DNA from: Caenorhabditis remanei
Lineage: Eukaryota > Nematoda > Chromadorea > Rhabditida > Rhabditidae
Length of the DNA: 64,000 nt
NCBI RefSeq assembly: GCF_010183535.1
Contig: NC_071332.1
Coordinates: 20,088,001-20,152,000 of the forward strand
Direction of reading: 5' to 3'
In this document: piece by piece, positions 1 through 64,000 of the stretch
Layout of the letters: every line of letters begins with the position of its first letter
How positions within the stretch are numbered: the stretch's first letter is position 1
The notes under the pieces: generated by a model
Databases searched by the model: none
Seen by the model: the letters and a program-made list of their open reading frames with translations, nothing else
What the model was told of the DNA's origin: nothing
Position numbers and translations under genes: made by a program

Positions 1-1
1 C

Positions 2-1414
2 TTAATACACCGGCGCCCCGGTACTCGACCTAGACAAATTTATCGGTTGATCCTCCACTTGACTCCTCTGTCTCCATGGACAACACACAACTTTAAACAC
101 ATTCTTCAGCTTTAATGAATTTAGGAAAGTTTGCAAATTCCGTCGGTTACATCCTAGATATGCCAACTGAATGATCAGAGGGATTCTTTCGGTATCGGCT
201 ACTTGCCATGTCGCAACGATGGTCCATCGATCATTATAATCTTGGAAGAAAGTTGGGATGTAGGTCTGAAAATGGTTTTTTCTCTTCCAATTTCTGATTT
301 TCCAGTCAAAATTACAATTTTTAACACAACAATTATTATCAATTGCCACATAATATATCTTTGAGGATTGTTCAGTTTACCTGATGCCAAATAGCTCATT
401 TTTCGGACACTTACTAGGGAAGGCCTCCGAGTGACCGTGGAGTTATGGGACATGACCTATATCATTGGAAAGCTGAGAAAAAGCTGATTCCAAATATATA
501 TTCAGTTTTTGCCCTCGAGGCCTGGTATTCGAGAAAAACGAGGTCGAAGTTCGGAAAAACAGTGAATTATTGCCTTTCTGACACGCGACAAATTGTTTTG
601 GAATTTTTTGGCAATTTTTGCGTGTTAAAAAGGCAATATTTTGTCATTTTTCCGAACTTTGATCTTGTTTTTCTCGAATACCAGGCCTCGAGGGCAAAAA
701 CTGAATATATATTTGGAATCAGCTTTTTCTCAGCTTTCCAATGATATAGGTCATGTCCCATAACTCCACGGTCACTCGGAGGCCTTCCCTAGTTAGGACG
801 ATTGGAATGTATAACAATGCAGACGAAAATAAAAATAATTGAGTAATAATATAGAACCACTGAAACATATTTAAGACTCTCAATTGATTCTAAAAATAAA
901 AACTTACAAACGAAAAAGAACCATGAAACATTTCGAACAAAATTATAGGAAACATAAGAACATGGGCTGACCAGAATATCCGCTCTACCACTCTCTCAGA
1001 TAGTGTCACATACTTTTCAATTCTCGGGCAAAAATAAATGAGGAATTTTTGAAAAGCTTGTAATATTAATAATAAATAGCAAACATTACAAAAAATTCGC
1101 GTCCAACAAAATTCAAACAATACGGCAGCATAGCCTATCCAGAAATATCGAGACTCCTCTGCTGGATCGAATGCATAACCGAGAAATAAGGCTACAGCAA
1201 ATTGAATGTACACCATTTTTATACTTTTGTAAATTTGATTAATTATTGGGAACACTGGTGTAGTTTTATCTCGTTCTTCATTCATTGGAAAGACATGGAT
1301 GTAAAATGGAAAAACTGATATAAGAGCGATAAAGTTTACCCATGCAATACCAGCAAGATATTTGAGTTGCACTGGTGGGATGGAGGAGTTGTTGGACATG
1401 GTCAAAATGTTCAA
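2..1414 (-). pseudogene. srz-type chemoreceptor gene disrupted by a MITE
   Basis: This encodes a seven-transmembrane receptor of the nematode Srz class (chemosensory GPCR, ciliated neurons by family knowledge). Exon 1 is 908-1414, with NEERDKTTPVFPI early and several hydrophobic segments. Exon 2 is 316-859 and contains RYIMWQL, but is split by a 379-bp foldback at 414-792. Exon 3 is 2-265, with PLIIQLAYLGCNRRN near the C-terminus. Introns are 860-907 and 266-315. The third-exon boundary matches the intact srz genes at 44830 and 46323. Without the insert and its 3-bp duplication the reading frame would be continuous, so the insertion appears to be the main lesion. Confidence in the family is high; loss of function is inferred. 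Confidence 0.85.
414..792. mobile_element. Harbinger-like foldback MITE inside an srz exon
   Basis: A 379-bp near-perfect inverted repeat with ends CTAGGGAAGGCCTCCGAG. It is flanked by TTA at 411-413 and 793-795. A 3-bp TTA/TAA duplication is typical of PIF/Harbinger elements. No transposase is present. The open frames inside it (both strands, same peptide start) are products of the palindrome, not genes. Confidence 0.85.
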
Positions 1415-1885
1415 AATTAAAAATGTATTATGAATTCCAATTTCAAGGAAAGCTTTGTTTGAAAATGATTGAGCGCAGTGCCTAAATGAAAGTGGGCGTG
1501 GTGGATTTTTAATATTTGCACCTGGTTCAATTTATAATCACCTGCGAATATTGTCCAATTAAAAAATGTCAATTCATTTCTGCTTATACATACGAAATAC
1601 GATGATTGGATGATTAACGGAGTTGAAAACCAATAAGATATATTAAATGTTTCACGGTTTTATTTTTCACTTATCTATTTTTATTTTTAGTGTCGAAATT
1701 TTCAAATTATTAAAATATTACGTCCTGAAGTCCAGAAAGGCGAAATTCGGAAAATATGTGACGTAGTCCTTGACATATCGTCCCACACACTCTTTGGCGG
1801 CGGTGGCTTATAAGAATTCGGAAAAATGCCTAAATAATTTATTATAAGTCGATCATTCAGCACAAAATAAAATGACTTTCATAAG

Positions 1886-2195
1886 CTACTTGAATATCGG
1901 GATCATTTGAAGGCGGGATCCATGCAACTGTTTCTAATGTGGTTCCTGCTGTACTTTCAAGAGAAGAAATGATCTAAACATCCTCCTGTGGTGGCTCATA
2001 ACAATGCATCATGTGAGAAGTGTTAATTTCGAACTGAGGCACAAATTCCTGATTCCAATCGGTTTCACTGTTATAGCTGGCCGGTTGATAGCAATCAGGT
2101 TGTTGCTCACGACTATATTGGTATTCTTGAAAATTGTAAAACTGATTGCTTTCTTGGAATACATTGTTATATCCTAACGGACGATGGCAATCTAG
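1886..2195 (-). pseudogene. Relic of the Tyr/Gln-rich exon, downstream of zf1
   Basis: On the minus strand this matches the disordered exon of zf1 and zf2: QEYQYSREQQ, DCYQPASYNSE, WNQEFVPQFE and HCYEPPQEDV are readable. The next codon is a stop where zf2 has Ser (EDVSII). No splice signal links it to zf1, whose stop lies just upstream. I read it as a duplicated, decaying copy. The rest of the spacer (1415-1885) shows nothing I can support. Confidence 0.6.
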
Positions 2196-2201
2196 TTGAT
2201 T

Positions 2202-3899
2202 TTAAACGTTACAGTTAGAGACTTCGACTTGAGAAGGGTTACTTGTAAACTGAGCTGCTTTCTGATGTTCATACATAGGCACAAATTCTTGATTCCAATT
2301 GGTTCCACTGTTATAGCTGCCCGGTTGATAGCAATCAAATCGACCTGCCAAGGTATTTGCAACAAGTTTCTGACCACGACTAGATTGGTATTCTTGAGAA
2401 TTTTTGTAGAACTGATTACTCGAATACTCGCTTTGGGTTTCATTGATATATCTAAACGGATGATAGCAATTTGGTTCATTGTAAACGTTAGAGGTAGTGA
2501 TATTGTCTATATCACTAGTAGATTCTTCATTTTCCTCTTCCTCCTCGTCCCAATCAGTTTCACTATCTTCTTCCTCGATGACTCCCTCCTCAGTTGTCCT
2601 TGTCAACTGAAGATAGCAATCACTGAAACTCATTCATTAGATAATAATGTAACTTGAAATCTACATTCCAACTTACACACAAATTTTCTCCTTAGTGACA
2701 GGATGGATGGCGTGTATTCCCGGAGGTAGTAGTAGCTTGCAGAATGTATTTGAGCAACTGAAAAAAATGAAATAGAGTTTGTGCAATTATTTTAAGAATC
2801 TTACTTTGTTTCAAGTCTTATTTTTCTCTTAGTTTCCATAATCGATGTTCGGTCTTTTCCTTTCTTTTTATGATACAAATAGCAAGCACTGAAATCCAAT
2901 TATTGATTATAGTAATAAATATTGTTTAGCTTACTGGCAAATCTTCTCCTTAGTTACAGGGTGAACATTAAATTTTCTCGTAAGTAGAGTTCTCTTACAG
3001 AACGTATTGGCACAACTGAAAAAAAAACTGTTGAGTTCAGTGGAAAACATTAAAAGATTTACTTTGTCTCATGTTTCTCTCTTCTTCTCACAGTTTTGAT
3101 CACTTCTCGGTCTTTTCCATTTACTTTGTAATAATTGTAGCAAGCACTGAAGTCTAGTTATCAATTACAGATATAGATATTGTTAAGCTTACTTGCAAAT
3201 CTTTTCGTTAGTTTCAGGGTGATCATTATATTCTCCCACAGATAGAGTTCGCTTACAGGATGCATTGGCGCAACTGAAAATAAACAACTAACAGTTTTTA
3301 GAAAATCTTACAAATAAAATTACTCTTTCTCGTGTTTTTCTTTTGTTCTCCTTGTTCGGGCAACCTCTCGGTCTTTTCCTTTTCTTATATAATAAGAATA
3401 GCAGGAACTGAAATTTAGTTATCAATTATGGATGAGCTTTCGAGCTTACCGGCAAACTTTCTCCTTTGTTATAGGATGACGATGATTTCCCTTGAGTATG
3501 GTTTGGTTGCATTGCTGTGTTGGCGCATCTAGAAAAAGTCGCGCAACTGAAAATAAAAGACTATCAATTTTTCGTGAATATTCCAAATAAAATTACTTTG
3601 TTTCGTGTTCTTCTCGTCTTCTTTTCGTTACGATCACTTCTCGGTCTTTTCCATTTCTTTTATAATACGTATAGCAAACACTGAAAATTAGTTATCGATA
3701 ACTCTGCCCTTGTTATTCAGCTCATGACTTAGCCCGTGAATTTACCTGCAAACTTTTTCCTGTTTTGCGGGATGTCGTCGAAAATAGGAACCAGGACGTT
3801 TTAGTTGTTGGCAGAATGTGTTGCCACATCTGGAAATATTAATAAACTTTGCATTTAAAAGAGTCTTTCTAACCTCTCCTCTTCTTTTTCAAGTGACAT
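2202..3899 (-). CDS. zf1: tandem GATA-like C4 zinc-finger protein, one frameshift
   Basis: Probably nuclear and nucleic-acid binding; the function is unproven. Exons: 3874-3899, 3746-3829, 3597-3680, 3450-3528, 3324-3407, 3193-3273, 3063-3146, 2935-3015, 2805-2888, 2677-2757, 2202-2622. The start MSLEKEEE is shared with zf2 and zf20. Five fingers follow, each split over two exons at a phase-2 intron (for example CANTFCKRTLL...HPVTKEKIC). The last exon is acidic (DWDEEEEENEE) and then Tyr/Gln-rich with QEFVPMYE. The fourth exon has an extra base between the first and second finger cysteines, so the second finger is out of frame unless splicing differs. This is either a pseudogene or a sequence or assembly error. 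Confidence 0.7.
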
Positions 3900-3904
3900 A
3901 TCTG

Positions 3905-5112
3905 AAAATTTAAAAATAAAATAAAAACATTGAGTTGATTGTAGGGATTAACGGAGGGATAAAAGTATAATTTACTGTAGCTTAGATGCTCAGGTTAAGA
4001 TTAAAGACAAGCAGCGGTAGAGACTTCAACAGTTTATTAAGTTATAGATAATTCAAGATTAGATGTTACTGAGTTATAAGACTGCAGAAATGTTGGAAAT
4101 GCAGCATGTCGTATTCTTGTTTTCTGAAAATAGAACTTGTTACAAGGAAAAAAGTTGGTTACTAAATTTTGGATGGTCAACTCGCCTAGATAATTTAACT
4201 ATATCTAAACCTGCCTGTCCCTGCCTCAGTCCCCTTTAAATGTATCAATTTGCGAATAGAAGTGTCATCAATTTTTGATGACCCAGTTTATTGCAAGAAT
4301 ATCTCTCATTTTCGACGCCTATAAACTTCACGGGTACCAAAAAAGACAAATGTCCAGTTCTTGTTTCCTTATCAATCTCACGAAAAGATACTATGAATTG
4401 TTTTTTGTTCTCACGGAAAAAGAAAATCGTTCGATTAGTCATACATACATATAGATTTGAGTTCTATCCTAGGATCTGCTGCATCTGAAAACTAGAATAC
4501 CATTATATGTACCACCAAATCTAAGAACTCACCTTTAACAATTCGAATTCATGGAAATCGGAGAAGTTGTTTCTGTGGAAAGTGTTCTTTCCCGTTATCT
4601 AGGTTGTCTCTTATCAATTGTTTCTTTTTGCAAGACTTTTTGTGTTTTTTTAATCGATACCGGTTTGGGTGATCTTGATATCTGTGGGAAAAGATATTGA
4701 ATTGACTTTTGATCCCTGAAAACATCTGAACTGGAACAGAGCATGCGATTACTGTAGCAGGACTGCTCAAATCAAGATTATAGATAAATATTGGTTCATG
4801 CATTGCAATTTTATTCATTTACGATAAAGGGGAACTACTGAAAATTTGCAGCCAGTGTCGCTGGATGGATTCAGAAAAATCTCTAGTGAAAGTCAGTTCT
4901 TTTGCACTGTTGAATGTTATCAGAAACATCGTTTATTGGAATATCGTCGAATGTCACTGGATTTTAATTGGTTGGAATTTCAGTTTGTCCAATTGCCTGC
5001 TGTAAAATCCATGTACACTTTTCTCCTACTTTCCCTTCAACTCACATCTTAGTTTTTAAAATCTTACTTTGTTTCCTGTTTTTCGGCCGCTCTTTTTAAA
5101 TCTATTTGTCTC
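3905..5112 (-). other. Spacer between zf2 and zf1 with conserved 5' block and exon relics
   Basis: 3905-4020 matches the sequence upstream of the MSLEKE-type starts of zf2 and zf20 and is probably the zf1 5' flank. 4020-4450 matches the long spacer found downstream of other copies (TTGTTCTCACGGAAAAAGAAAATCG-like sequence). 4846-5100 on the minus strand holds decayed exons: a METKRQIDLKR...EKQETK tail with a good donor, and a remnant of the terminal exon of zf11. I see no intact gene here. Confidence 0.5.
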
Positions 5113-8100
5113 TTAGTTTCCATTTTTCTTTACCACGTCGTTGGAGGCATCCTCGATCTCATCTACAGCAGATTCTTCAGAAGTTGTAGAATAATCTGAG
5201 TCACTGTCCAGATCCATGTCATCGTTTTCAGATTTCCAATCGCCAATACTTTCTTCGGAATCAGAAGAGAACTGTTTAGGTTTTGGCTTAAAACAATTTC
5301 TTCTTGTAGAATGTAACTTTTGATGTTTTTCAGGCCCTTTTTCTTCAGCTTTCTCTCGTATCACTTCTCGATCTCTTCCATTTCTTTTATGATAATAATA
5401 GCAAACCCTGAAAGCTAGTTATCGATTACAGATGTATATTGTTAAGCTTACTTGCAAATCTTCTCCTTAGTTACAGGATGAATACCAGATTTTCCCGGAA
5501 GTAGGGTTTGCTTACAGAATGTGTTGGCACAACTGAAAAAGCTAGCGAGTTTACTGAAAAATATCAAAAAAATTTACATTTTTTCGTGGTCCTCTCTTAT
5601 TTTTTGGATTATTGTTCGGTCTTTTCCATTTCTTCTGTAATACGCATAGCAAGCACTGAAATTTAGTTATCAATTACAAATTTATATATTGTCACGCTTA
5701 CCTGCAAATCTTCTCTTTAGTGACAGGATGAATACTAATGTTTCGCCGATGTAAAGTTTGTTTACAGAACGTATTGGCGCAACTGAAAAAAAAACTGTTG
5801 AGTTCAGTGAAAAGCATAAAAATAATTCACTTTGTTTCGTGTTCTTCTCGTCTTCTTTTCGTTATGATCACTTCTCGGTCTTTTCCATTTCTTTTGTAAT
5901 ACGTATAGCAAATACTGAAATCTAGTTATCGATTACAGATACAGTACTGGCCATAAAGAAAGCGACACTTGCAATTTTTAGTTGAAAATGACAGACTTTG
6001 TGACTGTGACACGGCCTCCCTGATAGTCTCACAATATTGATTGTACATGGACTATACAGATCACAAATAGATATTCATTTTTGTAGTTGACAACTTTTTT
6101 GTACAGACACGTCCTAAGAAGTTATCAATGAAATTTCTTGCAATTATTGCCAGTGCTAAAAAGAGAGATTTTAGAGCTTTTTACGCAGACTGCCCGTACA
6201 AAAAAGTTGACCTACAAAATTAAAGCTGTATCTTTGTTCTATATAGTCCATAAAAAATAAATATTGTGGGACTATCAGGGAAGCCATGTCACAGTCACAA
6301 ATTTAATCATTTTCAACTAAAAACTGCAAGTGTCGCATTCTTTATGGCCAGTACTGTACATATATTAGGTTGTCCCAAAAGTTTTCGAACATAGTTTTGT
6401 TATTCTGCTATAGGACAGAGAGCAAGAATCAAACCAAATAGTGCACGTTTTCCATTATATAAGACGTCGGGTGTATTGACAATAACATTCATTTCTTCTG
6501 GCTGCCTTCTCTCAATGAACGCGGCACCAATCTTTGTCCCCGACCGAATTCATATTCGTCATGTCATTTTATTTTTGTTTCTATCTAACTCCAAAATCAC
6601 TGAGATTGAAGAACGTATGGTTGAAGTTTAAAAGGATAATGCCCCCAACGGCAGACAATTAGCCATTGGGTTCATTGTTTCAAAAATAATGATTTTTCTT
6701 TGGCCGAAGAAGCACGTTCTGGAAGACCAGTGGAGTTGGACATTGACAAGCTACGGGAGGTAATGGAAAGTGACCCATTTCAATCCATTCGCGAACTGGC
6801 AACAATAATGGGCTCTACCCACTCTGCGGTAGAAAGAGGACTGGGAGCTCTTGGCAAGCTAAAAAAAATGGGAAGATGGATACCACACAAATTGTCTAAC
6901 TTTGACCTTGAGCGCCAAGTGGGCATGTCACTGCAACTTCAAACCCTCCATCCTAATTTCAACTGGCTGGAGCATTTGGTTACGTCGGACGAGAAGTGGG
7001 TCTTATACGAAAACCACCACAGGAGAGCCCAGTGGGTTGATGCTGATAAACAGCCAGAGGATGTCATCAAACAGGAGTTTAACCTTAAGAAAATATTGCT
7101 CTCCGTCTGGTGGTCTGTTCATGGACTGCTTTATTGGGAACTGCTTCCCGAGGGAAAAAATATCACCGCCGACTACTATTCTTCTCAATTACAAAAGGTG
7201 AAGTCCAAACTGAAAACCTCCCCTCTACACGGTCACGGAGTCCACTACCTCCATGACAACGCAAAACCACACACCGCAAAGACGATAAAGTCTCTCCTGG
7301 CTACATTGCACTGGACAGTCCTTACTCACCCTCCGTACAGCCCTGATATCGCTCATTCGGATTACCATCTGTTCAGCGACATGCATCGATCCTTTGAAGG
7401 CCAGGACTTCAAAACAAAGTCAGAGATCGAGAAATGGTTGAAGAAGTATTTTGACTCGAAGCAGCCTGAGTTTTGGCGGAAAGGTATTGAATCTCTACCT
7501 ACTAAATGGCAAAGAGTCGTGGATAAAGGTGGTCACTATGTTTGATTTTTGTAATTTTCTGGCTTTGAATAATTTTGATTTCAATAATGTTCGAAAACTT
7601 ATGGGACAACCTAATATATTGTTAAGCTTACCTGCAAACCTTCTTTTTAGTGACAGGATGAAGCTTGACGTTCTTAAGCAGTTCTACCTTACAGAACGTA
7701 TTTGCGCAACTGAAAATGTTTTTTTCGAGTTCAGTGAAAAACATCAAAAAACTTACTTCGTCTCATGTTTCTCTCTTTTCCTCACAGTTTTGATCACTTC
7801 TCGGTCTTTTCCATTTACTTTGTAATACGTATAGCAAGTACTGAAATTTAGTTATCAATTATTACAGATATATATTGTCAAGCTTACTGGCAAACCTTCT
7901 CTTTTGTGACAGGATGAACATTACAGTTTCGCGAATGTAAAGTTTGTTTACAGAATGTATTGGCGCAACTGAAAAAAAAAACTGTTGAGTTTGGTGAAAA
8001 GCATAAAATAACTCACTTTGTTTCGTGTTCTTCTCGTCTTCTCACAATTTTGATCACTTCTCGGTCTTTTCCATTTCTTTTGTAATACATATAGCAAGCA

Positions 8101-11040
8101 CTGAAATCTAGTTATTGATTATATATATATATATATATGTTCAGCTTACGTGCAAATTTTCTCTTTAGTGGCAGGATGAACATTAAAGTGTCGCGGATCT
8201 AAAGTTTGTTTACAGAACGTATTGGCGCAACTGAAAAACAATTATCGAGTTCAGTGAAAAGCATAAAGTTATTTACTTTGTTTCATGTTTTTCTCGTCTT
8301 CTCTTCGTTACGATCCTTTCTCGGTCTTTTCCATTCACTTTGTAATAATTGTGGCATATACTGAAGTCTAGTTATCGATTACAGATACATATATATTGTT
8401 AAACTTACCGGCAAATCTTCTCGTTAGTGACAGGATGAGTCCTGATGTTTTTAAGTAGTGCTACCTTACAGAACGTATTTGCGCATCTGAAAAAGTTGTT
8501 AAGCTTCATCGCATATACAAAATCTTCTTACTTTTGACCTTCAAACATCTCTCTTTCACGTCCTTTCTTATATGGTGATTCCTGGATACCCTTGTTTTCT
8601 GATTCATGACTTGCTAGGGAGCGCGAGCTAAAAAAAACTTTTAAAAGTTACTAGAACAAATAGAGATTAGCCACTCAGCCTACTTGGAACTATTTGGTGT
8701 CTTTTCCGGTGAGGTATCACTGTTTAGTTCTTCGCAAATGATAACATGATCTTCTGTTACTTGTTTCTCATGTGAAGACGAGATGCTTGAAACTGGTTCC
8801 AATGGTGTAGCACATGAGCTTTCAGGAGAATAAATGATCGGAACATCTTCCTGTAGTGGCTTATAACACTTTGCTTGAATATCAGGATCTTTTGAAGACG
8901 GGATGTTTGAAACTGGTTCCAATGTGGTATACGTTATGGTTTCTGTTGCACTTTCAGAAGCATTAATGATTGAAACGTCTTCCTGCGGTGGCCCATAACA
9001 ATGCAAGGTGTGAGAATTGTTACTTGGGAACTGAGGCACGAATTCCTGATTCCAATAGTTTTCACTGTTATAGATGAATAGTTGATAGCAATCAAGTTCT
9101 TCCTCATAACTGTATTGGTATTCTTGAGAATTGTAGAGCTCTTGGGTTTCATTGCTATATCCAAATGGAAGATAGCAATCTGGTTGGTAGAAAAAGTTAA
9201 AGGTGGTGTCTTCGACTACATGAGATTCCAAGTTTTGCTCTTTTTCGGAGTCCACAGCACTGTTCACCTTGGTACTGTAGAAAGGTTCAGAGTGCGAGCC
9301 ATCAATAAAATCGGGATGGTCAAATGAGTCCTCTGATATCAGAGCTTCAGGGAAGAGTTTGGATAAGTCTTCGATAAAAGAGGGTAGGAAATTGGAGTAA
9401 CTTGCAAATGGAACAGTCTCATGCTCAGTCCAAGTATATAACCGGTATACCGGAAATATCTCAATATTATTCCATATCATAAACACCGATGTCATTGGCG
9501 GGAATATTTCATCAATAGCTTTTTGTAGTAAAAACTCTTTGCTGGATTTTTCTAGATCCGCAAGAATGGTAAGGCAGTCTTCCTCTTGATGCACAACATC
9601 GAAAAATGAGGTCAAGTCCTCAAGTTCTATTTCAGGTAAGTCTTCGTATAGTGACGTTCTATAACAAAAATCGAATCGGATTTTTCAATATTTAAAACAT
9701 ATATACTTACAGTGCAAGGATCGCTTTTTCTTCTATGCCATCAACTCGATTATACTCAGTTTCCAAATACTTTTTGTAGCAGTCCGGCTCTTTTGTTGTA
9801 GGCAAACCAAATGAAGCTACATTGGGAGGTAGAAGAGAGTTGCATGATGGGACATTGCATCTGGAACTGCTTATTATAAGAGGCACAAGGCTTGTATAAC
9901 CTTACATTTTATCTATTGGATTATTTGCTAGAACACTTTGAGTAGAACCTTCCGTGCCAACTTTTGGTTCTTTCACGTCCTCCTCGGTATCGTTTTTCGT
10001 TACTACGTCGTTGGAGGCATTTGCGACCTCATCTGCAGTAGATTCTTCAGAAGTTGTAGAATTATCTGAATCGCTGTCCAAATCCGTGTCATCGTTTTCA
10101 GATTCCCAATCGATAATATTTTCTTCGGAATCTGAAGCGTCTGAGGAATCTGGAGATGAGGACATCGGTTGTTTAGGTTTTGGCTTTGAGCAACTTCTCG
10201 TTGTTCTTTTTGTAGTTTGTAACTTCTTCTTCAACGTTATTTTAGTAAATTCTTCGTTTTTTTTCGGGCGCCCAGGCGTAGTCCTTATGACTTCTCGGTC
10301 TTTTCCATTTCGTTTGTAGTAGTTATAGCATACTCTGAAACTCAGACAACAGTAAAGAAGTTATTTGTTCTAACCTCACAAGCAAATCTTCTCTTTTGTA
10401 ACTGGATGACGTCTGAAGTCTGTTGGATGTAATGGTTGCTTGCAGAATGTGTTGGCACAACTCAATTTCTTCACATTTCCTGCTACCACTTCGCGGTCAC
10501 GTCCATGTCTTTTATAGTAGAGATAGCAATTTCTGAAATTTAATTGTCAGTTAAGAAACATTGTTAAGTTACAGCTATAATTAAGAAGTATTTAAAAATT
10601 GACTTGCAGATCCGCTCGTTAGTGACAGGGTGAACCGCGTTTCTTCTTGGAAGTAGTAACATATTGCATAATGTGTTGGCGCAACTGAAAAATCTATCGA
10701 ATTCAGTGAAAAAAACATCAAAAAACTTACTTTGTTTCACTTTTTTCTCTTCTTTTCCTCGTTGTGATCACTTCTCGGTCTTTCCCTTTATTATAATAAT
10801 AATTGTAGCAAGCACTGAAAATTAGTTATCGGCCAGTTAAAAAATTATTGCATCATCTCTCAACTTACGCGCAAACACTTTCCTTAGTTGCTGGATGTCT
10901 TCGGAAAACGACAGAACCAGGACGTTTTAGTTGTTGGCAGGCTGTGTTAGCACATCTGAAAACAGTAATAAAAACTGCACTAAAAATAATCTTTCTCACT
11001 TTTCCTCTTTAATCAGCTCTTTTTCCTTTTCAAGGGACAT
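5113..11040 (-). CDS. zf2: large tandem GATA-like C4 zinc-finger protein (21 exons)
   Basis: The spliced frame is open for 1,094 residues. Exons: 11000-11040, 10869-10955, 10731-10814, 10604-10684, 10380-10532, 9906-10334, 9711-9860, 8684-9658, 8532-8627, 8409-8486, 8277-8360, 8150-8230, 8017-8100, 7888-7968, 7757-7840, 7632-7709, 5831-5914, 5702-5782, 5578-5655, 5452-5532, 5113-5407. Order: MSLEKEKE start, three fingers, an acidic Ser-rich domain (DLDSDSDNSTTSEEST), a CNVPSC finger that lacks its third ligand, a 325-residue Tyr/Gln-rich exon with TITYTTLEPV, six more fingers, and a second copy of the acidic domain. Exon 5 joins the end of one finger to the start of the next, so an intron has been lost. 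A stop just after the first acidic domain would end a shorter isoform; the 45-bp GT-AG intron there favours one long gene. Intron 16 holds two mobile elements. Confidence 0.8.
5942..6356. mobile_element. Tc1-like foldback MITE, subfamily A, copy 1
   Basis: A 415-bp inverted repeat ending in CAGTACTGGCCATAAAGAA, flanked by TA (5940-5941 and 6357-6358). The end resembles the Tc1 terminus CAGTGCTGGCCAAAAAG. It sits in intron 16 of zf2, next to a mariner. It has no coding capacity. Confidence 0.85.
6365..7614 (+). mobile_element. mariner-type transposon (1,250 bp)
   Basis: Terminal inverted repeats of about 28 bp begin TTAGGTTGTCCCAAAAGTTT on the left. The reverse complement of the right end matches with one change. 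TA flanks both ends (6363-6364, 7615-7616). The element carries one damaged transposase gene and lies wholly inside intron 16 of zf2, on the opposite strand to that gene. Confidence 0.92.
6513..7545 (+). pseudogene. mariner transposase, degraded at the N-terminus
   Basis: The transposase cuts and pastes the element at TA sites. The 281-codon open frame from 6700 holds the helix-turn-helix region, WIPHKL, and the catalytic DD34D triad: D97 in TSDEKW, D186 in HDNAKPH and D221 in SPDIAHSDYHLF, with exactly 34 residues between the last two. The family consensus SPDLAPSD reads SPDIAHSD here. Upstream, a frame from 6513 (MNAAPIFVPDRI) meets a stop near 6630 and shifts frame before 6700. The family is about 345 residues long, so the N-terminus is broken and the copy is probably inactive. 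Confidence 0.88.
8120..8139. repeat. (AT)n microsatellite
   Basis: Ten or so AT dinucleotides in a zf2 intron between finger exons. No function is indicated. Confidence 0.8.
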
Positions 11041-11755
11041 ATCTGAAAATCTGAAAACATTGAGTTGATTGTAGAGATTAACGGATGGATAAAAGTATTA
11101 TTCACTGTAGCTGAGATGCTCAGGTTAAGATTACGAACAGTCAGTGGTTACAGTATCAAGAGTTTATTAAGTTGCAGATAATTAAATAATTAATAATTAA
11201 GTGTTGCTGAATTATAAGACTGCAGAAATGTTGCAAGTGTATCATGTAACCTTCTTGTTTCCTGAAAATCATAATTCACTAAATTTCAGATGATAAACTC
11301 ACCTAGATAATATATCAATATCCAAACCTGCCGGTCCCTGCCTGTCTCAAAAGACTAGTGGTGAATAGCCAACCGTAAAAGTATCAATTTGCGAATAGAA
11401 GTGTCATCAATTTTTGATAACCCAGTTTATTGCAAAGAAGTGCGAGAATTGTTTTCTACGCCAATAAATTTCACGCATACCAAAAAAGACAAATGTCCAG
11501 TTCTTGTTTCCTTATCAATGGTCTTATCACTCAAGATATTGCAAACCGTTTTTTTGTTCTCACGGGAAAAGAAAATTGTTCGGTTTGTTATAAATAATGG
11601 TCTTTGATCATGTACGGATATTTATTGTGTGGAAGTAATCTATTTAATGTTACAAACATAAAACGGAGTACATATGATCACAGCGAGACAATAGGTTCTG
11701 AAAAAAGGTTGTAGGCTAAAAATAATAATAGAAATCAACTCACAATACTTTCTTC
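11041..11755 (-). other. zf3-zf2 spacer: 3' end of zf3 and 5' flank of zf2
   Basis: A conserved spacer, also seen at 62493-63222 in the opposite orientation. 11046-11160 is shared with the 5' flanks of zf1 and zf20. TTTATT at 11621-11626 is AATAAA on the coding strand, a likely poly(A) signal for zf3. A small open frame at 11389-11607 on the plus strand is not conserved as protein in the other copies. Confidence 0.5.
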
Positions 11756-14700
11756 CTATTTGCAATCCGTTTCAGATGAATCTGACTCGCAATCTGATTC
11801 TGAAGACTCTTCTATTGAAGAATCGTCAGAAGATATGGACATCGTATCTGATCCACTTTCATATCTATCACGGTCTCTGTAAAACCATTTCTTCTAAATT
11901 TCCTACGTTTGCTCTAACTTACAATTTCTTCACTTTTTCTACTACCACTTCTCGATCACGTCCATTTCTTTTATAGTAGTGATAGCAATTACTGAAACTT
12001 ACTTTTCATTTAAAAATCATAGTTAAACTATAGTTATAATCATAGAAGTAATTAAAAACTAACTCGCAAATCCGCTCCTTAGTAACAGGGTGAACCACGC
12101 TTCTTTTAGGAAGTAGGAATTTCTTGCAGAATTTGTTGGCGCAACTGAACGAAAAATTGGGAGAAGAAAATGCCAAGAAACTCACTGTGTTTCATGTTGT
12201 TCTTTGTTTCTTCTCGTTTTGATCACTTCTCGGTCTCTTCCATTTCTTTGATAATATGACAGACAAGCTCTGAAATTTAGTTTTTGTCAACGATTGAAAG
12301 TTTACGCTTACGGGCAAATTAATTTTTTTGTCACAGGATGTCGGTAGCTTCTTTTTAGTGGTTGTTTACAAATGGTGTTGGTACAGCTGAAAATAAAGAA
12401 CTATCAATATTTTGAAAATCTTCCTAACAAAATTACTTTGTTTCGTGCTTTTCTCTCTTTCTATGAGTTATGATCACTTCTCGATCTTTTCCATATTTCT
12501 TATAGTGATAATAGCAATTCCTGAAACTGAAGTGTAACTAAAAACCGCATACTTTCAAGCTTACATGCAAATTTTCTCTTTAGTGACAGGATGAGGTCTA
12601 AAGTGTTTCGCAAGTAACAGCTGTTGACAGACTGTGTTGGCGCATCTGAAAAAATTGTTAAGCTTCATCACATATACAAACTTATCTTACTTTTCACCGT
12701 CAAAAAACTTTTGTTTAGGTATTTTTTTATATGGATCATCAGTTTTATTTGGATGGATAGTCTCACTTTGTGGTTCTTGAGTTTTTGAGTTCCTGAAAAT
12801 AATATATGTATATATACAGTACTGGCCATAAAGAATGCGACACTTGCAGTTTTTAGTTGAAAATGGTCAACTTTGTGACTGTGACACGGCCTCCCTGATA
12901 GTCTGACAATATTGATTTTTATGGAGTGTATAGATCACAAATAGAGCTTCATTTTTGTAGTTGACCACTTTTTTGTACAGACACGTCCCAAGAAGTTATC
13001 AATCGTCAATGTCAATTGCTCGAAAATCTCCTCTCTTAGCACTGAAAAAGTGCAAAAATAGCAAGGAAATATTTTGCGGATTGATAACTTCTTAGGATGT
13101 GTCCGCACAAAAAAGTTGTCAACTACAAAAATGAAGATCTATTTGTGATCTATACACTCCATAAAAATCGATATTGTGGCACTGTCAGGGAGGCCGTGTC
13201 ACAGTCACAAAGTTGACCATTTTCAACTAAAAACTGCAAGTGTCGCATTCTTTATGGCCAGTACTGTATATGTTGTTGACAGAATGTGTTGAAAATATCA
13301 AGAAACTCACTTTGTTTCATCATTTTCTTTTTTTCTTGTTGTTATAATTTCTCGATCTTTCCCATTCCTTTTGTAATATGTCTGACAGGCTCTGGAATTC
13401 AGTTTTTGTAAACGGTTAATAGTTTACGCTTACTGGCAAATTCTTTCCTGTGTCACAGGATGTAGGGCGTTTTTTTTGGGATTAGTGGTTGTTTGCAATA
13501 TGCATTGGCGCAACTGAAAATAAACGACTATCATTTTTTTTTGAGAACACTCCAAATGAAATTACTGTGTTTCGTGCTTTTCTCTTTGTCTCCTCGTTAC
13601 GATCACTTTTCGGTCTCTCCCTGTATTTTTGTGGTAATCATAACAGGTTCTAAAATTTAGATTAAAATAAGTAAAAAGGAATAAACTTTAGCTTACTTGC
13701 AAACTCTTTTTTGTGTCACAGGATGTAGGGCGTTCTGTTTTGGGAGTAGTGGTTGTTTGCAATATGCATTGGCGCAACTGAAAATGACCGTGTATCAATT
13801 TTTAGAGAACATTCCAAATTAAATCACTGTGTTTCGTGTTCTTCTCTTTTTTTCCTCGTTATGATCACTTTTCGGTCTTTCCCTGATTTTCTGCGGTAAT
13901 CATAACATGGCCTAAAATATAGATTATAATAAGAATAAAGGAATACCTCCTAGCTTACTTGCAAATCTTCTCCTTAGTGACAGGATGAGTCCTACCCTTT
14001 TGCGGAAAAAGCGCACTTTTGCAGACGTTGTTAGCGCATCTATAAAAAACGCTGTTAAGCTATCTACAAACTCATCTTACTTTTCACTGTGGGGTTCTTG
14101 AGTTTCTGAGTTTCTGAAAATAATATTAATGAACATATCTAACTGTGTAGCTTACTTATCGCTCTCAGTTTCCCTCTCTTGCATCTCTGGTGGGTAGGCA
14201 ATGGTCACTTCTTGACAACTAATGCCAGGATTATCTGTGATTGGTGTTTCTAACGGACAAGTGCGGCTAGACGCTGGCTCCAGTGTAGTATACGTAATGG
14301 CTTCTGCTGAATTTTCAGAAAAATCGATACCGCTGCTGTTAAAGTATATCTCCGGCTGGTATGATGGAATTTGATAGGCTTCATTATTGGACAAAACATT
14401 TGATTCTTGATATTGATATGGAGGAATTGAATTGTATTCTTGAGAGCATTGCAATCTGGTATTTGACAGGTTTGGAACAGGATACATCTGGGTATTAACA
14501 GCTGGCCTGTTCCACTGTTCCACAGGGGATTCAACTTCCATTAAATCTTCTTCCAAGTTTTGCACCGAACTCTTACAAGGTTCTGGCAACGGTAAACTAA
14601 ACTCCGATCTAAGAATTAGCTGAAATTCATGAGTTCGAACAAAACCAACTCACTTTTTATTCACTGCTCCTCTTTCTGCCGCAATCACTCTCTCGTACTC

Positions 14701-14943
14701 ATTTTTCAAGTATAACTTGTAGCAAACACTAAAAAAAACCAACTAATTATGATGTGAATAAACTGTCTTACCTGCACACCAACATTCCGGTAGAAGGCAA
14801 GTGAAATGCTGTCGAGTCGGGTGGAAGAAGAGAATGGCATGACGGGATTGAGCAGCTGAAACGATTGGTTGGAAGGACTGATGAGGGGTTTTAACTCACA
14901 AAACCGGGGTTACTGTAGAATCAAGTTCCAGTGTAGTTTCCAT
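11756..14943 (-). CDS. zf3: tandem GATA-like C4 zinc-finger protein, frameshifted in exon 10
   Basis: Exons: 14900-14943, 14772-14855, 14654-14728, 14156-14608, 14081-14113, 13959-14039, 13828-13911, 13697-13777, 13566-13649, 13434-13513, 13311-13391, 12691-12792, 12565-12645, 12437-12520, 12312-12386, 12186-12269, 12064-12144, 11923-11991, 11756-11876. Layout: METTLELD start, CSIPSC finger, basic YKLYLKNEYERV tail, Tyr/Gln-rich exon with ITYTTLEPA, six further fingers, acidic Ser-rich C-terminus. Exon 10 is 80 bp instead of 81: eight A's stand where intact copies have nine bases, giving a stop at 13453-13455. With that base restored the frame would be 625 codons. It may be a pseudogene, a natural variant or a homopolymer error. 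Intron 11 carries a Tc1-like MITE. Confidence 0.72.
12817..13266. mobile_element. Tc1-like foldback MITE, subfamily A, copy 2
   Basis: A 450-bp inverted repeat with the same CAGTACTGGCCATAAAGAAT end as the copy at 5942, flanked by TA. The matching intron of zf8 (about 27925-27965) lacks the element, which shows the empty site. Confidence 0.87.
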
Positions 14944-15097
14944 TCCAATGAAAACTGTAGTTCACTAACTACTATAATTAAGGCGTGCTTAAGACTTTTG
15001 AAAAGTAGCAAAAAGAACGATAGAACCGATACTATCTTCTTTTTGATGACCTTGCCTGCAATACGATTTTTCGCGCTTTTTAGCCAGTCGGGTGGGC

Positions 15098-15119
15098 TTA
15101 TAAAAGGTACACTGATAAG
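15098..15119 (-). promoter_or_regulatory. Conserved GATA-site plus TATA-like block upstream of zf3
   Basis: Reads CTTATCAG-TGTACC-TTTTATAA on the minus strand, about 170 bp before the ATG at 14943. CTGATAAG fits the HTGATAAR site of nematode GATA factors. The same block and spacing recur upstream of other copies; its role is inferred. Confidence 0.55.
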
Positions 15120-15627
15120 GAGGTGGGCTTTGACCAGAGATTAGGACATAAAATTACAGTGCTTAATGTTTGAAGAGTTTATTCAGTTGCAGATAAATAA
15201 ATCATTGAGTTCTGCTGACTTGTAAGTTATAAGAAATCAGGAGTGTTGGAAGTGTAGCATGTCGTCTTCTTGTTTCCTGGAAATCACAATTCATCAATAC
15301 TCAAACCTACGAGTCCCTACCTCTTTCAAAAGACTAGTGGTCAATAGCCACCCATAAAAGTATCAATTCGAAAAAAAAGTGTCATAAATTTTTTGACATC
15401 CCAGTTTTTGCAAAGAAATGCGAGATTTTCTCTGGTTTTCTCGTCTATAAAGCCCAAGTCCAATAAATTTCACGCGTACCAAAAAAAGAAAAATTGCCCA
15501 GTTCTCACAAAAAGATATTACTAAAAGTATTTTGTTCTGACGGAAAAAGAAAATCGTTCGGTTAGTCATACAGAAAAATCTTCGATAAGGTTCGAACTTT
15601 TATTTTGTGGAAGCAATCTATTCAACT

Positions 15628-18059
15628 TTACAAAAATAAATTATAGTGCATAAAATTATCTATGATGCCAGTGAGAGTCAAGCAAATTTTGAAAAAAGTT
15701 ATTCGTTTTTTTTTAATAAAAGAAATCAACTCACAATTTTTTTTTATTAATTCGCAATCCATTTCAGAAGAATCTGACTCGCAATCTGACTCTGAAGACT
15801 CTTCTATTGTAACATCGTCAGAAGATATGGACATCGTATCTGATCCACTTTCATATTTATCACGGTCTCTGTAAAACCATTTTTTCTAAATTTCCTACGT
15901 TTGCTCTAACTTACAATTTCTTGATTTTTGCTGCTCCCACTTCTCGATCATGTCCATGTCTTTTGAAGTACTCAAAACAAAGACTGAAACTTAATTGACA
16001 GTAAAAGACATGGTAATAATTCTAACGATTTCTAAGCTACCGTCTTAAAATGACCACAGCTCTCTAGGGAGTATCCGTACAGAAAAGTTGTTAACTACAA
16101 AAAAAGAGATCTACTTTTGATATGTATCATCCATTAGAAAATCAATGAATGGAACAATCAGTCATATCAAATTCTCAAAGATGAACTAGTTATCAATTAT
16201 GGATGACCCTTCGAGCTTACCTGCAAATCTTCTCCTTCGTTACAGGGTGCGGTCTTATGTCTTTCGGATGGAGTACTTTCTTGCAAAATGTGTTGGAACA
16301 ACTGAACAGAAAAAATTAATCGAATGTTTCGAAACGGGTCAAATATCTCACGTTGTCTCATGTTGTTCTTTTTTTCTTCTTGTTGTGATCACTTCTCGGT
16401 CTCTTCCTACTCTTCTAAAATAACTATAGCAGGCACTGAAACTTAATTATCAACTACGAATGAGCTTTTGAGCTTACTAGCAAATCTTCTTTTTTGTCAG
16501 AGGATGGGAAACATTGTTTTGAAGCAGTGGTTGCTTGCAGAATGTGTTGGCGCAACTGGACAAAAAATTGGAAAAAAGAAAATGTCAAGAAACTCACTTT
16601 GTTTCGTGTTTTTCTCTTTTTTTATAAGTTCTGATCACTTCTCGGTCTCTTCCATTCCTTTTATAATAATCAAAGCAGGCACTAAAATTTAGATAATAAT
16701 AAGGGAAAGGGAATATCCTTTACTAGTTAGCTAGTTAGTTCTAGTTAGTTAGCTTACCTGCAAATCCTCCCCTTTGTGACAGAATATATCCCAGAGTTTT
16801 GCGGAATAAGTGCTTGCTTACAGAATGTATTGGCACAACTAAACAACAAATATATCAGGTTCGTAGCAGTTTTTGAAAATCTTACTGTGTTTCATGTTTT
16901 TCTCTTCTTCTCCTTGTTACGATCACTTCTCGGTCTCTCCCAGTTCTTTTGTAGTAGTTATAACATGTTCTAAAGTTCAGATAACCGCAAGGAAAAACAA
17001 TATCCTCAAGCTTACTTGCAAATTTTCTTTTTAGTTACAGGATGAAAATTAATTTTTCCCAGAAGTAGAGTTCCCTTACAGAGATTGTTAGCGCATCTGA
17101 AAAAAGTTGTTAAGCTTCATCACATATACAAACTCATCTTACTTTTGACCTTCCATAAACTTTTTTTTGCGTTTTTTTCTTTTAGTCTCACTTTGTGGTT
17201 CTTGAGTTTCTGAGTTCCTAAAAATAATATTAATGAACATATCTAACTGTGTAGCTTACTCGCTCTCAGTTTCCCTCTCTTGCATCTCTGGTGGGTAGGC
17301 AATGGTCTCTTCTTGACAACTAATGCCAGGATTATCTGTGATTGGTGCTTCTAAGGGACAAGTGCTGCTAGACGCTGGCTCCAGTGTAGTATACGTAATG
17401 GCTTCTGCTGAATTTTCAGAAAAATCCACGTTGCTGCTGTTGAAGTTTATCTCCGACTGGTATGATGGAATTTGATAGGCATCATTATTGCACAAAACAT
17501 TTGATTCTTGATATTGATATGGGGGAAGTGAACTGTATTCTTCAGAATATTGCAATCTGGTATTTGACTGGTCTGCATCAGATTCAATCAAGTTCGACTT
17601 AAATGTTGGAATAGGACAAATCTGAGTCTCCGCAGCTGGCATGCTCCACTGTTGCACAGGAGATTCAACTTCCATTGAACCTTCTTCTAAGTCAAATACT
17701 GCTGCTGAATTGTTTTCCACTAATCTAAGAATTATCTGAAGTTCATTAGTTCGAACAAAACCAACTCACTTTTTATTCACTGCTCCTTGTTCTGCGGCAA
17801 TTACTTTCTCGTACTCACTTTTCAAGTATAACTTGTAACAGACACTAAAAAAAACCAACTAATTTTGATATGAATAAACTGTCTTACCTGCACACCAACA
17901 TTCCGGTAGAAGGCAAGTGAAATGCTGTCGAGTCGGGTGGAAGAAGAAAACGGCATGACGGAATTGAGCAGCTGAAGCGATTCGTTGGAAGGACTGATGA
18001 GGGGTTTAGACTCACAAAGCCGGGGTTACTGTAGAATCGAATTCCAGTGTACTTTCCAT
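15628..18059 (-). CDS. zf4: tandem GATA-like C4 zinc-finger protein (14 exons)
   Basis: The spliced frame is open for 541 residues. Exons: 18016-18059, 17888-17971, 17770-17844, 17260-17724, 17143-17217, 17016-17096, 16886-16969, 16758-16838, 16598-16681, 16478-16555, 16352-16435, 16221-16301, 15915-15983, 15628-15868. MESTLEFD start; CSIPSC finger; Tyr/Gln-rich exon (QYQESNVLCNNDAYQIPSY); a short basic linker KRKKRKKKF; four CANxxC fingers; acidic tail SSESDCESDSSEMDCE. In sister genes the stop follows EMDC plus one residue. Here a small insertion removes that stop and adds about 37 residues. Probably a nuclear DNA- or RNA-binding protein, by analogy only. Confidence 0.83.
16030..16190. repeat. 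Degenerate Tc1-like MITE fragment
   Basis: Keeps the internal motif around AAGTTGTTAACTAC and a decayed right end. It lies in the last finger intron of zf4, where zf5 and zf9 also hold decayed copies, so the insertion may predate the gene duplications. Confidence 0.5.
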
Positions 18060-18213
18060 TCCAATGAAAACTGTAGTTCACTAACTACTATAATTAAGGC
18101 GTGCTTAAGACTTTTGAAAAGTAGCAAAAAGAACGATAGAACCGATACTATCTTCTTTTTGATGACCTTGCCTGCAATACGATTTTTCGCGCTTTTTAGC
18201 CAGTCGGGTGGGT

Positions 18214-18235
18214 TTATAAAAGGTACACTGATAAG
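18214..18235 (-). promoter_or_regulatory. Conserved GATA-site plus TATA-like block upstream of zf4
   Basis: Same CTGATAAG site and TTATAAA-like box as upstream of zf3, about 170 bp before the ATG at 18059. The surrounding 200 bp is nearly identical between the two genes. Confidence 0.55.
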
Positions 18236-18715
18236 GAGGTGGGCTTTGACCAGAGATTAGGACATAAAATTACAGTGCTTAATGTTTGAAGAGTTTATTC
18301 AGTTGCAGATAAATAAATCATTGAGTTCTGCTGACTTGTAAGTTATAAGAAATCAGGAGTGTTGGAAGTGTAGCATGTCGTCTTCTTGTTTCCTGGAAAT
18401 CATAATTCACTAAATTCTGAAAAAGCAATTTGCCTAGGTGATTTATCAATACTCAAACCTACAGGTTCCTGCCTCTCTCAAAAGACTAATGGTGAACACC
18501 CCGTTTAAAAGTATCAATTCGCGAAAATAAGTGTCATAAATTTTTGCCAACCCAGTTTTTGCAAAGAAGTGAGTGCGAGATTTTCTCTCGTTTTCTCGCC
18601 TATAACGGCCAAGTCCATTAATAATTATCTCTGAGCCTGCGAGAGCCAAGCCAAATTATGAAAAAAATTATTGGTTTTTTTTTAATAATAGAAATAAACT
18701 CACAATGTTTTCTTT

Positions 18716-21610
18716 TTATTTGCAATCCATTTCAGATGAAACAGACTCGTAATCTGATTCTGAAGACTCTTCTATTGAAGAATCGTCAGAAGATATGGGC
18801 GTCGTATCTGATTCATTTTTATATTCATCACGCTTGCTGTAAAACTAATTTATCTGAACTTCCCATGTTTGCTCTAACTTACAATTTCTTCACTTTTCCT
18901 GCGACCACTTCTCGATCACGTCCAGTTCTTTTAAAGTAATGATAGCAACTACTGAAACTTAATTGTCAGTAAAAGGCATCATACAGAACAAAAGTAGAGC
19001 TCAATTTTTGTAGTTGACCACTTTTTGTACCGACGCTTCTTAACAAGATACGCATAGACAAAGTAATTTCTCTCTTAAGTCGGCTTATAATTTTTGAGCT
19101 GTGTTCTCAAAATGACCATAACTTTCAAGGGAGTGTCCGTACTGAAAAAGTGTCAACTACAAAAATGGAGTTATATTTTTGATCTAAATGATTTATTAAA
19201 AATTTTCTCGGTGGGACAATCAGTCAGATTATGACACCCTCTCAAAGATAAACATTTTACCTAAAAGTTGTTTGAATTACGGTCATCACAGTATGTGCTG
19301 AATTTTGAGTCATGAGTAGAGAACAGAGAATTATAAAGATAACTCACCGACAAATTTTCTCTTTAGTGACAGGGTGAGATCCCCACTGCTGCGGTCGTAA
19401 CTGTTGCTGGCAGGATGTGTTGGCACAACTGAGCAAAAAATTGGAAAAATAAAATGTCAAAAAACTCACTTTGTTTCGTGTTTTTCTCTTTTTTTATAAG
19501 TTCTAATCACTTCTCGGTCTCTTCCATTCCTTTTATAATAATCAAAGCAGGCACTAAAATTTAGATAATAATAAGGAAAAGGGAATATCCCCTAGCTCAC
19601 CTGCAAATCTTCTCCTTTGTGATAGAATGATACCTTATGTTTCGCGGAACAAGTGCTTGCTTGCAGAATGTATTAGAACAACTAAACAACAAATGTATAC
19701 GTTTTGTAGCAGTTTTTGAAAATCTTACTGTGTTTCAAGTTTTTCTCTTCTACAAGTTATGATCACTTCTCGGTCTCTTCCATTTCTTTTGTAGTAATTA
19801 TAACATATTCTAAAGTTCAGATAACAGCAAGAAAAAAACAATATCCTCAAGCTTACTTGCAAATTTTCTCTTTAGTTACAGGATGAACATAAATTTTTTC
19901 CATAATTAGGGTTTGCTTACAGACGTTGTTAGCGCATCTGAAAAAAGTTGTTAATCTTCATCACATATACAAACTCATCTTACTTTTGACCTTCAAAAAA
20001 CTTTTTTTTGCGTCCTCTTCTTTTCTTCGTTATGGTCACTTCCCGGTCATTTCCAAATCTTATGTAATAACTGTAGCATGTACTAAAATTAAGACGACAG
20101 TAAGGAAAAAAAATCTTCAAGCTAACGTGCAAATCTTCTCTTTAGTTACAGGATGAATATAATTTTCCCATAAGTAAAGTTTAACCTTGCAGGTTGTGAT
20201 AGTGCATCTAAAAAAAAGTTGTTAAGCTTTATCACATATACAAACTCATCTTACTTTTCACCTTTCTGGATATTCTCCTTTTGTGGTTCTTGAGTTTCTG
20301 AGTTCCTAAAAATAATATTAATGAACATATCTACAGTACCGCTCAATAGAATATGAACTTTGGCTGTTTTCAGTTGAAATTGTCCAACTTTGAGAGTGTG
20401 TCATGGTAATTCTGATTTGTCATACCTAGTAGGTTTTTATTGGATCTAACAGAACAAGGGTAAAGCTTTTTTTTGTAGTTGGCAACTTTTTTGTACGAGC
20501 ACTCCCTAGCAAGTTACATATCGACAAAGTAATTTCTCCCTCAAATCTTCCTATTTCAATGCAAAATCGAGTGATTTTTGAGCTGTCGTCTTAAAATGAC
20601 CATAACTCTCTAAGGAGTGTCCGTACAAAAAAGTTGCCAACTACAAAAATGGTGCTCTACTTTTAATCTGCATGTTTCATTAAAAACCAACTAGATTTGA
20701 CAATCAGAATCGCTATGACACACTCTCAAAGTTGGACAATTTCAACTGAAAACGGCCAAAGTTCATATCCTATTGAGCGGTACTGTAACTTTGTAGCTTA
20801 CTTATCGCTCTGCGCTTCCTTTTGTTGTTCCCCTGCTGGGTGAGCGATACTCTCTTCTTGGCAATTTATACCAGGATTTTCTGTGATTGGTATTTCTAAC
20901 GGACAAGTGCTGCTAGACGCTGACTCCAGTGTAGTATACGTGAGGATTTCTGCTGAATTTTCAGAAAAATCCACGTTGCTGCTGTTGAAGTTTATCTCCG
21001 ACTGGTATGATGGAATTTGATAGACATCATTATTGCACAAAACGTTTGATTCTTGATATTGATATGGAGGAATTGAATCGTATTCTTCAGAACATTGCAA
21101 TCTGGTATTTGACAGGTTTGGAATAGGACAAATCTGAGTCTCCGCAGTTGACATGCTCCACTGTTCCACAGGTGATTCAACTTCCATTGAATCTTCTTCT
21201 AAGTCGAATACTGCTGCTGAATTATTTCCCACAGAGCTCTTACAAGCTTCTGGCAACGGTAAACTACACTCCGATCTAAGAATTAGCTGAAATTCATAAG
21301 TTCGAACTAAACCAACTCACTTTTTATTCACTGCTCCTCTTTCTGCAGCAACCACTCTCTCGTACTCATTTTTCAAGTATAGCTTGTAGCAAACACTAAA
21401 AAAAACAAACTAATTTTAATGTAAATAGACTGACTTACCAGCACACCAACATTCCTGTAGAAGGCAAGTGAAATGCTGTCGAGTCGGGTGGAAGAAGAGA
21501 ATGGCATGACGGGATTGAGCAGCTGAAACGATTGGTTGGAAGGACTGATGAGGGGTTTTAACTCACAAAGCCGGGGTTACTGTAGAATCAAGTTGCAGTG
21601 TACCTTCCAT
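18716..21610 (-). CDS. zf5: tandem GATA-like C4 zinc-finger protein (14 exons)
   Basis: The spliced frame is open for 501 residues. Exons: 21567-21610, 21439-21522, 21321-21395, 20802-21275, 20255-20305, 20127-20207, 19984-20082, 19857-19937, 19729-19809, 19601-19681, 19470-19553, 19348-19428, 18883-18951, 18716-18836. MEGTLQLD start; CSIPSC finger; Tyr/Gln-rich exon; a CTITTC finger whose tail reads RFGNDREV; CANNVC, CSNTFC and CANTSC fingers; acidic tail ending EMDCK. All introns are phase 2. Intron 4 carries a Tc1-like MITE (20334-20785) and intron 12 a decayed one. Closest paralog in the window is zf9, which has one extra finger. Confidence 0.86.
18975..19290. repeat. Degenerate Tc1-like MITE in zf5 intron
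   Basis: Contains two inverted copies of the internal motif near TAGTTGACCACTTTTTGTAC, but the terminal CAGTAC ends have decayed. It occupies the same gene position as the relics in zf4 and zf9. Confidence 0.55.
20334..20785. mobile_element. Tc1-like foldback MITE, subfamily B, copy 1
   Basis: A 452-bp inverted repeat ending CAGTACCGCTCAATAGAATA, flanked by TA on both sides. It differs from subfamily A after the first seven bases but shares the internal GTTGGCAACTTTTTTGTAC-like motif. It lies in intron 4 of zf5. Confidence 0.85.
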
Positions 21611-21803
21611 TCCAATGAAAACTGTAGTTATCTAACTACTGTAGTTTTTTAATCAAATGTAACAGGAAACTGTGATTGGCGTGACTAAGATTTTTGAAAA
21701 GAGACAAAAAGAACGATAGAACCGATACTATCTTCTTGTTGATGACCTTGCCTGCAATACGATTTTCTGTACTTTTTGGCAAAACGTTTTTCGACGGGTG
21801 GGC

Positions 21804-21825
21804 TTTTAAAAGATACAATGATAGG
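21804..21825 (-). promoter_or_regulatory. Diverged GATA/TATA-like block upstream of zf5
   Basis: Carries TGATAGG in place of TGATAAG and TTTTAAAAG in place of the TATA-like box, 208 bp before the zf5 ATG. Weaker than the other copies. Confidence 0.4.
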
Positions 21826-22290
21826 AAGGTGGGATGTGACCCCAAAAATAAGGATATGAACAGAAATAATTTAAGGCAAGAAGAAATGGTTTTATTTGAA
21901 AACAACTAGATAAGTCAAACATGTTATGCTGGTTTCTCTAGAGACTTGAACGTCCGAATGTTACTGAAGGGATTCACGATTTAGGTTAAAAAACGCGGTA
22001 TCTGATAAAGTTAGTAATTTGTTGGATCCAGAACAAGAAAATGATCATGGTTGAATTTAGATATTCTACTCTTGAAGGCAGCTTTTGACGGTTTAACCGC
22101 AAGTACCCATTCGGACAACGAATTCCAACATCGGAGGCATTTATTAGACAGTATTTAGGAAGATAATTTTGTCGAACTCCTAGTTACCAATTTAAGATAG
22201 TATCAATGTAGTTTTGAACGATCCAATAGTTCAAAAATTTGGTTATCCATAATAATTTCTTGAGTAACCATCAGTGTTTATAGGCAAATG

Positions 22291-24697
22291 TCAAATCAGT
22301 ACACAATCTTTGACAGAACATGTTGGCGCAACTGAACGGAAAAGAAATTGGAAAAAAGAAAATTTCAATAATCTTACTTTTTCCATCTTTTTCTCTTTCT
22401 CTTATTTTCAATGTTGTGAATCCTCGGTCTTTCCCATTTCTTTTATAATACATGCAACAAGTTCTGAAACTCAGTTTTTGTCAACGGTGAAAGGCTAACG
22501 CTTACTGGCAAATTCTTTCCTGTGTCACAGGATGTCGGGCGTTTCTTTTTGGCAGCAGTGGTTGTTTGCAATATACATTGGCGCAACTGAAAAAAACGAC
22601 TATCAATTTTATGAGAATATTTTAAATTACTTTGTTTCGTGTTTTTCTCTTCTTCTCCTCATTATGGTCACGTCTCGGTCTCTTTCATTTCTTCTGTAGT
22701 AATCATAACATGTTCTAAAATTTATATAAAAGTAAGGATAATATCATATAGCTTACCTGCAAATTTTCACCTTTGTAACTGGATGAAAATAATTTTTTTT
22801 GGAAAATAGTGGTTGCTTGCAAAATGTGTTGGTGCATCTGAAAATGTGAATTCACTTTAAATTTCCTATACTCACCCTTACGCTTTTTCTTTGAACGATG
22901 TTCTTATGTTTTCCTCCTTATCAGGTGATTTGCGTCTGAAATTATCAGAAATTATATGTTAACTACAGAGCTTTGTTAACATACCTTTTACTGGACGGAC
23001 TACTTTTTGCAGTGATTGGTTCTGGAGCTTGTTCCTCGCTCTCATTATATTCTGCGTCTTCATCAATTGCTGACATTATTTCTTTACCAATTGGGACCTC
23101 AGATTGCGGATCATAGCAGACTATCTTATATTCACTACAACTTGTTGGATTCTTTTAGAGATAAATATGTATAGACTTACTTTTCTTTCGGCGGTTCTTG
23201 TGTTGGATTTTCATGTGTGATCTGGGTATTGTTAGCAGGTTCTTTGAGTTCTAATTGCACTGGACTTTCAACTTTCATTGAATCTTCTGTAGTGTTCATT
23301 CTACAAACTGCATGAGTGATTTCACCTCGGAAACTTTCAGATTTGGAATCGGGAGTAAGTAGAGAGTGGAATGATGGAATGGGGGAGCTGAAACAAGGAA
23401 TATTTGGAATAACTGGTTTGGACTCACAAAATGGGAGATGGAGCCCCATTATCCTGGGTTACTGTAGAACTATCTTCGAATGTACTTTCCATTGAATAAT
23501 TCTCATCATCACTTTCATTATCAGCAGAGTCGTCTGAAGATTCTAAAGATTCTGAAGATGTAGAACTATATGATGATCTATCGCTGTCAGAGACATCATG
23601 GGCTGGGGTTACATAACCATCAGCATCCATAAAGGATTCCACAGCACGTTCCTCTTCAAATTCATCTAAACTAGGAGCCTTTTCAGATCCAGTGGCATTT
23701 TCAGCTTCTGGTAGCTCATTACGTTGCGAGTAGGCAAGATGGTCACTTGTTAAAATGTTCTTTCGGAGCTCATCAGACACAAGAACATCAGGTTTGTCTT
23801 CAATAGGAGAATCTAGTTGTTCTGGATTTACAAGTGCCACGTCTTCAAGGTCAGCGTTGAAATCGCTGGGCCGCTTTTCAAAATCCTCATCACTATCCAA
23901 TTTCTGGTCAGACCCGCCTCCCATATGGTTAACTTTGATTACTTCTACAGTTGTTGGCATGTATTGTAACATTTTGAGAAAGTTGTCTTGCGATGGTTTT
24001 TCTTGTGTAAAAACTTGTGCCAACCTGAATTTTATTCTCCATTTTCTTTATTTTCTTATTTCTTAACTCACCTTTCCTTATAGTCACCTCTCACTCTAAT
24101 CACTTCTCGATCTTTTCCTTTTCTTTTATAATAGCAATAACAGGACCTGAATCAAACAATTTTTTGTCAATCAAAGGTGGTTATGCTTACATGCAAATTT
24201 TCTCCTTAGTTATTGGGTGTGACGCGTATCTTTTCGTGTGTAGAAGCGGAAGTTGACAGAATTTGTTGGCGCACTTTTTGTTTTTGTATTCCCGCATTTT
24301 GTCTTTCAAAGTTTTTCGTTCTCGTTTAGTTTCTCGATCTTTTCCATTCATTATGACAAATGAATAGCATGAACTTAACATAAATCATTAGAATGTTTAA
24401 CTTGATCTCTTAAAATAAAGCTTACAAGCATACTTCTTCCTTTGTTTTTGGGTGAAGCTTGGAACCATATTTTAGTCGTGTTCGGCATACTTTATTGGCG
24501 CATGTTGGTAGTTTCTTCTTGGTGGTTTTTGATCCCAATGATTTCGAGTGGCAGGCACTGAAAATCAGGATAAAAAAAAACTTAGGTTAGAATGCTCACC
24601 TACAGAATTTATTTTCCGACAACATCCAGAATTGATCTGTTATCTTTTCATTACAGCTGCTACATGGTACATAACCAAAAGAGGATTCAGTAGACAT
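22291..24697 (-). CDS. zf6: tandem C4 zinc-finger protein with long acidic region (13 exons)
   Basis: The spliced frame is open for 622 residues. Exons: 24600-24697, 24426-24557, 24191-24373, 24072-24146, 23428-24024, 23181-23387, 22985-23134, 22882-22935, 22757-22837, 22631-22714, 22506-22586, 22378-22463, 22291-22331. It starts like zf10 (MSTESSFGY, CSSC finger), then CANKVC and CANKFC fingers. A 199-residue acidic exon follows, with MPTTVEVIK (shared with zf10) and a Ser/Asp run. The finger that is CSIPSC in relatives reads SPIPSF here, so both first ligands are gone. Two or three CTNTFC-type fingers end the protein. Exon 12 is one base out of phase, so the last finger is read in the wrong frame and stops early. 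Exon 3 has lost an intron. Confidence 0.75.
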
Positions 24698-24865
24698 AAC
24701 TGGAGCGTTAATATTGTTCACTGTTATATGAAACTGTAGTAGGCGTGCCTCAGATTAATGAAATGAAACGAAAAGAACTATAGAACTGCTATCATCTTTC
24801 TGATAAAATCCAATGAAATAAGACTTTCTGCAGTTTTTTATCTTGACTTTCTTTGACGGGAGGGC

Positions 24866-24888
24866 TTATAAAAAGGTAGATTGATTAG
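24866..24888 (-). promoter_or_regulatory. Diverged GATA/TATA-like block upstream of zf6
   Basis: TTATAAAAAG is kept, but the GATA site reads TTGATTAG. It lies about 185 bp before the zf6 ATG. Confidence 0.4.
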
Positions 24889-24899
24889 GAAGGAACCGG

Positions 24900-25998
24900 G
24901 AAAAAGAATTAGAACAATCTGTTAAGAAGTTTCATTCAATAGCACAAATAAAGGCCTACTTCTAGAAGGCTAAATGCTTCGAGGCAGAAGATTCTGAATT
25001 TTGCGATGCGTATTTGAAAAAATTGCTTTTTCAAGACAGACTCATAGTTTCTATACCTTACTTCTTTCTTTCCTTTATTATCCCTTTTTCTCGGTATTTT
25101 AACCTCTGATGACTTACTACGCCTTTTTCAACCCAGAAAAGCCCACTTTCCAGTTCTTTGCATAAGAAACATTGCCTGAAGCAGAACATTGTTGTTCCGG
25201 CAGATGAAATAGTGTTACTGTAGCTGAGATAAAAAATTTTGAATTACCTCTCGATAGTGGGAGCAGGTTCGATAGATCTTTCTGTTAACTTTCAGGACTA
25301 CAAAAGGTAGATTGCAACCAGTGGGAAAAGCAAAACGAGGAATCTGCAAACATCAGTAAACTTTGCAATTCAAATAATATTTCTCACTTTTCCTTTTACT
25401 TTTATTTGGACAAAGCGTCAATTCGAGTGATATATCTAAAATTATTGAGTTGATTTTAGGGATTAACGGAGGAATAAAAGTATATTTCACTGTAGTTTAG
25501 ATGATCAGGTTAAGATTACAGACAGACAGTGATTAATGTATCATCAGTTCATTAATTTACAGACGATTAAATGTTGCTTTATTAGACAGAGAAATGTTGA
25601 GAGTGTAGCATGTCGTTTCCTGGAAATCATAACTAGATAATTGTTCAATTTCTGCACATATCCGTTTTTTCTTAGTTGACGGTCCTTGCCACTCTCTGTA
25701 AACTGTCGTGATTATCCCCCCGTAAAAGTATCAATTTGCGCAAAAAAACTTCATAAATTGTAGACGACCCAGTTTATTGCAAAAAAGTGCGAGAGGCGTA
25801 TAAATTTCACAAATGACCCTCGCTTCGTTATCAATCTTACGAATAGATATCGCAAATCGTTTTTTTGTTCGGGAAAAGAAAATCGTTCGGTTAGTCAGAC
25901 ATAACAATCTTTGATCATAATGTTCTGATATTTATAATTTGTGGAAGCAATCTTTATAACTTTACAGACAAAAAAGGAAGCATAAATTCTGAAATTAG
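24900..25998 (-). pseudogene. Relic of an MSLEKE-type gene start within a spacer
   Basis: 25430-25540 matches the 5' flank of zf1, zf2 and zf20. Directly downstream on the minus strand the expected ATG has become ATATC, and only fragments of the first finger can be followed to about 25150. 25550-25990 matches the common 3' spacer. I see no usable reading frame. Confidence 0.45.
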
Positions 25999-26571
25999 TT
26001 ATAGGTTAAAAATAATAATAGAAATTAACTTACAATACTTTCTTTCGAAATCCATTTCAGATAAATCAGACTCGCAATCTGATTCTGAAGACTCTTCTCT
26101 TGAATCATCGCCAGAAGATATGGACATCATATCTGATAAACTTCCATATCTATCACAGTCTCTGTAAAACCAGTTTTTCTAAATTTCCTACGTTCGCTCT
26201 AACTTACAACTCCTTCAGTTTTGTTCCTACCATTTTCTGATCGTCCACATCATGTTTTTCATTATTTTCAGATGAAAACATTCCCTCGGCCTGCCGTGAG
26301 TTGTTTCGCTTCTTCTCCTTCAACTTTATTACAGTAAACCCTTTTGTTTCATTCACACGCCTAGACGCAGTCCACACTTTTTCTCGGTCTTTTCCATTTT
26401 TTTTGTGGTAGGCATAGCATGCTCTGAAACTCAAACGACAGTGAAAAAATGCATTGTCTCAACCTCACCGGCGAATCTTCTCCTTTGTAACAGGACGAGG
26501 TCTTACAATTAAGTCTTTTGGATACAACAGTTTCTTGCAGAATGTGTTGGCACAACAAACTTGCGTGCCAT
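25999..26571 (-). pseudogene. zf7: single-finger pseudogene
   Basis: A one-finger remnant. CCANTFCKKLLYP is readable, but the third ligand codon is CGC (KIRR for KICR), and no ATG stands in this frame. It is followed by CYAYHKKNGKDREKV, a Lys/Glu-rich stretch and the acidic tail, which has lost its stop (EMDFERKY) and ends at 25999-26001. The promoter-like block at 26720 lies directly upstream, so most of the gene has been deleted. Confidence 0.65.
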
Positions 26572-26719
26572 GAAACTGTGATAGGCTTGGCTAAGATTTA
26601 TGAAAAAAGGCAAAAAGAACGATTTGTTGCAATAGAACCGATACTATCTTCTTTTTGACGACTTTGTCTGCAACACAATTTTCTGCCCTTTTTATTCAAA
26701 CGTTTTTCGACCGGTGGGC

Positions 26720-26741
26720 TTATAAAAGGTACATTGATAAG
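26720..26741 (-). promoter_or_regulatory. Conserved GATA/TATA-like block upstream of zf7
   Basis: TTATAAAAG with TTGATAAG at the standard spacing. Retained although the gene below it is broken. Confidence 0.45.
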
Positions 26742-26981
26742 AAGGCGGGTTGTGACCAAAGATAAGGACATGAAGAAAAATAATTGAAGCTAAAAATAAA
26801 TGCATTCATTTGGAAAAAACCAGATAAGTCAGCTTTAAGAACTCCTCAATGGAGAAGACAATAAAACAATATTTATTTATAGAGAAAACTCACTTTTCTC
26901 CTTTTGCACTCCATTTTCCACTGCCTACAAAGTAACGCCTCAAGCAGTTACTATATATCCATTTTCCAGTCTCCGGATGTC

Positions 26982-29440
26982 TCAGATTCCCACGCTGATA
27001 GACACATCTGTGAAGGTTTTTGATTCACATTCTTGACTGGAACTACCACAGGGAGTGTTTTGCTCCGTTTCTTGTTGACCATCCTCATTATTATCATCTT
27101 TCTTTTCTCTTCTTCTATGAGTTATGTTCACTGCTCGGTCTCTTCCATATTTTTTATAGTGATAATAGCAATTCCTGAAACTGAACTGTCACTAAACACC
27201 GCATACTTTCAAACTGACATGCAAAGCTTCTCTTTAGTAACAGGATGAGGTCTGAAGTGTTTCGGAAGTAGCAGCTGTTGACAGAGATTGTTAGCACAAC
27301 TGAACGAAAATGAAATTGAAAAAAGAATGGGGTCAAGAACCTTACTTTGTTTCATGACTTTCTCTTTTTCTTATTTTTAATGTCATAAATCCTCGGTCTC
27401 TTCCATTTCTTTCATAATATATACAACAAGCTCTGAAACTCAGTTTTTGTCAACGATTGAAAGTTTACGCTTACGGGCAAACTCTTTTCTGTGTCACAGG
27501 ATGTAGGGCGTTTCTTCTTGGGAGTAGTGGTTGTTTGCAATATGGATTGGCGCAACTGAAAATGAACATGTATCAGTTTTTTGAGAACATTCGAAATGAA
27601 ATTACTGTGTTTCGTGTTCTTCTCTTTTTTTCCTCGTTACGATCACTTTTAGACGGTCTCTCCCTGTTTTTCTGTGGTAATCATAACATGGTCTAAAATA
27701 TAGATCATAATAAGGAAAAAGGAATATCCTCTAGCTTACCTGCAAATCTTTTCTTTAGTTACAGGATGAACACTAATTTTTCCCAGAAGTAGAGTTTGCT
27801 TACAGATGTTGTTGGCGCATCTAAAAAATTCGTAACGCTTCATCACATTTACAAACTCATCTTACTTTTGACTTTCCTGGATAGTCTCACTTTGTGATTC
27901 TTGAGTTTCTGATAGTGAGTTCCTTAAAGTAAATATATGTATATATCGTGTTGTTGACAGAATGTGTTGAAAATATCAAGAAACTCACTTTGTTTCATCA
28001 TTTTCTGTTTTTCTTGTTGTTGTAAGTTCTCGATCTTTCCCATTCCTTTTGTAATATGTTTGACAGGTTCTGAAATTCAGCTTTTGTCAACGGTTTATAG
28101 TTTACGCTTACTGGCAAACTCTTTTTTGTGTCACAGGATGTAGGGCGTTTCTTTTTGGGAGTAGTTTCTGTTTACAATATTCATTAGCGCAACTGAAAAT
28201 GAACGTGTATCAAGTTTTTGGGAACACTCCAAATAAAATTACTTTGTTTCGTGCTTTTCTCTTTTTCTCCTCGTTACGATCACTTTTCGGTCTCTCCCTG
28301 TTTTTCTGTGGTAATCATAACATGTTCTAAAATTTACATTATAATAAGGATAAAGGAATATCCATTAGCTTACTGGCAAATCTTCTCCCTTGTAACAGGA
28401 TGAGGCCTACTCTTTTGCAAAAAAAGCGCACTTTTGCAGACGTTGTTAGCGCATCTAAAGAAAATTGTTAAGCTTCATCACATATACAAACTCATCTTAC
28501 TTTTGACCTTTCTGTATATTCTCACTTTGTGGTTCTTGAGTTTCTGAGTTCCTGAAAATAATATTAATGAACATATCTAACTGTGTAGCTTACTTATCGC
28601 TCTCAGTTTTTCTCTCTTGCATCTCTGGTGGGTAGGCAATGGTCTCTTCTTGACAACTAATGCCAGGATTATCTGTGATTGGTGTTTCTAACGGGCAAGT
28701 GCTGCTAGACGCTGGCTCCAGTGTAGTATACGTGAGGATTTTTGCTGAATTTTCAGAAAAGTTGATACCGCTGCTGTTGAAGTATATCTTCGGCTGATAT
28801 GATGGATTTTGGTAAGCATCAATATTGCACAAAATGTTTGATTCTTGATATGAATATGGGAGAAGTAAACTTGGGTCCACGCCATAATTGTATTCTTCAG
28901 AATATTGAAATTCGGTATTTGACTGGTTTGCAATAGGATATATCTGGGTCTTAGCAGCTGGCATGTTCCACTCTTCCACAGGGGATTCAACTTCCATTGA
29001 CTCTTCTTCCAAGTTGAATACTAAATTGTCTTCCACTGAGCTTTTACAAGCTTCAGGCAGAGGCGAATCACACTCCGATCTGAGATTTCGCTGAAATTTA
29101 TAATTTCGAACTAAACCAACTCACTTTTCATTCACTGCTCCTCTTTCTGCCGCAATTACTTTCTCGTACTCACTTTTCAAGTATAACTTATAGCAGTCAC
29201 TAAAAACTCAAACTCCAATAAATTTTGATATAAATAAACTCTCTTACCTGCACACCAACATTCCGGTAGAAGGCAAGTGAAATGCTGTCGAGTCGGATGT
29301 AAAAAGAGAATGGCATGACGGGATAGAGCAGCTGAAACGATTCGTTGGAAGGACTGATGAGGGGTTTTAACTCACAAAGTTTGGGGAGAAGCTTCATTTT
29401 CCTGGATTACTGTAGAATCAAGTTTGAGTACACTTTCCAT
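26982..29440 (-). CDS. zf8: tandem GATA-like C4 zinc-finger protein (16 exons)
   Basis: The spliced frame is open for 584 residues. Exons: 29376-29440, 29248-29331, 29125-29199, 28594-29079, 28501-28551, 28374-28454, 28243-28326, 28112-28192, 27989-28069, 27866-27922, 27740-27820, 27606-27692, 27475-27555, 27346-27432, 27219-27299, 26982-27174. MESVLKLD start; CSIPSC finger; Tyr/Gln-rich exon; CANNVC, CANEYC, CANNIC, CANPYC and CANNLC fingers; then a tail like exon 8 of zf19 (RQETEQNTPC in zf19, QQETEQNTPC here). The 3' end is uncertain: an alternative 39-bp intron would add a degenerate RCVYQRGNLRHPETG finger and end at a stop near 26895, followed by AATAAA. It lacks the acidic EMDC tail. 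Confidence 0.8.
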
Positions 29441-29618
29441 TGAAAGATTTTTAATGTAAGCTGTGATAGACGCGCCTAAGACTTTTGAAAAGAGGCAAAA
29501 AGAACAATTTGTTACAATCCAACCGATGCTATCTTCTGTTGCTATTCGATGACCTTGCCTGCAATACGATTTTCTGCATTTTTTAGCCAATTTTTCAAAC
29601 GTTTTTTGGCGGGTGGGC

Positions 29619-29640
29619 TTATAAAAGGTACACTGATAAG
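29619..29640 (-). promoter_or_regulatory. Conserved GATA-site plus TATA-like block upstream of zf8
   Basis: CTGATAAG and TTATAAAAG with the standard six-base gap, 193 bp before the ATG at 29440. Confidence 0.55.
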
Positions 29641-30255
29641 AAGATGGGCTGTGACCAAAGATATGGACATAAGATTACAGAGTGGTTAATGTATCAAGAG
29701 TTTATTCAGTTGCAGATAATTAAATAATCAAATGTTGGTGAGTTATATGACAGCAGAAATGTTGGAAGTGTATCATGTCGTCTTCGTGTTTCCTGAAAAT
29801 CATAATTCACTTAATTATAGATGATACACTCACCTAGACAATATATCAAAAGAAAACCCAAACCTACCGGTCCCTGCCTGTCTCAAAAGACTAGTGGCGA
29901 ACAGCCCGCCGTAAAAATATCAATTCGCAAAAATAAGTGTCATAAATTTTTGACAACCCAGTTTTTGCAAAGAAGTGCGAGATTTTCTCTCGTCTTCTCG
30001 CTTATGAAAGCCAAGTCCGATAAATTTCACCAAAAAAAAGACAAATTGCCCAGTGCTCTCGAAAAGATATTACGAAAAGTATTTTGTTCTCACGGAAAAA
30101 TAAAATCGTTCGGTTAGTCTTACAGAAAATTCTTCGATCATGTTCGAACTTTTATTTTGTGGAAGCAATCTATTTAACTTTACACAAATAAATTATGATG
30201 CCAGGGAGTTATTTGTTTTTTTAAATAATAGAAATCAACTCACAATACTTTCTTC

Positions 30256-32929
30256 CTATTCTAATCCCATTTCAGATGAATCAGACTCGCAATCTGATTC
30301 TGAAGACTCTTCTATTGAAGAATCGTCAGAAGATATGGACATTGTATCTGATCCACTTTCAGTTCTATCACGGTCTCTGTAAAATCATTTCTTCTAAATT
30401 TCCTACGTTTGCTCTAACTTACAATTTCTTCAATTTTGCTGCTACCACTTCTCGATCACGTCCATGTCTTTTGAAGTAGTCATAACAAGGACTGAAACTT
30501 AATTGACAGTAAAAGACATTCTAACAACATTGCTCATTTTCAGTGGAAAAATGTCAAACTTTCCGCGTGTGTCATGGTATCACTGATTGTGTCAGAGCGC
30601 TGTCGTCTTAAAATGACCACAACCCTCTAGAAAGTGTCAGCACAAAAAAATTGTCAACTACCAAAATTGAGTTCTACTTTTGATTTGTGTAATTCATAGA
30701 AAATTCGCTCAGTGGTACCATTAGTAATACAGTTGGGCGTTTTCAACGGAAAGTTGTTAGAATTATGAACATTACTGTACGTGGTGAACTTTGAGTCATG
30801 AGTAGAGAGAAGAGAATTATAAAGATAACTCACCGACAAATTTTCTCTTTAGTGACAGGGTGAGATCCCCACTGCTGCGGACGCAACTGTTGCTGGCAGG
30901 ATGTGTTGGCGCAACTGGACAAAAAATTGGAAAAAGAAAATGTCAAGAAACTCACTGTGTTTCGTGTTTTTCTCTTTTTTTATAAGTTCTGATCCCTTCT
31001 CGGTCTCTTCCTTCTCTTCTAAAATAACAATAGCAGGCACTGAAACTTATTTATCAACTACGAATGAGCTTTTGAGCTTACAGGCAAATCTTCTTTTTTG
31101 TCAGAGGATGGGAAACATTTTTATGAAGCAGTGGTTGCTTGCAGAATGTGTTGGCGCAACTGATCGTAAAGTAAATTGTAGAAATATAATGTCAAGAAAC
31201 TCACTTTGTTTCGTGTTTTTCTCTTTTTTTATAAGTTCTAATCACTTCTCGGTCTCTTCCATTCCTTTTATAATAATCAAAGCAGGCACTAAAATTTAGA
31301 TAATAATAAGGGAAAGGGAATATCCCTTACTAGTTAGCTAGTTAGTTCTAGTTAGTTAGCTTACCTGCAAATCTTCTCCTTTGTGATAGAATGTATCCTT
31401 GTGTTTTGCGGAATAAGTGCTTGCTTGCAGAATGTATTGGCACAACTAAACAACAAATATATAAGGTTTGTAGTAGTTTTTGAAAATCTTACTGTGTCTC
31501 ATGTTTTTCTCTTCTTCCACAAGTTATGATCACTTCTCGGTCTCTTCCAGTTCTTTTGTAGTAGTTATAACATATTCTAAAGTTCAGATAACAGCAAGAA
31601 AAACAATATCCAAAAGCTTACTTGCAAATCTTCTCTTTAGTGACAGGATGAACATTAGTTTTTCCCAGAAGTAGAGTTCGCTTACATACGTTGTTGGCGC
31701 ATCTAAAAAAGTTTTTAAGCCTCATCACAAATACAATTTCATCTTACTTTTGACCTTCAAGAAAATGTTTTTTGCGTCCTCTTATTTTCTTCGTTATGGT
31801 CTCTTCCCGGTCTTTTCCAAATCTTTTGTAATAACTGTAGCATGTACTGAAATAAGGATAACAGTAAGGAAAAAAATCTTTAAGCTTACGTGCAAATCTT
31901 CTCTTTAGTGACAGGATGAATATAATTTTCCCATAAGTAAAGTTTTACCTTGCAGGTTGTGACAGTGCATCTAAAAAAAGTTGTTAAGCTTTATCACATA
32001 TACAAACTCATCTTACTTTTGACCTTCCTGGATATTCTCTTTTTGTGGTTCTTGAGTTTCTGAGTTCCTGAAAATAATATTAATGAACATATCTTACTTT
32101 GTAGCTTACTTGTCGCTTTCAGTTTCCTTCTGTTGCTTCTCTTGTGGGTAGGCAATACTCTCTTCTTGACAACTAATACTAGGATTATCTGTGATTGGTG
32201 CTTCTAAGGGACAACTGCCTCTAGACGCTGGCTCCAGTGTAGTATACGTAATGGTTTCTAGTGAATTTTCAGAAAAATCGATACCGCTGCTGTTGACGTA
32301 TATCTCCGGTTGGTATGATGGAATTTGATAGGCATCATTATTGGACAAAACATTTGATTCTTGATATTGATATGGGGGAATTGAATTGTATTCTTCAGAA
32401 CATTGCAATATGGTATTTGACTGGTTTGCATCAGATTCAATCAAGTTCAACTCAAATGTTGGAATAGGACAAATCTGAGTCTCCGTAGTTGACATGCTCC
32501 ACTGTTCCACAGAGGATTCAATTTCAATTGAACCTTCTTTCAAGTCTGATACAGCTGCTGAATTGTTTTCCACTGATCTAAGAATTCGCTGAAATTTATA
32601 ATTTCGAACAAAACCAACTCACTTTTCAGTTCCTCTTTCTGCCGCAATTACTTTCTCGTACTCACTTTTCAAGTATAACTTGTAGCAGTCACTAAAAAAA
32701 CCAACTAATTTTGATATAAATAAACTTTCTTACCTGCACACCAACATTCCGGTAGAAGGCAAGTGAAATGCTGTCGAGTCGGGTGGAAGAAGAGAATGGC
32801 ATGACGGGATTGAGCAGCTAAGACAAAGATGATTTGGAAGGACTGATGAGTGGTTTGGACTCACAAAGTTAGGGGCGTAGCTTCATTATCCTGGGTTACT
32901 GTAGAATCAACTACGAGTGTACTCTCCAT
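30256..32929 (-). CDS. zf9: tandem GATA-like C4 zinc-finger protein (16 exons)
   Basis: The spliced frame is open for 559 residues and is among the cleanest copies. Exons: 32865-32929, 32734-32817, 32623-32691, 32110-32577, 32017-32067, 31890-31970, 31748-31846, 31622-31702, 31493-31576, 31365-31445, 31205-31288, 31082-31159, 30956-31039, 30834-30914, 30423-30491, 30256-30376. Domains in order: MESTLVVD; CSIPSC finger with SEYEKVI tail; 156-residue Tyr/Gln-rich exon (SIPPYQYQESNVLSN, ITYTTLEPA); CTVTTC, CANNVC, CANTFC, CANTFC and CANTSC fingers, each with a YYKR.GRDRE basic tail; then the acidic tail SSIEESSESD. The internal exons are multiples of three with phase-2 borders. Likely nuclear by analogy; no partner is known. 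Confidence 0.88.
30530..30790. repeat. Degenerate Tc1-like MITE in zf9 intron
   Basis: Shortened copy with the motif AAAAATTGTCAACTAC and a right end ACTGTAC. It lies between the last finger half-exons, as in zf5. Confidence 0.5.
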
Positions 32930-33104
32930 TCCAATGGAAACTGTAGTTAGCTAACTACTGTAATTAAGTGTCAGATAAAACTGTAAAAGGCGTGCTTAAG
33001 ACTTTTGAAAAGTGGCAAAAAGAACGATAGAACCGATACTATCTTCTTTTTGATGACCTTGCCTGCAATACGATTTTCTGCACTTTTTAGCCAGACAGGT
33101 AGGC

Positions 33105-33126
33105 TTATAAAAGGTACACTGATAAG
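33105..33126 (-). promoter_or_regulatory. Conserved GATA-site plus TATA-like block upstream of zf9
   Basis: CTGATAAG at 33119-33126 and TTATAAAAG at 33105-33113, 190 bp before the ATG. Downstream, about 80 bp of 5' flank (ATCGTATTGCAGGCAAGGTC and AGATAGTATCGG) is also shared among copies. Confidence 0.55.
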
Positions 33127-33367
33127 AAGGTGGGCTGTAACCAAAGATAAGGACATGAACAGAAGTAATTGAAACTAAAAAGAAATGGATTCATTAGAAA
33201 ATAACCACATATGTCAGACAAGTTAGGTTAGAAGGTTAGAAGGTTTCAAACTTCACACAACACAATCAAGTTCAAAAATACCGTACCCCTCTCAGCTACT
33301 CACTCGCAAACAAACTTCTTGGTATCACTCCGTTCCATAGCTCTCGTTGAGAATTTTTAGACACTCA

Positions 33368-34069
33368 TCAGATACAAAGTTTGTTTTTTGGCTTCAAAAG
33401 CTGGTCAATGACAAAAGTAGATATTGGTTTCCGTTTCACGGCTGTCACGGTTTCAGGATTATCAAGTTTCGCATCAAAACCAGTACCCACATTGCTTATT
33501 TTGATAACTTCTACAGTCGTTGGCATTGGTAGTGTCAATAGTGGAAAGGTGTCATCAGAAGTGGTAGCAGCTTCAAAATCCGTCACACCATGAGATTTTG
33601 CTGCTTTCACGGATTGAAGCATTTTCCGAAGTTTCTTCTTCCGTGGTTCTTCTTGTGAAGACCTCTTCACTCCCCTTGGTTTGTTCCAAGCTCTTACTTT
33701 TTCTCGGTCTCTTCCATACCGATAGACGTATGAATAACAAAAACTCAAAAAAAACCATTAGAGTTTTAGCTTAATCTAAAAACTTACCAGCATATTTTTA
33801 GCTTTGTAACAGGATGCGTTCGGAGCTTAAAGCCCTGTCGTGGTAGTGCTTGGCAGACAATATTGGTGCATCTTGACTCTTCTTGGGATTTTAAAAATCT
33901 CGGGTAGCAGACACTGAAAATATGGATTATTTTTTGAATTTGTTAAAACGTTAACATAATAGCTCGCTCACCTGCAGAATAGATTTTCTGATAAAATCCG
34001 GAACAGATCTCTTTTCCGTTCATTACATCTGCTACACTGCTGATAACCGAAGGATGCTCCAGTTGGCAT
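33368..34069 (-). CDS. zf10: small two-finger C4 protein (3 exons)
   Basis: The spliced frame is open for 199 residues. Exons: 33972-34069, 33788-33913, 33368-33743. It starts MPTGASFGYQQ, then CSRC...CSVC (C-x2-C first pair), then CTNIVC...HPVTKLKICCFC with basic tail YRYGRDREKV. The C-terminal 90 residues contain MPTTVEVIKI and a basic VKRKP stretch. It resembles the first third of zf6 and may be the ancestral short form. The third exon uses a TTTTGAG acceptor, less usual than TTTCAG. Confidence 0.8.
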
Positions 34070-34290
34070 AACTGGAAAAGATATGGGTTACTGTAAATTA
34101 CTGTTGAAAGGTTATCTAATACAGATTCTAGATGCGTAGGTGTGCCTAAAACTTTTTGAAAAGAAGCAAAAAGAACGATTTGTTACAATAGAACCGATGT
34201 TATCTTTTCTGCTACTTGATGACCTTGGCTGCAATACGATTTTCTGCACTTTTTAGCTAATTTTTTTTAAACGTTCTTCGACGGGTGGGC

Positions 34291-34312
34291 TTATGAAAAG
34301 TAAACTGATAAA
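34291..34312 (-). promoter_or_regulatory. GATA/TATA-like block upstream of zf10
   Basis: CTGATAAA with TTATGAAAAG, 236 bp before the ATG. A slightly diverged version of the family block. Confidence 0.45.
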
Positions 34313-34374
34313 AAGGTGGGATGTAACCAGAAAAAAGGTTCCAACAGATCCTGAGCACTTGTATCATCTGAAAT

Positions 34375-35213
34375 AAGTACCGTAAAGATACAGTACCTCT
34401 ATTTACAGTAACTCAGGAAGTATAGTAATCACTATTACAGGCAAACCAAAATCATCTACCTCAATACTATTTTATCCATTCCATCGCACACCACTCATAA
34501 ATTGTCTTGCTAAATCTTACGATCTGAAAAAGAAATCTAGGAGAATAAAGTTTAATATAAATCTAAAAAGATCAGTGAGACACAAAATGCCCTTCACGCC
34601 TTTCCGTTATCTGTTCCGCCGATCAGCAAGTTTTCGATTTCTGGGAGGTGGAGACTTTTTTCTTATTCTCGATTTGAATTTCTATATTTTGTATTTTGAG
34701 ACTCACAATCAGTGTCAGACACGGAATTCAATAATTACTACAGTAATCTTATATTGAACAGTTATAGAATTAGCGTGAATACCGTAACCTACACTAATCA
34801 CTTTTATTTAAGGCGTGGTTGAGATACAGTACTCTAAAAAGTCAACAGACTTGTTTTGATACAGTAACCTATCAATGGTAAATAAATAAAAGTGTTTAGG
34901 AAAAAAATAGAAAAGGCGAACAGTTTAAAGCCACCGTCACCCAAAATGAAACGTTTTCTGCAGGGAGAGAAAGACACCCTAACGAAACCCTGTCACTCAT
35001 CAATCACGTCTTCTCCCGTTTTGGCTTGTCTCCTCGGTTCTCATTCAAATCACCACTTGGTGTACTTAATCTGAAAATGGTCATTACAAATCATCGTCCA
35101 GAATAAAACCTAACAAGAATAAGTATTTCATTAAGTATTTTGAACAATTGAATAGTTTAGCAGAACTCCTCCTGTAGTGAAAGTCAGACGGCTAGTTTTA
35201 TGATTATTGAATA
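34375..35213. repeat. Copy 1 of an intergenic block shared with 36.8 and 54.2 kb
   Basis: 34375-35090 matches 36775-37290 in the same orientation and 54200-54950 in reverse. Shared marks are ATTTACAGTAACTC, GGAGGTGGAGACTTTT and AATGAAACGTTTTCTGC. Small open frames here (34575-34757, 34892-35074) are not conserved in frame between the copies. Confidence 0.6.
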
Positions 35214-36791
35214 TCAATCACTATCTGAAACATCGTATATTGGAATATTCGCAGATGTTACTGTGTTTGCATTGGTTCGATTTTGATTCTTTTCTTCCGA
35301 CAAAGTATTTGATGTGACAAAAAATTCCGATCGACGAGCTTTGCTGTAAAACCCATTCCTCTGAATCTACTACTTTCCCTACTAACTTACATTTTTGCTC
35401 CTACAGTATCTCCAGCCCCTCCAGTTATTTTATAATAGGCATCGCAAGCACTGAAACTTAAATATTGGGTAATAATGGGACTTCAAGTTTTCATTCAAAC
35501 TTACACACAAATTTTCTTCTTAGTGACAGGATGAGTGGCGTGTTTTCCCGGAGGTAGTGGTAGGTTGCAGAATGTATTTGAGCAACTGAACAAAAAATAA
35601 GATTGAGTTTATAGAACCGTTTTAAGAATCTTACTTTGTCTCTTGTTTTTCGGCCCATCTCTTTAAATTTATTTTTCTCCTCATTGAAATCACTTCTCGG
35701 CATTTGTTTGCAGTCTTTTGTGAGGAATTTTGGACGCTCTTGTTTTGTGATTCCTGTCTTCTTGTGAGGAATGAGCTAAACAAATTTTAGGTTACTAGAA
35801 CGAATTTAATTAGCCCCTCAGCCTACCTTTTTGGTGTCTTTTGAGGGGAGCTCGGATTATAACAATGGATGTCTGAAAAACTTAATGTAAGTTGAGCACT
35901 TAACACAAAATAAAGTTACTTTCATAAACTACTTCAATATCGGGATCCTCTTTTTCCGGGAACGGTATCTGAGATGGCGGGCAGTAGAAAACTTGCTGTG
36001 AATTCGTCTCAGGACTATACCCAAACAAGGGGTGCTTCATTATTGGAGACATAGGTCTCAAGAAGGAAGGTGGGTACGCCGGGTACCCAGGTATCAAAGG
36101 GTACGGTAGCTGCTGTGGGACTGCTTCCACACTTTCCCTGTGAAGGTTACGATAACAAACGCTGCAAAAAGAAGTTCTTTAAAATCAAAATGAAAAATCT
36201 CGATTTTTGTAAAACACTCACACGGGAGGTACCGGGGGATCTATCCATGGAACCAAAAGTGAGGAGTCTACGCTTGGGTTCAGAGCCGCAGGGCTGCCTA
36301 TGAGCTCAGTGGGTGATTCCAGTAGTGAAAATGGCACTGGACTGTCGACACATGGATTAGGAGGAGCTGTAGGCGTCTCGACCAGTCTCGGTGTACTCAA
36401 ACCTCTTGTGTCATACAGAGAGGTATAGAAACTTGAGAATCCGGAATGGGAATCTTGAGTTAGGTCAGAGAACGCGGTATCTGATCGAGCAGAAAAGCTG
36501 AAAAAGTCTTCAGAAGGTTCAGGTATCCGGATTATCGGGACTCGCATTGGGATCGGATTACTACTTCTGAAAATTTGGTTGAAATTGCAATTATATTACA
36601 GGACTCCGCTTTTCTGACCCGACTGTCTCCATGTTGGGTTTCGATATCAAGACCGTCTCGGATATAACAACTCTGGGGACTGCTTCCAGTATAATAGTGG
36701 ACAGAGATACGGTTGTGACTGGTTGAGCGGAAGCTACAGTTGGTGGATTTGAATCATCTGAAACAAAAACAGAAAGATACAGTACATCCAT
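35214..36791 (-). CDS. zf11: Pro-rich protein with one full C4 finger (8 exons)
   Basis: The spliced frame is open for 405 residues. Exons: 36619-36791, 36222-36566, 35920-36161, 35827-35872, 35635-35775, 35505-35585, 35391-35450, 35214-35343. The N-terminal half is Pro/Ser-rich (TRGLSTPRLVETPTAPP). Then come VVCYRNLHRESVEAVPQQ, the block LRPMSPIMKHPLFGY shared with zf17 and zf18, one CSNTFCNLPLPP finger with a CDAYYKITGG tail, and a short acidic end. Exon 5 fuses the linker directly to a finger tail (KCREVISMRRK), so a finger front half has been deleted. The start MDVLYLSV is uncertain because an acceptor-like site lies ten codons in. Paralog of zf18. Confidence 0.75.
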
Positions 36792-37094
36792 TCTAATTCT
36801 ATTTACAGTACCTCAGCAAGTATGGTAATCACAGAGAAAATAAATAGGTTCAATAAAAAATTTAAAAGATCAGCGAGATACGAAATTTCATTCACACTTT
36901 TCCATTATCTGTTAAGCAGATCAGCTAGTTTCGTGTACGGAGGGAGGTGGAGACTTTTCTTTTCTTCTCGGTTTGAATTTATGATATTTTGAGACTCAGT
37001 ACTACAGTAATCTTAAAGTAACTGAAGGTATGTTTGATACAGCAGAGTTATTTTGATACAGTAACCAATTGTAATTAAATTAGGGAAGAACAAG

Positions 37095-37445
37095 CGAACA
37101 GTTAAAAAGTCACCATCACCCAAAATGAAACGTTTTCTGCGGAGAGAGAGACCTCTAACGGAAACTTGTCACTCATCAATCACGTCTTTTCCCGTCTTGC
37201 TTCCTCGGTTCTCAGTCGAATCACCTTGTACTTTTTATAAAAGATAAGAAACAGTAAATCACCTACAAAAAAGATCATGACAAATCATTGTCTATAAATC
37301 ACACGGGGGTGGCGATTTGACTGAGAAGAAGCGAGATGAATTGATGAAAGATAGAATTCCGATAGATAGTTTTGACAAGGGGGGTCTCTGTCCCTGCAGA
37401 AAACGTTTCTTTTGGACTAGTGAATTTTTAATTGTAACTGTTCCG
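37095..37445. repeat. Foldback repeat with CGAACAGTTA ends
   Basis: Inverted arms: AATGAAACGTTTTCTGC on the left faces GCAGAAAACGTTTC on the right, with CGAACAGTTA-type outer ends. A second copy is at 54264-54555 and a left half at 34914. No coding potential, and no target duplication that I can be sure of. Confidence 0.6.
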
Positions 37446-37951
37446 ATTTTTCTTAATTAGTGGTCGTAGTATTTTCATTAACTACATGATTACAGTTTTA
37501 AGAACGCTCTTCTTATACGCTTATATTCAGGATTACTGTACCTATGTCTGATTCACAGCGTCTCTAAAAGATATCATAAATTTCTAAAATTCTCGATCTC
37601 TAATAAATCGGGGTCGGAAAAAAATGTTGCTGATGGGCGGAAGAGATAACAGGAAAATGTAAAATATATTTGTTGTGTTACTGGGATGTTTAGATTTATT
37701 TTACACTTTTTAGAATTCAAATATAGTTTGCAGATAGGGTTTCAATGGATGAAGTTGTGTTAAGGTACTGTACCTTTACCAGGTTACTGTATTTTATGCT
37801 AATTTCCGATGCTGCTGACCTGTTCTTTCATATCCACTGGTGTCATGACTTGGCAGAAAACTTGGTGGCAGGATCTGAAAGCTACCGTAAGCCACCGTAA
37901 GAATCTTAAATTACTCACCGAAAAATCTCCTTATCCAGCTCCGCCCACTTA
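37446..37951. other. Non-coding spacer
   Basis: AT-rich sequence between the foldback repeat and the Tc1-like MITE. 37750-37800 (AAGTTGTGTTAAGG and nearby) resembles the first exon and intron of zf17 but has no usable frame. Otherwise I see nothing. Confidence 0.4.
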
Positions 37952-38396
37952 CAGTACCGCTCAAAAGTATATTAAGTTTTGCCTTTTTCAGTTGAAAACG
38001 CCAAACTTTAAGACTGTGTCATGGCAATACCTATTGTTTCATCAAGTAGATTTTTGATGGATCATACAAATTAAAGGTAGAGATTCATTTTTGTAGTTGA
38101 CAATTTTTTTGTGCAAACACTCCCCAGAGTATCATCAAAGTAATTTCTCCCTCAAATCGACACTTTTCAGTGCAAAATAGTGCGATTTTTGAGCTGTCGT
38201 CCTTAAATGACCATAACTCTCTAGGGAGTGTCCGTACAAAAAAGATGTCAACTACAAAAATGGAGCTATACCTTTGATTTGTATGACCCATTAACAGTCT
38301 ACTTGATGGGACAATAAGTATTAACATGACACAATCTCAAAGTCGGACCTTTTCAACTGAAAAAACCAAAACTTAATATACTTTTGAGCGGTACTG
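37952..38396. mobile_element. Tc1-like foldback MITE, subfamily B, copy 2
   Basis: A 445-bp inverted repeat ending CAGTACCGCTCAAAAGTATA, flanked by TA. Closely similar in plan to the copy at 20334. Confidence 0.85.
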
Positions 38397-38680
38397 TATA
38401 AGCCGTTTCTGTTTTGTTAGACTGCTGACAGGAAGGGACTCCGCATTTTGTTGCACCTATGATTTAAAAAAAAACGACAGCAAAACAAATAAAAAAATGT
38501 TGTGAAAAATAATCGAAACCTTGTTCTCTTCCCTGCCATCAATTTTTTTGAGACGCAACTTTTTCGTTGATAAGGAAATGAAATAATATCTTTTTGGTAT
38601 AAGAGAAAAAAGTCGTCAAAAAAGTTCTTAATTAATTACCAAACATACAATTTTAAAAAAATCAGAGTTTTCACAAGTTG

Positions 38681-39396
38681 TTAAAAATTGAAAAAAGGAT
38701 ACTGTATTGGAAACACTAAATTCTGGAAAAATGGAAAAGTCGGTAGTAGGCGTGGCATCGGAATAGCTCGAAATAAAAACGATTGGTGTCTTGGAACCAC
38801 TCGAGCTTCTGGAATCCCGTTTTGCAATTTGTAAGCCCTCCATATCCCATAACTGAAAACGTTTTGGATAGTTTTTGGAATCTGGAGTCCGTAGACTTAC
38901 TATTGCTCCTGGAGCCGTCGATCGGTAGTGGTTGACATCAGCATCCCGACATAGTTCAGGACTTCTCGTTGTTCTTGCAATTGGAGAAATGTTTTGTGGC
39001 ATTTTCTGAAATTTCAGTGAAATTCTTAGCTGGCTAGTAGCATATCTACTCACATGCAAATTTTCTTGTCCATAGTTCCTGGTCTTGTATAGACCCGTCC
39101 TTTTTTAAGAGACTTCTTGCATCCACTAACCGAACATTGCACCAGGGGGATACTTAATTACTTAATTACCAAGGTAATTAAATTTGACGCCTACCTATCC
39201 AACAACTGTCTCCATTCTTTCTTCGTATAGAACTTATTATAACAAACCCTTTAAAAAAAGTGTATTCCAGCTAAATTAATTTTTCAACTCACCTGCACAG
39301 CTTTTTCCCATTTTCCGTGTCTCTACAGTAGTTGAATCGTGGTAAGAGCTTGGAGCAGGAATCCGTGGAGCAGTAGGAAGGGATCAGGTGGCTCAT
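38681..39396 (-). CDS. zf12: small two-finger C4 protein (5 exons)
   Basis: The spliced frame is open for 177 residues. Exons: 39293-39396, 39195-39248, 39054-39152, 38901-39005, 38681-38852. MSHLIPSY, then CSTDSCSKLLPR...KKLCRVCYNKFYTKKEW, then CSVSGCKKSLKKG...KKICIKCHKTFLQLQEQ. Both fingers are C-x4-C...C-x2-C with the phase-2 intron between ligands three and four. The C-terminal exon has no recognisable domain. Sequence is well diverged from the zf1 to zf9 group. Confidence 0.72.
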
Positions 39397-39697
39397 TATA
39401 ATAATTTTTTTAATAGAAATTTTTTCTAATGAAAATTGATTGATCGAATGTGAAAACCAGAATGTGATAGGTATACCTTATCAGTCTCCTCTAGGAAAAA
39501 AAGGAAACTGTCTTTTCACTTTCTCTCACTGCCTGGTTACCAAAAAATTTCTCCTTTTTTTTTTTGTGGCCGTCGGTATTCTCGCCCACTCAATATGATG
39601 ACAAGGAATGATGATTTGGAATTTTTCGAGATCAAAGGTAGAGGAGATGAGATTTATTGATTAAGAAGAGAGAAATGAGGTATGAGAAATGGAATTT

Positions 39698-39796
39698 GGA
39701 ATTCAGGATTCAAGATTTAGAATCCGGGATTCAGGATTCAGGATTCCGAATTCTGGGTTCAGAATTCAAAATCCTGACTCTAGAATCCGGATTCCA
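39698..39796. repeat. ATTCAGG-type minisatellite
   Basis: About a dozen imperfect copies of a 7-mer close to GGATTCA, with inversions (GAATTC, GAATCC). Non-coding. Confidence 0.75.
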
Positions 39797-39849
39797 ACAG
39801 AATACAAACATGAAATAAAGGGAAACGTAAAAATTCAAAAAAAAGTTTT

Positions 39850-40367
39850 CTACAGTTTTCCAACATACTGTATTACGGATTCTCGATTTTCTTTTTTTGA
39901 AGAAATTTCAGAAGTGGGCGGAGTTAGATTTTGGGATTCAATGAATTTCTGAATAATTGAACCGCTCAGATCCTGGGATTCCATAAATTGTTTGAAGAAT
40001 GAATGGGGTGTCTCTGTTGGAGTTTCCTTCTTTTCAGTCAGTTTCAATTTTTCCATCGCATCGTGATATCCGCAGGACTGACATATATCATCTGGAAGCT
40101 CCACACATACCAAGATCTTCCTTTTTCCTCCGATTCGGTTCTCACAAGATGGATTGCAACAGCTTGGGCCATACGGTAGTTTATGCTTCTTGTAGCATCC
40201 CCTGAAATCTCAATGGTCATTTTTTAAACAAAGAAATTCTAAAAATCCTTTTACCTGCATAATTTCTCTCGAGTAATTTTATGAAGTGAAGTTTGATTCC
40301 GTCTTAGCTGTTTTTTGCAAATTTCACAGTACTCATTAATGAATTCATAAGTTTTTTTGGGTGCCAT
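39850..40367 (-). CDS. zf13: small two-finger C4 protein (2 exons)
   Basis: The spliced frame is open for 154 residues. Exons: 40255-40367, 39850-40201. MAPKKTYEFINEY, then CEICKKQLRR...REKLCRGCYKKHKLPYGP, then CCNPSCENRIGGKRK...DDICQSCGY. The second finger resembles the CxNPSCERL fingers of zf17. The end is Glu/Ser/Gln-rich with a repeated F-(M/I)-ESQ-(D/N)-L motif. Confidence 0.75.
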
Positions 40368-40464
40368 TTGTGGAAAGGCGAAAAGGGAGAAAACTGGTTT
40401 ATTATAAAATTTCTGACCCCACAACCCAGACTTATCATCTTCCCTGTTTCATAAGTGTTTTATC

Positions 40465-40889
40465 CATACTTGTCAAAAATCGGGCCGGCCCGGCTCGGCC
40501 CGTCGGCCCGGCCCGGCCCGGCCCGGGCCGCCACGGGCCGGGCCGGGCCGGGCCGAAATTTCTCTTGGCCCGGCCCGGCCCGGCGGCCCGGATTCAAAAA
40601 TGGGTACACATTTTTACCAATTTTTTTTTTGAAATTTTTCGAAAAAAAACAGTAAAAATGCTTAAATTATCATTACATATTCACATTTTGATTCAATTTT
40701 AAATGTTCATTCGAAAACTATACTTTTTTCAAAAAATTTCAAAAAATTTCCAAAAAAAGTTCAAAAACTCAAAATGTTTTGAAAAAATGTTTCAAAACGG
40801 GCCGAGCGGGCCGGGCCGGGCCACGGGCCGGGCCGGGCCGGGCCGGGCCGAGATTTTTCCTGATTTCGGCCCGGCCCGTGACAAGTATG
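40465..40889. mobile_element. hAT-like foldback element with GGCCC-rich arms
   Basis: Terminal inverted repeats CATACTTGTCA (40465-40475 and 40879-40889), flanked by the perfect 8-bp duplication GTTTTATC (40457-40464 and 40890-40897). The arms are runs of GGCCC/GGGCC in an otherwise AT-rich region. An 8-bp duplication points to the hAT superfamily. The Gly/Pro/Ala/Arg-rich open frames here come from the repeat. Confidence 0.85.
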
Positions 40890-40897
40890 GTTTTATC

Positions 40898-41229
40898 TTT
40901 TTCTGTGAAAAAAAAATGAAAGTGACCTTCTTATCACTTTCTACGGCGGTTGTCTGTTCTAGGGTTGTTATGTCATTAGGTCAAAAGAACATGATGTAAA
41001 TTTATAGACAGTAGGACAGAGCATACAGTATGTACAGTAAGACACGCCAATCCGAGAGTACTGTCAAAATCTTATTTTTTAAATTACATTCACCAAACAC
41101 ATAGCTAATATGTTGTAAGGAGCAAAATGAATAGCTGGAAAGTCAGCTGACGGATTTTCAGTTTGTGTCCCCCTGCTTTCGAATGTTGTCAATTTTTTTT
41201 TGAGTTTATGAAGAAGTTTCAGTCTTAAC
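40898..41229. other. Non-coding spacer
   Basis: No open frame, repeat or finger exon that I can support. Confidence 0.4.
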
Positions 41230-41757
41230 TTACTGTATCCCTGAATTCTTTTTGTACGTCGTTATCGCTTCCATCTCTAGTTGCTGCTGACAGTAGCTAA
41301 AGTGACATTCATTGAAATTATTTACTTTTTTTCAATTTTCAAAGATTTTTGATTTTTTTGTTACCTGCAAATCCTCCCAACATAAAGCGTATTGCGGGTA
41401 CTATCCCCTACCAGCAAGGCCCTGCAGGTCGGCATGCCGCAAATTTTTGCAGAATCCTTTAAACCACGACTTCTCAACTTTTTTTCCCATCGAATCGATA
41501 GTAGCAGGATCTAAGAAGTTAATTTTAAAAATATTTCTGATCTATGCACCTACCGACATATCGTCTCCGGAGTCTCCCTATGATATAACACCCCTGTTCT
41601 TCCGAAGTTGTTTCTTATAATACGTGATAGAGCAATAATCATCGATAGGCTCGTATACCCAGGTTTTTTTGGTCTGGTTAGCAGATTCCATCCGATATGA
41701 GAAATTTTTTGTTCCCCGAATGTCCTCTCGGTTTCTGATTAACGGATAGTTTATGTG
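41230..41757 (-). pseudogene. zf14: two-finger pseudogene
   Basis: Readable pieces: YCSITYYKKQLRKNRG, then HRETPETICR one frame over; SCYYRFDGKK, then a shift at a run of seven A's; CGMPTCRALLVGD...GRICR; and YCQQQLEMEAI ending at a stop at 41230-41232. GT-AG borders are still visible at 41534-41576 and 41304-41368 (approximate). Two frameshifts make it non-functional as read. Confidence 0.6.
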
Positions 41758-42224
41758 TGACCTGTGAGAGGAAATGAAATGAATGTTCTCATCTTTTTTT
41801 TTAATTCCGACCGACGCAATGTTGATAACGATCTTTCATTAGTTCAAACTGAGAAAAGATAATGATTTATTAAAATTGCATGGGGAAGTAATTCAATTAG
41901 AATGTCTGATATAGAACTGGTACGGAATAGAACGGCTAAAATTGTCTCATTAAGGAGTTGGTCAGTGACAATGACCAAAATTGTCCCTATGTCTATGCGG
42001 TTCTATTTTGTACCAGTTCCGAGGCGGTTCTAATTAGGAGCCAAACCAAATTTAATAAAAATTTGAATTTTCCTCCAATCCCAGCAACTTTTGAATCGAA
42101 AACTTCAAGGGGATCTCTGGAAACCTGGTGTGACGTATGACCGAGTCCCGGTTTTGTGAGACGGGTTTTGATGTATCGGATCTAAAACAGATATTTTGGG
42201 TTTCCGACGAAAATTTGGTAGTAC

Positions 42225-42885
42225 TTACAGTAACTCTATTTGTATCCGTCTTTTGTTGAAGACATCGTCACAAGGGCTGAAATTTTTATTTTTAAAAAAT
42301 TTTTCAACGAATTTTCAGAATCTAGTTAGGTACCTGCACACATCACCGCCATAATAACCATTTGGTATTCGTCCTTCGATCAATAACTTCTTGCAGTCGA
42401 AATTCGCACACAGCAAATTATCACCAGGCTTGAAGAACTTGTAACTTGTTATTTTTTTCTCTCTGTATATTCTTATATAGCAACGACTGAAACTGATCAA
42501 TATTAAATTTTTTGTTGCTCTAATCAGACTTACTGGCACATCAACGTCTGTAACTCCATGCACTTGTAAGCCCTCTTCTGTAGAATCTGTCTCCGACATG
42601 AAGGGATCCCACAGAATCTTTCAGGAGCGTTTGGGTTGAGGAGGAATCGGCCAGGCCGCCGCTTGTAGTATAGCTTGTCGTAGCATTTTCTCGAATTACC
42701 AAGTTTTGATTGAAACCAAAAAATAATTCAAAAACTAACTTGCATATCCTCTCCCGAGTCTCTCTGTTCCGGCAAATTGGTTTCGGCTTCAATGGTAGCC
42801 CACAGTGGGAAAAGGAACATAGTAAGTTCTGATTCGTCTCCTGATTCTGATTCTGATTCTGATTCTGAGAAGTAAATTCCTCCAT
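42225..42885 (-). CDS. zf15: small three-finger C4 protein (4 exons)
   Basis: The spliced frame is open for 168 residues. Exons: 42740-42885, 42534-42689, 42334-42486, 42225-42276. The start MEEFTSQNQNQNQNQE contains a Gln-Asn run from a CTGATT repeat. Fingers: CSFSHCGLPLKPK...RERICKKCYDKLYYKRRPGR; CGIPSCRRQILQK...LMCHRCYIRIYREKK; CANFDCKKLLIEG...DVCSPCDD. The 3' end is uncertain because GTAAG follows the last codons and a further exon could be joined. Confidence 0.75.
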
Positions 42886-43125
42886 TTCTGGTCAGTCGAA
42901 TGTTCAAATTGCGAAAAAAACGGGGGTATCGACTGGTGAACTTGCTACCCTTGAACATTTTTCTCCCGCCGAAAGATGCCTTGTTCTCTCCCCCCATCAG
43001 TCTCATCAAAGGGATAGAATGATGTTTTCGAAGGGACACTAAACTGACGAATGACTTTGAACTGTTTTATTCATCAGAAAAATTATGACACGTTTTGAAA
43101 AAAAATTAAAGAATTAAAAAAGTTT

Positions 43126-44181
43126 TCAGCAGGGCTCTTCTTTAACTGTGAGATTGTCAGTTTCAGGTTTTTCAGGTTTTTCAGAGGATGGCGGGCTGAA
43201 ATTCATTATATTCTCGGAAAACTTTAACTAGCTTACCTAACTTTTTCAGCTTCAATTTTCAGGGATCTCTGACGGTAGAGTTTTCCGTAGCAGGAGCTGA
43301 AAAATTATATGTTTTTTGCCTCCCTGAAGAGTTATATACAGTAGAAATTGGTCAGTGTAAGTTTACACTGACAAACTTCAATCTTTCATAACTCCACAGA
43401 AACGGCTATTAAAATAACCAAATTTGGTGTATATACTAAAAAAGATCCGGGCTTCATTTTTATAGTTGACAACTTTTTTGTAGAGGCAGTCCCTAGAGAG
43501 TTATAGCCCGTCTACGTAGTTCATGACATAATCCCAATTAGGATACTGTAACTCTCCGGCGTCATTATGTACAAAAAAGTGGTCAACTACAAAAATGTAG
43601 CTCTATATGTAATATATATATTTACAAATTTCAGATTGATGGGGCGAAAACTGACACCAGGACCCACTTTCCAAAAAAATAAGCATAGCTGGCGTACTGT
43701 AACTCCCCAGTAACCGTCAGTACAAAACAGTTGCCCCCTACCAAAACTTAATTGCTAATTATCTACTCACATACACGTCCTCTTCTGCAACTCTTGATTC
43801 ATAAACGCCTTCCCAAAAACCAACTCATTTGTACATCCAGGCACCCCGCATATTGTTTGGGAGGTTACTAATCTGGAATTTCTTTTTCGAATATTGAGAT
43901 TTTTTTGTTTATAAAACAAGCTTACACTTTCACCCCTATTATCATCTTCTTCATATTCGCCTCCAATTTATATTGCTCGGTCTTTTTCATGTCTCCATAC
44001 AGTTTTTTGTAGCAGGGTCTGAAATTTTGTTCTAAAATTTATTATTTCATCCCACCGGCTCAACTCACTTGCAAATTTTCCACTGTTGTTCTGTAAGAGT
44101 CAATATTTTCCTCTTGCCTAGTGGCTTCCTGCAGGATGTGCATTTGGAATTAGAAATGATATCAGAATCTGGCGTAGACAT
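43126..44181 (-). CDS. zf16: small two-finger C4 protein (5 exons)
   Basis: The spliced frame is open for 145 residues. Exons: 44069-44181, 43926-44018, 43771-43872, 43237-43296, 43126-43195. MSTPDSDIISNSK, then CTSCRKPLGKRK...WKICKPCYKKLYGDMKK, then CGVPGCTNELVFG...KRTCISCYGKLYRQRS. The end is acidic (SEKPEKPETDN). The long intron 3 (43297-43770) holds a decayed foldback. Confidence 0.74.
43330..43740. repeat. Degenerate Tc1-like foldback in zf16 intron
   Basis: Contains AGTTGACAACTTTTTTGTA and its inverse GTGGTCAACTAC, the internal signature of the MITEs at 5942 and 20334. The outer ends are decayed. Confidence 0.45.
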
Positions 44182-44534
44182 TATGAAAAAGATAATGATA
44201 TGAAGTTCGTGTCGTCGTCGAAAGGGCAAGCAACCTCAGAATTTTTTTCGGCGTCGTGACATTCAAAAAAAACCTGTCTCCGTACGGTGTGTTCCGCGGA
44301 AGAAGGCAGCCGTTTTCACTTTTCACGCCGTCGTGCACTTTTGCGATGCGCCCCCGCGATGGCGTTTGGAATGGAGATGGGAGATTGAGATAGTGATAAG
44401 GAGGGTCGGGAAGTTTTATTTGAAATTAATATATGAAAGGTAGATTTATGTACATGCAGAGGTCTGGAAGCTCTTTTAAAAGTTTTTTTTGTATGTTCAA
44501 ACAAAACTTATATACATTAAATACAAAGATATAG
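44182..44534. other. Spacer between zf16 and srz genes
   Basis: Non-coding as far as I can see. It is the probable 5' flank of zf16 on the minus strand. A small open frame at 44316-44504 has no features. Confidence 0.4.
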
Positions 44535-44668
44535 TGGATACATGTAAAGAGACTATACTCCGGATGGCTGATTTGTTTGCAACTCCGTTAATTATCCAAT
44601 TAACATACCTCGAATGTAACAGAAGGACTTTATTGACATTGGTTCAAGAGAGCTCTACAAGATATTGA
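44535..44668 (+). pseudogene. srz last-exon relic
   Basis: MADLFATPLIIQLTYLECNR and STRY followed by a stop match the last exon of the srz genes just downstream. The 40-bp sequence after the stop (GATGTGCTGCAGGTG) is also shared. It is the remains of a third tandem copy. Confidence 0.75.
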
Positions 44669-44829
44669 TGATGTGCTGCAGGTGCAGATGCATTTCCAAT
44701 CTTTGACCCTAGCTGTTCAAATTGTGATTTTTAAATTCCCATAAAACTTCTAGATTTTTCAGCTGCTCTTACCTCGAGTGATAACCAATCTCACGTATAA
44801 AACATTTCGCCTTTCTACATCTTTTCTAG

Positions 44830-45909
44830 ATGAACGACTCATTATCATTATCCTACAACTGCTCTTCTAAGTTATCAGATGAGAATATCAATCAAGCTGA
44901 TCAAACATTCGCCCCAATTATTATTCATTCATATGTAGCACTGCTAACAGTCATAACTCCTTTCTATATTTACGTTTTTCGTAAAAATGAAAATCGAGAC
45001 AAACAGACACCGCTATTTCAAATACCAAACCATTTCTACAAAACCACTAAATTCGCAGTGTTTGCTATTTATGCTATGGAATTGCCGTTTGCTCTTATAG
45101 TTCATAAAATCCATTTGACAGATTTTTACATACTATTTATCACTATCTTTTTTCTATTTGCGTTCTATTTTTTAACTGTGCTAACTCAAGTCAACCAGTT
45201 GCTTTTATGCATGCTAGCTTTTCAAAAATTTGTAGTTTTCTTCATTCCAAGTCTAGAAACACATTTCACTCTTACTCCCAAAAGTATTAAATGGTTTGTG
45301 CGGGTTGCAGCCGTAATTATAGTCATAGAAAAGAGTTATTTATTTATTTTTGAAGTCTTATTGGTACGGAGACAACAATACGATACTTTTATTATACAAA
45401 CATTTTCCAGTGCACGTGGGACGATCCTATCATTAATTCAATAAACATCTACATTTTTTCTAATATTTTTCTTATTATTTGTTCTCTATTATATGTACCT
45501 ATAATGCTAAGCATTCGACAGTACAGCTATTTAAGCTCCGCCCAACTAAACCAGCCACAGAGATACATTCTTTGGCAGATTGTTGCAGTGGTTGCAGTAA
45601 AGTTTGTGAGTTTACGAGATTTAAATTATTTTAATTTTTTAAAAATTTGCCTTTCAGACCTACATTCCCTTATTCATCTTCTATCTGGAGTTGGATATAG
45701 ATATTTCTGTGTATGCTTGCCAGATGGCTGATTTGTTTGCAACTCCGTTAATTATCCAATTAACATATCTCGGTTGTAACAGAAGAAATTTATTGACACT
45801 GGTTCATTCTTTTAAATTGGATAATATTTCGAAGATATTTTGCTGCCGGAGCTCAAGTGTAGATGTGTTGAGAGAGTCTCTAAATCAAGAGGCCTCTACA
45901 AGATATTGA
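44830..45909 (+). CDS. srz-type chemoreceptor (tandem copy 1)
   Basis: Serpentine receptor class Z: a membrane chemoreceptor likely acting in sensory cilia. Exons: 44830-45363, 45411-45605, 45658-45909, giving 326 residues. Visible: NENRDKQTPLFQIPNHFY after the first membrane segment, about seven hydrophobic stretches, SIRQYSYLSSAQLNQPQRY before segment six, and ADLFATPLIIQLTYLGCNRR near the end. The first intron is needed: reading through it stops at 45444. Donor GTACGG is weak but identical in the neighbour. Same strand as copy 2, with the same exon lengths for exons 1 and 2. Confidence 0.88.
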
Positions 45910-46322
45910 TAATGTGCTGCAGGTGAAGATGCATTTCTAATCTTTAACACTTTTTCTTAGATTTCATAAATCTTTTTTTTTTTGAAAAACCCGACCATGA
46001 CGAACAACTTCTCCATCCCACTAACAGAAGTCTATAACAGATATTGCGAAGAAGGATAGCATTAGATGGTTGATTTGAGTTATAAGATGGGCTACTAAGA
46101 CATCCCGAATAAACAATTTTACTCGTTATTAACACAGAGTTATGCAAATTTTATAGAAATAATTGATAATCTGAAACAACGGACCTGTCACGTTCTCTGT
46201 TTATTTAATCTGGAAAACTGATCTCTGGTTCCAATAATAGCTGCTCAGCTAGTGATTTTCAGCTGCTCTTATCTCGAGTTTTAACAAATCTTATTTATAA
46301 AATCCTTTTACATCTTTTCTAG
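45910..46322. other. Spacer between tandem srz genes
   Basis: The last 60 bp before 46323 (CAGCTGCTCTTA...TCTTTTCTAG) matches the 5' flank of copy 1, a probable shared proximal promoter and duplication boundary. An antisense open frame at 45944-46147 has no support. Confidence 0.45.
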
Positions 46323-47350
46323 ATGAACGACTCGTTGCAATTTTCCTTCAACTGCTCTTCTAAGTTCTCAGATGAGAATATCAATCAAGTTGATCAAACA
46401 TTTGCTCCAACTATTCTTCATACATATGTAGCACTTCTAACAGTCATAACTCTTTTCTATATTTACGTATTCCGTAAAAATGAGAATAGGGACAAAAAAA
46501 CACCGCTATTTCAAATACCAAACCATTTCTACAAAACCACTAAATTCATACTGATTGCTATTTATTCTTTTGAATTGTCGGTTGCTCTCACAGTTTATAA
46601 AACCAGTTTGACAGATTTTTTTATTCTATCTATCCTTGTCTTTGTTCCATTTGCGTATTATTTTTTAATTGTGCTAACTCAAGTCAACCAGTTGCTTCTA
46701 TGTATGCTGGCTTTTCAAAAATTTGCAGTTTTCTTCATTCCAAGTCTAGAAACTCATTTCACTCTTACTCCCAAAACCGTCAAGTGGTTTGTGCGGGTTG
46801 CAGCCGGAGTTATAGTTATAGAAAAGAGTTTTTTCTATATTTTTGAAACCTTACTGGTACGGAGGCTCAGGCTATACGCTATACATAAAAAATCTACAAA
46901 CGTTTTTCAGTGCGCATGGGACGATCCTATAATTAATTCAATTAACATCTACATTTTTTCTAATATTTTTCTTATTGTTTGTTCTCTTTTATATGTACCT
47001 ATAATGTTAAGCATTCGACAGTACAGCTACTTAAGCTCCGCCCAACTAAACCAGCCACAGAGATACATTCTTTGGCAGATTGTTGCGGTGGTTGTTGTAA
47101 AGCTTGTGAGTTTACTGAGCTTTTTATTTATTTTTTTAATTTTAAATTTACCATGCAGACCTACATTCCCTTATTCATCTTCTATCTGGGTTTGGATATA
47201 GATAATGCAGTGGATGCGTGCAATATGGCTGATTTGTTTGCAACTCCGTTAATTATCCAATTAACATATCTCGGATGTAACAGAAGAAATTTATTGACAG
47301 TGGTTCATTCTTTTAAATTGGACAATATTTTGAAGACATTTTCCAGTTGA
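46323..47350 (+). CDS. srz-type chemoreceptor (tandem copy 2)
   Basis: Exons: 46323-46856, 46911-47105, 47159-47350, giving 306 residues. Very similar to copy 1 (RDKKTPLFQIPNHFY, SYLSSAQLNQPQRY, PLIIQLTYLGCNRRN). The first intron is 54 bp and has no stop in frame, so retention would add 18 residues; copy 1 argues that it is spliced. The C-terminus ends 20 residues sooner than copy 1 because a stop follows TFSS. Confidence 0.88.
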
Positions 47351-48891
47351 AGCGCAAGAGTAGATGTGCTGAGAGGTTCTCTAAATCAAGAGAGCTCAAC
47401 AAGATATTGATGATGTGATGCAAGTGTTTTTTTTTTCTAATCTTTGACACTTTTTGACAAGATAGTTTTTAATGTGACTGTTTGATTGAAAGAAAATCAA
47501 TAACGTTTTTATAACAAAGGTATTGATGTAGAGCTGACTTGAATCCTTGAAACTACTATTTTGAGCAACTCCTGTACACGGACAACAAAACATTTTTAAC
47601 CCATTCCTATATCAAAGATTGCAGGTGTCTTCTATTGCAACCCAAAAATGACAGCTCAATCAGCAACGGCGATCAGAGCACGTATTCAATGAACTTAATA
47701 CTCTATTCATTGTCGGTGAGTTGTTGTTCCTAGTAAGCCTCTACACAAGAGAATTTCAGACGATGCTATAACAACCTCTACTACAAGAAAGTCGTCTATA
47801 TTCCTGTCTTAAAATCTATGAAATTATGAAATTCGGTGCTAGTCGAAATGATAGTCAGAAGACGTGAGGTGTGGAGGAGTGCGGAAGATTTATAGGAAAA
47901 GAGACAGCTTATTAATTCGTAGGACAAAAAAAGTTGGTGTGTCTGTGAGTTTATTTATGGAAAATTATAGGTAATTATTAATTTTCTTAATTTCAGGTTC
48001 TGCTATGTACAAATAATGCAGAAATTGGAAGAGAAACCTTTGGTAGTCCGTGAATCTGTCGTTTGAAGGACTACTGTAATCAAATTCGCAACAAGATCAA
48101 TTTTTCAAAACTTTTTTCTAGATCCTTCTTACTAACCATGCAATCTATAAAACCATTCACAATTTTTGAACTATTGAACACCATGACAAATAATAGTGTA
48201 TTCGATAACATCAGCGAAACAAAACTTCACAAAAATTGATGAACACGAGAACTAAGTAGACACAATTTGGAGAAAATAATAGATGTACTTCTACCTAAAG
48301 TCGCGAACTGATAAGAACATGGTGAATGGAAAAAGGGGGTTTAATTGATAAGGAAAATGATAAGAACACAATAATCTTAGGGACATAAGCTGATAACCGA
48401 CATAGAATTGCTTATTTGTGTCCCAGTATCGACACAAAAATAACTCTACTGATAAAAAAGTTAACGCGATTCTTATCAAGCTTGCTGGTCAGGCAGGTAT
48501 AATGTCAAAATGATAAAAATCATAACAATTATATCAGTAAAAAACACGAAAGTACAGATAAGATGATTATAATTCAGGTCTTTTTTAATTACTGTGGTTT
48601 TTTAGTTATCATTAATTACATAGTTACTTCATCAAAATAAGTATGGTCATGAAAACCACTATTTAGTAAAAGTTGATAGAAATTACTGTATTTTACAGAA
48701 TGAATGTACGATGATTTCTGATTTAGTTATTTATTTATAAAAAAATTCATAATTTATTATGTTCGATTGTCAGCGTTTCCGGGCACGCATCAACTGACCA
48801 TAGCAATGACTAAAAATTACTAATTGTATCTCTATATACTACCTCGAAAATAACAAAACCAATTCTTTCGAATCTACTACTGTCTGTCTCT
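47351..48891. other. 1.5-kb intergenic region
   Basis: 47351-47420 continues the srz 3' similarity. Beyond that I find no conserved exon. At 48760-48850 on the minus strand a possible HCYGQLMRARKR exon with an acceptor could be an extra 3' exon of zf17, but the phase does not fit the obvious donor. Confidence 0.35.
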
Positions 48892-51800
48892 TCAACTTAC
48901 AATCTTGCTCCTACTATTTTCGGCCACTCTCTTCAAATCTAATGTTCTCTCAACTTTTATCATCGATTTGCGGTCTTTTCCATTTCTTTTATGATACATA
49001 TAGCAAGCACTGAAATCTAGTTATCAATTATTACAGATATAAGCTTACTTGCAAATTTTCTCTTTAGTGACAGGATGAACATCGAATTTTCCTGTAAGTA
49101 GAGTTCGCTTACAGAACGTATTGGCGCAACTGAAAAAGCAATGAAGTTCAATGAAAAACTTTTTTAAACTCACTTTGTTTCGTGTTTTTCTCTTCTTCTT
49201 TTTTCTCTTCTTATGATCTTTTCTCGGTCTCTTCCTTCTCTTCTGTAGTAATCATAACATGCTCTAAAATTCAGATAACAGTAAGGAAAAAAGAATTTCC
49301 TCTAGCCTACCTGCAAAGTTTCTCTTGAGTGACAGGATGATACCCTATGTTTTTCGGAATAAGTGCTTGCTTGCAGAATGTATTGGCACAACTGAAAAAA
49401 TGAAAATAGCAACCGAGTTCAGTGGAAAACATCAAAACATTACTTTGTTTCGTGGCTTCTTCTCACTGTTTTGAATATTCGGTCTTTTCCATGTATTTTG
49501 AAATAATTGTAGCAGTTTCTGAAATCAAGTTATCAGTTACGGATAAACTCTCAAGCTTACATGCAAACTCTCTCTTTAGTGACAGGATGAGACCTGAACT
49601 TTCTCTTAAGTAAGGTGAGATGGCAAGCTATGTTGGCGCATCTAAAAAACAGTTTTCAGGGTTCACATTTACATGACTAATTTTCACTTTTGATCTTCCA
49701 ACAATTTGAATTGGCTTCTTTTTTTATATGGTGATTCCTGGATACCCTCGTTTTGTAATTCTAGACTTTTTGTGGAGCACGAGCTGAAAATTGAAAAGAT
49801 ATTTCCAGAACAAATTGAATTAGCCACTCAGCCTACTTATCACTGTTAAATTCTCCATCAGAATCTTCTGTTGTTTCTTTTTTCGGGAACGGTATCTGGG
49901 ATGGCGGCCAGTAGGAAACTTGCTGAGAATTCGTCTCAGGTGTATACCCAAACAAGGGGTGCTTCATTATTGGAGACATTGGTCTCAGGAAGGGTGCTGG
50001 GTATCCAGGTAACACGGGGTGAAATGGGAGGATGTATGGATTGAAAAATTGTTCGGGTGATGAACTGGGACCACCACACAAATGCTCATCGGTCACTGCG
50101 ATAGACACTGGTTGAGGTGCTGTTGAAGATGTGGGCGGACTCAGTAATGGCACTGGAGTAGCAACCAGTCCTGGTGTGCTTAATCCCCTTGTGTTGAACA
50201 TAGAACTGTAGACGATTGGATCATTGCTAAGGACTCGTGCAGCATCTTTCCGCGCTTCCTGAGTAACTACACTCCTTTCAGAAAACGCGGTGTCGGGGCT
50301 TGTTTGAATATTATAAGTGTCCCCAATCAATTGAAAAGTTTGGTCCGTGGTAGGGGAGCTTATGAAGAGGTCATCAGATTTAGAAACAGGCAAGGGTTCT
50401 GGAGCTGCAAACAGGTTGCGTGGGGATATCTCCGGAATAGGCAGTATAGTGTCTGGCTGTGCTTCAGGGGCTATGGGGATTGGTTCCGGCATCGAAACTG
50501 TGGTAATTGGCTGTGGTACAGAGAGTATGGGGACGAGATCAGATCCCGACACTTCAAGGATAACTGGCTTGCTAGATCTGAAAAGGTTTCAGTTTAAACA
50601 AAATGTATGCGGAAGCCTCGGCACCCTGGTAACCTTGAAAATGGCTCATCAAGATGTGAAGATGGTTTAATTCCCGTAGCTAAATCTGAAGATGGATTAG
50701 AAAAAGATACATAGCAGTCTGTTGCAGGTAGCGTAGCCAGGATAGGGATTGCTCTAGCATCTTTGTCTTGCTTCCGGATTTTTCTATGACAGGTGCTGCA
50801 AAAAAAAAAACTAATTGTGAAAACAATCCCTTCATAATAATTTACTTACATACAAACAGGTTTCCAGCTATCAGGATGACGTTTCACTGTCTTTTGTTTC
50901 AGTATTCTGTTGCACTCGGGCATGGCGCATTTTTCAGTTTTATTCCATTTGATTTTGTAGCAAAACCGACACAGTGCTTTCTTTTCCGTTAGTCTCTTAC
51001 AGGATGGGTTTGCACATGGCTTGAACGGTCCGTATGGGACATTTCTTTGTTTACGTAAGAAATAATGGTTGTAGCATTTGCTGAAAAAATTTACTTCAAG
51101 GGAAAAGAGATGTGAAATTTTCAGATGTTCAACTCGCCTACAACACCTCTCAGCAGTCATAAATGGATGTCTGTAACCAGGAGTGGCTAGTGGCCGCTTA
51201 CAGGTCAGATCACAGCAGAGTCGAAGTGTGGTGGAACTTGGATTGCTAGGGTTAGGAGTCTCTTGAAATGGTATCGGGACAATGGAAACAGGAGGCTCCG
51301 GAATAGGTAGTATAGTGGCTGGCTGTGACATGGAGATAGAGGTGACTTGCCCCGGTCCAGAAACTTCAAGGACGGCAGGCTTCCTGAATATAAAAATTTT
51401 CCACTTGAAACAAAAAGTATGAAGAAAATTCGGTACCCTGGTAACTTTGGAAATGACTCATCAAGATGTGGAGTTGGTTCTGTTTCCGTAGCTGCATCAG
51501 AAGGAGGATTAGAAAAAAGTACAGAACAGTCTGTACCAGGTAGCGTAGAGGAATATCCAGAAACTTTGTCTTGCTCCCGGGAGCAAAACCGACACATCGC
51601 TTTCTTTTCCGTTAGTCTCTCACAGTATGGATTTGCACATGGCTTAGACGGTCCCCATGGGACATTGTATTGTTCACGTGCCTTATAACGCTTGTAGCAC
51701 TGGCTGGAAATTTTGAGTTAAAGGGAGACGAAATGTGAAACTTTCAGATGTTCAACTCACCGACAACACCTCTCACCGATCATAAATGGATGACTGTAGC

Positions 51801-54207
51801 CAAGAGTGGCTAGTGGCTGTTTACAGGATGGATCACAGCAGAGCCGAAGGGCGGTGGAGAGAAACTTGTCTGTGCTGTAAGTCACGCGCCGGGAGCATGA
51901 AGAGTGATCTTTCACAGAAATTGGCTGGGCAAAGTTTGGAGGTTCTTTGCTTTGCACTGCGATAGACTCTGGTTGAGGAGCTTTCGAAAGTGTGGAAAGG
52001 CTCAGTAGTGGCACTGGAGTAGCCACTAGTCCCGGTGTGCTTAATCCTCTTGTGTTAAACACGGAACTGTAGTAGTTTGGATCATGGACTGCCGGAAAAT
52101 CCTTCCGCGCTTCCTGAGTAACTGCACTCCTTTCCAAAAACGCGGGGTCGGGCCGAGTTAGGAAACTATAAGTTTCCCCAATCAATTGAAAAGTTTGGTT
52201 CGTGGCAGGGGAGGCTTCAGGGGGAGAAACAGTAAAGGGCTCTGGAGCAGCAAACATGATGCGTTGGGATAGCTCCGGAGAAGGCAGTATAGTGGCTGGC
52301 AATGGTATGGGGGTTATGCAAACTTCAGAAGTTTCAAGGAGTGGATGGATCATGGGGGCTATGGGGACGAGTACAGATTCGGAAGTTTCAAAGACAACGG
52401 GCTTGCTAGATCTGAAAATTTTTCAGTTTAAAAAAGTATGCGAAAAACTAGGTACCCTGGTAACTTTGGAAATGACTCATCAAGATGTGGAGATGGTTCG
52501 GTTTCCGTAGCTAAATCAGAAGGTGGATCTAAAAAAGGTACAAAACAGTCGGTTGTAGGCAGTCTGGTGGAGGGATTTTCAAAAACTTTGTATTGCTCTC
52601 GAAAGCAAAAACGACACAGCGCCTTCTTTCCCGTTAGTCTCTCGCAGGATGTGTTTGCACATGGCTTGAAGGGTCCCCATGGTACATTGTTTTGTTTACG
52701 TAAGCGATAACGGTGGTAGCAGTTGCTGAAAAATTTGAGTTCAAGGGAGAAAGGAAGTGAAATTTTCAGTGGTTCAACTCACCGACAACACCTCTCACCA
52801 GTCATATATGGATGTTTGAAGCCAAGAGTGACTAGTGGCTCCTTACAGGTTGGATCACAACAGAGTCGAAGGGTGGTGGAATTTAACTTGCTAGGGTTAG
52901 GAGGCTCTTGAGGTACAAAACAGACGGTTGCAGGCAGCGCGGCCAAGTTAGAGACATTTCCAGACACTTTGTCTTGCTTCTGGATTTTTTTATAACAGAG
53001 GCTGCAAAAAAACTAATTCTGAAAACAATCTCTCTATAACAATTCACTTACAGACAAACAGGTTTCCCGCTATCAGGATGACGTCGCACTGTATGATTTT
53101 TCAGTAGCCTGTTGCAGTCGGGCATGGCGCATATAGCAGTAAATTCGGTTTCGAAGCAAAATCGGCACATTCCTTCCTTTTCCGTTAGTCTCTCACAAGA
53201 CGGGTTTACACATGACTTGAACGGTCCCCATGGTACATTCTTTTGTTTAAGTAAGCGATAACGCTGGTAGCACTTGCTGAAAAATTTAAGTTTAAGGGAG
53301 AAGGGAAGTGAAATTTTCAAAGGTTCAACTCACCTACAACACCTCTCGCCAGTCATATATGGATGTTTGAAGCCAAGAGTGACTAGTGGCTCCTTACAGG
53401 TTGGATCACAACAGAGTCGAAGGGTGGTGGAGGGAGACCTGTCTGTGATGTGAGTCTTGCGCCGGGAGCATGACGAGTGATCTTTCACAGAAATTGGCCT
53501 GTCAGGGTTCGGAAGTTCTTCACTCACAGAGACGGTACCCACTGGTTCTTGTAACTTCATTTCCATAGCTATCTTCAACCCCTCCAAATAAACATCTTTT
53601 GGCACTGGATCCACAATTTCCGTTCGTTTCAGAGCAGGGAATATCTCAGACAACGCCTTGACACAAGCACTGGAGGGTGCTGGCTCCTTCGGTGGTTCGA
53701 TGAACGGAACCGGCAGTTTTGATCGATTTTCTGATTCCTCAGCTTCCTTACGTTGCGTTTCTTGTGTCACGAATTTGTCATGACAGTATCTGAAATTTTC
53801 CGCTGTAGGTCGATTTCTTATAGAAAAAGCCCACCGACAAACAATTTTCTTTGTCTTCGGATGTATAAACGTGGTCCCTTCATTCATCACAGTGAAACAA
53901 GTGTCGTTGGAGCATCTAGAAATGTTTTCAAAGTACAGTAACCGACAGAAAAACCTACTGATACTTTTTCTTCGCATGCACCGGTCTGTCCCATTGTTTC
54001 CGTTGATAGTATATGTAGCAAAGTCTATAAATTTCTTTGTTTGGGTTACTGTAGTCTACGTGAGTTACCCGCATGCAGGTTTCTTCGATTTTGGATGTAA
54101 ATAGTCGGGTTTTGTTCCAAGAGAGACGGAACAGTTGTAGCATCTGGAATTAGTTCAAATTACAGTAACCTGGAAAAAATACAGTTCCTTAACACAACTT
54201 TATCCAT
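48892..54207 (-). CDS. zf17: very large tandem C4 zinc-finger protein (21 exons)
   Basis: The spliced frame is open for 1,444 residues. Exons: 54194-54207, 54069-54143, 53959-54024, 53835-53915, 53334-53789, 53052-53276, 52783-53001, 52456-52725, 51761-52411, 51437-51703, 51138-51383, 50850-51080, 50625-50795, 49837-50577, 49688-49783, 49561-49641, 49444-49518, 49311-49391, 49174-49263, 49049-49129, 48892-49009. About 15 fingers: CYNC; CSNDTC; then repeated cassettes CCDPTCKEPL...ERCC..C, CxNPSCERLTEKK..CRFC, and in two cases CAMPxCNR...HPDS.KPVC; then three CANxxC fingers. Between them are Pro-rich segments (TRGLSTPGLVATPVPLL; LRPMSPIMKHPLFGY). Exon 1 (MDKVV) is inferred from phase. One intron (51081-51137) starts GC. 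Confidence 0.78.
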
Positions 54208-54965
54208 AGCAGCCCTAGAGGATTCCTAATATTGTAACTATGCAAAGGAAAAATTGGAACCAGCGAACAGTTACAATTAAAAAGTCACAAGTGAAAAAGA
54301 AACGTTTGCTGTAGAGACAGAGACCCCCTTGTCAAAATTTTCTATCGGAATTCTATCTCACATCAATTTTTTCGCTTCTTCTCTGTCAAATCGCCACCCC
54401 CGTGTAATTTATTGACGATGATTTGTGATGATCTTTTGAAAGCCAAGACGAGAGAAGACGTGATTGATGAGTGACAGAGTTCCGTTAGGGGGTCTCACTC
54501 CCTGCAGAAAACGATTTATTTTTGGTGACGGTGACTTTTTATTTGTAACTGTTCGATTGTTCCATTTTTTCTAAACAGTTTAATTTAATTACCATTAATT
54601 GGTTACTATGTCCAAACAACTCTGTAGACTATTTAGAGTACTGTATCAACTATTCCTTCACGAAAAGTTGGTGGAAATTACTGTAGGTTACTGTACGCAT
54701 TACTGTAGACACCAGTTTTGGATTAATATAGCAATGATTATATTCCATGTCTGACACTGAGTCTCAAAATTCAAAACATAGAAATTCAAACCGAAAAAAA
54801 ACAGTCTCCACCTTCCTCTGCGTAAGAAATCGGAAACTTGCTGATCGGCGGAACAAATTGCGGAAAACTGTAAAGAACATTTTGTGTCTCACTGATCTTT
54901 TTAGATTTATATTGAACTTTTTTTCACCCAAATTTCTTATTCAGATCGCAAAATTCAGCAAAGAA
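54208..54965. promoter_or_regulatory. Divergent intergenic region between zf17 and zf18
   Basis: The two genes start about 760 bp apart on opposite strands, so this may hold a two-way promoter. It contains a foldback repeat (54264-54555) and matches in reverse the blocks at 34.4-35.1 and 36.8-37.3 kb. The open frame from 54747 into zf18 is probably read-through of this block, because the part before 54950 is non-coding elsewhere. Confidence 0.45.
54264..54555. repeat. Foldback repeat with CGAACAGTTAC ends, copy 2
   Basis: Left arm CGAACAGTTAC and GAAACGTTTGCTG face right arm CTGCAGAAAACG and GTAACTGTTCG. It is related to the repeat at 37095. Confidence 0.6.
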
Positions 54966-57900
54966 ATGGCCGAATTTTCAAGTTTCTATTCCTCTCTGTA
55001 CAATTCAAGGGGTTTGACTACTCCGAGACTGGTCGAGACGCCTACAGCTCCTCCTAATCCACATGTCGACAGCCCAGTGCCATTTTCACTACTGGAAACA
55101 CCCACTGAGCTGGTAGGCACCCCTGCGACTCTGAACCCAAGCGTGGGTATCCCCTCAGTATCTCCCGCGTGAGTGTTTTACCCAAATCGATATTTTCTTT
55201 GTTTTCTCCTTTGCAGCCTTTGTTACCGTTACCTTCACAAGGAAAGTGTGGAAGCCGTCCCACAGCAGCTACCGTACCCCATGCTACCTGGGTACCCTGG
55301 GTACCAACCTCCCTTCTTGAGACCTATGTCTCCAATAATGAAGCACCCCTTGTTTGGGTACACACCTGAGACAAATTCTCAACAAGTTCCTTACTGGCCG
55401 CCATCTCAGATACCGTTCCCGGAAAAAGAGGATCCCGATATTGAAGTAGTTTATGAAAGTAGGTTTATTTGTGTTGAGTGCTCAACTTACATTAACTTTT
55501 TCAGACATCCATGTACCAAATTGTTATAATCCGAGCTCCCCGCAAAAGGCACCGAATAGTTCCAAGTAGGCTGATGGCTATTTCAATTTGTACTAGTAAC
55601 GTAAAAATTGTTTTTAGCTTGTGCTCCACAAAAAGTCAAGAATCGCAAAACAAGAGTGTCCCAAATTCCTCACAAAAGAATGCTAACAAATGCCAATTGT
55701 TTGAAGATCAAAAGTAAAAATGAGTCCTGTAAATGTGAACCCTGATAACCTTTTTTAGATGCGCCAACTCAGGAAAAGACCAAACAATATTCAAAACAGT
55801 GAGAAGAAGAGTGAAACACGAAACAATGTAATTTAAATTTTTTTGGCATATTCTCAAAATACTGAAAGCCTTTTATTTTCAGTTGCGCCAATGCGCTTTG
55901 TAAGCGAGCTCTACTTCCGGGAAAGTTTAATGTTCACCCTGTAACTAATGAGAATGTTTGCATGTAAGCTTAACTACAGATATATCTGTAAGTGATCACT
56001 AGATTTCAGTGAATGCTGTTGGTATTATAAAAGAAATGGTAAAGACCGAGAAGTGATTTTAATGAGGAGAAAAATAGATGCAAAGAGAAGGGCCGAAAAG
56101 CTTGAAACAAAGTAAGATTCTTTAAACGGTTTTATAAACTCCAATAAGTTTTTGTTCAGTTGCTCAAATACATTCTGCAACCTACCACTACCTCCGGGAA
56201 AACACGCCACTCATCCTATCACTAAGGAGAAAATTTGTGTGTAAGTTGGCAGATGTAAACTTCAAGTTACATTATTATCCAATGAATAAGTTTCAGTGCT
56301 TGCTATGCCTACTATGAAATAACTGGAGGGACCGGAGATAGTGTAGGAGCAAAAATGTAAGTTGAAGGAAGGAAAAGTAGGGAATTCAAAGAAATGGGTT
56401 TTACAGAAAGCAAAAGAACGCTCATGAAGATCCAACAAATGGAAAGGGGGTGGCATCTGCCGATATTCCAGAATCACCCACTAAGCTTATAACAGTGCTT
56501 ACGTCGGAACATGTCCCAATAATAGAGCCCACTCAAAATTTTGAGCGCTCCAAGCAGAACTCAGATTTTGGTGCGTGGACCACTGCTCTAGCATCAAACA
56601 CAGAAAATCCTGCTATTTGCTGCCAAGAAGAAAGTATTGCTCATCAACCAGGGAAGCAACAGAAGGATGCGCAGAGCGACAAGTAAGCTAAACAATTATA
56701 AGTGTTCATCAATATTATCCGCAAATGGAGACTTGCCATTCAATGGTGATCCATATAAGAAGGTCAAAAATAAGACAACTTTTTTTAGATGCGCTAACAA
56801 TCTCTGTAAGGGAACACTTTTTCCGCGAAACATTAGGTATCATCCTATTACTAAGGAGAAGATTTGCAGGTAAGGTAGAAGATATTCCTTTTTTCGTACT
56901 GTTATCTAAATTTTAGAACATGTTATAATTACTACATAAAAGAAGGAAAAGACCGAGGAACAGAGGGAAGAAAAGAGCAGTATGAGATAAGGTGAGATAC
57001 TTGATTCGTTTCGAGACATTTTTGATTAATTTTTTGTTCAGTTGTGCCAACACATTCTGCAAAAAGCTAATCCATCCAAAAAACTTGAGAACTCATCCTG
57101 TGACTGAGACGAAGATTTGCTAGTAAGTTTGATGGCTCATTTGTAACTAATCACTAATTTTCAGTTCCTGCTACATTTATTATAAAAGAAATGGAAGAGA
57201 CCGAGAAGTGATCCAAATTCATACAAGAAGAAAAGAGCATGAAACTAAGTGAGATTCTTGACATTTTCTTTTTCCAATTTTCAGTTCAGTTGCGCCAACA
57301 CATTCTGCAAGCGCTTACTACTTCCGGGGAGACACGTGGCTCATCCTGTCACAAAAGAGCGGATTTGCGAGTCAGTTTTTTTATAATTTTTATAATGATA
57401 ACCAGTGTGTGCCTTCGAAGCAATTTCGAAAGAATTTTCGAAAAATCTTTCGAAAGATCTTTCGAAATTTTTTCGAAATTATTTCGAAAGAATTATTTCG
57501 AAATTTTTTCGAAAGATTTTCGAAAAATCTTTCGAAAGATCTTTCGAAAAAATTTCGAAATTTTTTCGAAAGAAATTTTTCGAAATTTTTTCGAAATTTT
57601 TTCGAAAGATCTTTCGAAAGATTCTTCGAAAGATTTTCGAAAGATCTTTCGAAAGATTCTTCGAAAGATTTTCGAAAGATCTTTCGAAAGATCTTTCGAA
57701 ATTAATTACTGTAGCTTTAAAGGCGCATAGCAAAAAAGTTTTCATACAGTATACAAAAATTACAAATCAGCCGTCTTCTACCAAATTCAGTGAAGTTTTG
57801 GTGTTTTATAGCAATAAATTTTCAAAATTTCCCCTGAACTTATATTTAATCTCCAAAAGACTGGTTAATTGAAAGTACCAACAAAAAAAGAAAAAAAATT

Positions 57901-58348
57901 GAATTTGAAAACAACAACGATGCTCCGAAATCCCACTCCGCGCTCTCTTTAGCGAAAATTGTTTTTGAAACAACTTTCGGTTTCTTTCGGAAAATCTTTC
58001 GGAAAATCTTTCGAAAGATCTTTCGAAAGATCTTTCGAAAGAATTTCGAAAGATTTCGAAACTTTCGAAATTTTTTCGAAAGATTTTCGAAAGTTTCGAA
58101 ATCTTTCGAAATTTTTTCGAAAGGTTTTCGAAAGATTCGAAATCTTTCGAATTTTTTTCGAAAGATTATCGAAAGATCTTTCGAAAAATCTTTCGAAAGA
58201 TCTTTCGAAATCTGAATTTTTCGAAATAAAAATTTCGAAAGCACACACTGATGATAACTATAACTTAACTATGTTTCTTAAATAATAATTAAGTTTCAGT
58301 AATTGCTGTTACTATTATAAAACATATGGACATGATCGACCGTGGTAA
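54966..58348 (+). CDS. zf18: Pro-rich and C4 zinc-finger protein, truncated end (16 exons)
   Basis: The spliced frame is open for 573 residues. Exons: 54966-55168, 55217-55458, 55505-55565, 55618-55713, 55759-55827, 55883-55963, 56010-56111, 56160-56240, 56297-56356, 56407-56682, 56789-56869, 56917-56991, 57042-57122, 57165-57248, 57290-57370, 58300-58348. MAEFSSFYSSLYNSRG, Pro-rich part with LRPMSPIMKHPLFGY, then CANALC, CSNTFC, a short CCQEESIAH segment, and CANNLC, CANTFC and CANTFC fingers. Exon 5 is a half-finger (CANSGKDQTIF) left by a deletion. The last exon should read GRDREVV plus the acidic tail but shifts frame and stops at HDRPW. The intron before it contains an 848-bp hAT-like foldback. 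Confidence 0.75.
57403..58250. mobile_element. hAT-like foldback with TTCGAAAGATC arms
   Basis: Ends CAGTGTGTGC and GCACACACTG, flanked by a perfect 8-bp duplication ATGATAAC (57395-57402 and 58251-58258). Both arms are dense arrays of TTCGAAAGATC/TTTCGAAA palindromes, with a unique centre at about 57700-57960. Long Ser/Lys/Phe/Arg open frames on both strands are repeat artefacts. It sits in intron 15 of zf18. Confidence 0.87.
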
Positions 58349-59186
58349 AAGTGAGGATGTTGTCGTGTGAGTTTATTTATATGTACTATTAAACGAAAAA
58401 CCAGTAATTTTTTTCAGAACTTCAGCTTGCCAGTTTTATGTCTTTAAAGATTGCTTCCACACAATAAATATCCGAACATGATCAAAGACCGTTATGAATG
58501 ACTAATCGAAAGATTTTCTTTTCCCGTGAGAACAAAAAAAACGGTTTGAGAGATAAGATCATTGATAAGGAAACGAAAACTGGACATTTGTCTTTTTTTG
58601 GTACGCGTGAAATTTATAGGCGTAGAAAAAAAATTATCGCACTTCTTCGCAATAAACTGGGTTGATAAAAATAAATGACACTTTTTTCGCGAATTGATAC
58701 TTTTACGGTTGGCTATTCACCACTAGTCTTTTGAGACAGGCAGGGATCGGCAGGTTTGGATATTGATGAATTATCTAGGCGAGTTAATTATCCAAAATTT
58801 AGTGAATTATGATTTCCAGAAAACAAGAAAACAACATGCTACACTTCCAACATTTCTGCAGTCTTATAACTCAGGAACATTCTGACTAATCTGACTATTT
58901 TTGAATGAATCCATTATTTCTAGTTTCAGTTATATTTGTTCATGTTTTCATTTCTGGTTACAGGCCACCTTCTTATCAGTGTACCTTTTATAAACCCACC
59001 CGTCTAGCTAGAAAGTGCAGAAAATCGTATTGCAGGCAAGGTCATCAAAAAGAAGATATATCGGTTGAGTATCGGTTTCATTGCAATCGTTCTTTTTGTC
59101 TCTTTTCGTGAATCTTAGGCTACAGTTACATGTGACAATTAATTGAAGCAAACTACTGTAGTTATTGAACTACACTTTTGATCGGA
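58349..59186 (+). other. zf18-zf19 spacer
   Basis: The common family spacer in plus orientation. AATAAA at 58463-58468 is a likely poly(A) signal for zf18. The region around 58480-58770 matches 62640-62930 and the spacers near 11.3, 15.4 and 30.0 kb. It ends in the zf19 promoter-like block. Confidence 0.5.
58972..58994 (+). promoter_or_regulatory. Conserved GATA-site plus TATA-like block upstream of zf19
   Basis: CTTATCAG at 58972-58979, six bases, TTTTATAA at 58986-58993, 208 bp before the ATG. This is the only plus-strand copy in the window and it keeps the same order relative to its gene. Confidence 0.55.
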
Positions 59187-62100
59187 ATGGAATGTACACT
59201 CAAACTAGGTTCTACAGTAACCCAGGCTTTGCGAGTCCAAACCCCTTATCAGTCCCTCCAACCAATTATTTAAGCTGCTCTATTCCGTCATGCCATTCTC
59301 TTATTACACCAGACTCGGCATCATTCCACTTGCCTTCTACCGGAATGTTGGTGTGCTGGTAAGTCAGTTTATTCACATCAAAATTTTTTTTTAAATTAGA
59401 GTTGGTTTTTTAGTAACTGCTACAAGTTATACTTGAAAAGTGAGTACGAGAGAGTAATTGCGGCAGAAAGATTAGCAGTGAATGAAAAGTGAGTTGCTTT
59501 TGTTTGAACTTATGAATATCCGCTAATTCTTAGATCGGAATGTGATTCACCGCTACCTGAAGGTTGTAAAAGCTCAGTGGGAAACAATTCAGCACCAGTA
59601 TCAGATTTGAATGAAGATTTAATAGAAATTGAATCCTCTGACGACCAGGCTAGTCCAAACATCTCGGAAGACATTGTAGAAGAGTGTCCAGTGCAATTAG
59701 ATCTTGAAAACCCCGCCCAGATTACACATGAAAATATAATACAAGAACCTCCGAAAGAAACGTGAGTCTATAACAATTTATCTCAAAATAGAAAGTACTT
59801 TAAGATGCGAAAAATGCATGGAACTTATACGGCGGAAACCTATCATGTTTGTTAAATTAGGAGTCCGGACAAAGCTATGCCAGTGAGTACTATAATAAAA
59901 TCAAAATCTAGGAGAATCTGACACGTTTTAGTGACTGTTATAAGATAGTCCGCTCTGCTCCGCAATCTGAGGAGCCAGTAGGTCAAGAAGTCGCTGCAAG
60001 TCGAAGTAAAAAGTATGTTAACAAAACTCTTTAGTCAACACATAATCTCTGTTAATTTCAGATGCACCACATGCAACAAATCTAAAAAAAGGAAACGCAA
60101 GGTATTTGCCGGGCAACAAAAAAACAAGTTACGTACCCATCCGGAAACAGGAGAGCTGACATGCCGGTGAGTTGTTTTTGATGAGAATTTTAACTTACGG
60201 CTTTTAATTATAGGGGATGTTTAATGAAGTACTATAGGAACGAAAAACAAAAAGAGAAGATGTTCGGCAGGGTGCCGAACACGAATAATAGTCAGGAGGA
60301 TACATTGCAAGGTGATAATAATGAAGAACAAGTTGATGGTCGACAAGAAACGGAGCAGAACACCCCCTGTGCCAGTTCCAGCCAAGAATGTGAATCAAAA
60401 AGCTTGACAAATGTGTCTTCGGCGAGTCCAACGACCATCCCGAATAATATAACTTCTGATTATTCAAATCACATTCAACCAGTGAATCATAACCATGGAA
60501 CTCAATGGCATTTTTCTGATATCTATCGGAGTCAACAACTCAAAGATTCACAAGAATACAATTTTGACCACGATCCAAATCCCATCCCTCCACTTCAATA
60601 TCAAGAACCAACCAATATCGCAGACAATTATATGGACAAACGTGAGGCATATCACCATGAAATGCATTTCAACAGTAGTTATGGCATTTCCAATACCTAC
60701 CAACCTCAGCATGGTTACGCTTTTCCCATAGACGCTTCTGAAGATTCTGCAGAAACCGTTTCGTATACAACATTGGAGGCAGTGCCCAGCATCTCTTCTT
60801 CATTTGTGAGAAAGGACTTGGAGCATTTTGTTGATAACTGTGAAAAACTGAACGATGATAATTTTTCGGATCAGGCAGAGAAGGATACGCAGGTTGACAA
60901 GTAAGCTGAACATTTAAAGCTGAACATTCTGTTCTCAGAAAATCTTCCATATTTTTAGTTCATGCCCTATTGACGCTTGTGATTTTCAAAGTGAGAGCAT
61001 CCAAAAACAGCCCGATGAGGAGGAAAACAAAGAATTATCACCCGAAAAGGAAAAGTAAGAGAAATATTAAATGTAAAGTTTATTGACATTTTCAGATGCG
61101 CCAACACATTTTGCAAGCAACCACTACTTTTTAGTGTTTCCCATCCTTTGACAAGGAAGAAAATTTGCCGGTAAGCTCAAAAGCGCATTCGTAGTTGACA
61201 ACTAAATTTCAGTGCCTGCTATAATTGTTATAAAAGAAATGGAAGAGACCGAGAAGTGATCCAAATTCATAGAAGAAGAAAAGAGCATGAAACTCAGTGA
61301 ATTATTTAATGTTTTTCTTCGAACTTGATAGTTTTTTTTCAGCTGCGCCAATACGATTTGTAGGTCTACACTACTTCCGCAAAAAAATGCTGTTCATCCT
61401 GTCACTAAAGAAAAGATTTGCACGTAAGCTTGAGGATATTCCTTTTTCCTTATTATTATCTAAGTTTTAGTGCCTGCTTTAATTATTACAAAAGAAATGG
61501 AAGAAACCGAGAAGTGATCGTAACAAAGAGAAGAAGAGAAAAACATGAAACTCAGTGAGTATCTTGACATTTTCTTTTTTCAATTGTTGTTCAGTTGCGC
61601 CAACACCTTGTGCAAGCAATTACTACTTAAAGGAAGAAACGTCGTTCACCCTGCAACTAAAGAGAAGATTTGCATGTGAGCGTGAGAACATTCTTTTTTC
61701 CTAATTGTTATCTGTACTTTAGAACATGTTATAAGTACTACAAAAGAAATGGAAGTTACCGAGAAGTTATCATAACCAATAGAAGAAGAGAGACACACAA
61801 AACCAAGTGAATTATTTGATGTTCTTCTCCGAACTTGGTAGTTTTTTTTCAGCTGCGCCAATATATTCTGTAAGCAAACTCTTCTTCCCAAAAAAATTGC
61901 TGTTCATCCTGTCACTAAAGAGAAGATTTGCATGTGAGCGTGAGGATATTCTTTTTTCCTAATTGTTATCTGTGTTTTAGAGTATGTTATAATTACTACA
62001 AAAGGAAAGGAAGAGACCGAGAAGTGATCGTAACAAGGAGAAGAAGAGAAAAACATGAAACTCAGTGAGTATCTTGACATTTTCTTTTTCAATTGTTGTT

Positions 62101-62492
62101 CAGTTGCGCCAACACCTTGTGCAAGCAATTACTACTTCAAGGAAGAAACGTCGTTCACCCTGCCACTAAAGAGCGGATTTGCGAGTCAGTTTTTAATTAC
62201 TTATATGATTATAACTATAAATTCACTACGTTTTTCAACTGACAATTAAGTTTCAGTCTTTGTTATGACTACTTCAAAAGAAATGGACGTGATCGAGAAG
62301 TGGTAGCAGGAAAAGTGAAGAAATTGTAAGTTAGAGCAAACATGGGAAGTTCAGATAAATTGGTTTTACAGCAAGCGTGATAAATATGAAAGTGAATCAG
62401 ATACGACGTCCATATCTTCTGACGATTCTTCAATTGAAGAGTCTTCAGAATCAGATAGCGATTCTGATTCATCTGAAATGGATTGCGAATAA
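59187..62492 (+). CDS. zf19: tandem GATA-like C4 zinc-finger protein (20 exons)
   Basis: The spliced frame is open for 800 residues. Exons: 59187-59230, 59275-59358, 59414-59488, 59534-59761, 59805-59882, 59932-60012, 60062-60166, 60214-60900, 60959-61054, 61096-61170, 61213-61296, 61343-61423, 61471-61554, 61595-61675, 61723-61806, 61853-61933, 61981-62064, 62104-62184, 62257-62325, 62372-62492. MECTLKLG; CSIPSC finger; CEKC...CHDC and CTTC...CRGC fingers (C-x2-C type); a 229-residue Asn/Gln/Tyr-rich exon with VSYTTLEAV; five CANxxC fingers; acidic tail ending EMDCE. Intron 1 starts GC (GCGAG) where sister genes have GTGAG. AATAAA at 62623-62628 follows. Confidence 0.87.
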
Positions 62493-63222
62493 AAAAAATT
62501 GTGAGTTGATTTCTATTATCTTTTTTTAAACATATAACTTTTTTCTTTTTTTTCAGAACTTCAGCTTCCCTCTCTAGCATTACATACCCTCCGTTTTTGG
62601 TTTGTAAAGATTTTTTCTACACAATAAATATCCGAACATCATGATCAAAAACCGTTATGTATGACTAACCGAACAATTTTTCCCGTGAAAACAAAAAAAA
62701 ACTATTTGCAATATCGTGAGAGATAAGACCACCACCATTGATAAGAAAACGAGAACTGGACATTTGTCTTTTTTGGTACTCGTGAAATTTATAGGCGTAG
62801 ACAACTAAAGATATTCTCGCACTTCGTCGCAATAAACTGGGTTGATAAAATAAATGACATGTTTCTTGCAAATTGATACTTTTACGTGGGGCTATTCACG
62901 ACTAGACTTCTGAGAGAGGCAGGGACCGTCAACTGAGAAAAACTGAACTTTCCAGGCAGGTAATGGATGTCGATAAATTATCTAGTTCGATAAATAATCT
63001 AGGATTTTCAGGAAACGACATGCTACACCTCCAACATTTGCAGTGAATCGTTAATCTTGAATCATCTGAAACTAAATAAACTCTTGATACATTTACCACT
63101 GACTGTCTGTAATCTTTCTGTAATCTCAACCTGAGCATCTAAACTACAGTAATTTATACTTTTATTGCTTCGTTAATATGTACCTATTATATAAACAACT
63201 CAATGTTTTCAGATTTTCAGAT
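62493..63222 (+). other. zf19-zf20 spacer and 3' UTR
   Basis: GTGAG at about 62501 and TTTTTTTCAG near 62555 suggest a 3' UTR intron right after the zf19 stop. AATAAA follows at 62623. From 63060 on, the sequence matches the 5' flank of zf1 and zf2. The gene order here (acidic-tail gene, then MSLEKE-type gene) equals zf3-zf2. Confidence 0.5.
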
Positions 63223-64000
63223 ATGTCCCTGGAAAAAGAACAGGAACTGATAAAGTAAGAAAGATTATTTTAAATGAATGCTAAGTTTATTACTATTTCT
63301 AGATGTGCCAACACATCCTGCCAACAATTAAAACGTCCTGGTGCCGAGTTCCTACGACATCCGGCAACTAAGGAGAGAGTATGCCGGTATGTTAATTGAC
63401 TGACAAGGGTAGAAAGTTGTCAAGAAAGTCGTAGCAAACTATCCGTAGTCAATAAATAATTTTCAGTGCCTGCTGGCAATATTATTATAACAAAGGGAAA
63501 GACCGAGAAGTGAAGAGAAGAAACGAGCAACATGAAACAAAGTGAGATATCTGACGCGTTTCGATACATTCGATTAATTTTTTGTTCAGTTGTGCTAACA
63601 CATTCTGCAACAAACTATTCTATCCAAGACAATTACGGCCTCATCCTGCGACAAAAACAATGATCTGCTCGTAAACTCGAAGGCTCATCCGTATTTAAAA
63701 ACTACATTTCAGGGCCTGCTATGATTATTTTCAAAGACATGGAAGAGACCGAGAAGTGGTCACAATTTATAGAAAAAGAAAAGAGCATAAAACACAGTGA
63801 GTTTCGTGACATTTTCTCCTTAAATTTGTTCGTTCAGTTGCGGCAACACACTGTGCAAGATATTACTACTTCCAGGAAAAATCGCGGCTCACCCTGTCAC
63901 TAAAGAGCGGATTTGCATGTCAGTTTATATTACTTCTATAATTTTAACAACAATGGTTTAATTGAAAATTAAGTTTCAGTAATTGCTGTGCCTACTATAA
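63223..64000 (+). CDS. zf20: tandem GATA-like C4 zinc-finger protein, 5' part only
   Basis: Exons: 63223-63254, 63303-63386, 63467-63541, 63590-63670, 63713-63796, 63838-63918, and from 63980 beyond the window. MSLEKEQELIK start; CANTSCQQLKRPG...ERVCRACWQYYYNKGKDRE; CANTFCNKLFYP...ICSACYDYFQRHGRDRE; CGNTLCKILLLPG...RICINCCAYY cut at the edge. It matches the start of zf2, so the full gene is probably long. Confidence 0.85.

What the first reader, a model, noticed from the sequence alone, without database searches (positions are those of the whole stretch)
2202..64000. An expanded, apparently undescribed family of tandem GATA-like C4 zinc-finger genes
Seen: about 20 linked genes built from fingers with C-x4-C-x17-20-C-x2-C ligands and a YYKRNGRDRE-type basic tail, from 2 up to about 15 fingers per protein. 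Known: GATA fingers are C-x2-C-x17-18-C-x2-C with CNACGLYYK and a basic tail, usually one or two per protein. Inferred: a lineage-specific GATA-like family that has become a polydactyl array. I do not recognise a named family with this arrangement.
Basis: partly seen in the sequence, partly recalled or inferred. Interest (0 to 1): 0.88.

Follow-up and report, generated by a model that had tools for sequence, protein, structure and literature searches.

The report
Polydactyl GATA-derived zinc-finger gene cluster
In the worm Caenorhabditis remanei one stretch of a chromosome holds a tightly packed, little-annotated set of genes whose proteins string together several zinc fingers that appear to descend from the single finger of GATA gene switches, an unusual case of a one-finger DNA reader growing into multi-finger arrays.

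Summary
The finding is real. The window lies in C. remanei. In 54 of 55 a GT donor lies 2 nt after the third-Cys codon. The same genome's END-1, END-3, ELT-3-like and ELT-7-like GATA genes have an intron at that codon and phase; the ELT-1-, EGL-18/ELT-6- and MED-like fingers inspected do not. Profile comparison and one of two fold models also point to GATA. But C-x2-C, W-R-R and C-N-x-C are lost, Pfam GATA stays below cut-off, and Pfam's best match is the GATA-like finger of ATRX's ADD domain. So: GATA-derived, not GATA-family by strict definition. Proteins carry about 2-7 fingers, not 15. Matches lie at 20.09-20.21 Mb of one chromosome, near a med-like GATA cluster, and three word-limited protein searches found only C. 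remanei. DNA binding and regulation are inferred, not shown.

The parts
1977..3899 (-). GCK72_021520 (P0006): run of C-x4-C fingers plus acidic/Tyr-rich C-terminal part; one finger (about 3450-3526) is frame-shifted in this assembly and skipped by the GenBank model
   Evidence: the GenBank model of another C. remanei assembly (P0005) has that finger intact
5113..8485 (-). run of six fingers (exon A starts 8485, 8229, 7967, 7708, 5781, 5531) ending in an acidic C-terminal exon
   Evidence: 260-nt cassette repeat 7614-8438
6640..7545 (+). mariner-type transposase ORF (PF01359) lying in the intron between the two exons of one finger
8680..9684 (-). long acidic, Tyr/Pro/Ser-rich open frame of the kind that precedes finger runs
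9906..10954 (-). run of three fingers (10954, 10683, 10459) and acidic C-terminal exon
11923..14038 (-). run of six fingers (14038, 13776, 13513, 12644, 12385, 12143); 13513 is frame-shifted
15569..18059 (-). 14-exon gene model: start exon, N-terminal CSIPSC finger, acidic linker, four fingers, acidic C-terminus (five fingers in all); the last exon's end is approximate
   Evidence: same layout as P0002 and P0003
18719..21610 (-). GCK72_021523 (P0003)
22412..22836 (-). two further fingers (22836, 22585)
22881..24697 (-). GCK72_021524 (P0007): one C-x2-C and two C-x4-C fingers, then a long acidic part
25898..29440 (-). GCK72_021525 (P0004)
30259..32929 (-). GCK72_021526 (P0002), 505 aa: acidic N part, basic finger block, acidic C part; GenBank skips the finger at 31158-30956
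33663..33870 (-). one diverged finger
35505..35584 (-). exon A of a finger (CSNTFC)
39056..44142 (-). seven strongly diverged finger exons (CSVSGC, CSTDSC, CEIC, CGMPTC, CGIPSC, CGVPGC, CTSC), each with a donor-like site 2 nt after Cys3; others here (for example CSFSHC at 42742) lack it
48946..49640 (-). run of three main-type fingers
50852..54142 (-). second subfamily (CCDPTC ... HPYMTGERC | ... CYNHY ... CANPSC-x9-CRFC); six exons have a donor-like site 2 nt after Cys3, others (51140-51217, 53837-53914) were not scored as having one
55884..57370 (+). fingers on the + strand (55884, 56161, 56790, 57043, 57291), two of them without a stitched exon B
61097..62325 (+). run of five fingers, 258-nt cassettes
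63304..63918 (+). run of fingers that continues past the window end

Best explanation
This is a gene cluster of C. remanei whose proteins are arrays of fingers descended from an ELT-2/ELT-3/END-class GATA finger. A two-exon finger cassette of about 260 nt, carrying the old intron 2 nt after the third-Cys codon, was duplicated within a gene to make arrays. Whole genes were then duplicated in tandem. The N-terminal hairpin of the finger was rebuilt (C-x4-C, an HP motif in place of W-R-R), while the helix and basic tail were kept. Most likely the proteins are nuclear DNA-binding regulators: a basic block of fingers (+29 in P0002 residues 230-466) between acidic N- and C-terminal parts (-27 and -12). 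Shown: the array, the splice pattern, the profile resemblance, constraint on the Cys, and (in one of two low-confidence models) the fold resemblance. Inferred: DNA binding, regulation, and any target.
Confidence: 0.62

Rival explanations
1. The fingers derive from (or work like) the GATA-like finger of an ATRX/DNMT3-type ADD domain and bind histone tails or other proteins, not DNA.
For: Pfam PF17981 above cut-off in P0002 and P0005 and precomputed for P0001, P0002, P0003 and P0005; shared HPxxxxxICxxC[FY]xYY core; ATRX segment 22.8 bits on the finger HMM, maximum of 500 shuffles 13.6; single fingers match ADD_ATRX in 26 of 28 and GATA in 6 of 28 at E <= 1.
Against: No PHD half: the best PF17981 stretch in P0002 covers positions 9-48 of 56 and no PHD family was listed for P0002, P0004 or P0005. 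The intron matches END/ELT-3 genes. P0006 fold searches rank GATA above ATRX ADD. The genome search for PF17981 found nothing, but it also missed the window's own fingers and rang in no control, so it says nothing about a donor gene.
Confidence: 0.17
2. The family comes from the intronless med genes, one cluster of which lies about 30 kb away, by duplication and later divergence.
For: med-type GATA matches at 20.041-20.059 Mb beside the cluster; two of three MED fingers have the highest scores of the canonical GATA fingers on the finger HMM (13.9, 12.7 bits).
Against: Elegans-group med genes lack introns (PMC6945043 section 13, read) and the fingers carry the END/ELT-3 intron; the score differences are small (ELT1N 12.4, MEDa 12.2, ELT3 11.7). 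Possible only if the split predates the intron loss.
Confidence: 0.1
3. A decaying or selfish tandem array with little organismal function; fingers persist because the locus keeps duplicating.
For: Frame-shifted fingers, a mariner insertion, tandem copies, dN/dS near or above 1 in some young pairs.
Against: All four Cys intact in 52 of 55 fingers, pooled omega 0.44, conserved splice sites, presence in two C. remanei assemblies.
Confidence: 0.11

Closest known systems
END-1 / END-3 / ELT-3 / ELT-7 GATA factors of Caenorhabditis
   Same: Intron 2 nt after the third-Cys codon; END-1 also has C-x4-C (CSNPNC) and a YFRKNG tail; C4 finger plus basic tail
   Different: One finger per protein (recalled); W-R and C-N-x-C kept; x17 spacing in ENDs (PMC6945043 section 24)
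Expanded ELT-3-like and ELT-X factors of Pristionchus, Diploscapter and Panagrellus (PMC7712238)
   Same: Lineage-specific expansion of GATA factors, often keeping the zinc-finger intron (section 22)
   Different: One or two such fingers per protein, three in two ELT-1 cases (section 14 and passages of section 16)
MED-1,2
   Same: Divergent GATA fingers, amplified in C. remanei, a cluster nearby (PMC6945043 passages)
   Different: Intronless, C-x2-C-x18-C-x2-C, W-R-N and C-N-A-C kept (PMC6945043 section 24)
GATA-like finger of the ATRX ADD domain (PF17981)
   Same: HP and ICxxC[FY]xYY core at the same spacing
   Different: Linked to a PHD finger in ADD, C-x2-C, not repeated (recalled)
Polydactyl C2H2 families (KRAB-ZNF, ZAD-ZNF)
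   Same: Clustered genes for multi-finger proteins (abstract starts seen in the listing; otherwise recalled)
   Different: C2H2 fold, fingers usually in one exon (recalled)

Membership tests
GATA zinc-finger family | C-x2-C-x17-18-C-x2-C spacing | tested here: not met
   52 of 52 intact main-type fingers are C-x4-C-x17-21-C-x2-C; some cluster relatives are C-x2-C
GATA zinc-finger family | W-R(-R) in the loop and C-N-x-C | tested here: not met
   W-R/K/N 0 of 52; N after Cys3 2 of 52
GATA zinc-finger family | Pfam PF00320 above curated cut-off | tested here: not met
   best 21.3 bits of 26.8, P0005; P0001, P0003 and P0006 were not scanned here, their precomputed Pfam lists no GATA
GATA zinc-finger family | Aromatic/basic helix and tail with conserved Arg | tested here: met
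   Arg at the tail position in 51 of 52; hhalign aligns this part
GATA zinc-finger family | GATA-type fold (two hairpins, helix) | tested here: met
ELT-2/ELT-3/END class of nematode GATA genes | Intron just after the third-Cys codon | tested here: met
   54 of 55 stitched fingers; 4 of 4 own END-1/END-3/ELT-3/ELT-7-like genes at the same codon and phase
GATA zinc-finger family | Binding to HGATAR DNA | not testable with these tools
   needs protein
ADD domain (ATRX/DNMT3) | Pfam PF17981 above cut-off | tested here: met
   P0002 58.1 and P0005 31.2 bits, cut-off 25.7; P0004 13.6, not met
ADD domain (ATRX/DNMT3) | GATA-like finger packed with a PHD finger | tested here: not met
   no PHD family listed for P0002, P0004 or P0005
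ADD domain (ATRX/DNMT3) | Fold match of the whole ADD | tested here: inconclusive

The most novel reading that the evidence does not exclude
The GATA fold has been turned, in one nematode lineage, into a modular polydactyl DNA-reading system comparable to C2H2 arrays: fingers duplicate as two-exon cassettes, vary between Cys3 and Cys4 and along the helix where GATA proteins touch DNA, and together read long, fast-changing sequences such as selfish elements.
Probability: 0.22. Interest if true: 0.85.

Novelty: new variant of a known kind. Interest (0 to 1): 0.63.

Why it matters
GATA factors are conserved developmental regulators that normally carry one or two fingers. Here a GATA-derived finger appears to have escaped that limit, changed its metal-binding spacing and become a tandem-array module, with the old intron still marking each repeat. 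The bridging gene with C-x2-C and C-x4-C fingers makes the route of change directly testable, as does the question whether arrays of GATA-type fingers can read long DNA sites. It also warns that keyword and Pfam surveys of GATA factors can miss such genes or file them under ADD.

Full report
What and where. The window is G000:C5:20,088,001-20,152,000 of a 130.47 Mb genome. Protein searches returned C. remanei GenBank models (GCK72_021520, 021523, 021524, 021525, 021526) on a contig of 22,502,457 bases, the length of our C5, and these map onto the window minus strand. A second C. remanei assembly holds relatives (CRE_23522, CRE_23519, CRE_23387).

The finger. No stitched finger is whole in one reading frame; the C-x4-C-x14-23-C-x2-C pattern occurs in one frame only twice in the window. 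Each finger is made of exon A (consensus CANTFCKQxLxPxxxxxHPVTKEKIC plus 2 nt) and exon B (1 nt, one codon, then CYxYYKRNGRDREVIxT...). Stitching HMM matches of 15 bits or more gave 55 fingers; 52 have all four Cys and read C-x4-C-x17-21-C-x2-C, 41 of them x19. The other three are frame-shifted or lack a Cys. Nine exon-A rows had no partner by my rule, one of them the other reading frame of the frame-shifted finger at 13513; weaker HMM matches were dropped. Across the window 72 of 108 motifs C-x2-4-C-x15-22-C have a donor-like site at +2 nt and at most 6 have one at any other offset 0-23; 20 block-shuffled windows gave mean 15 motifs, and mean 0.2 (maximum 1) with a +2 donor. The 72 include strongly diverged exons at 39-54 kb that share little with the main type except the ligands and the donor.

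The intron as a marker of descent. In 54 of 55 stitched fingers GT stands 2 nt after the third-Cys codon, and in 55 of 55 AG stands 4 nt before the fourth Cys. The stitching looked at these places, so the offset count and GenBank's exon ends for P0002 are the independent support. Own-genome END-3-like (L009) and ELT-3-like (L010) genes, and END-1-like (L055) and ELT-7-like (L062/L063) genes, have an intron at the same codon and phase; END-1 and END-3 are named by the motifs given in PMC6945043 section 24, the others by recall. The ELT-1-like, EGL-18/ELT-6-like and MED-like fingers inspected do not. [quoted passage not shown] elegans ELT-2, where I see 2 nt in C. remanei genes. [quoted passage not shown]

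Genes. One gene model (18059-15569, 14 exons) has a start exon, an N-terminal finger (CSIPSC...), an acidic Ser/Glu-rich linker, four fingers and an acidic tail; P0002 and P0003 have the same layout. Net charges in P0002: -27 in residues 1-229 (N-terminal finger and linker), +29 in 230-466 (finger block), -12 in 467-505. The nine GenBank proteins hold 2-6 complete C-x4-C fingers by pattern; some skip finger exons that I find spliceable. Longest runs are six fingers, seven with an N-terminal one. Cassettes of 258-262 nt repeat in tandem, and the tree groups fingers by their place in paralogous genes, for example 31969 with 20206 and 31444 with 19680 and 16837. This suggests that fingers multiplied within a gene first and that genes multiplied afterwards.

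Genome-wide. A consensus finger matched 80 places, all between 20,090,676 and 20,195,664 on C5. Diverged relatives extend the cluster to about 20.206 Mb, plus one short match to a C-terminal part at 19.654 Mb. The counts are lower bounds. Med-like GATA matches lie at 20.041-20.059 Mb. Past the window, GCK72_021543 mixes C-x2-C and C-x4-C fingers, some with the intron and some without, which is what a transition would look like.

Constraint. In 39 finger pairs of at least 80% identity and equal length, pooled omega is 0.44 (pairs are not independent; some young pairs are near or above 1). Together with the intact ligands this suggests most fingers are maintained, with loose constraint elsewhere.

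Mechanism. The helix and basic tail that GATA proteins lay on DNA are kept (tail Arg 51 of 52), but W-R-R and C-N-x-C are lost, so classic HGATAR recognition is not predicted. Columns just after Cys3 and in the helix (31, 32, 35, 40 of the alignment) vary between fingers, which would fit differing contacts, but that is inference. I hold GATA descent at about 0.8, DNA binding at about 0.6 and regulation of specific targets lower.

Verdict. A real, apparently undescribed, GATA-derived polydactyl family; not a GATA-family member by strict definition. The closest library label, ADD_ATRX, reflects a shared GATA-like core without the PHD half.

Noticed in passing
6640-7545 (+): Mariner-type transposase ORF of 301 aa (PF01359) lies in the intron between the two exons of one finger, stretching it to about 1.7 kb.
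   Followed up: partly
890-1531 (-), 44830-45444 (+), 46323-47201 (+): Srz-type chemoreceptor genes (PF10325) in and beside the finger cluster.
   Followed up: no
57424-57701 and 57983-58210: Satellite-like arrays of TTTCGAAA-type units that read as open frames in several frames.
   Followed up: no
410-796 and 12812-13271: Inverted repeats (182 and 198 nt arms, 92-93% complementary) that look like small inverted-repeat elements; the second lies between finger exons.
   Followed up: no
L048 (C5:20,192,001-20,202,000) and L047: Further diverged finger genes past the window, including C-x2-C fingers with an HPVT motif and the +2 donor.
   Followed up: partly
P0007 residues 12-35 (exon 24697-24602 and the next): An N-terminal C-x2-C-x18-C-x2-C finger with a Trp (CSSCNEKITDQFWMLSENKFCSAC), unlike the others; LIM-like or GATA-like by eye.
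   Followed up: no
about 3450-3526 and 13434-13513 (-): Frame-shifted fingers in this assembly; the first is intact in the GenBank model of another C. remanei assembly.
   Followed up: partly
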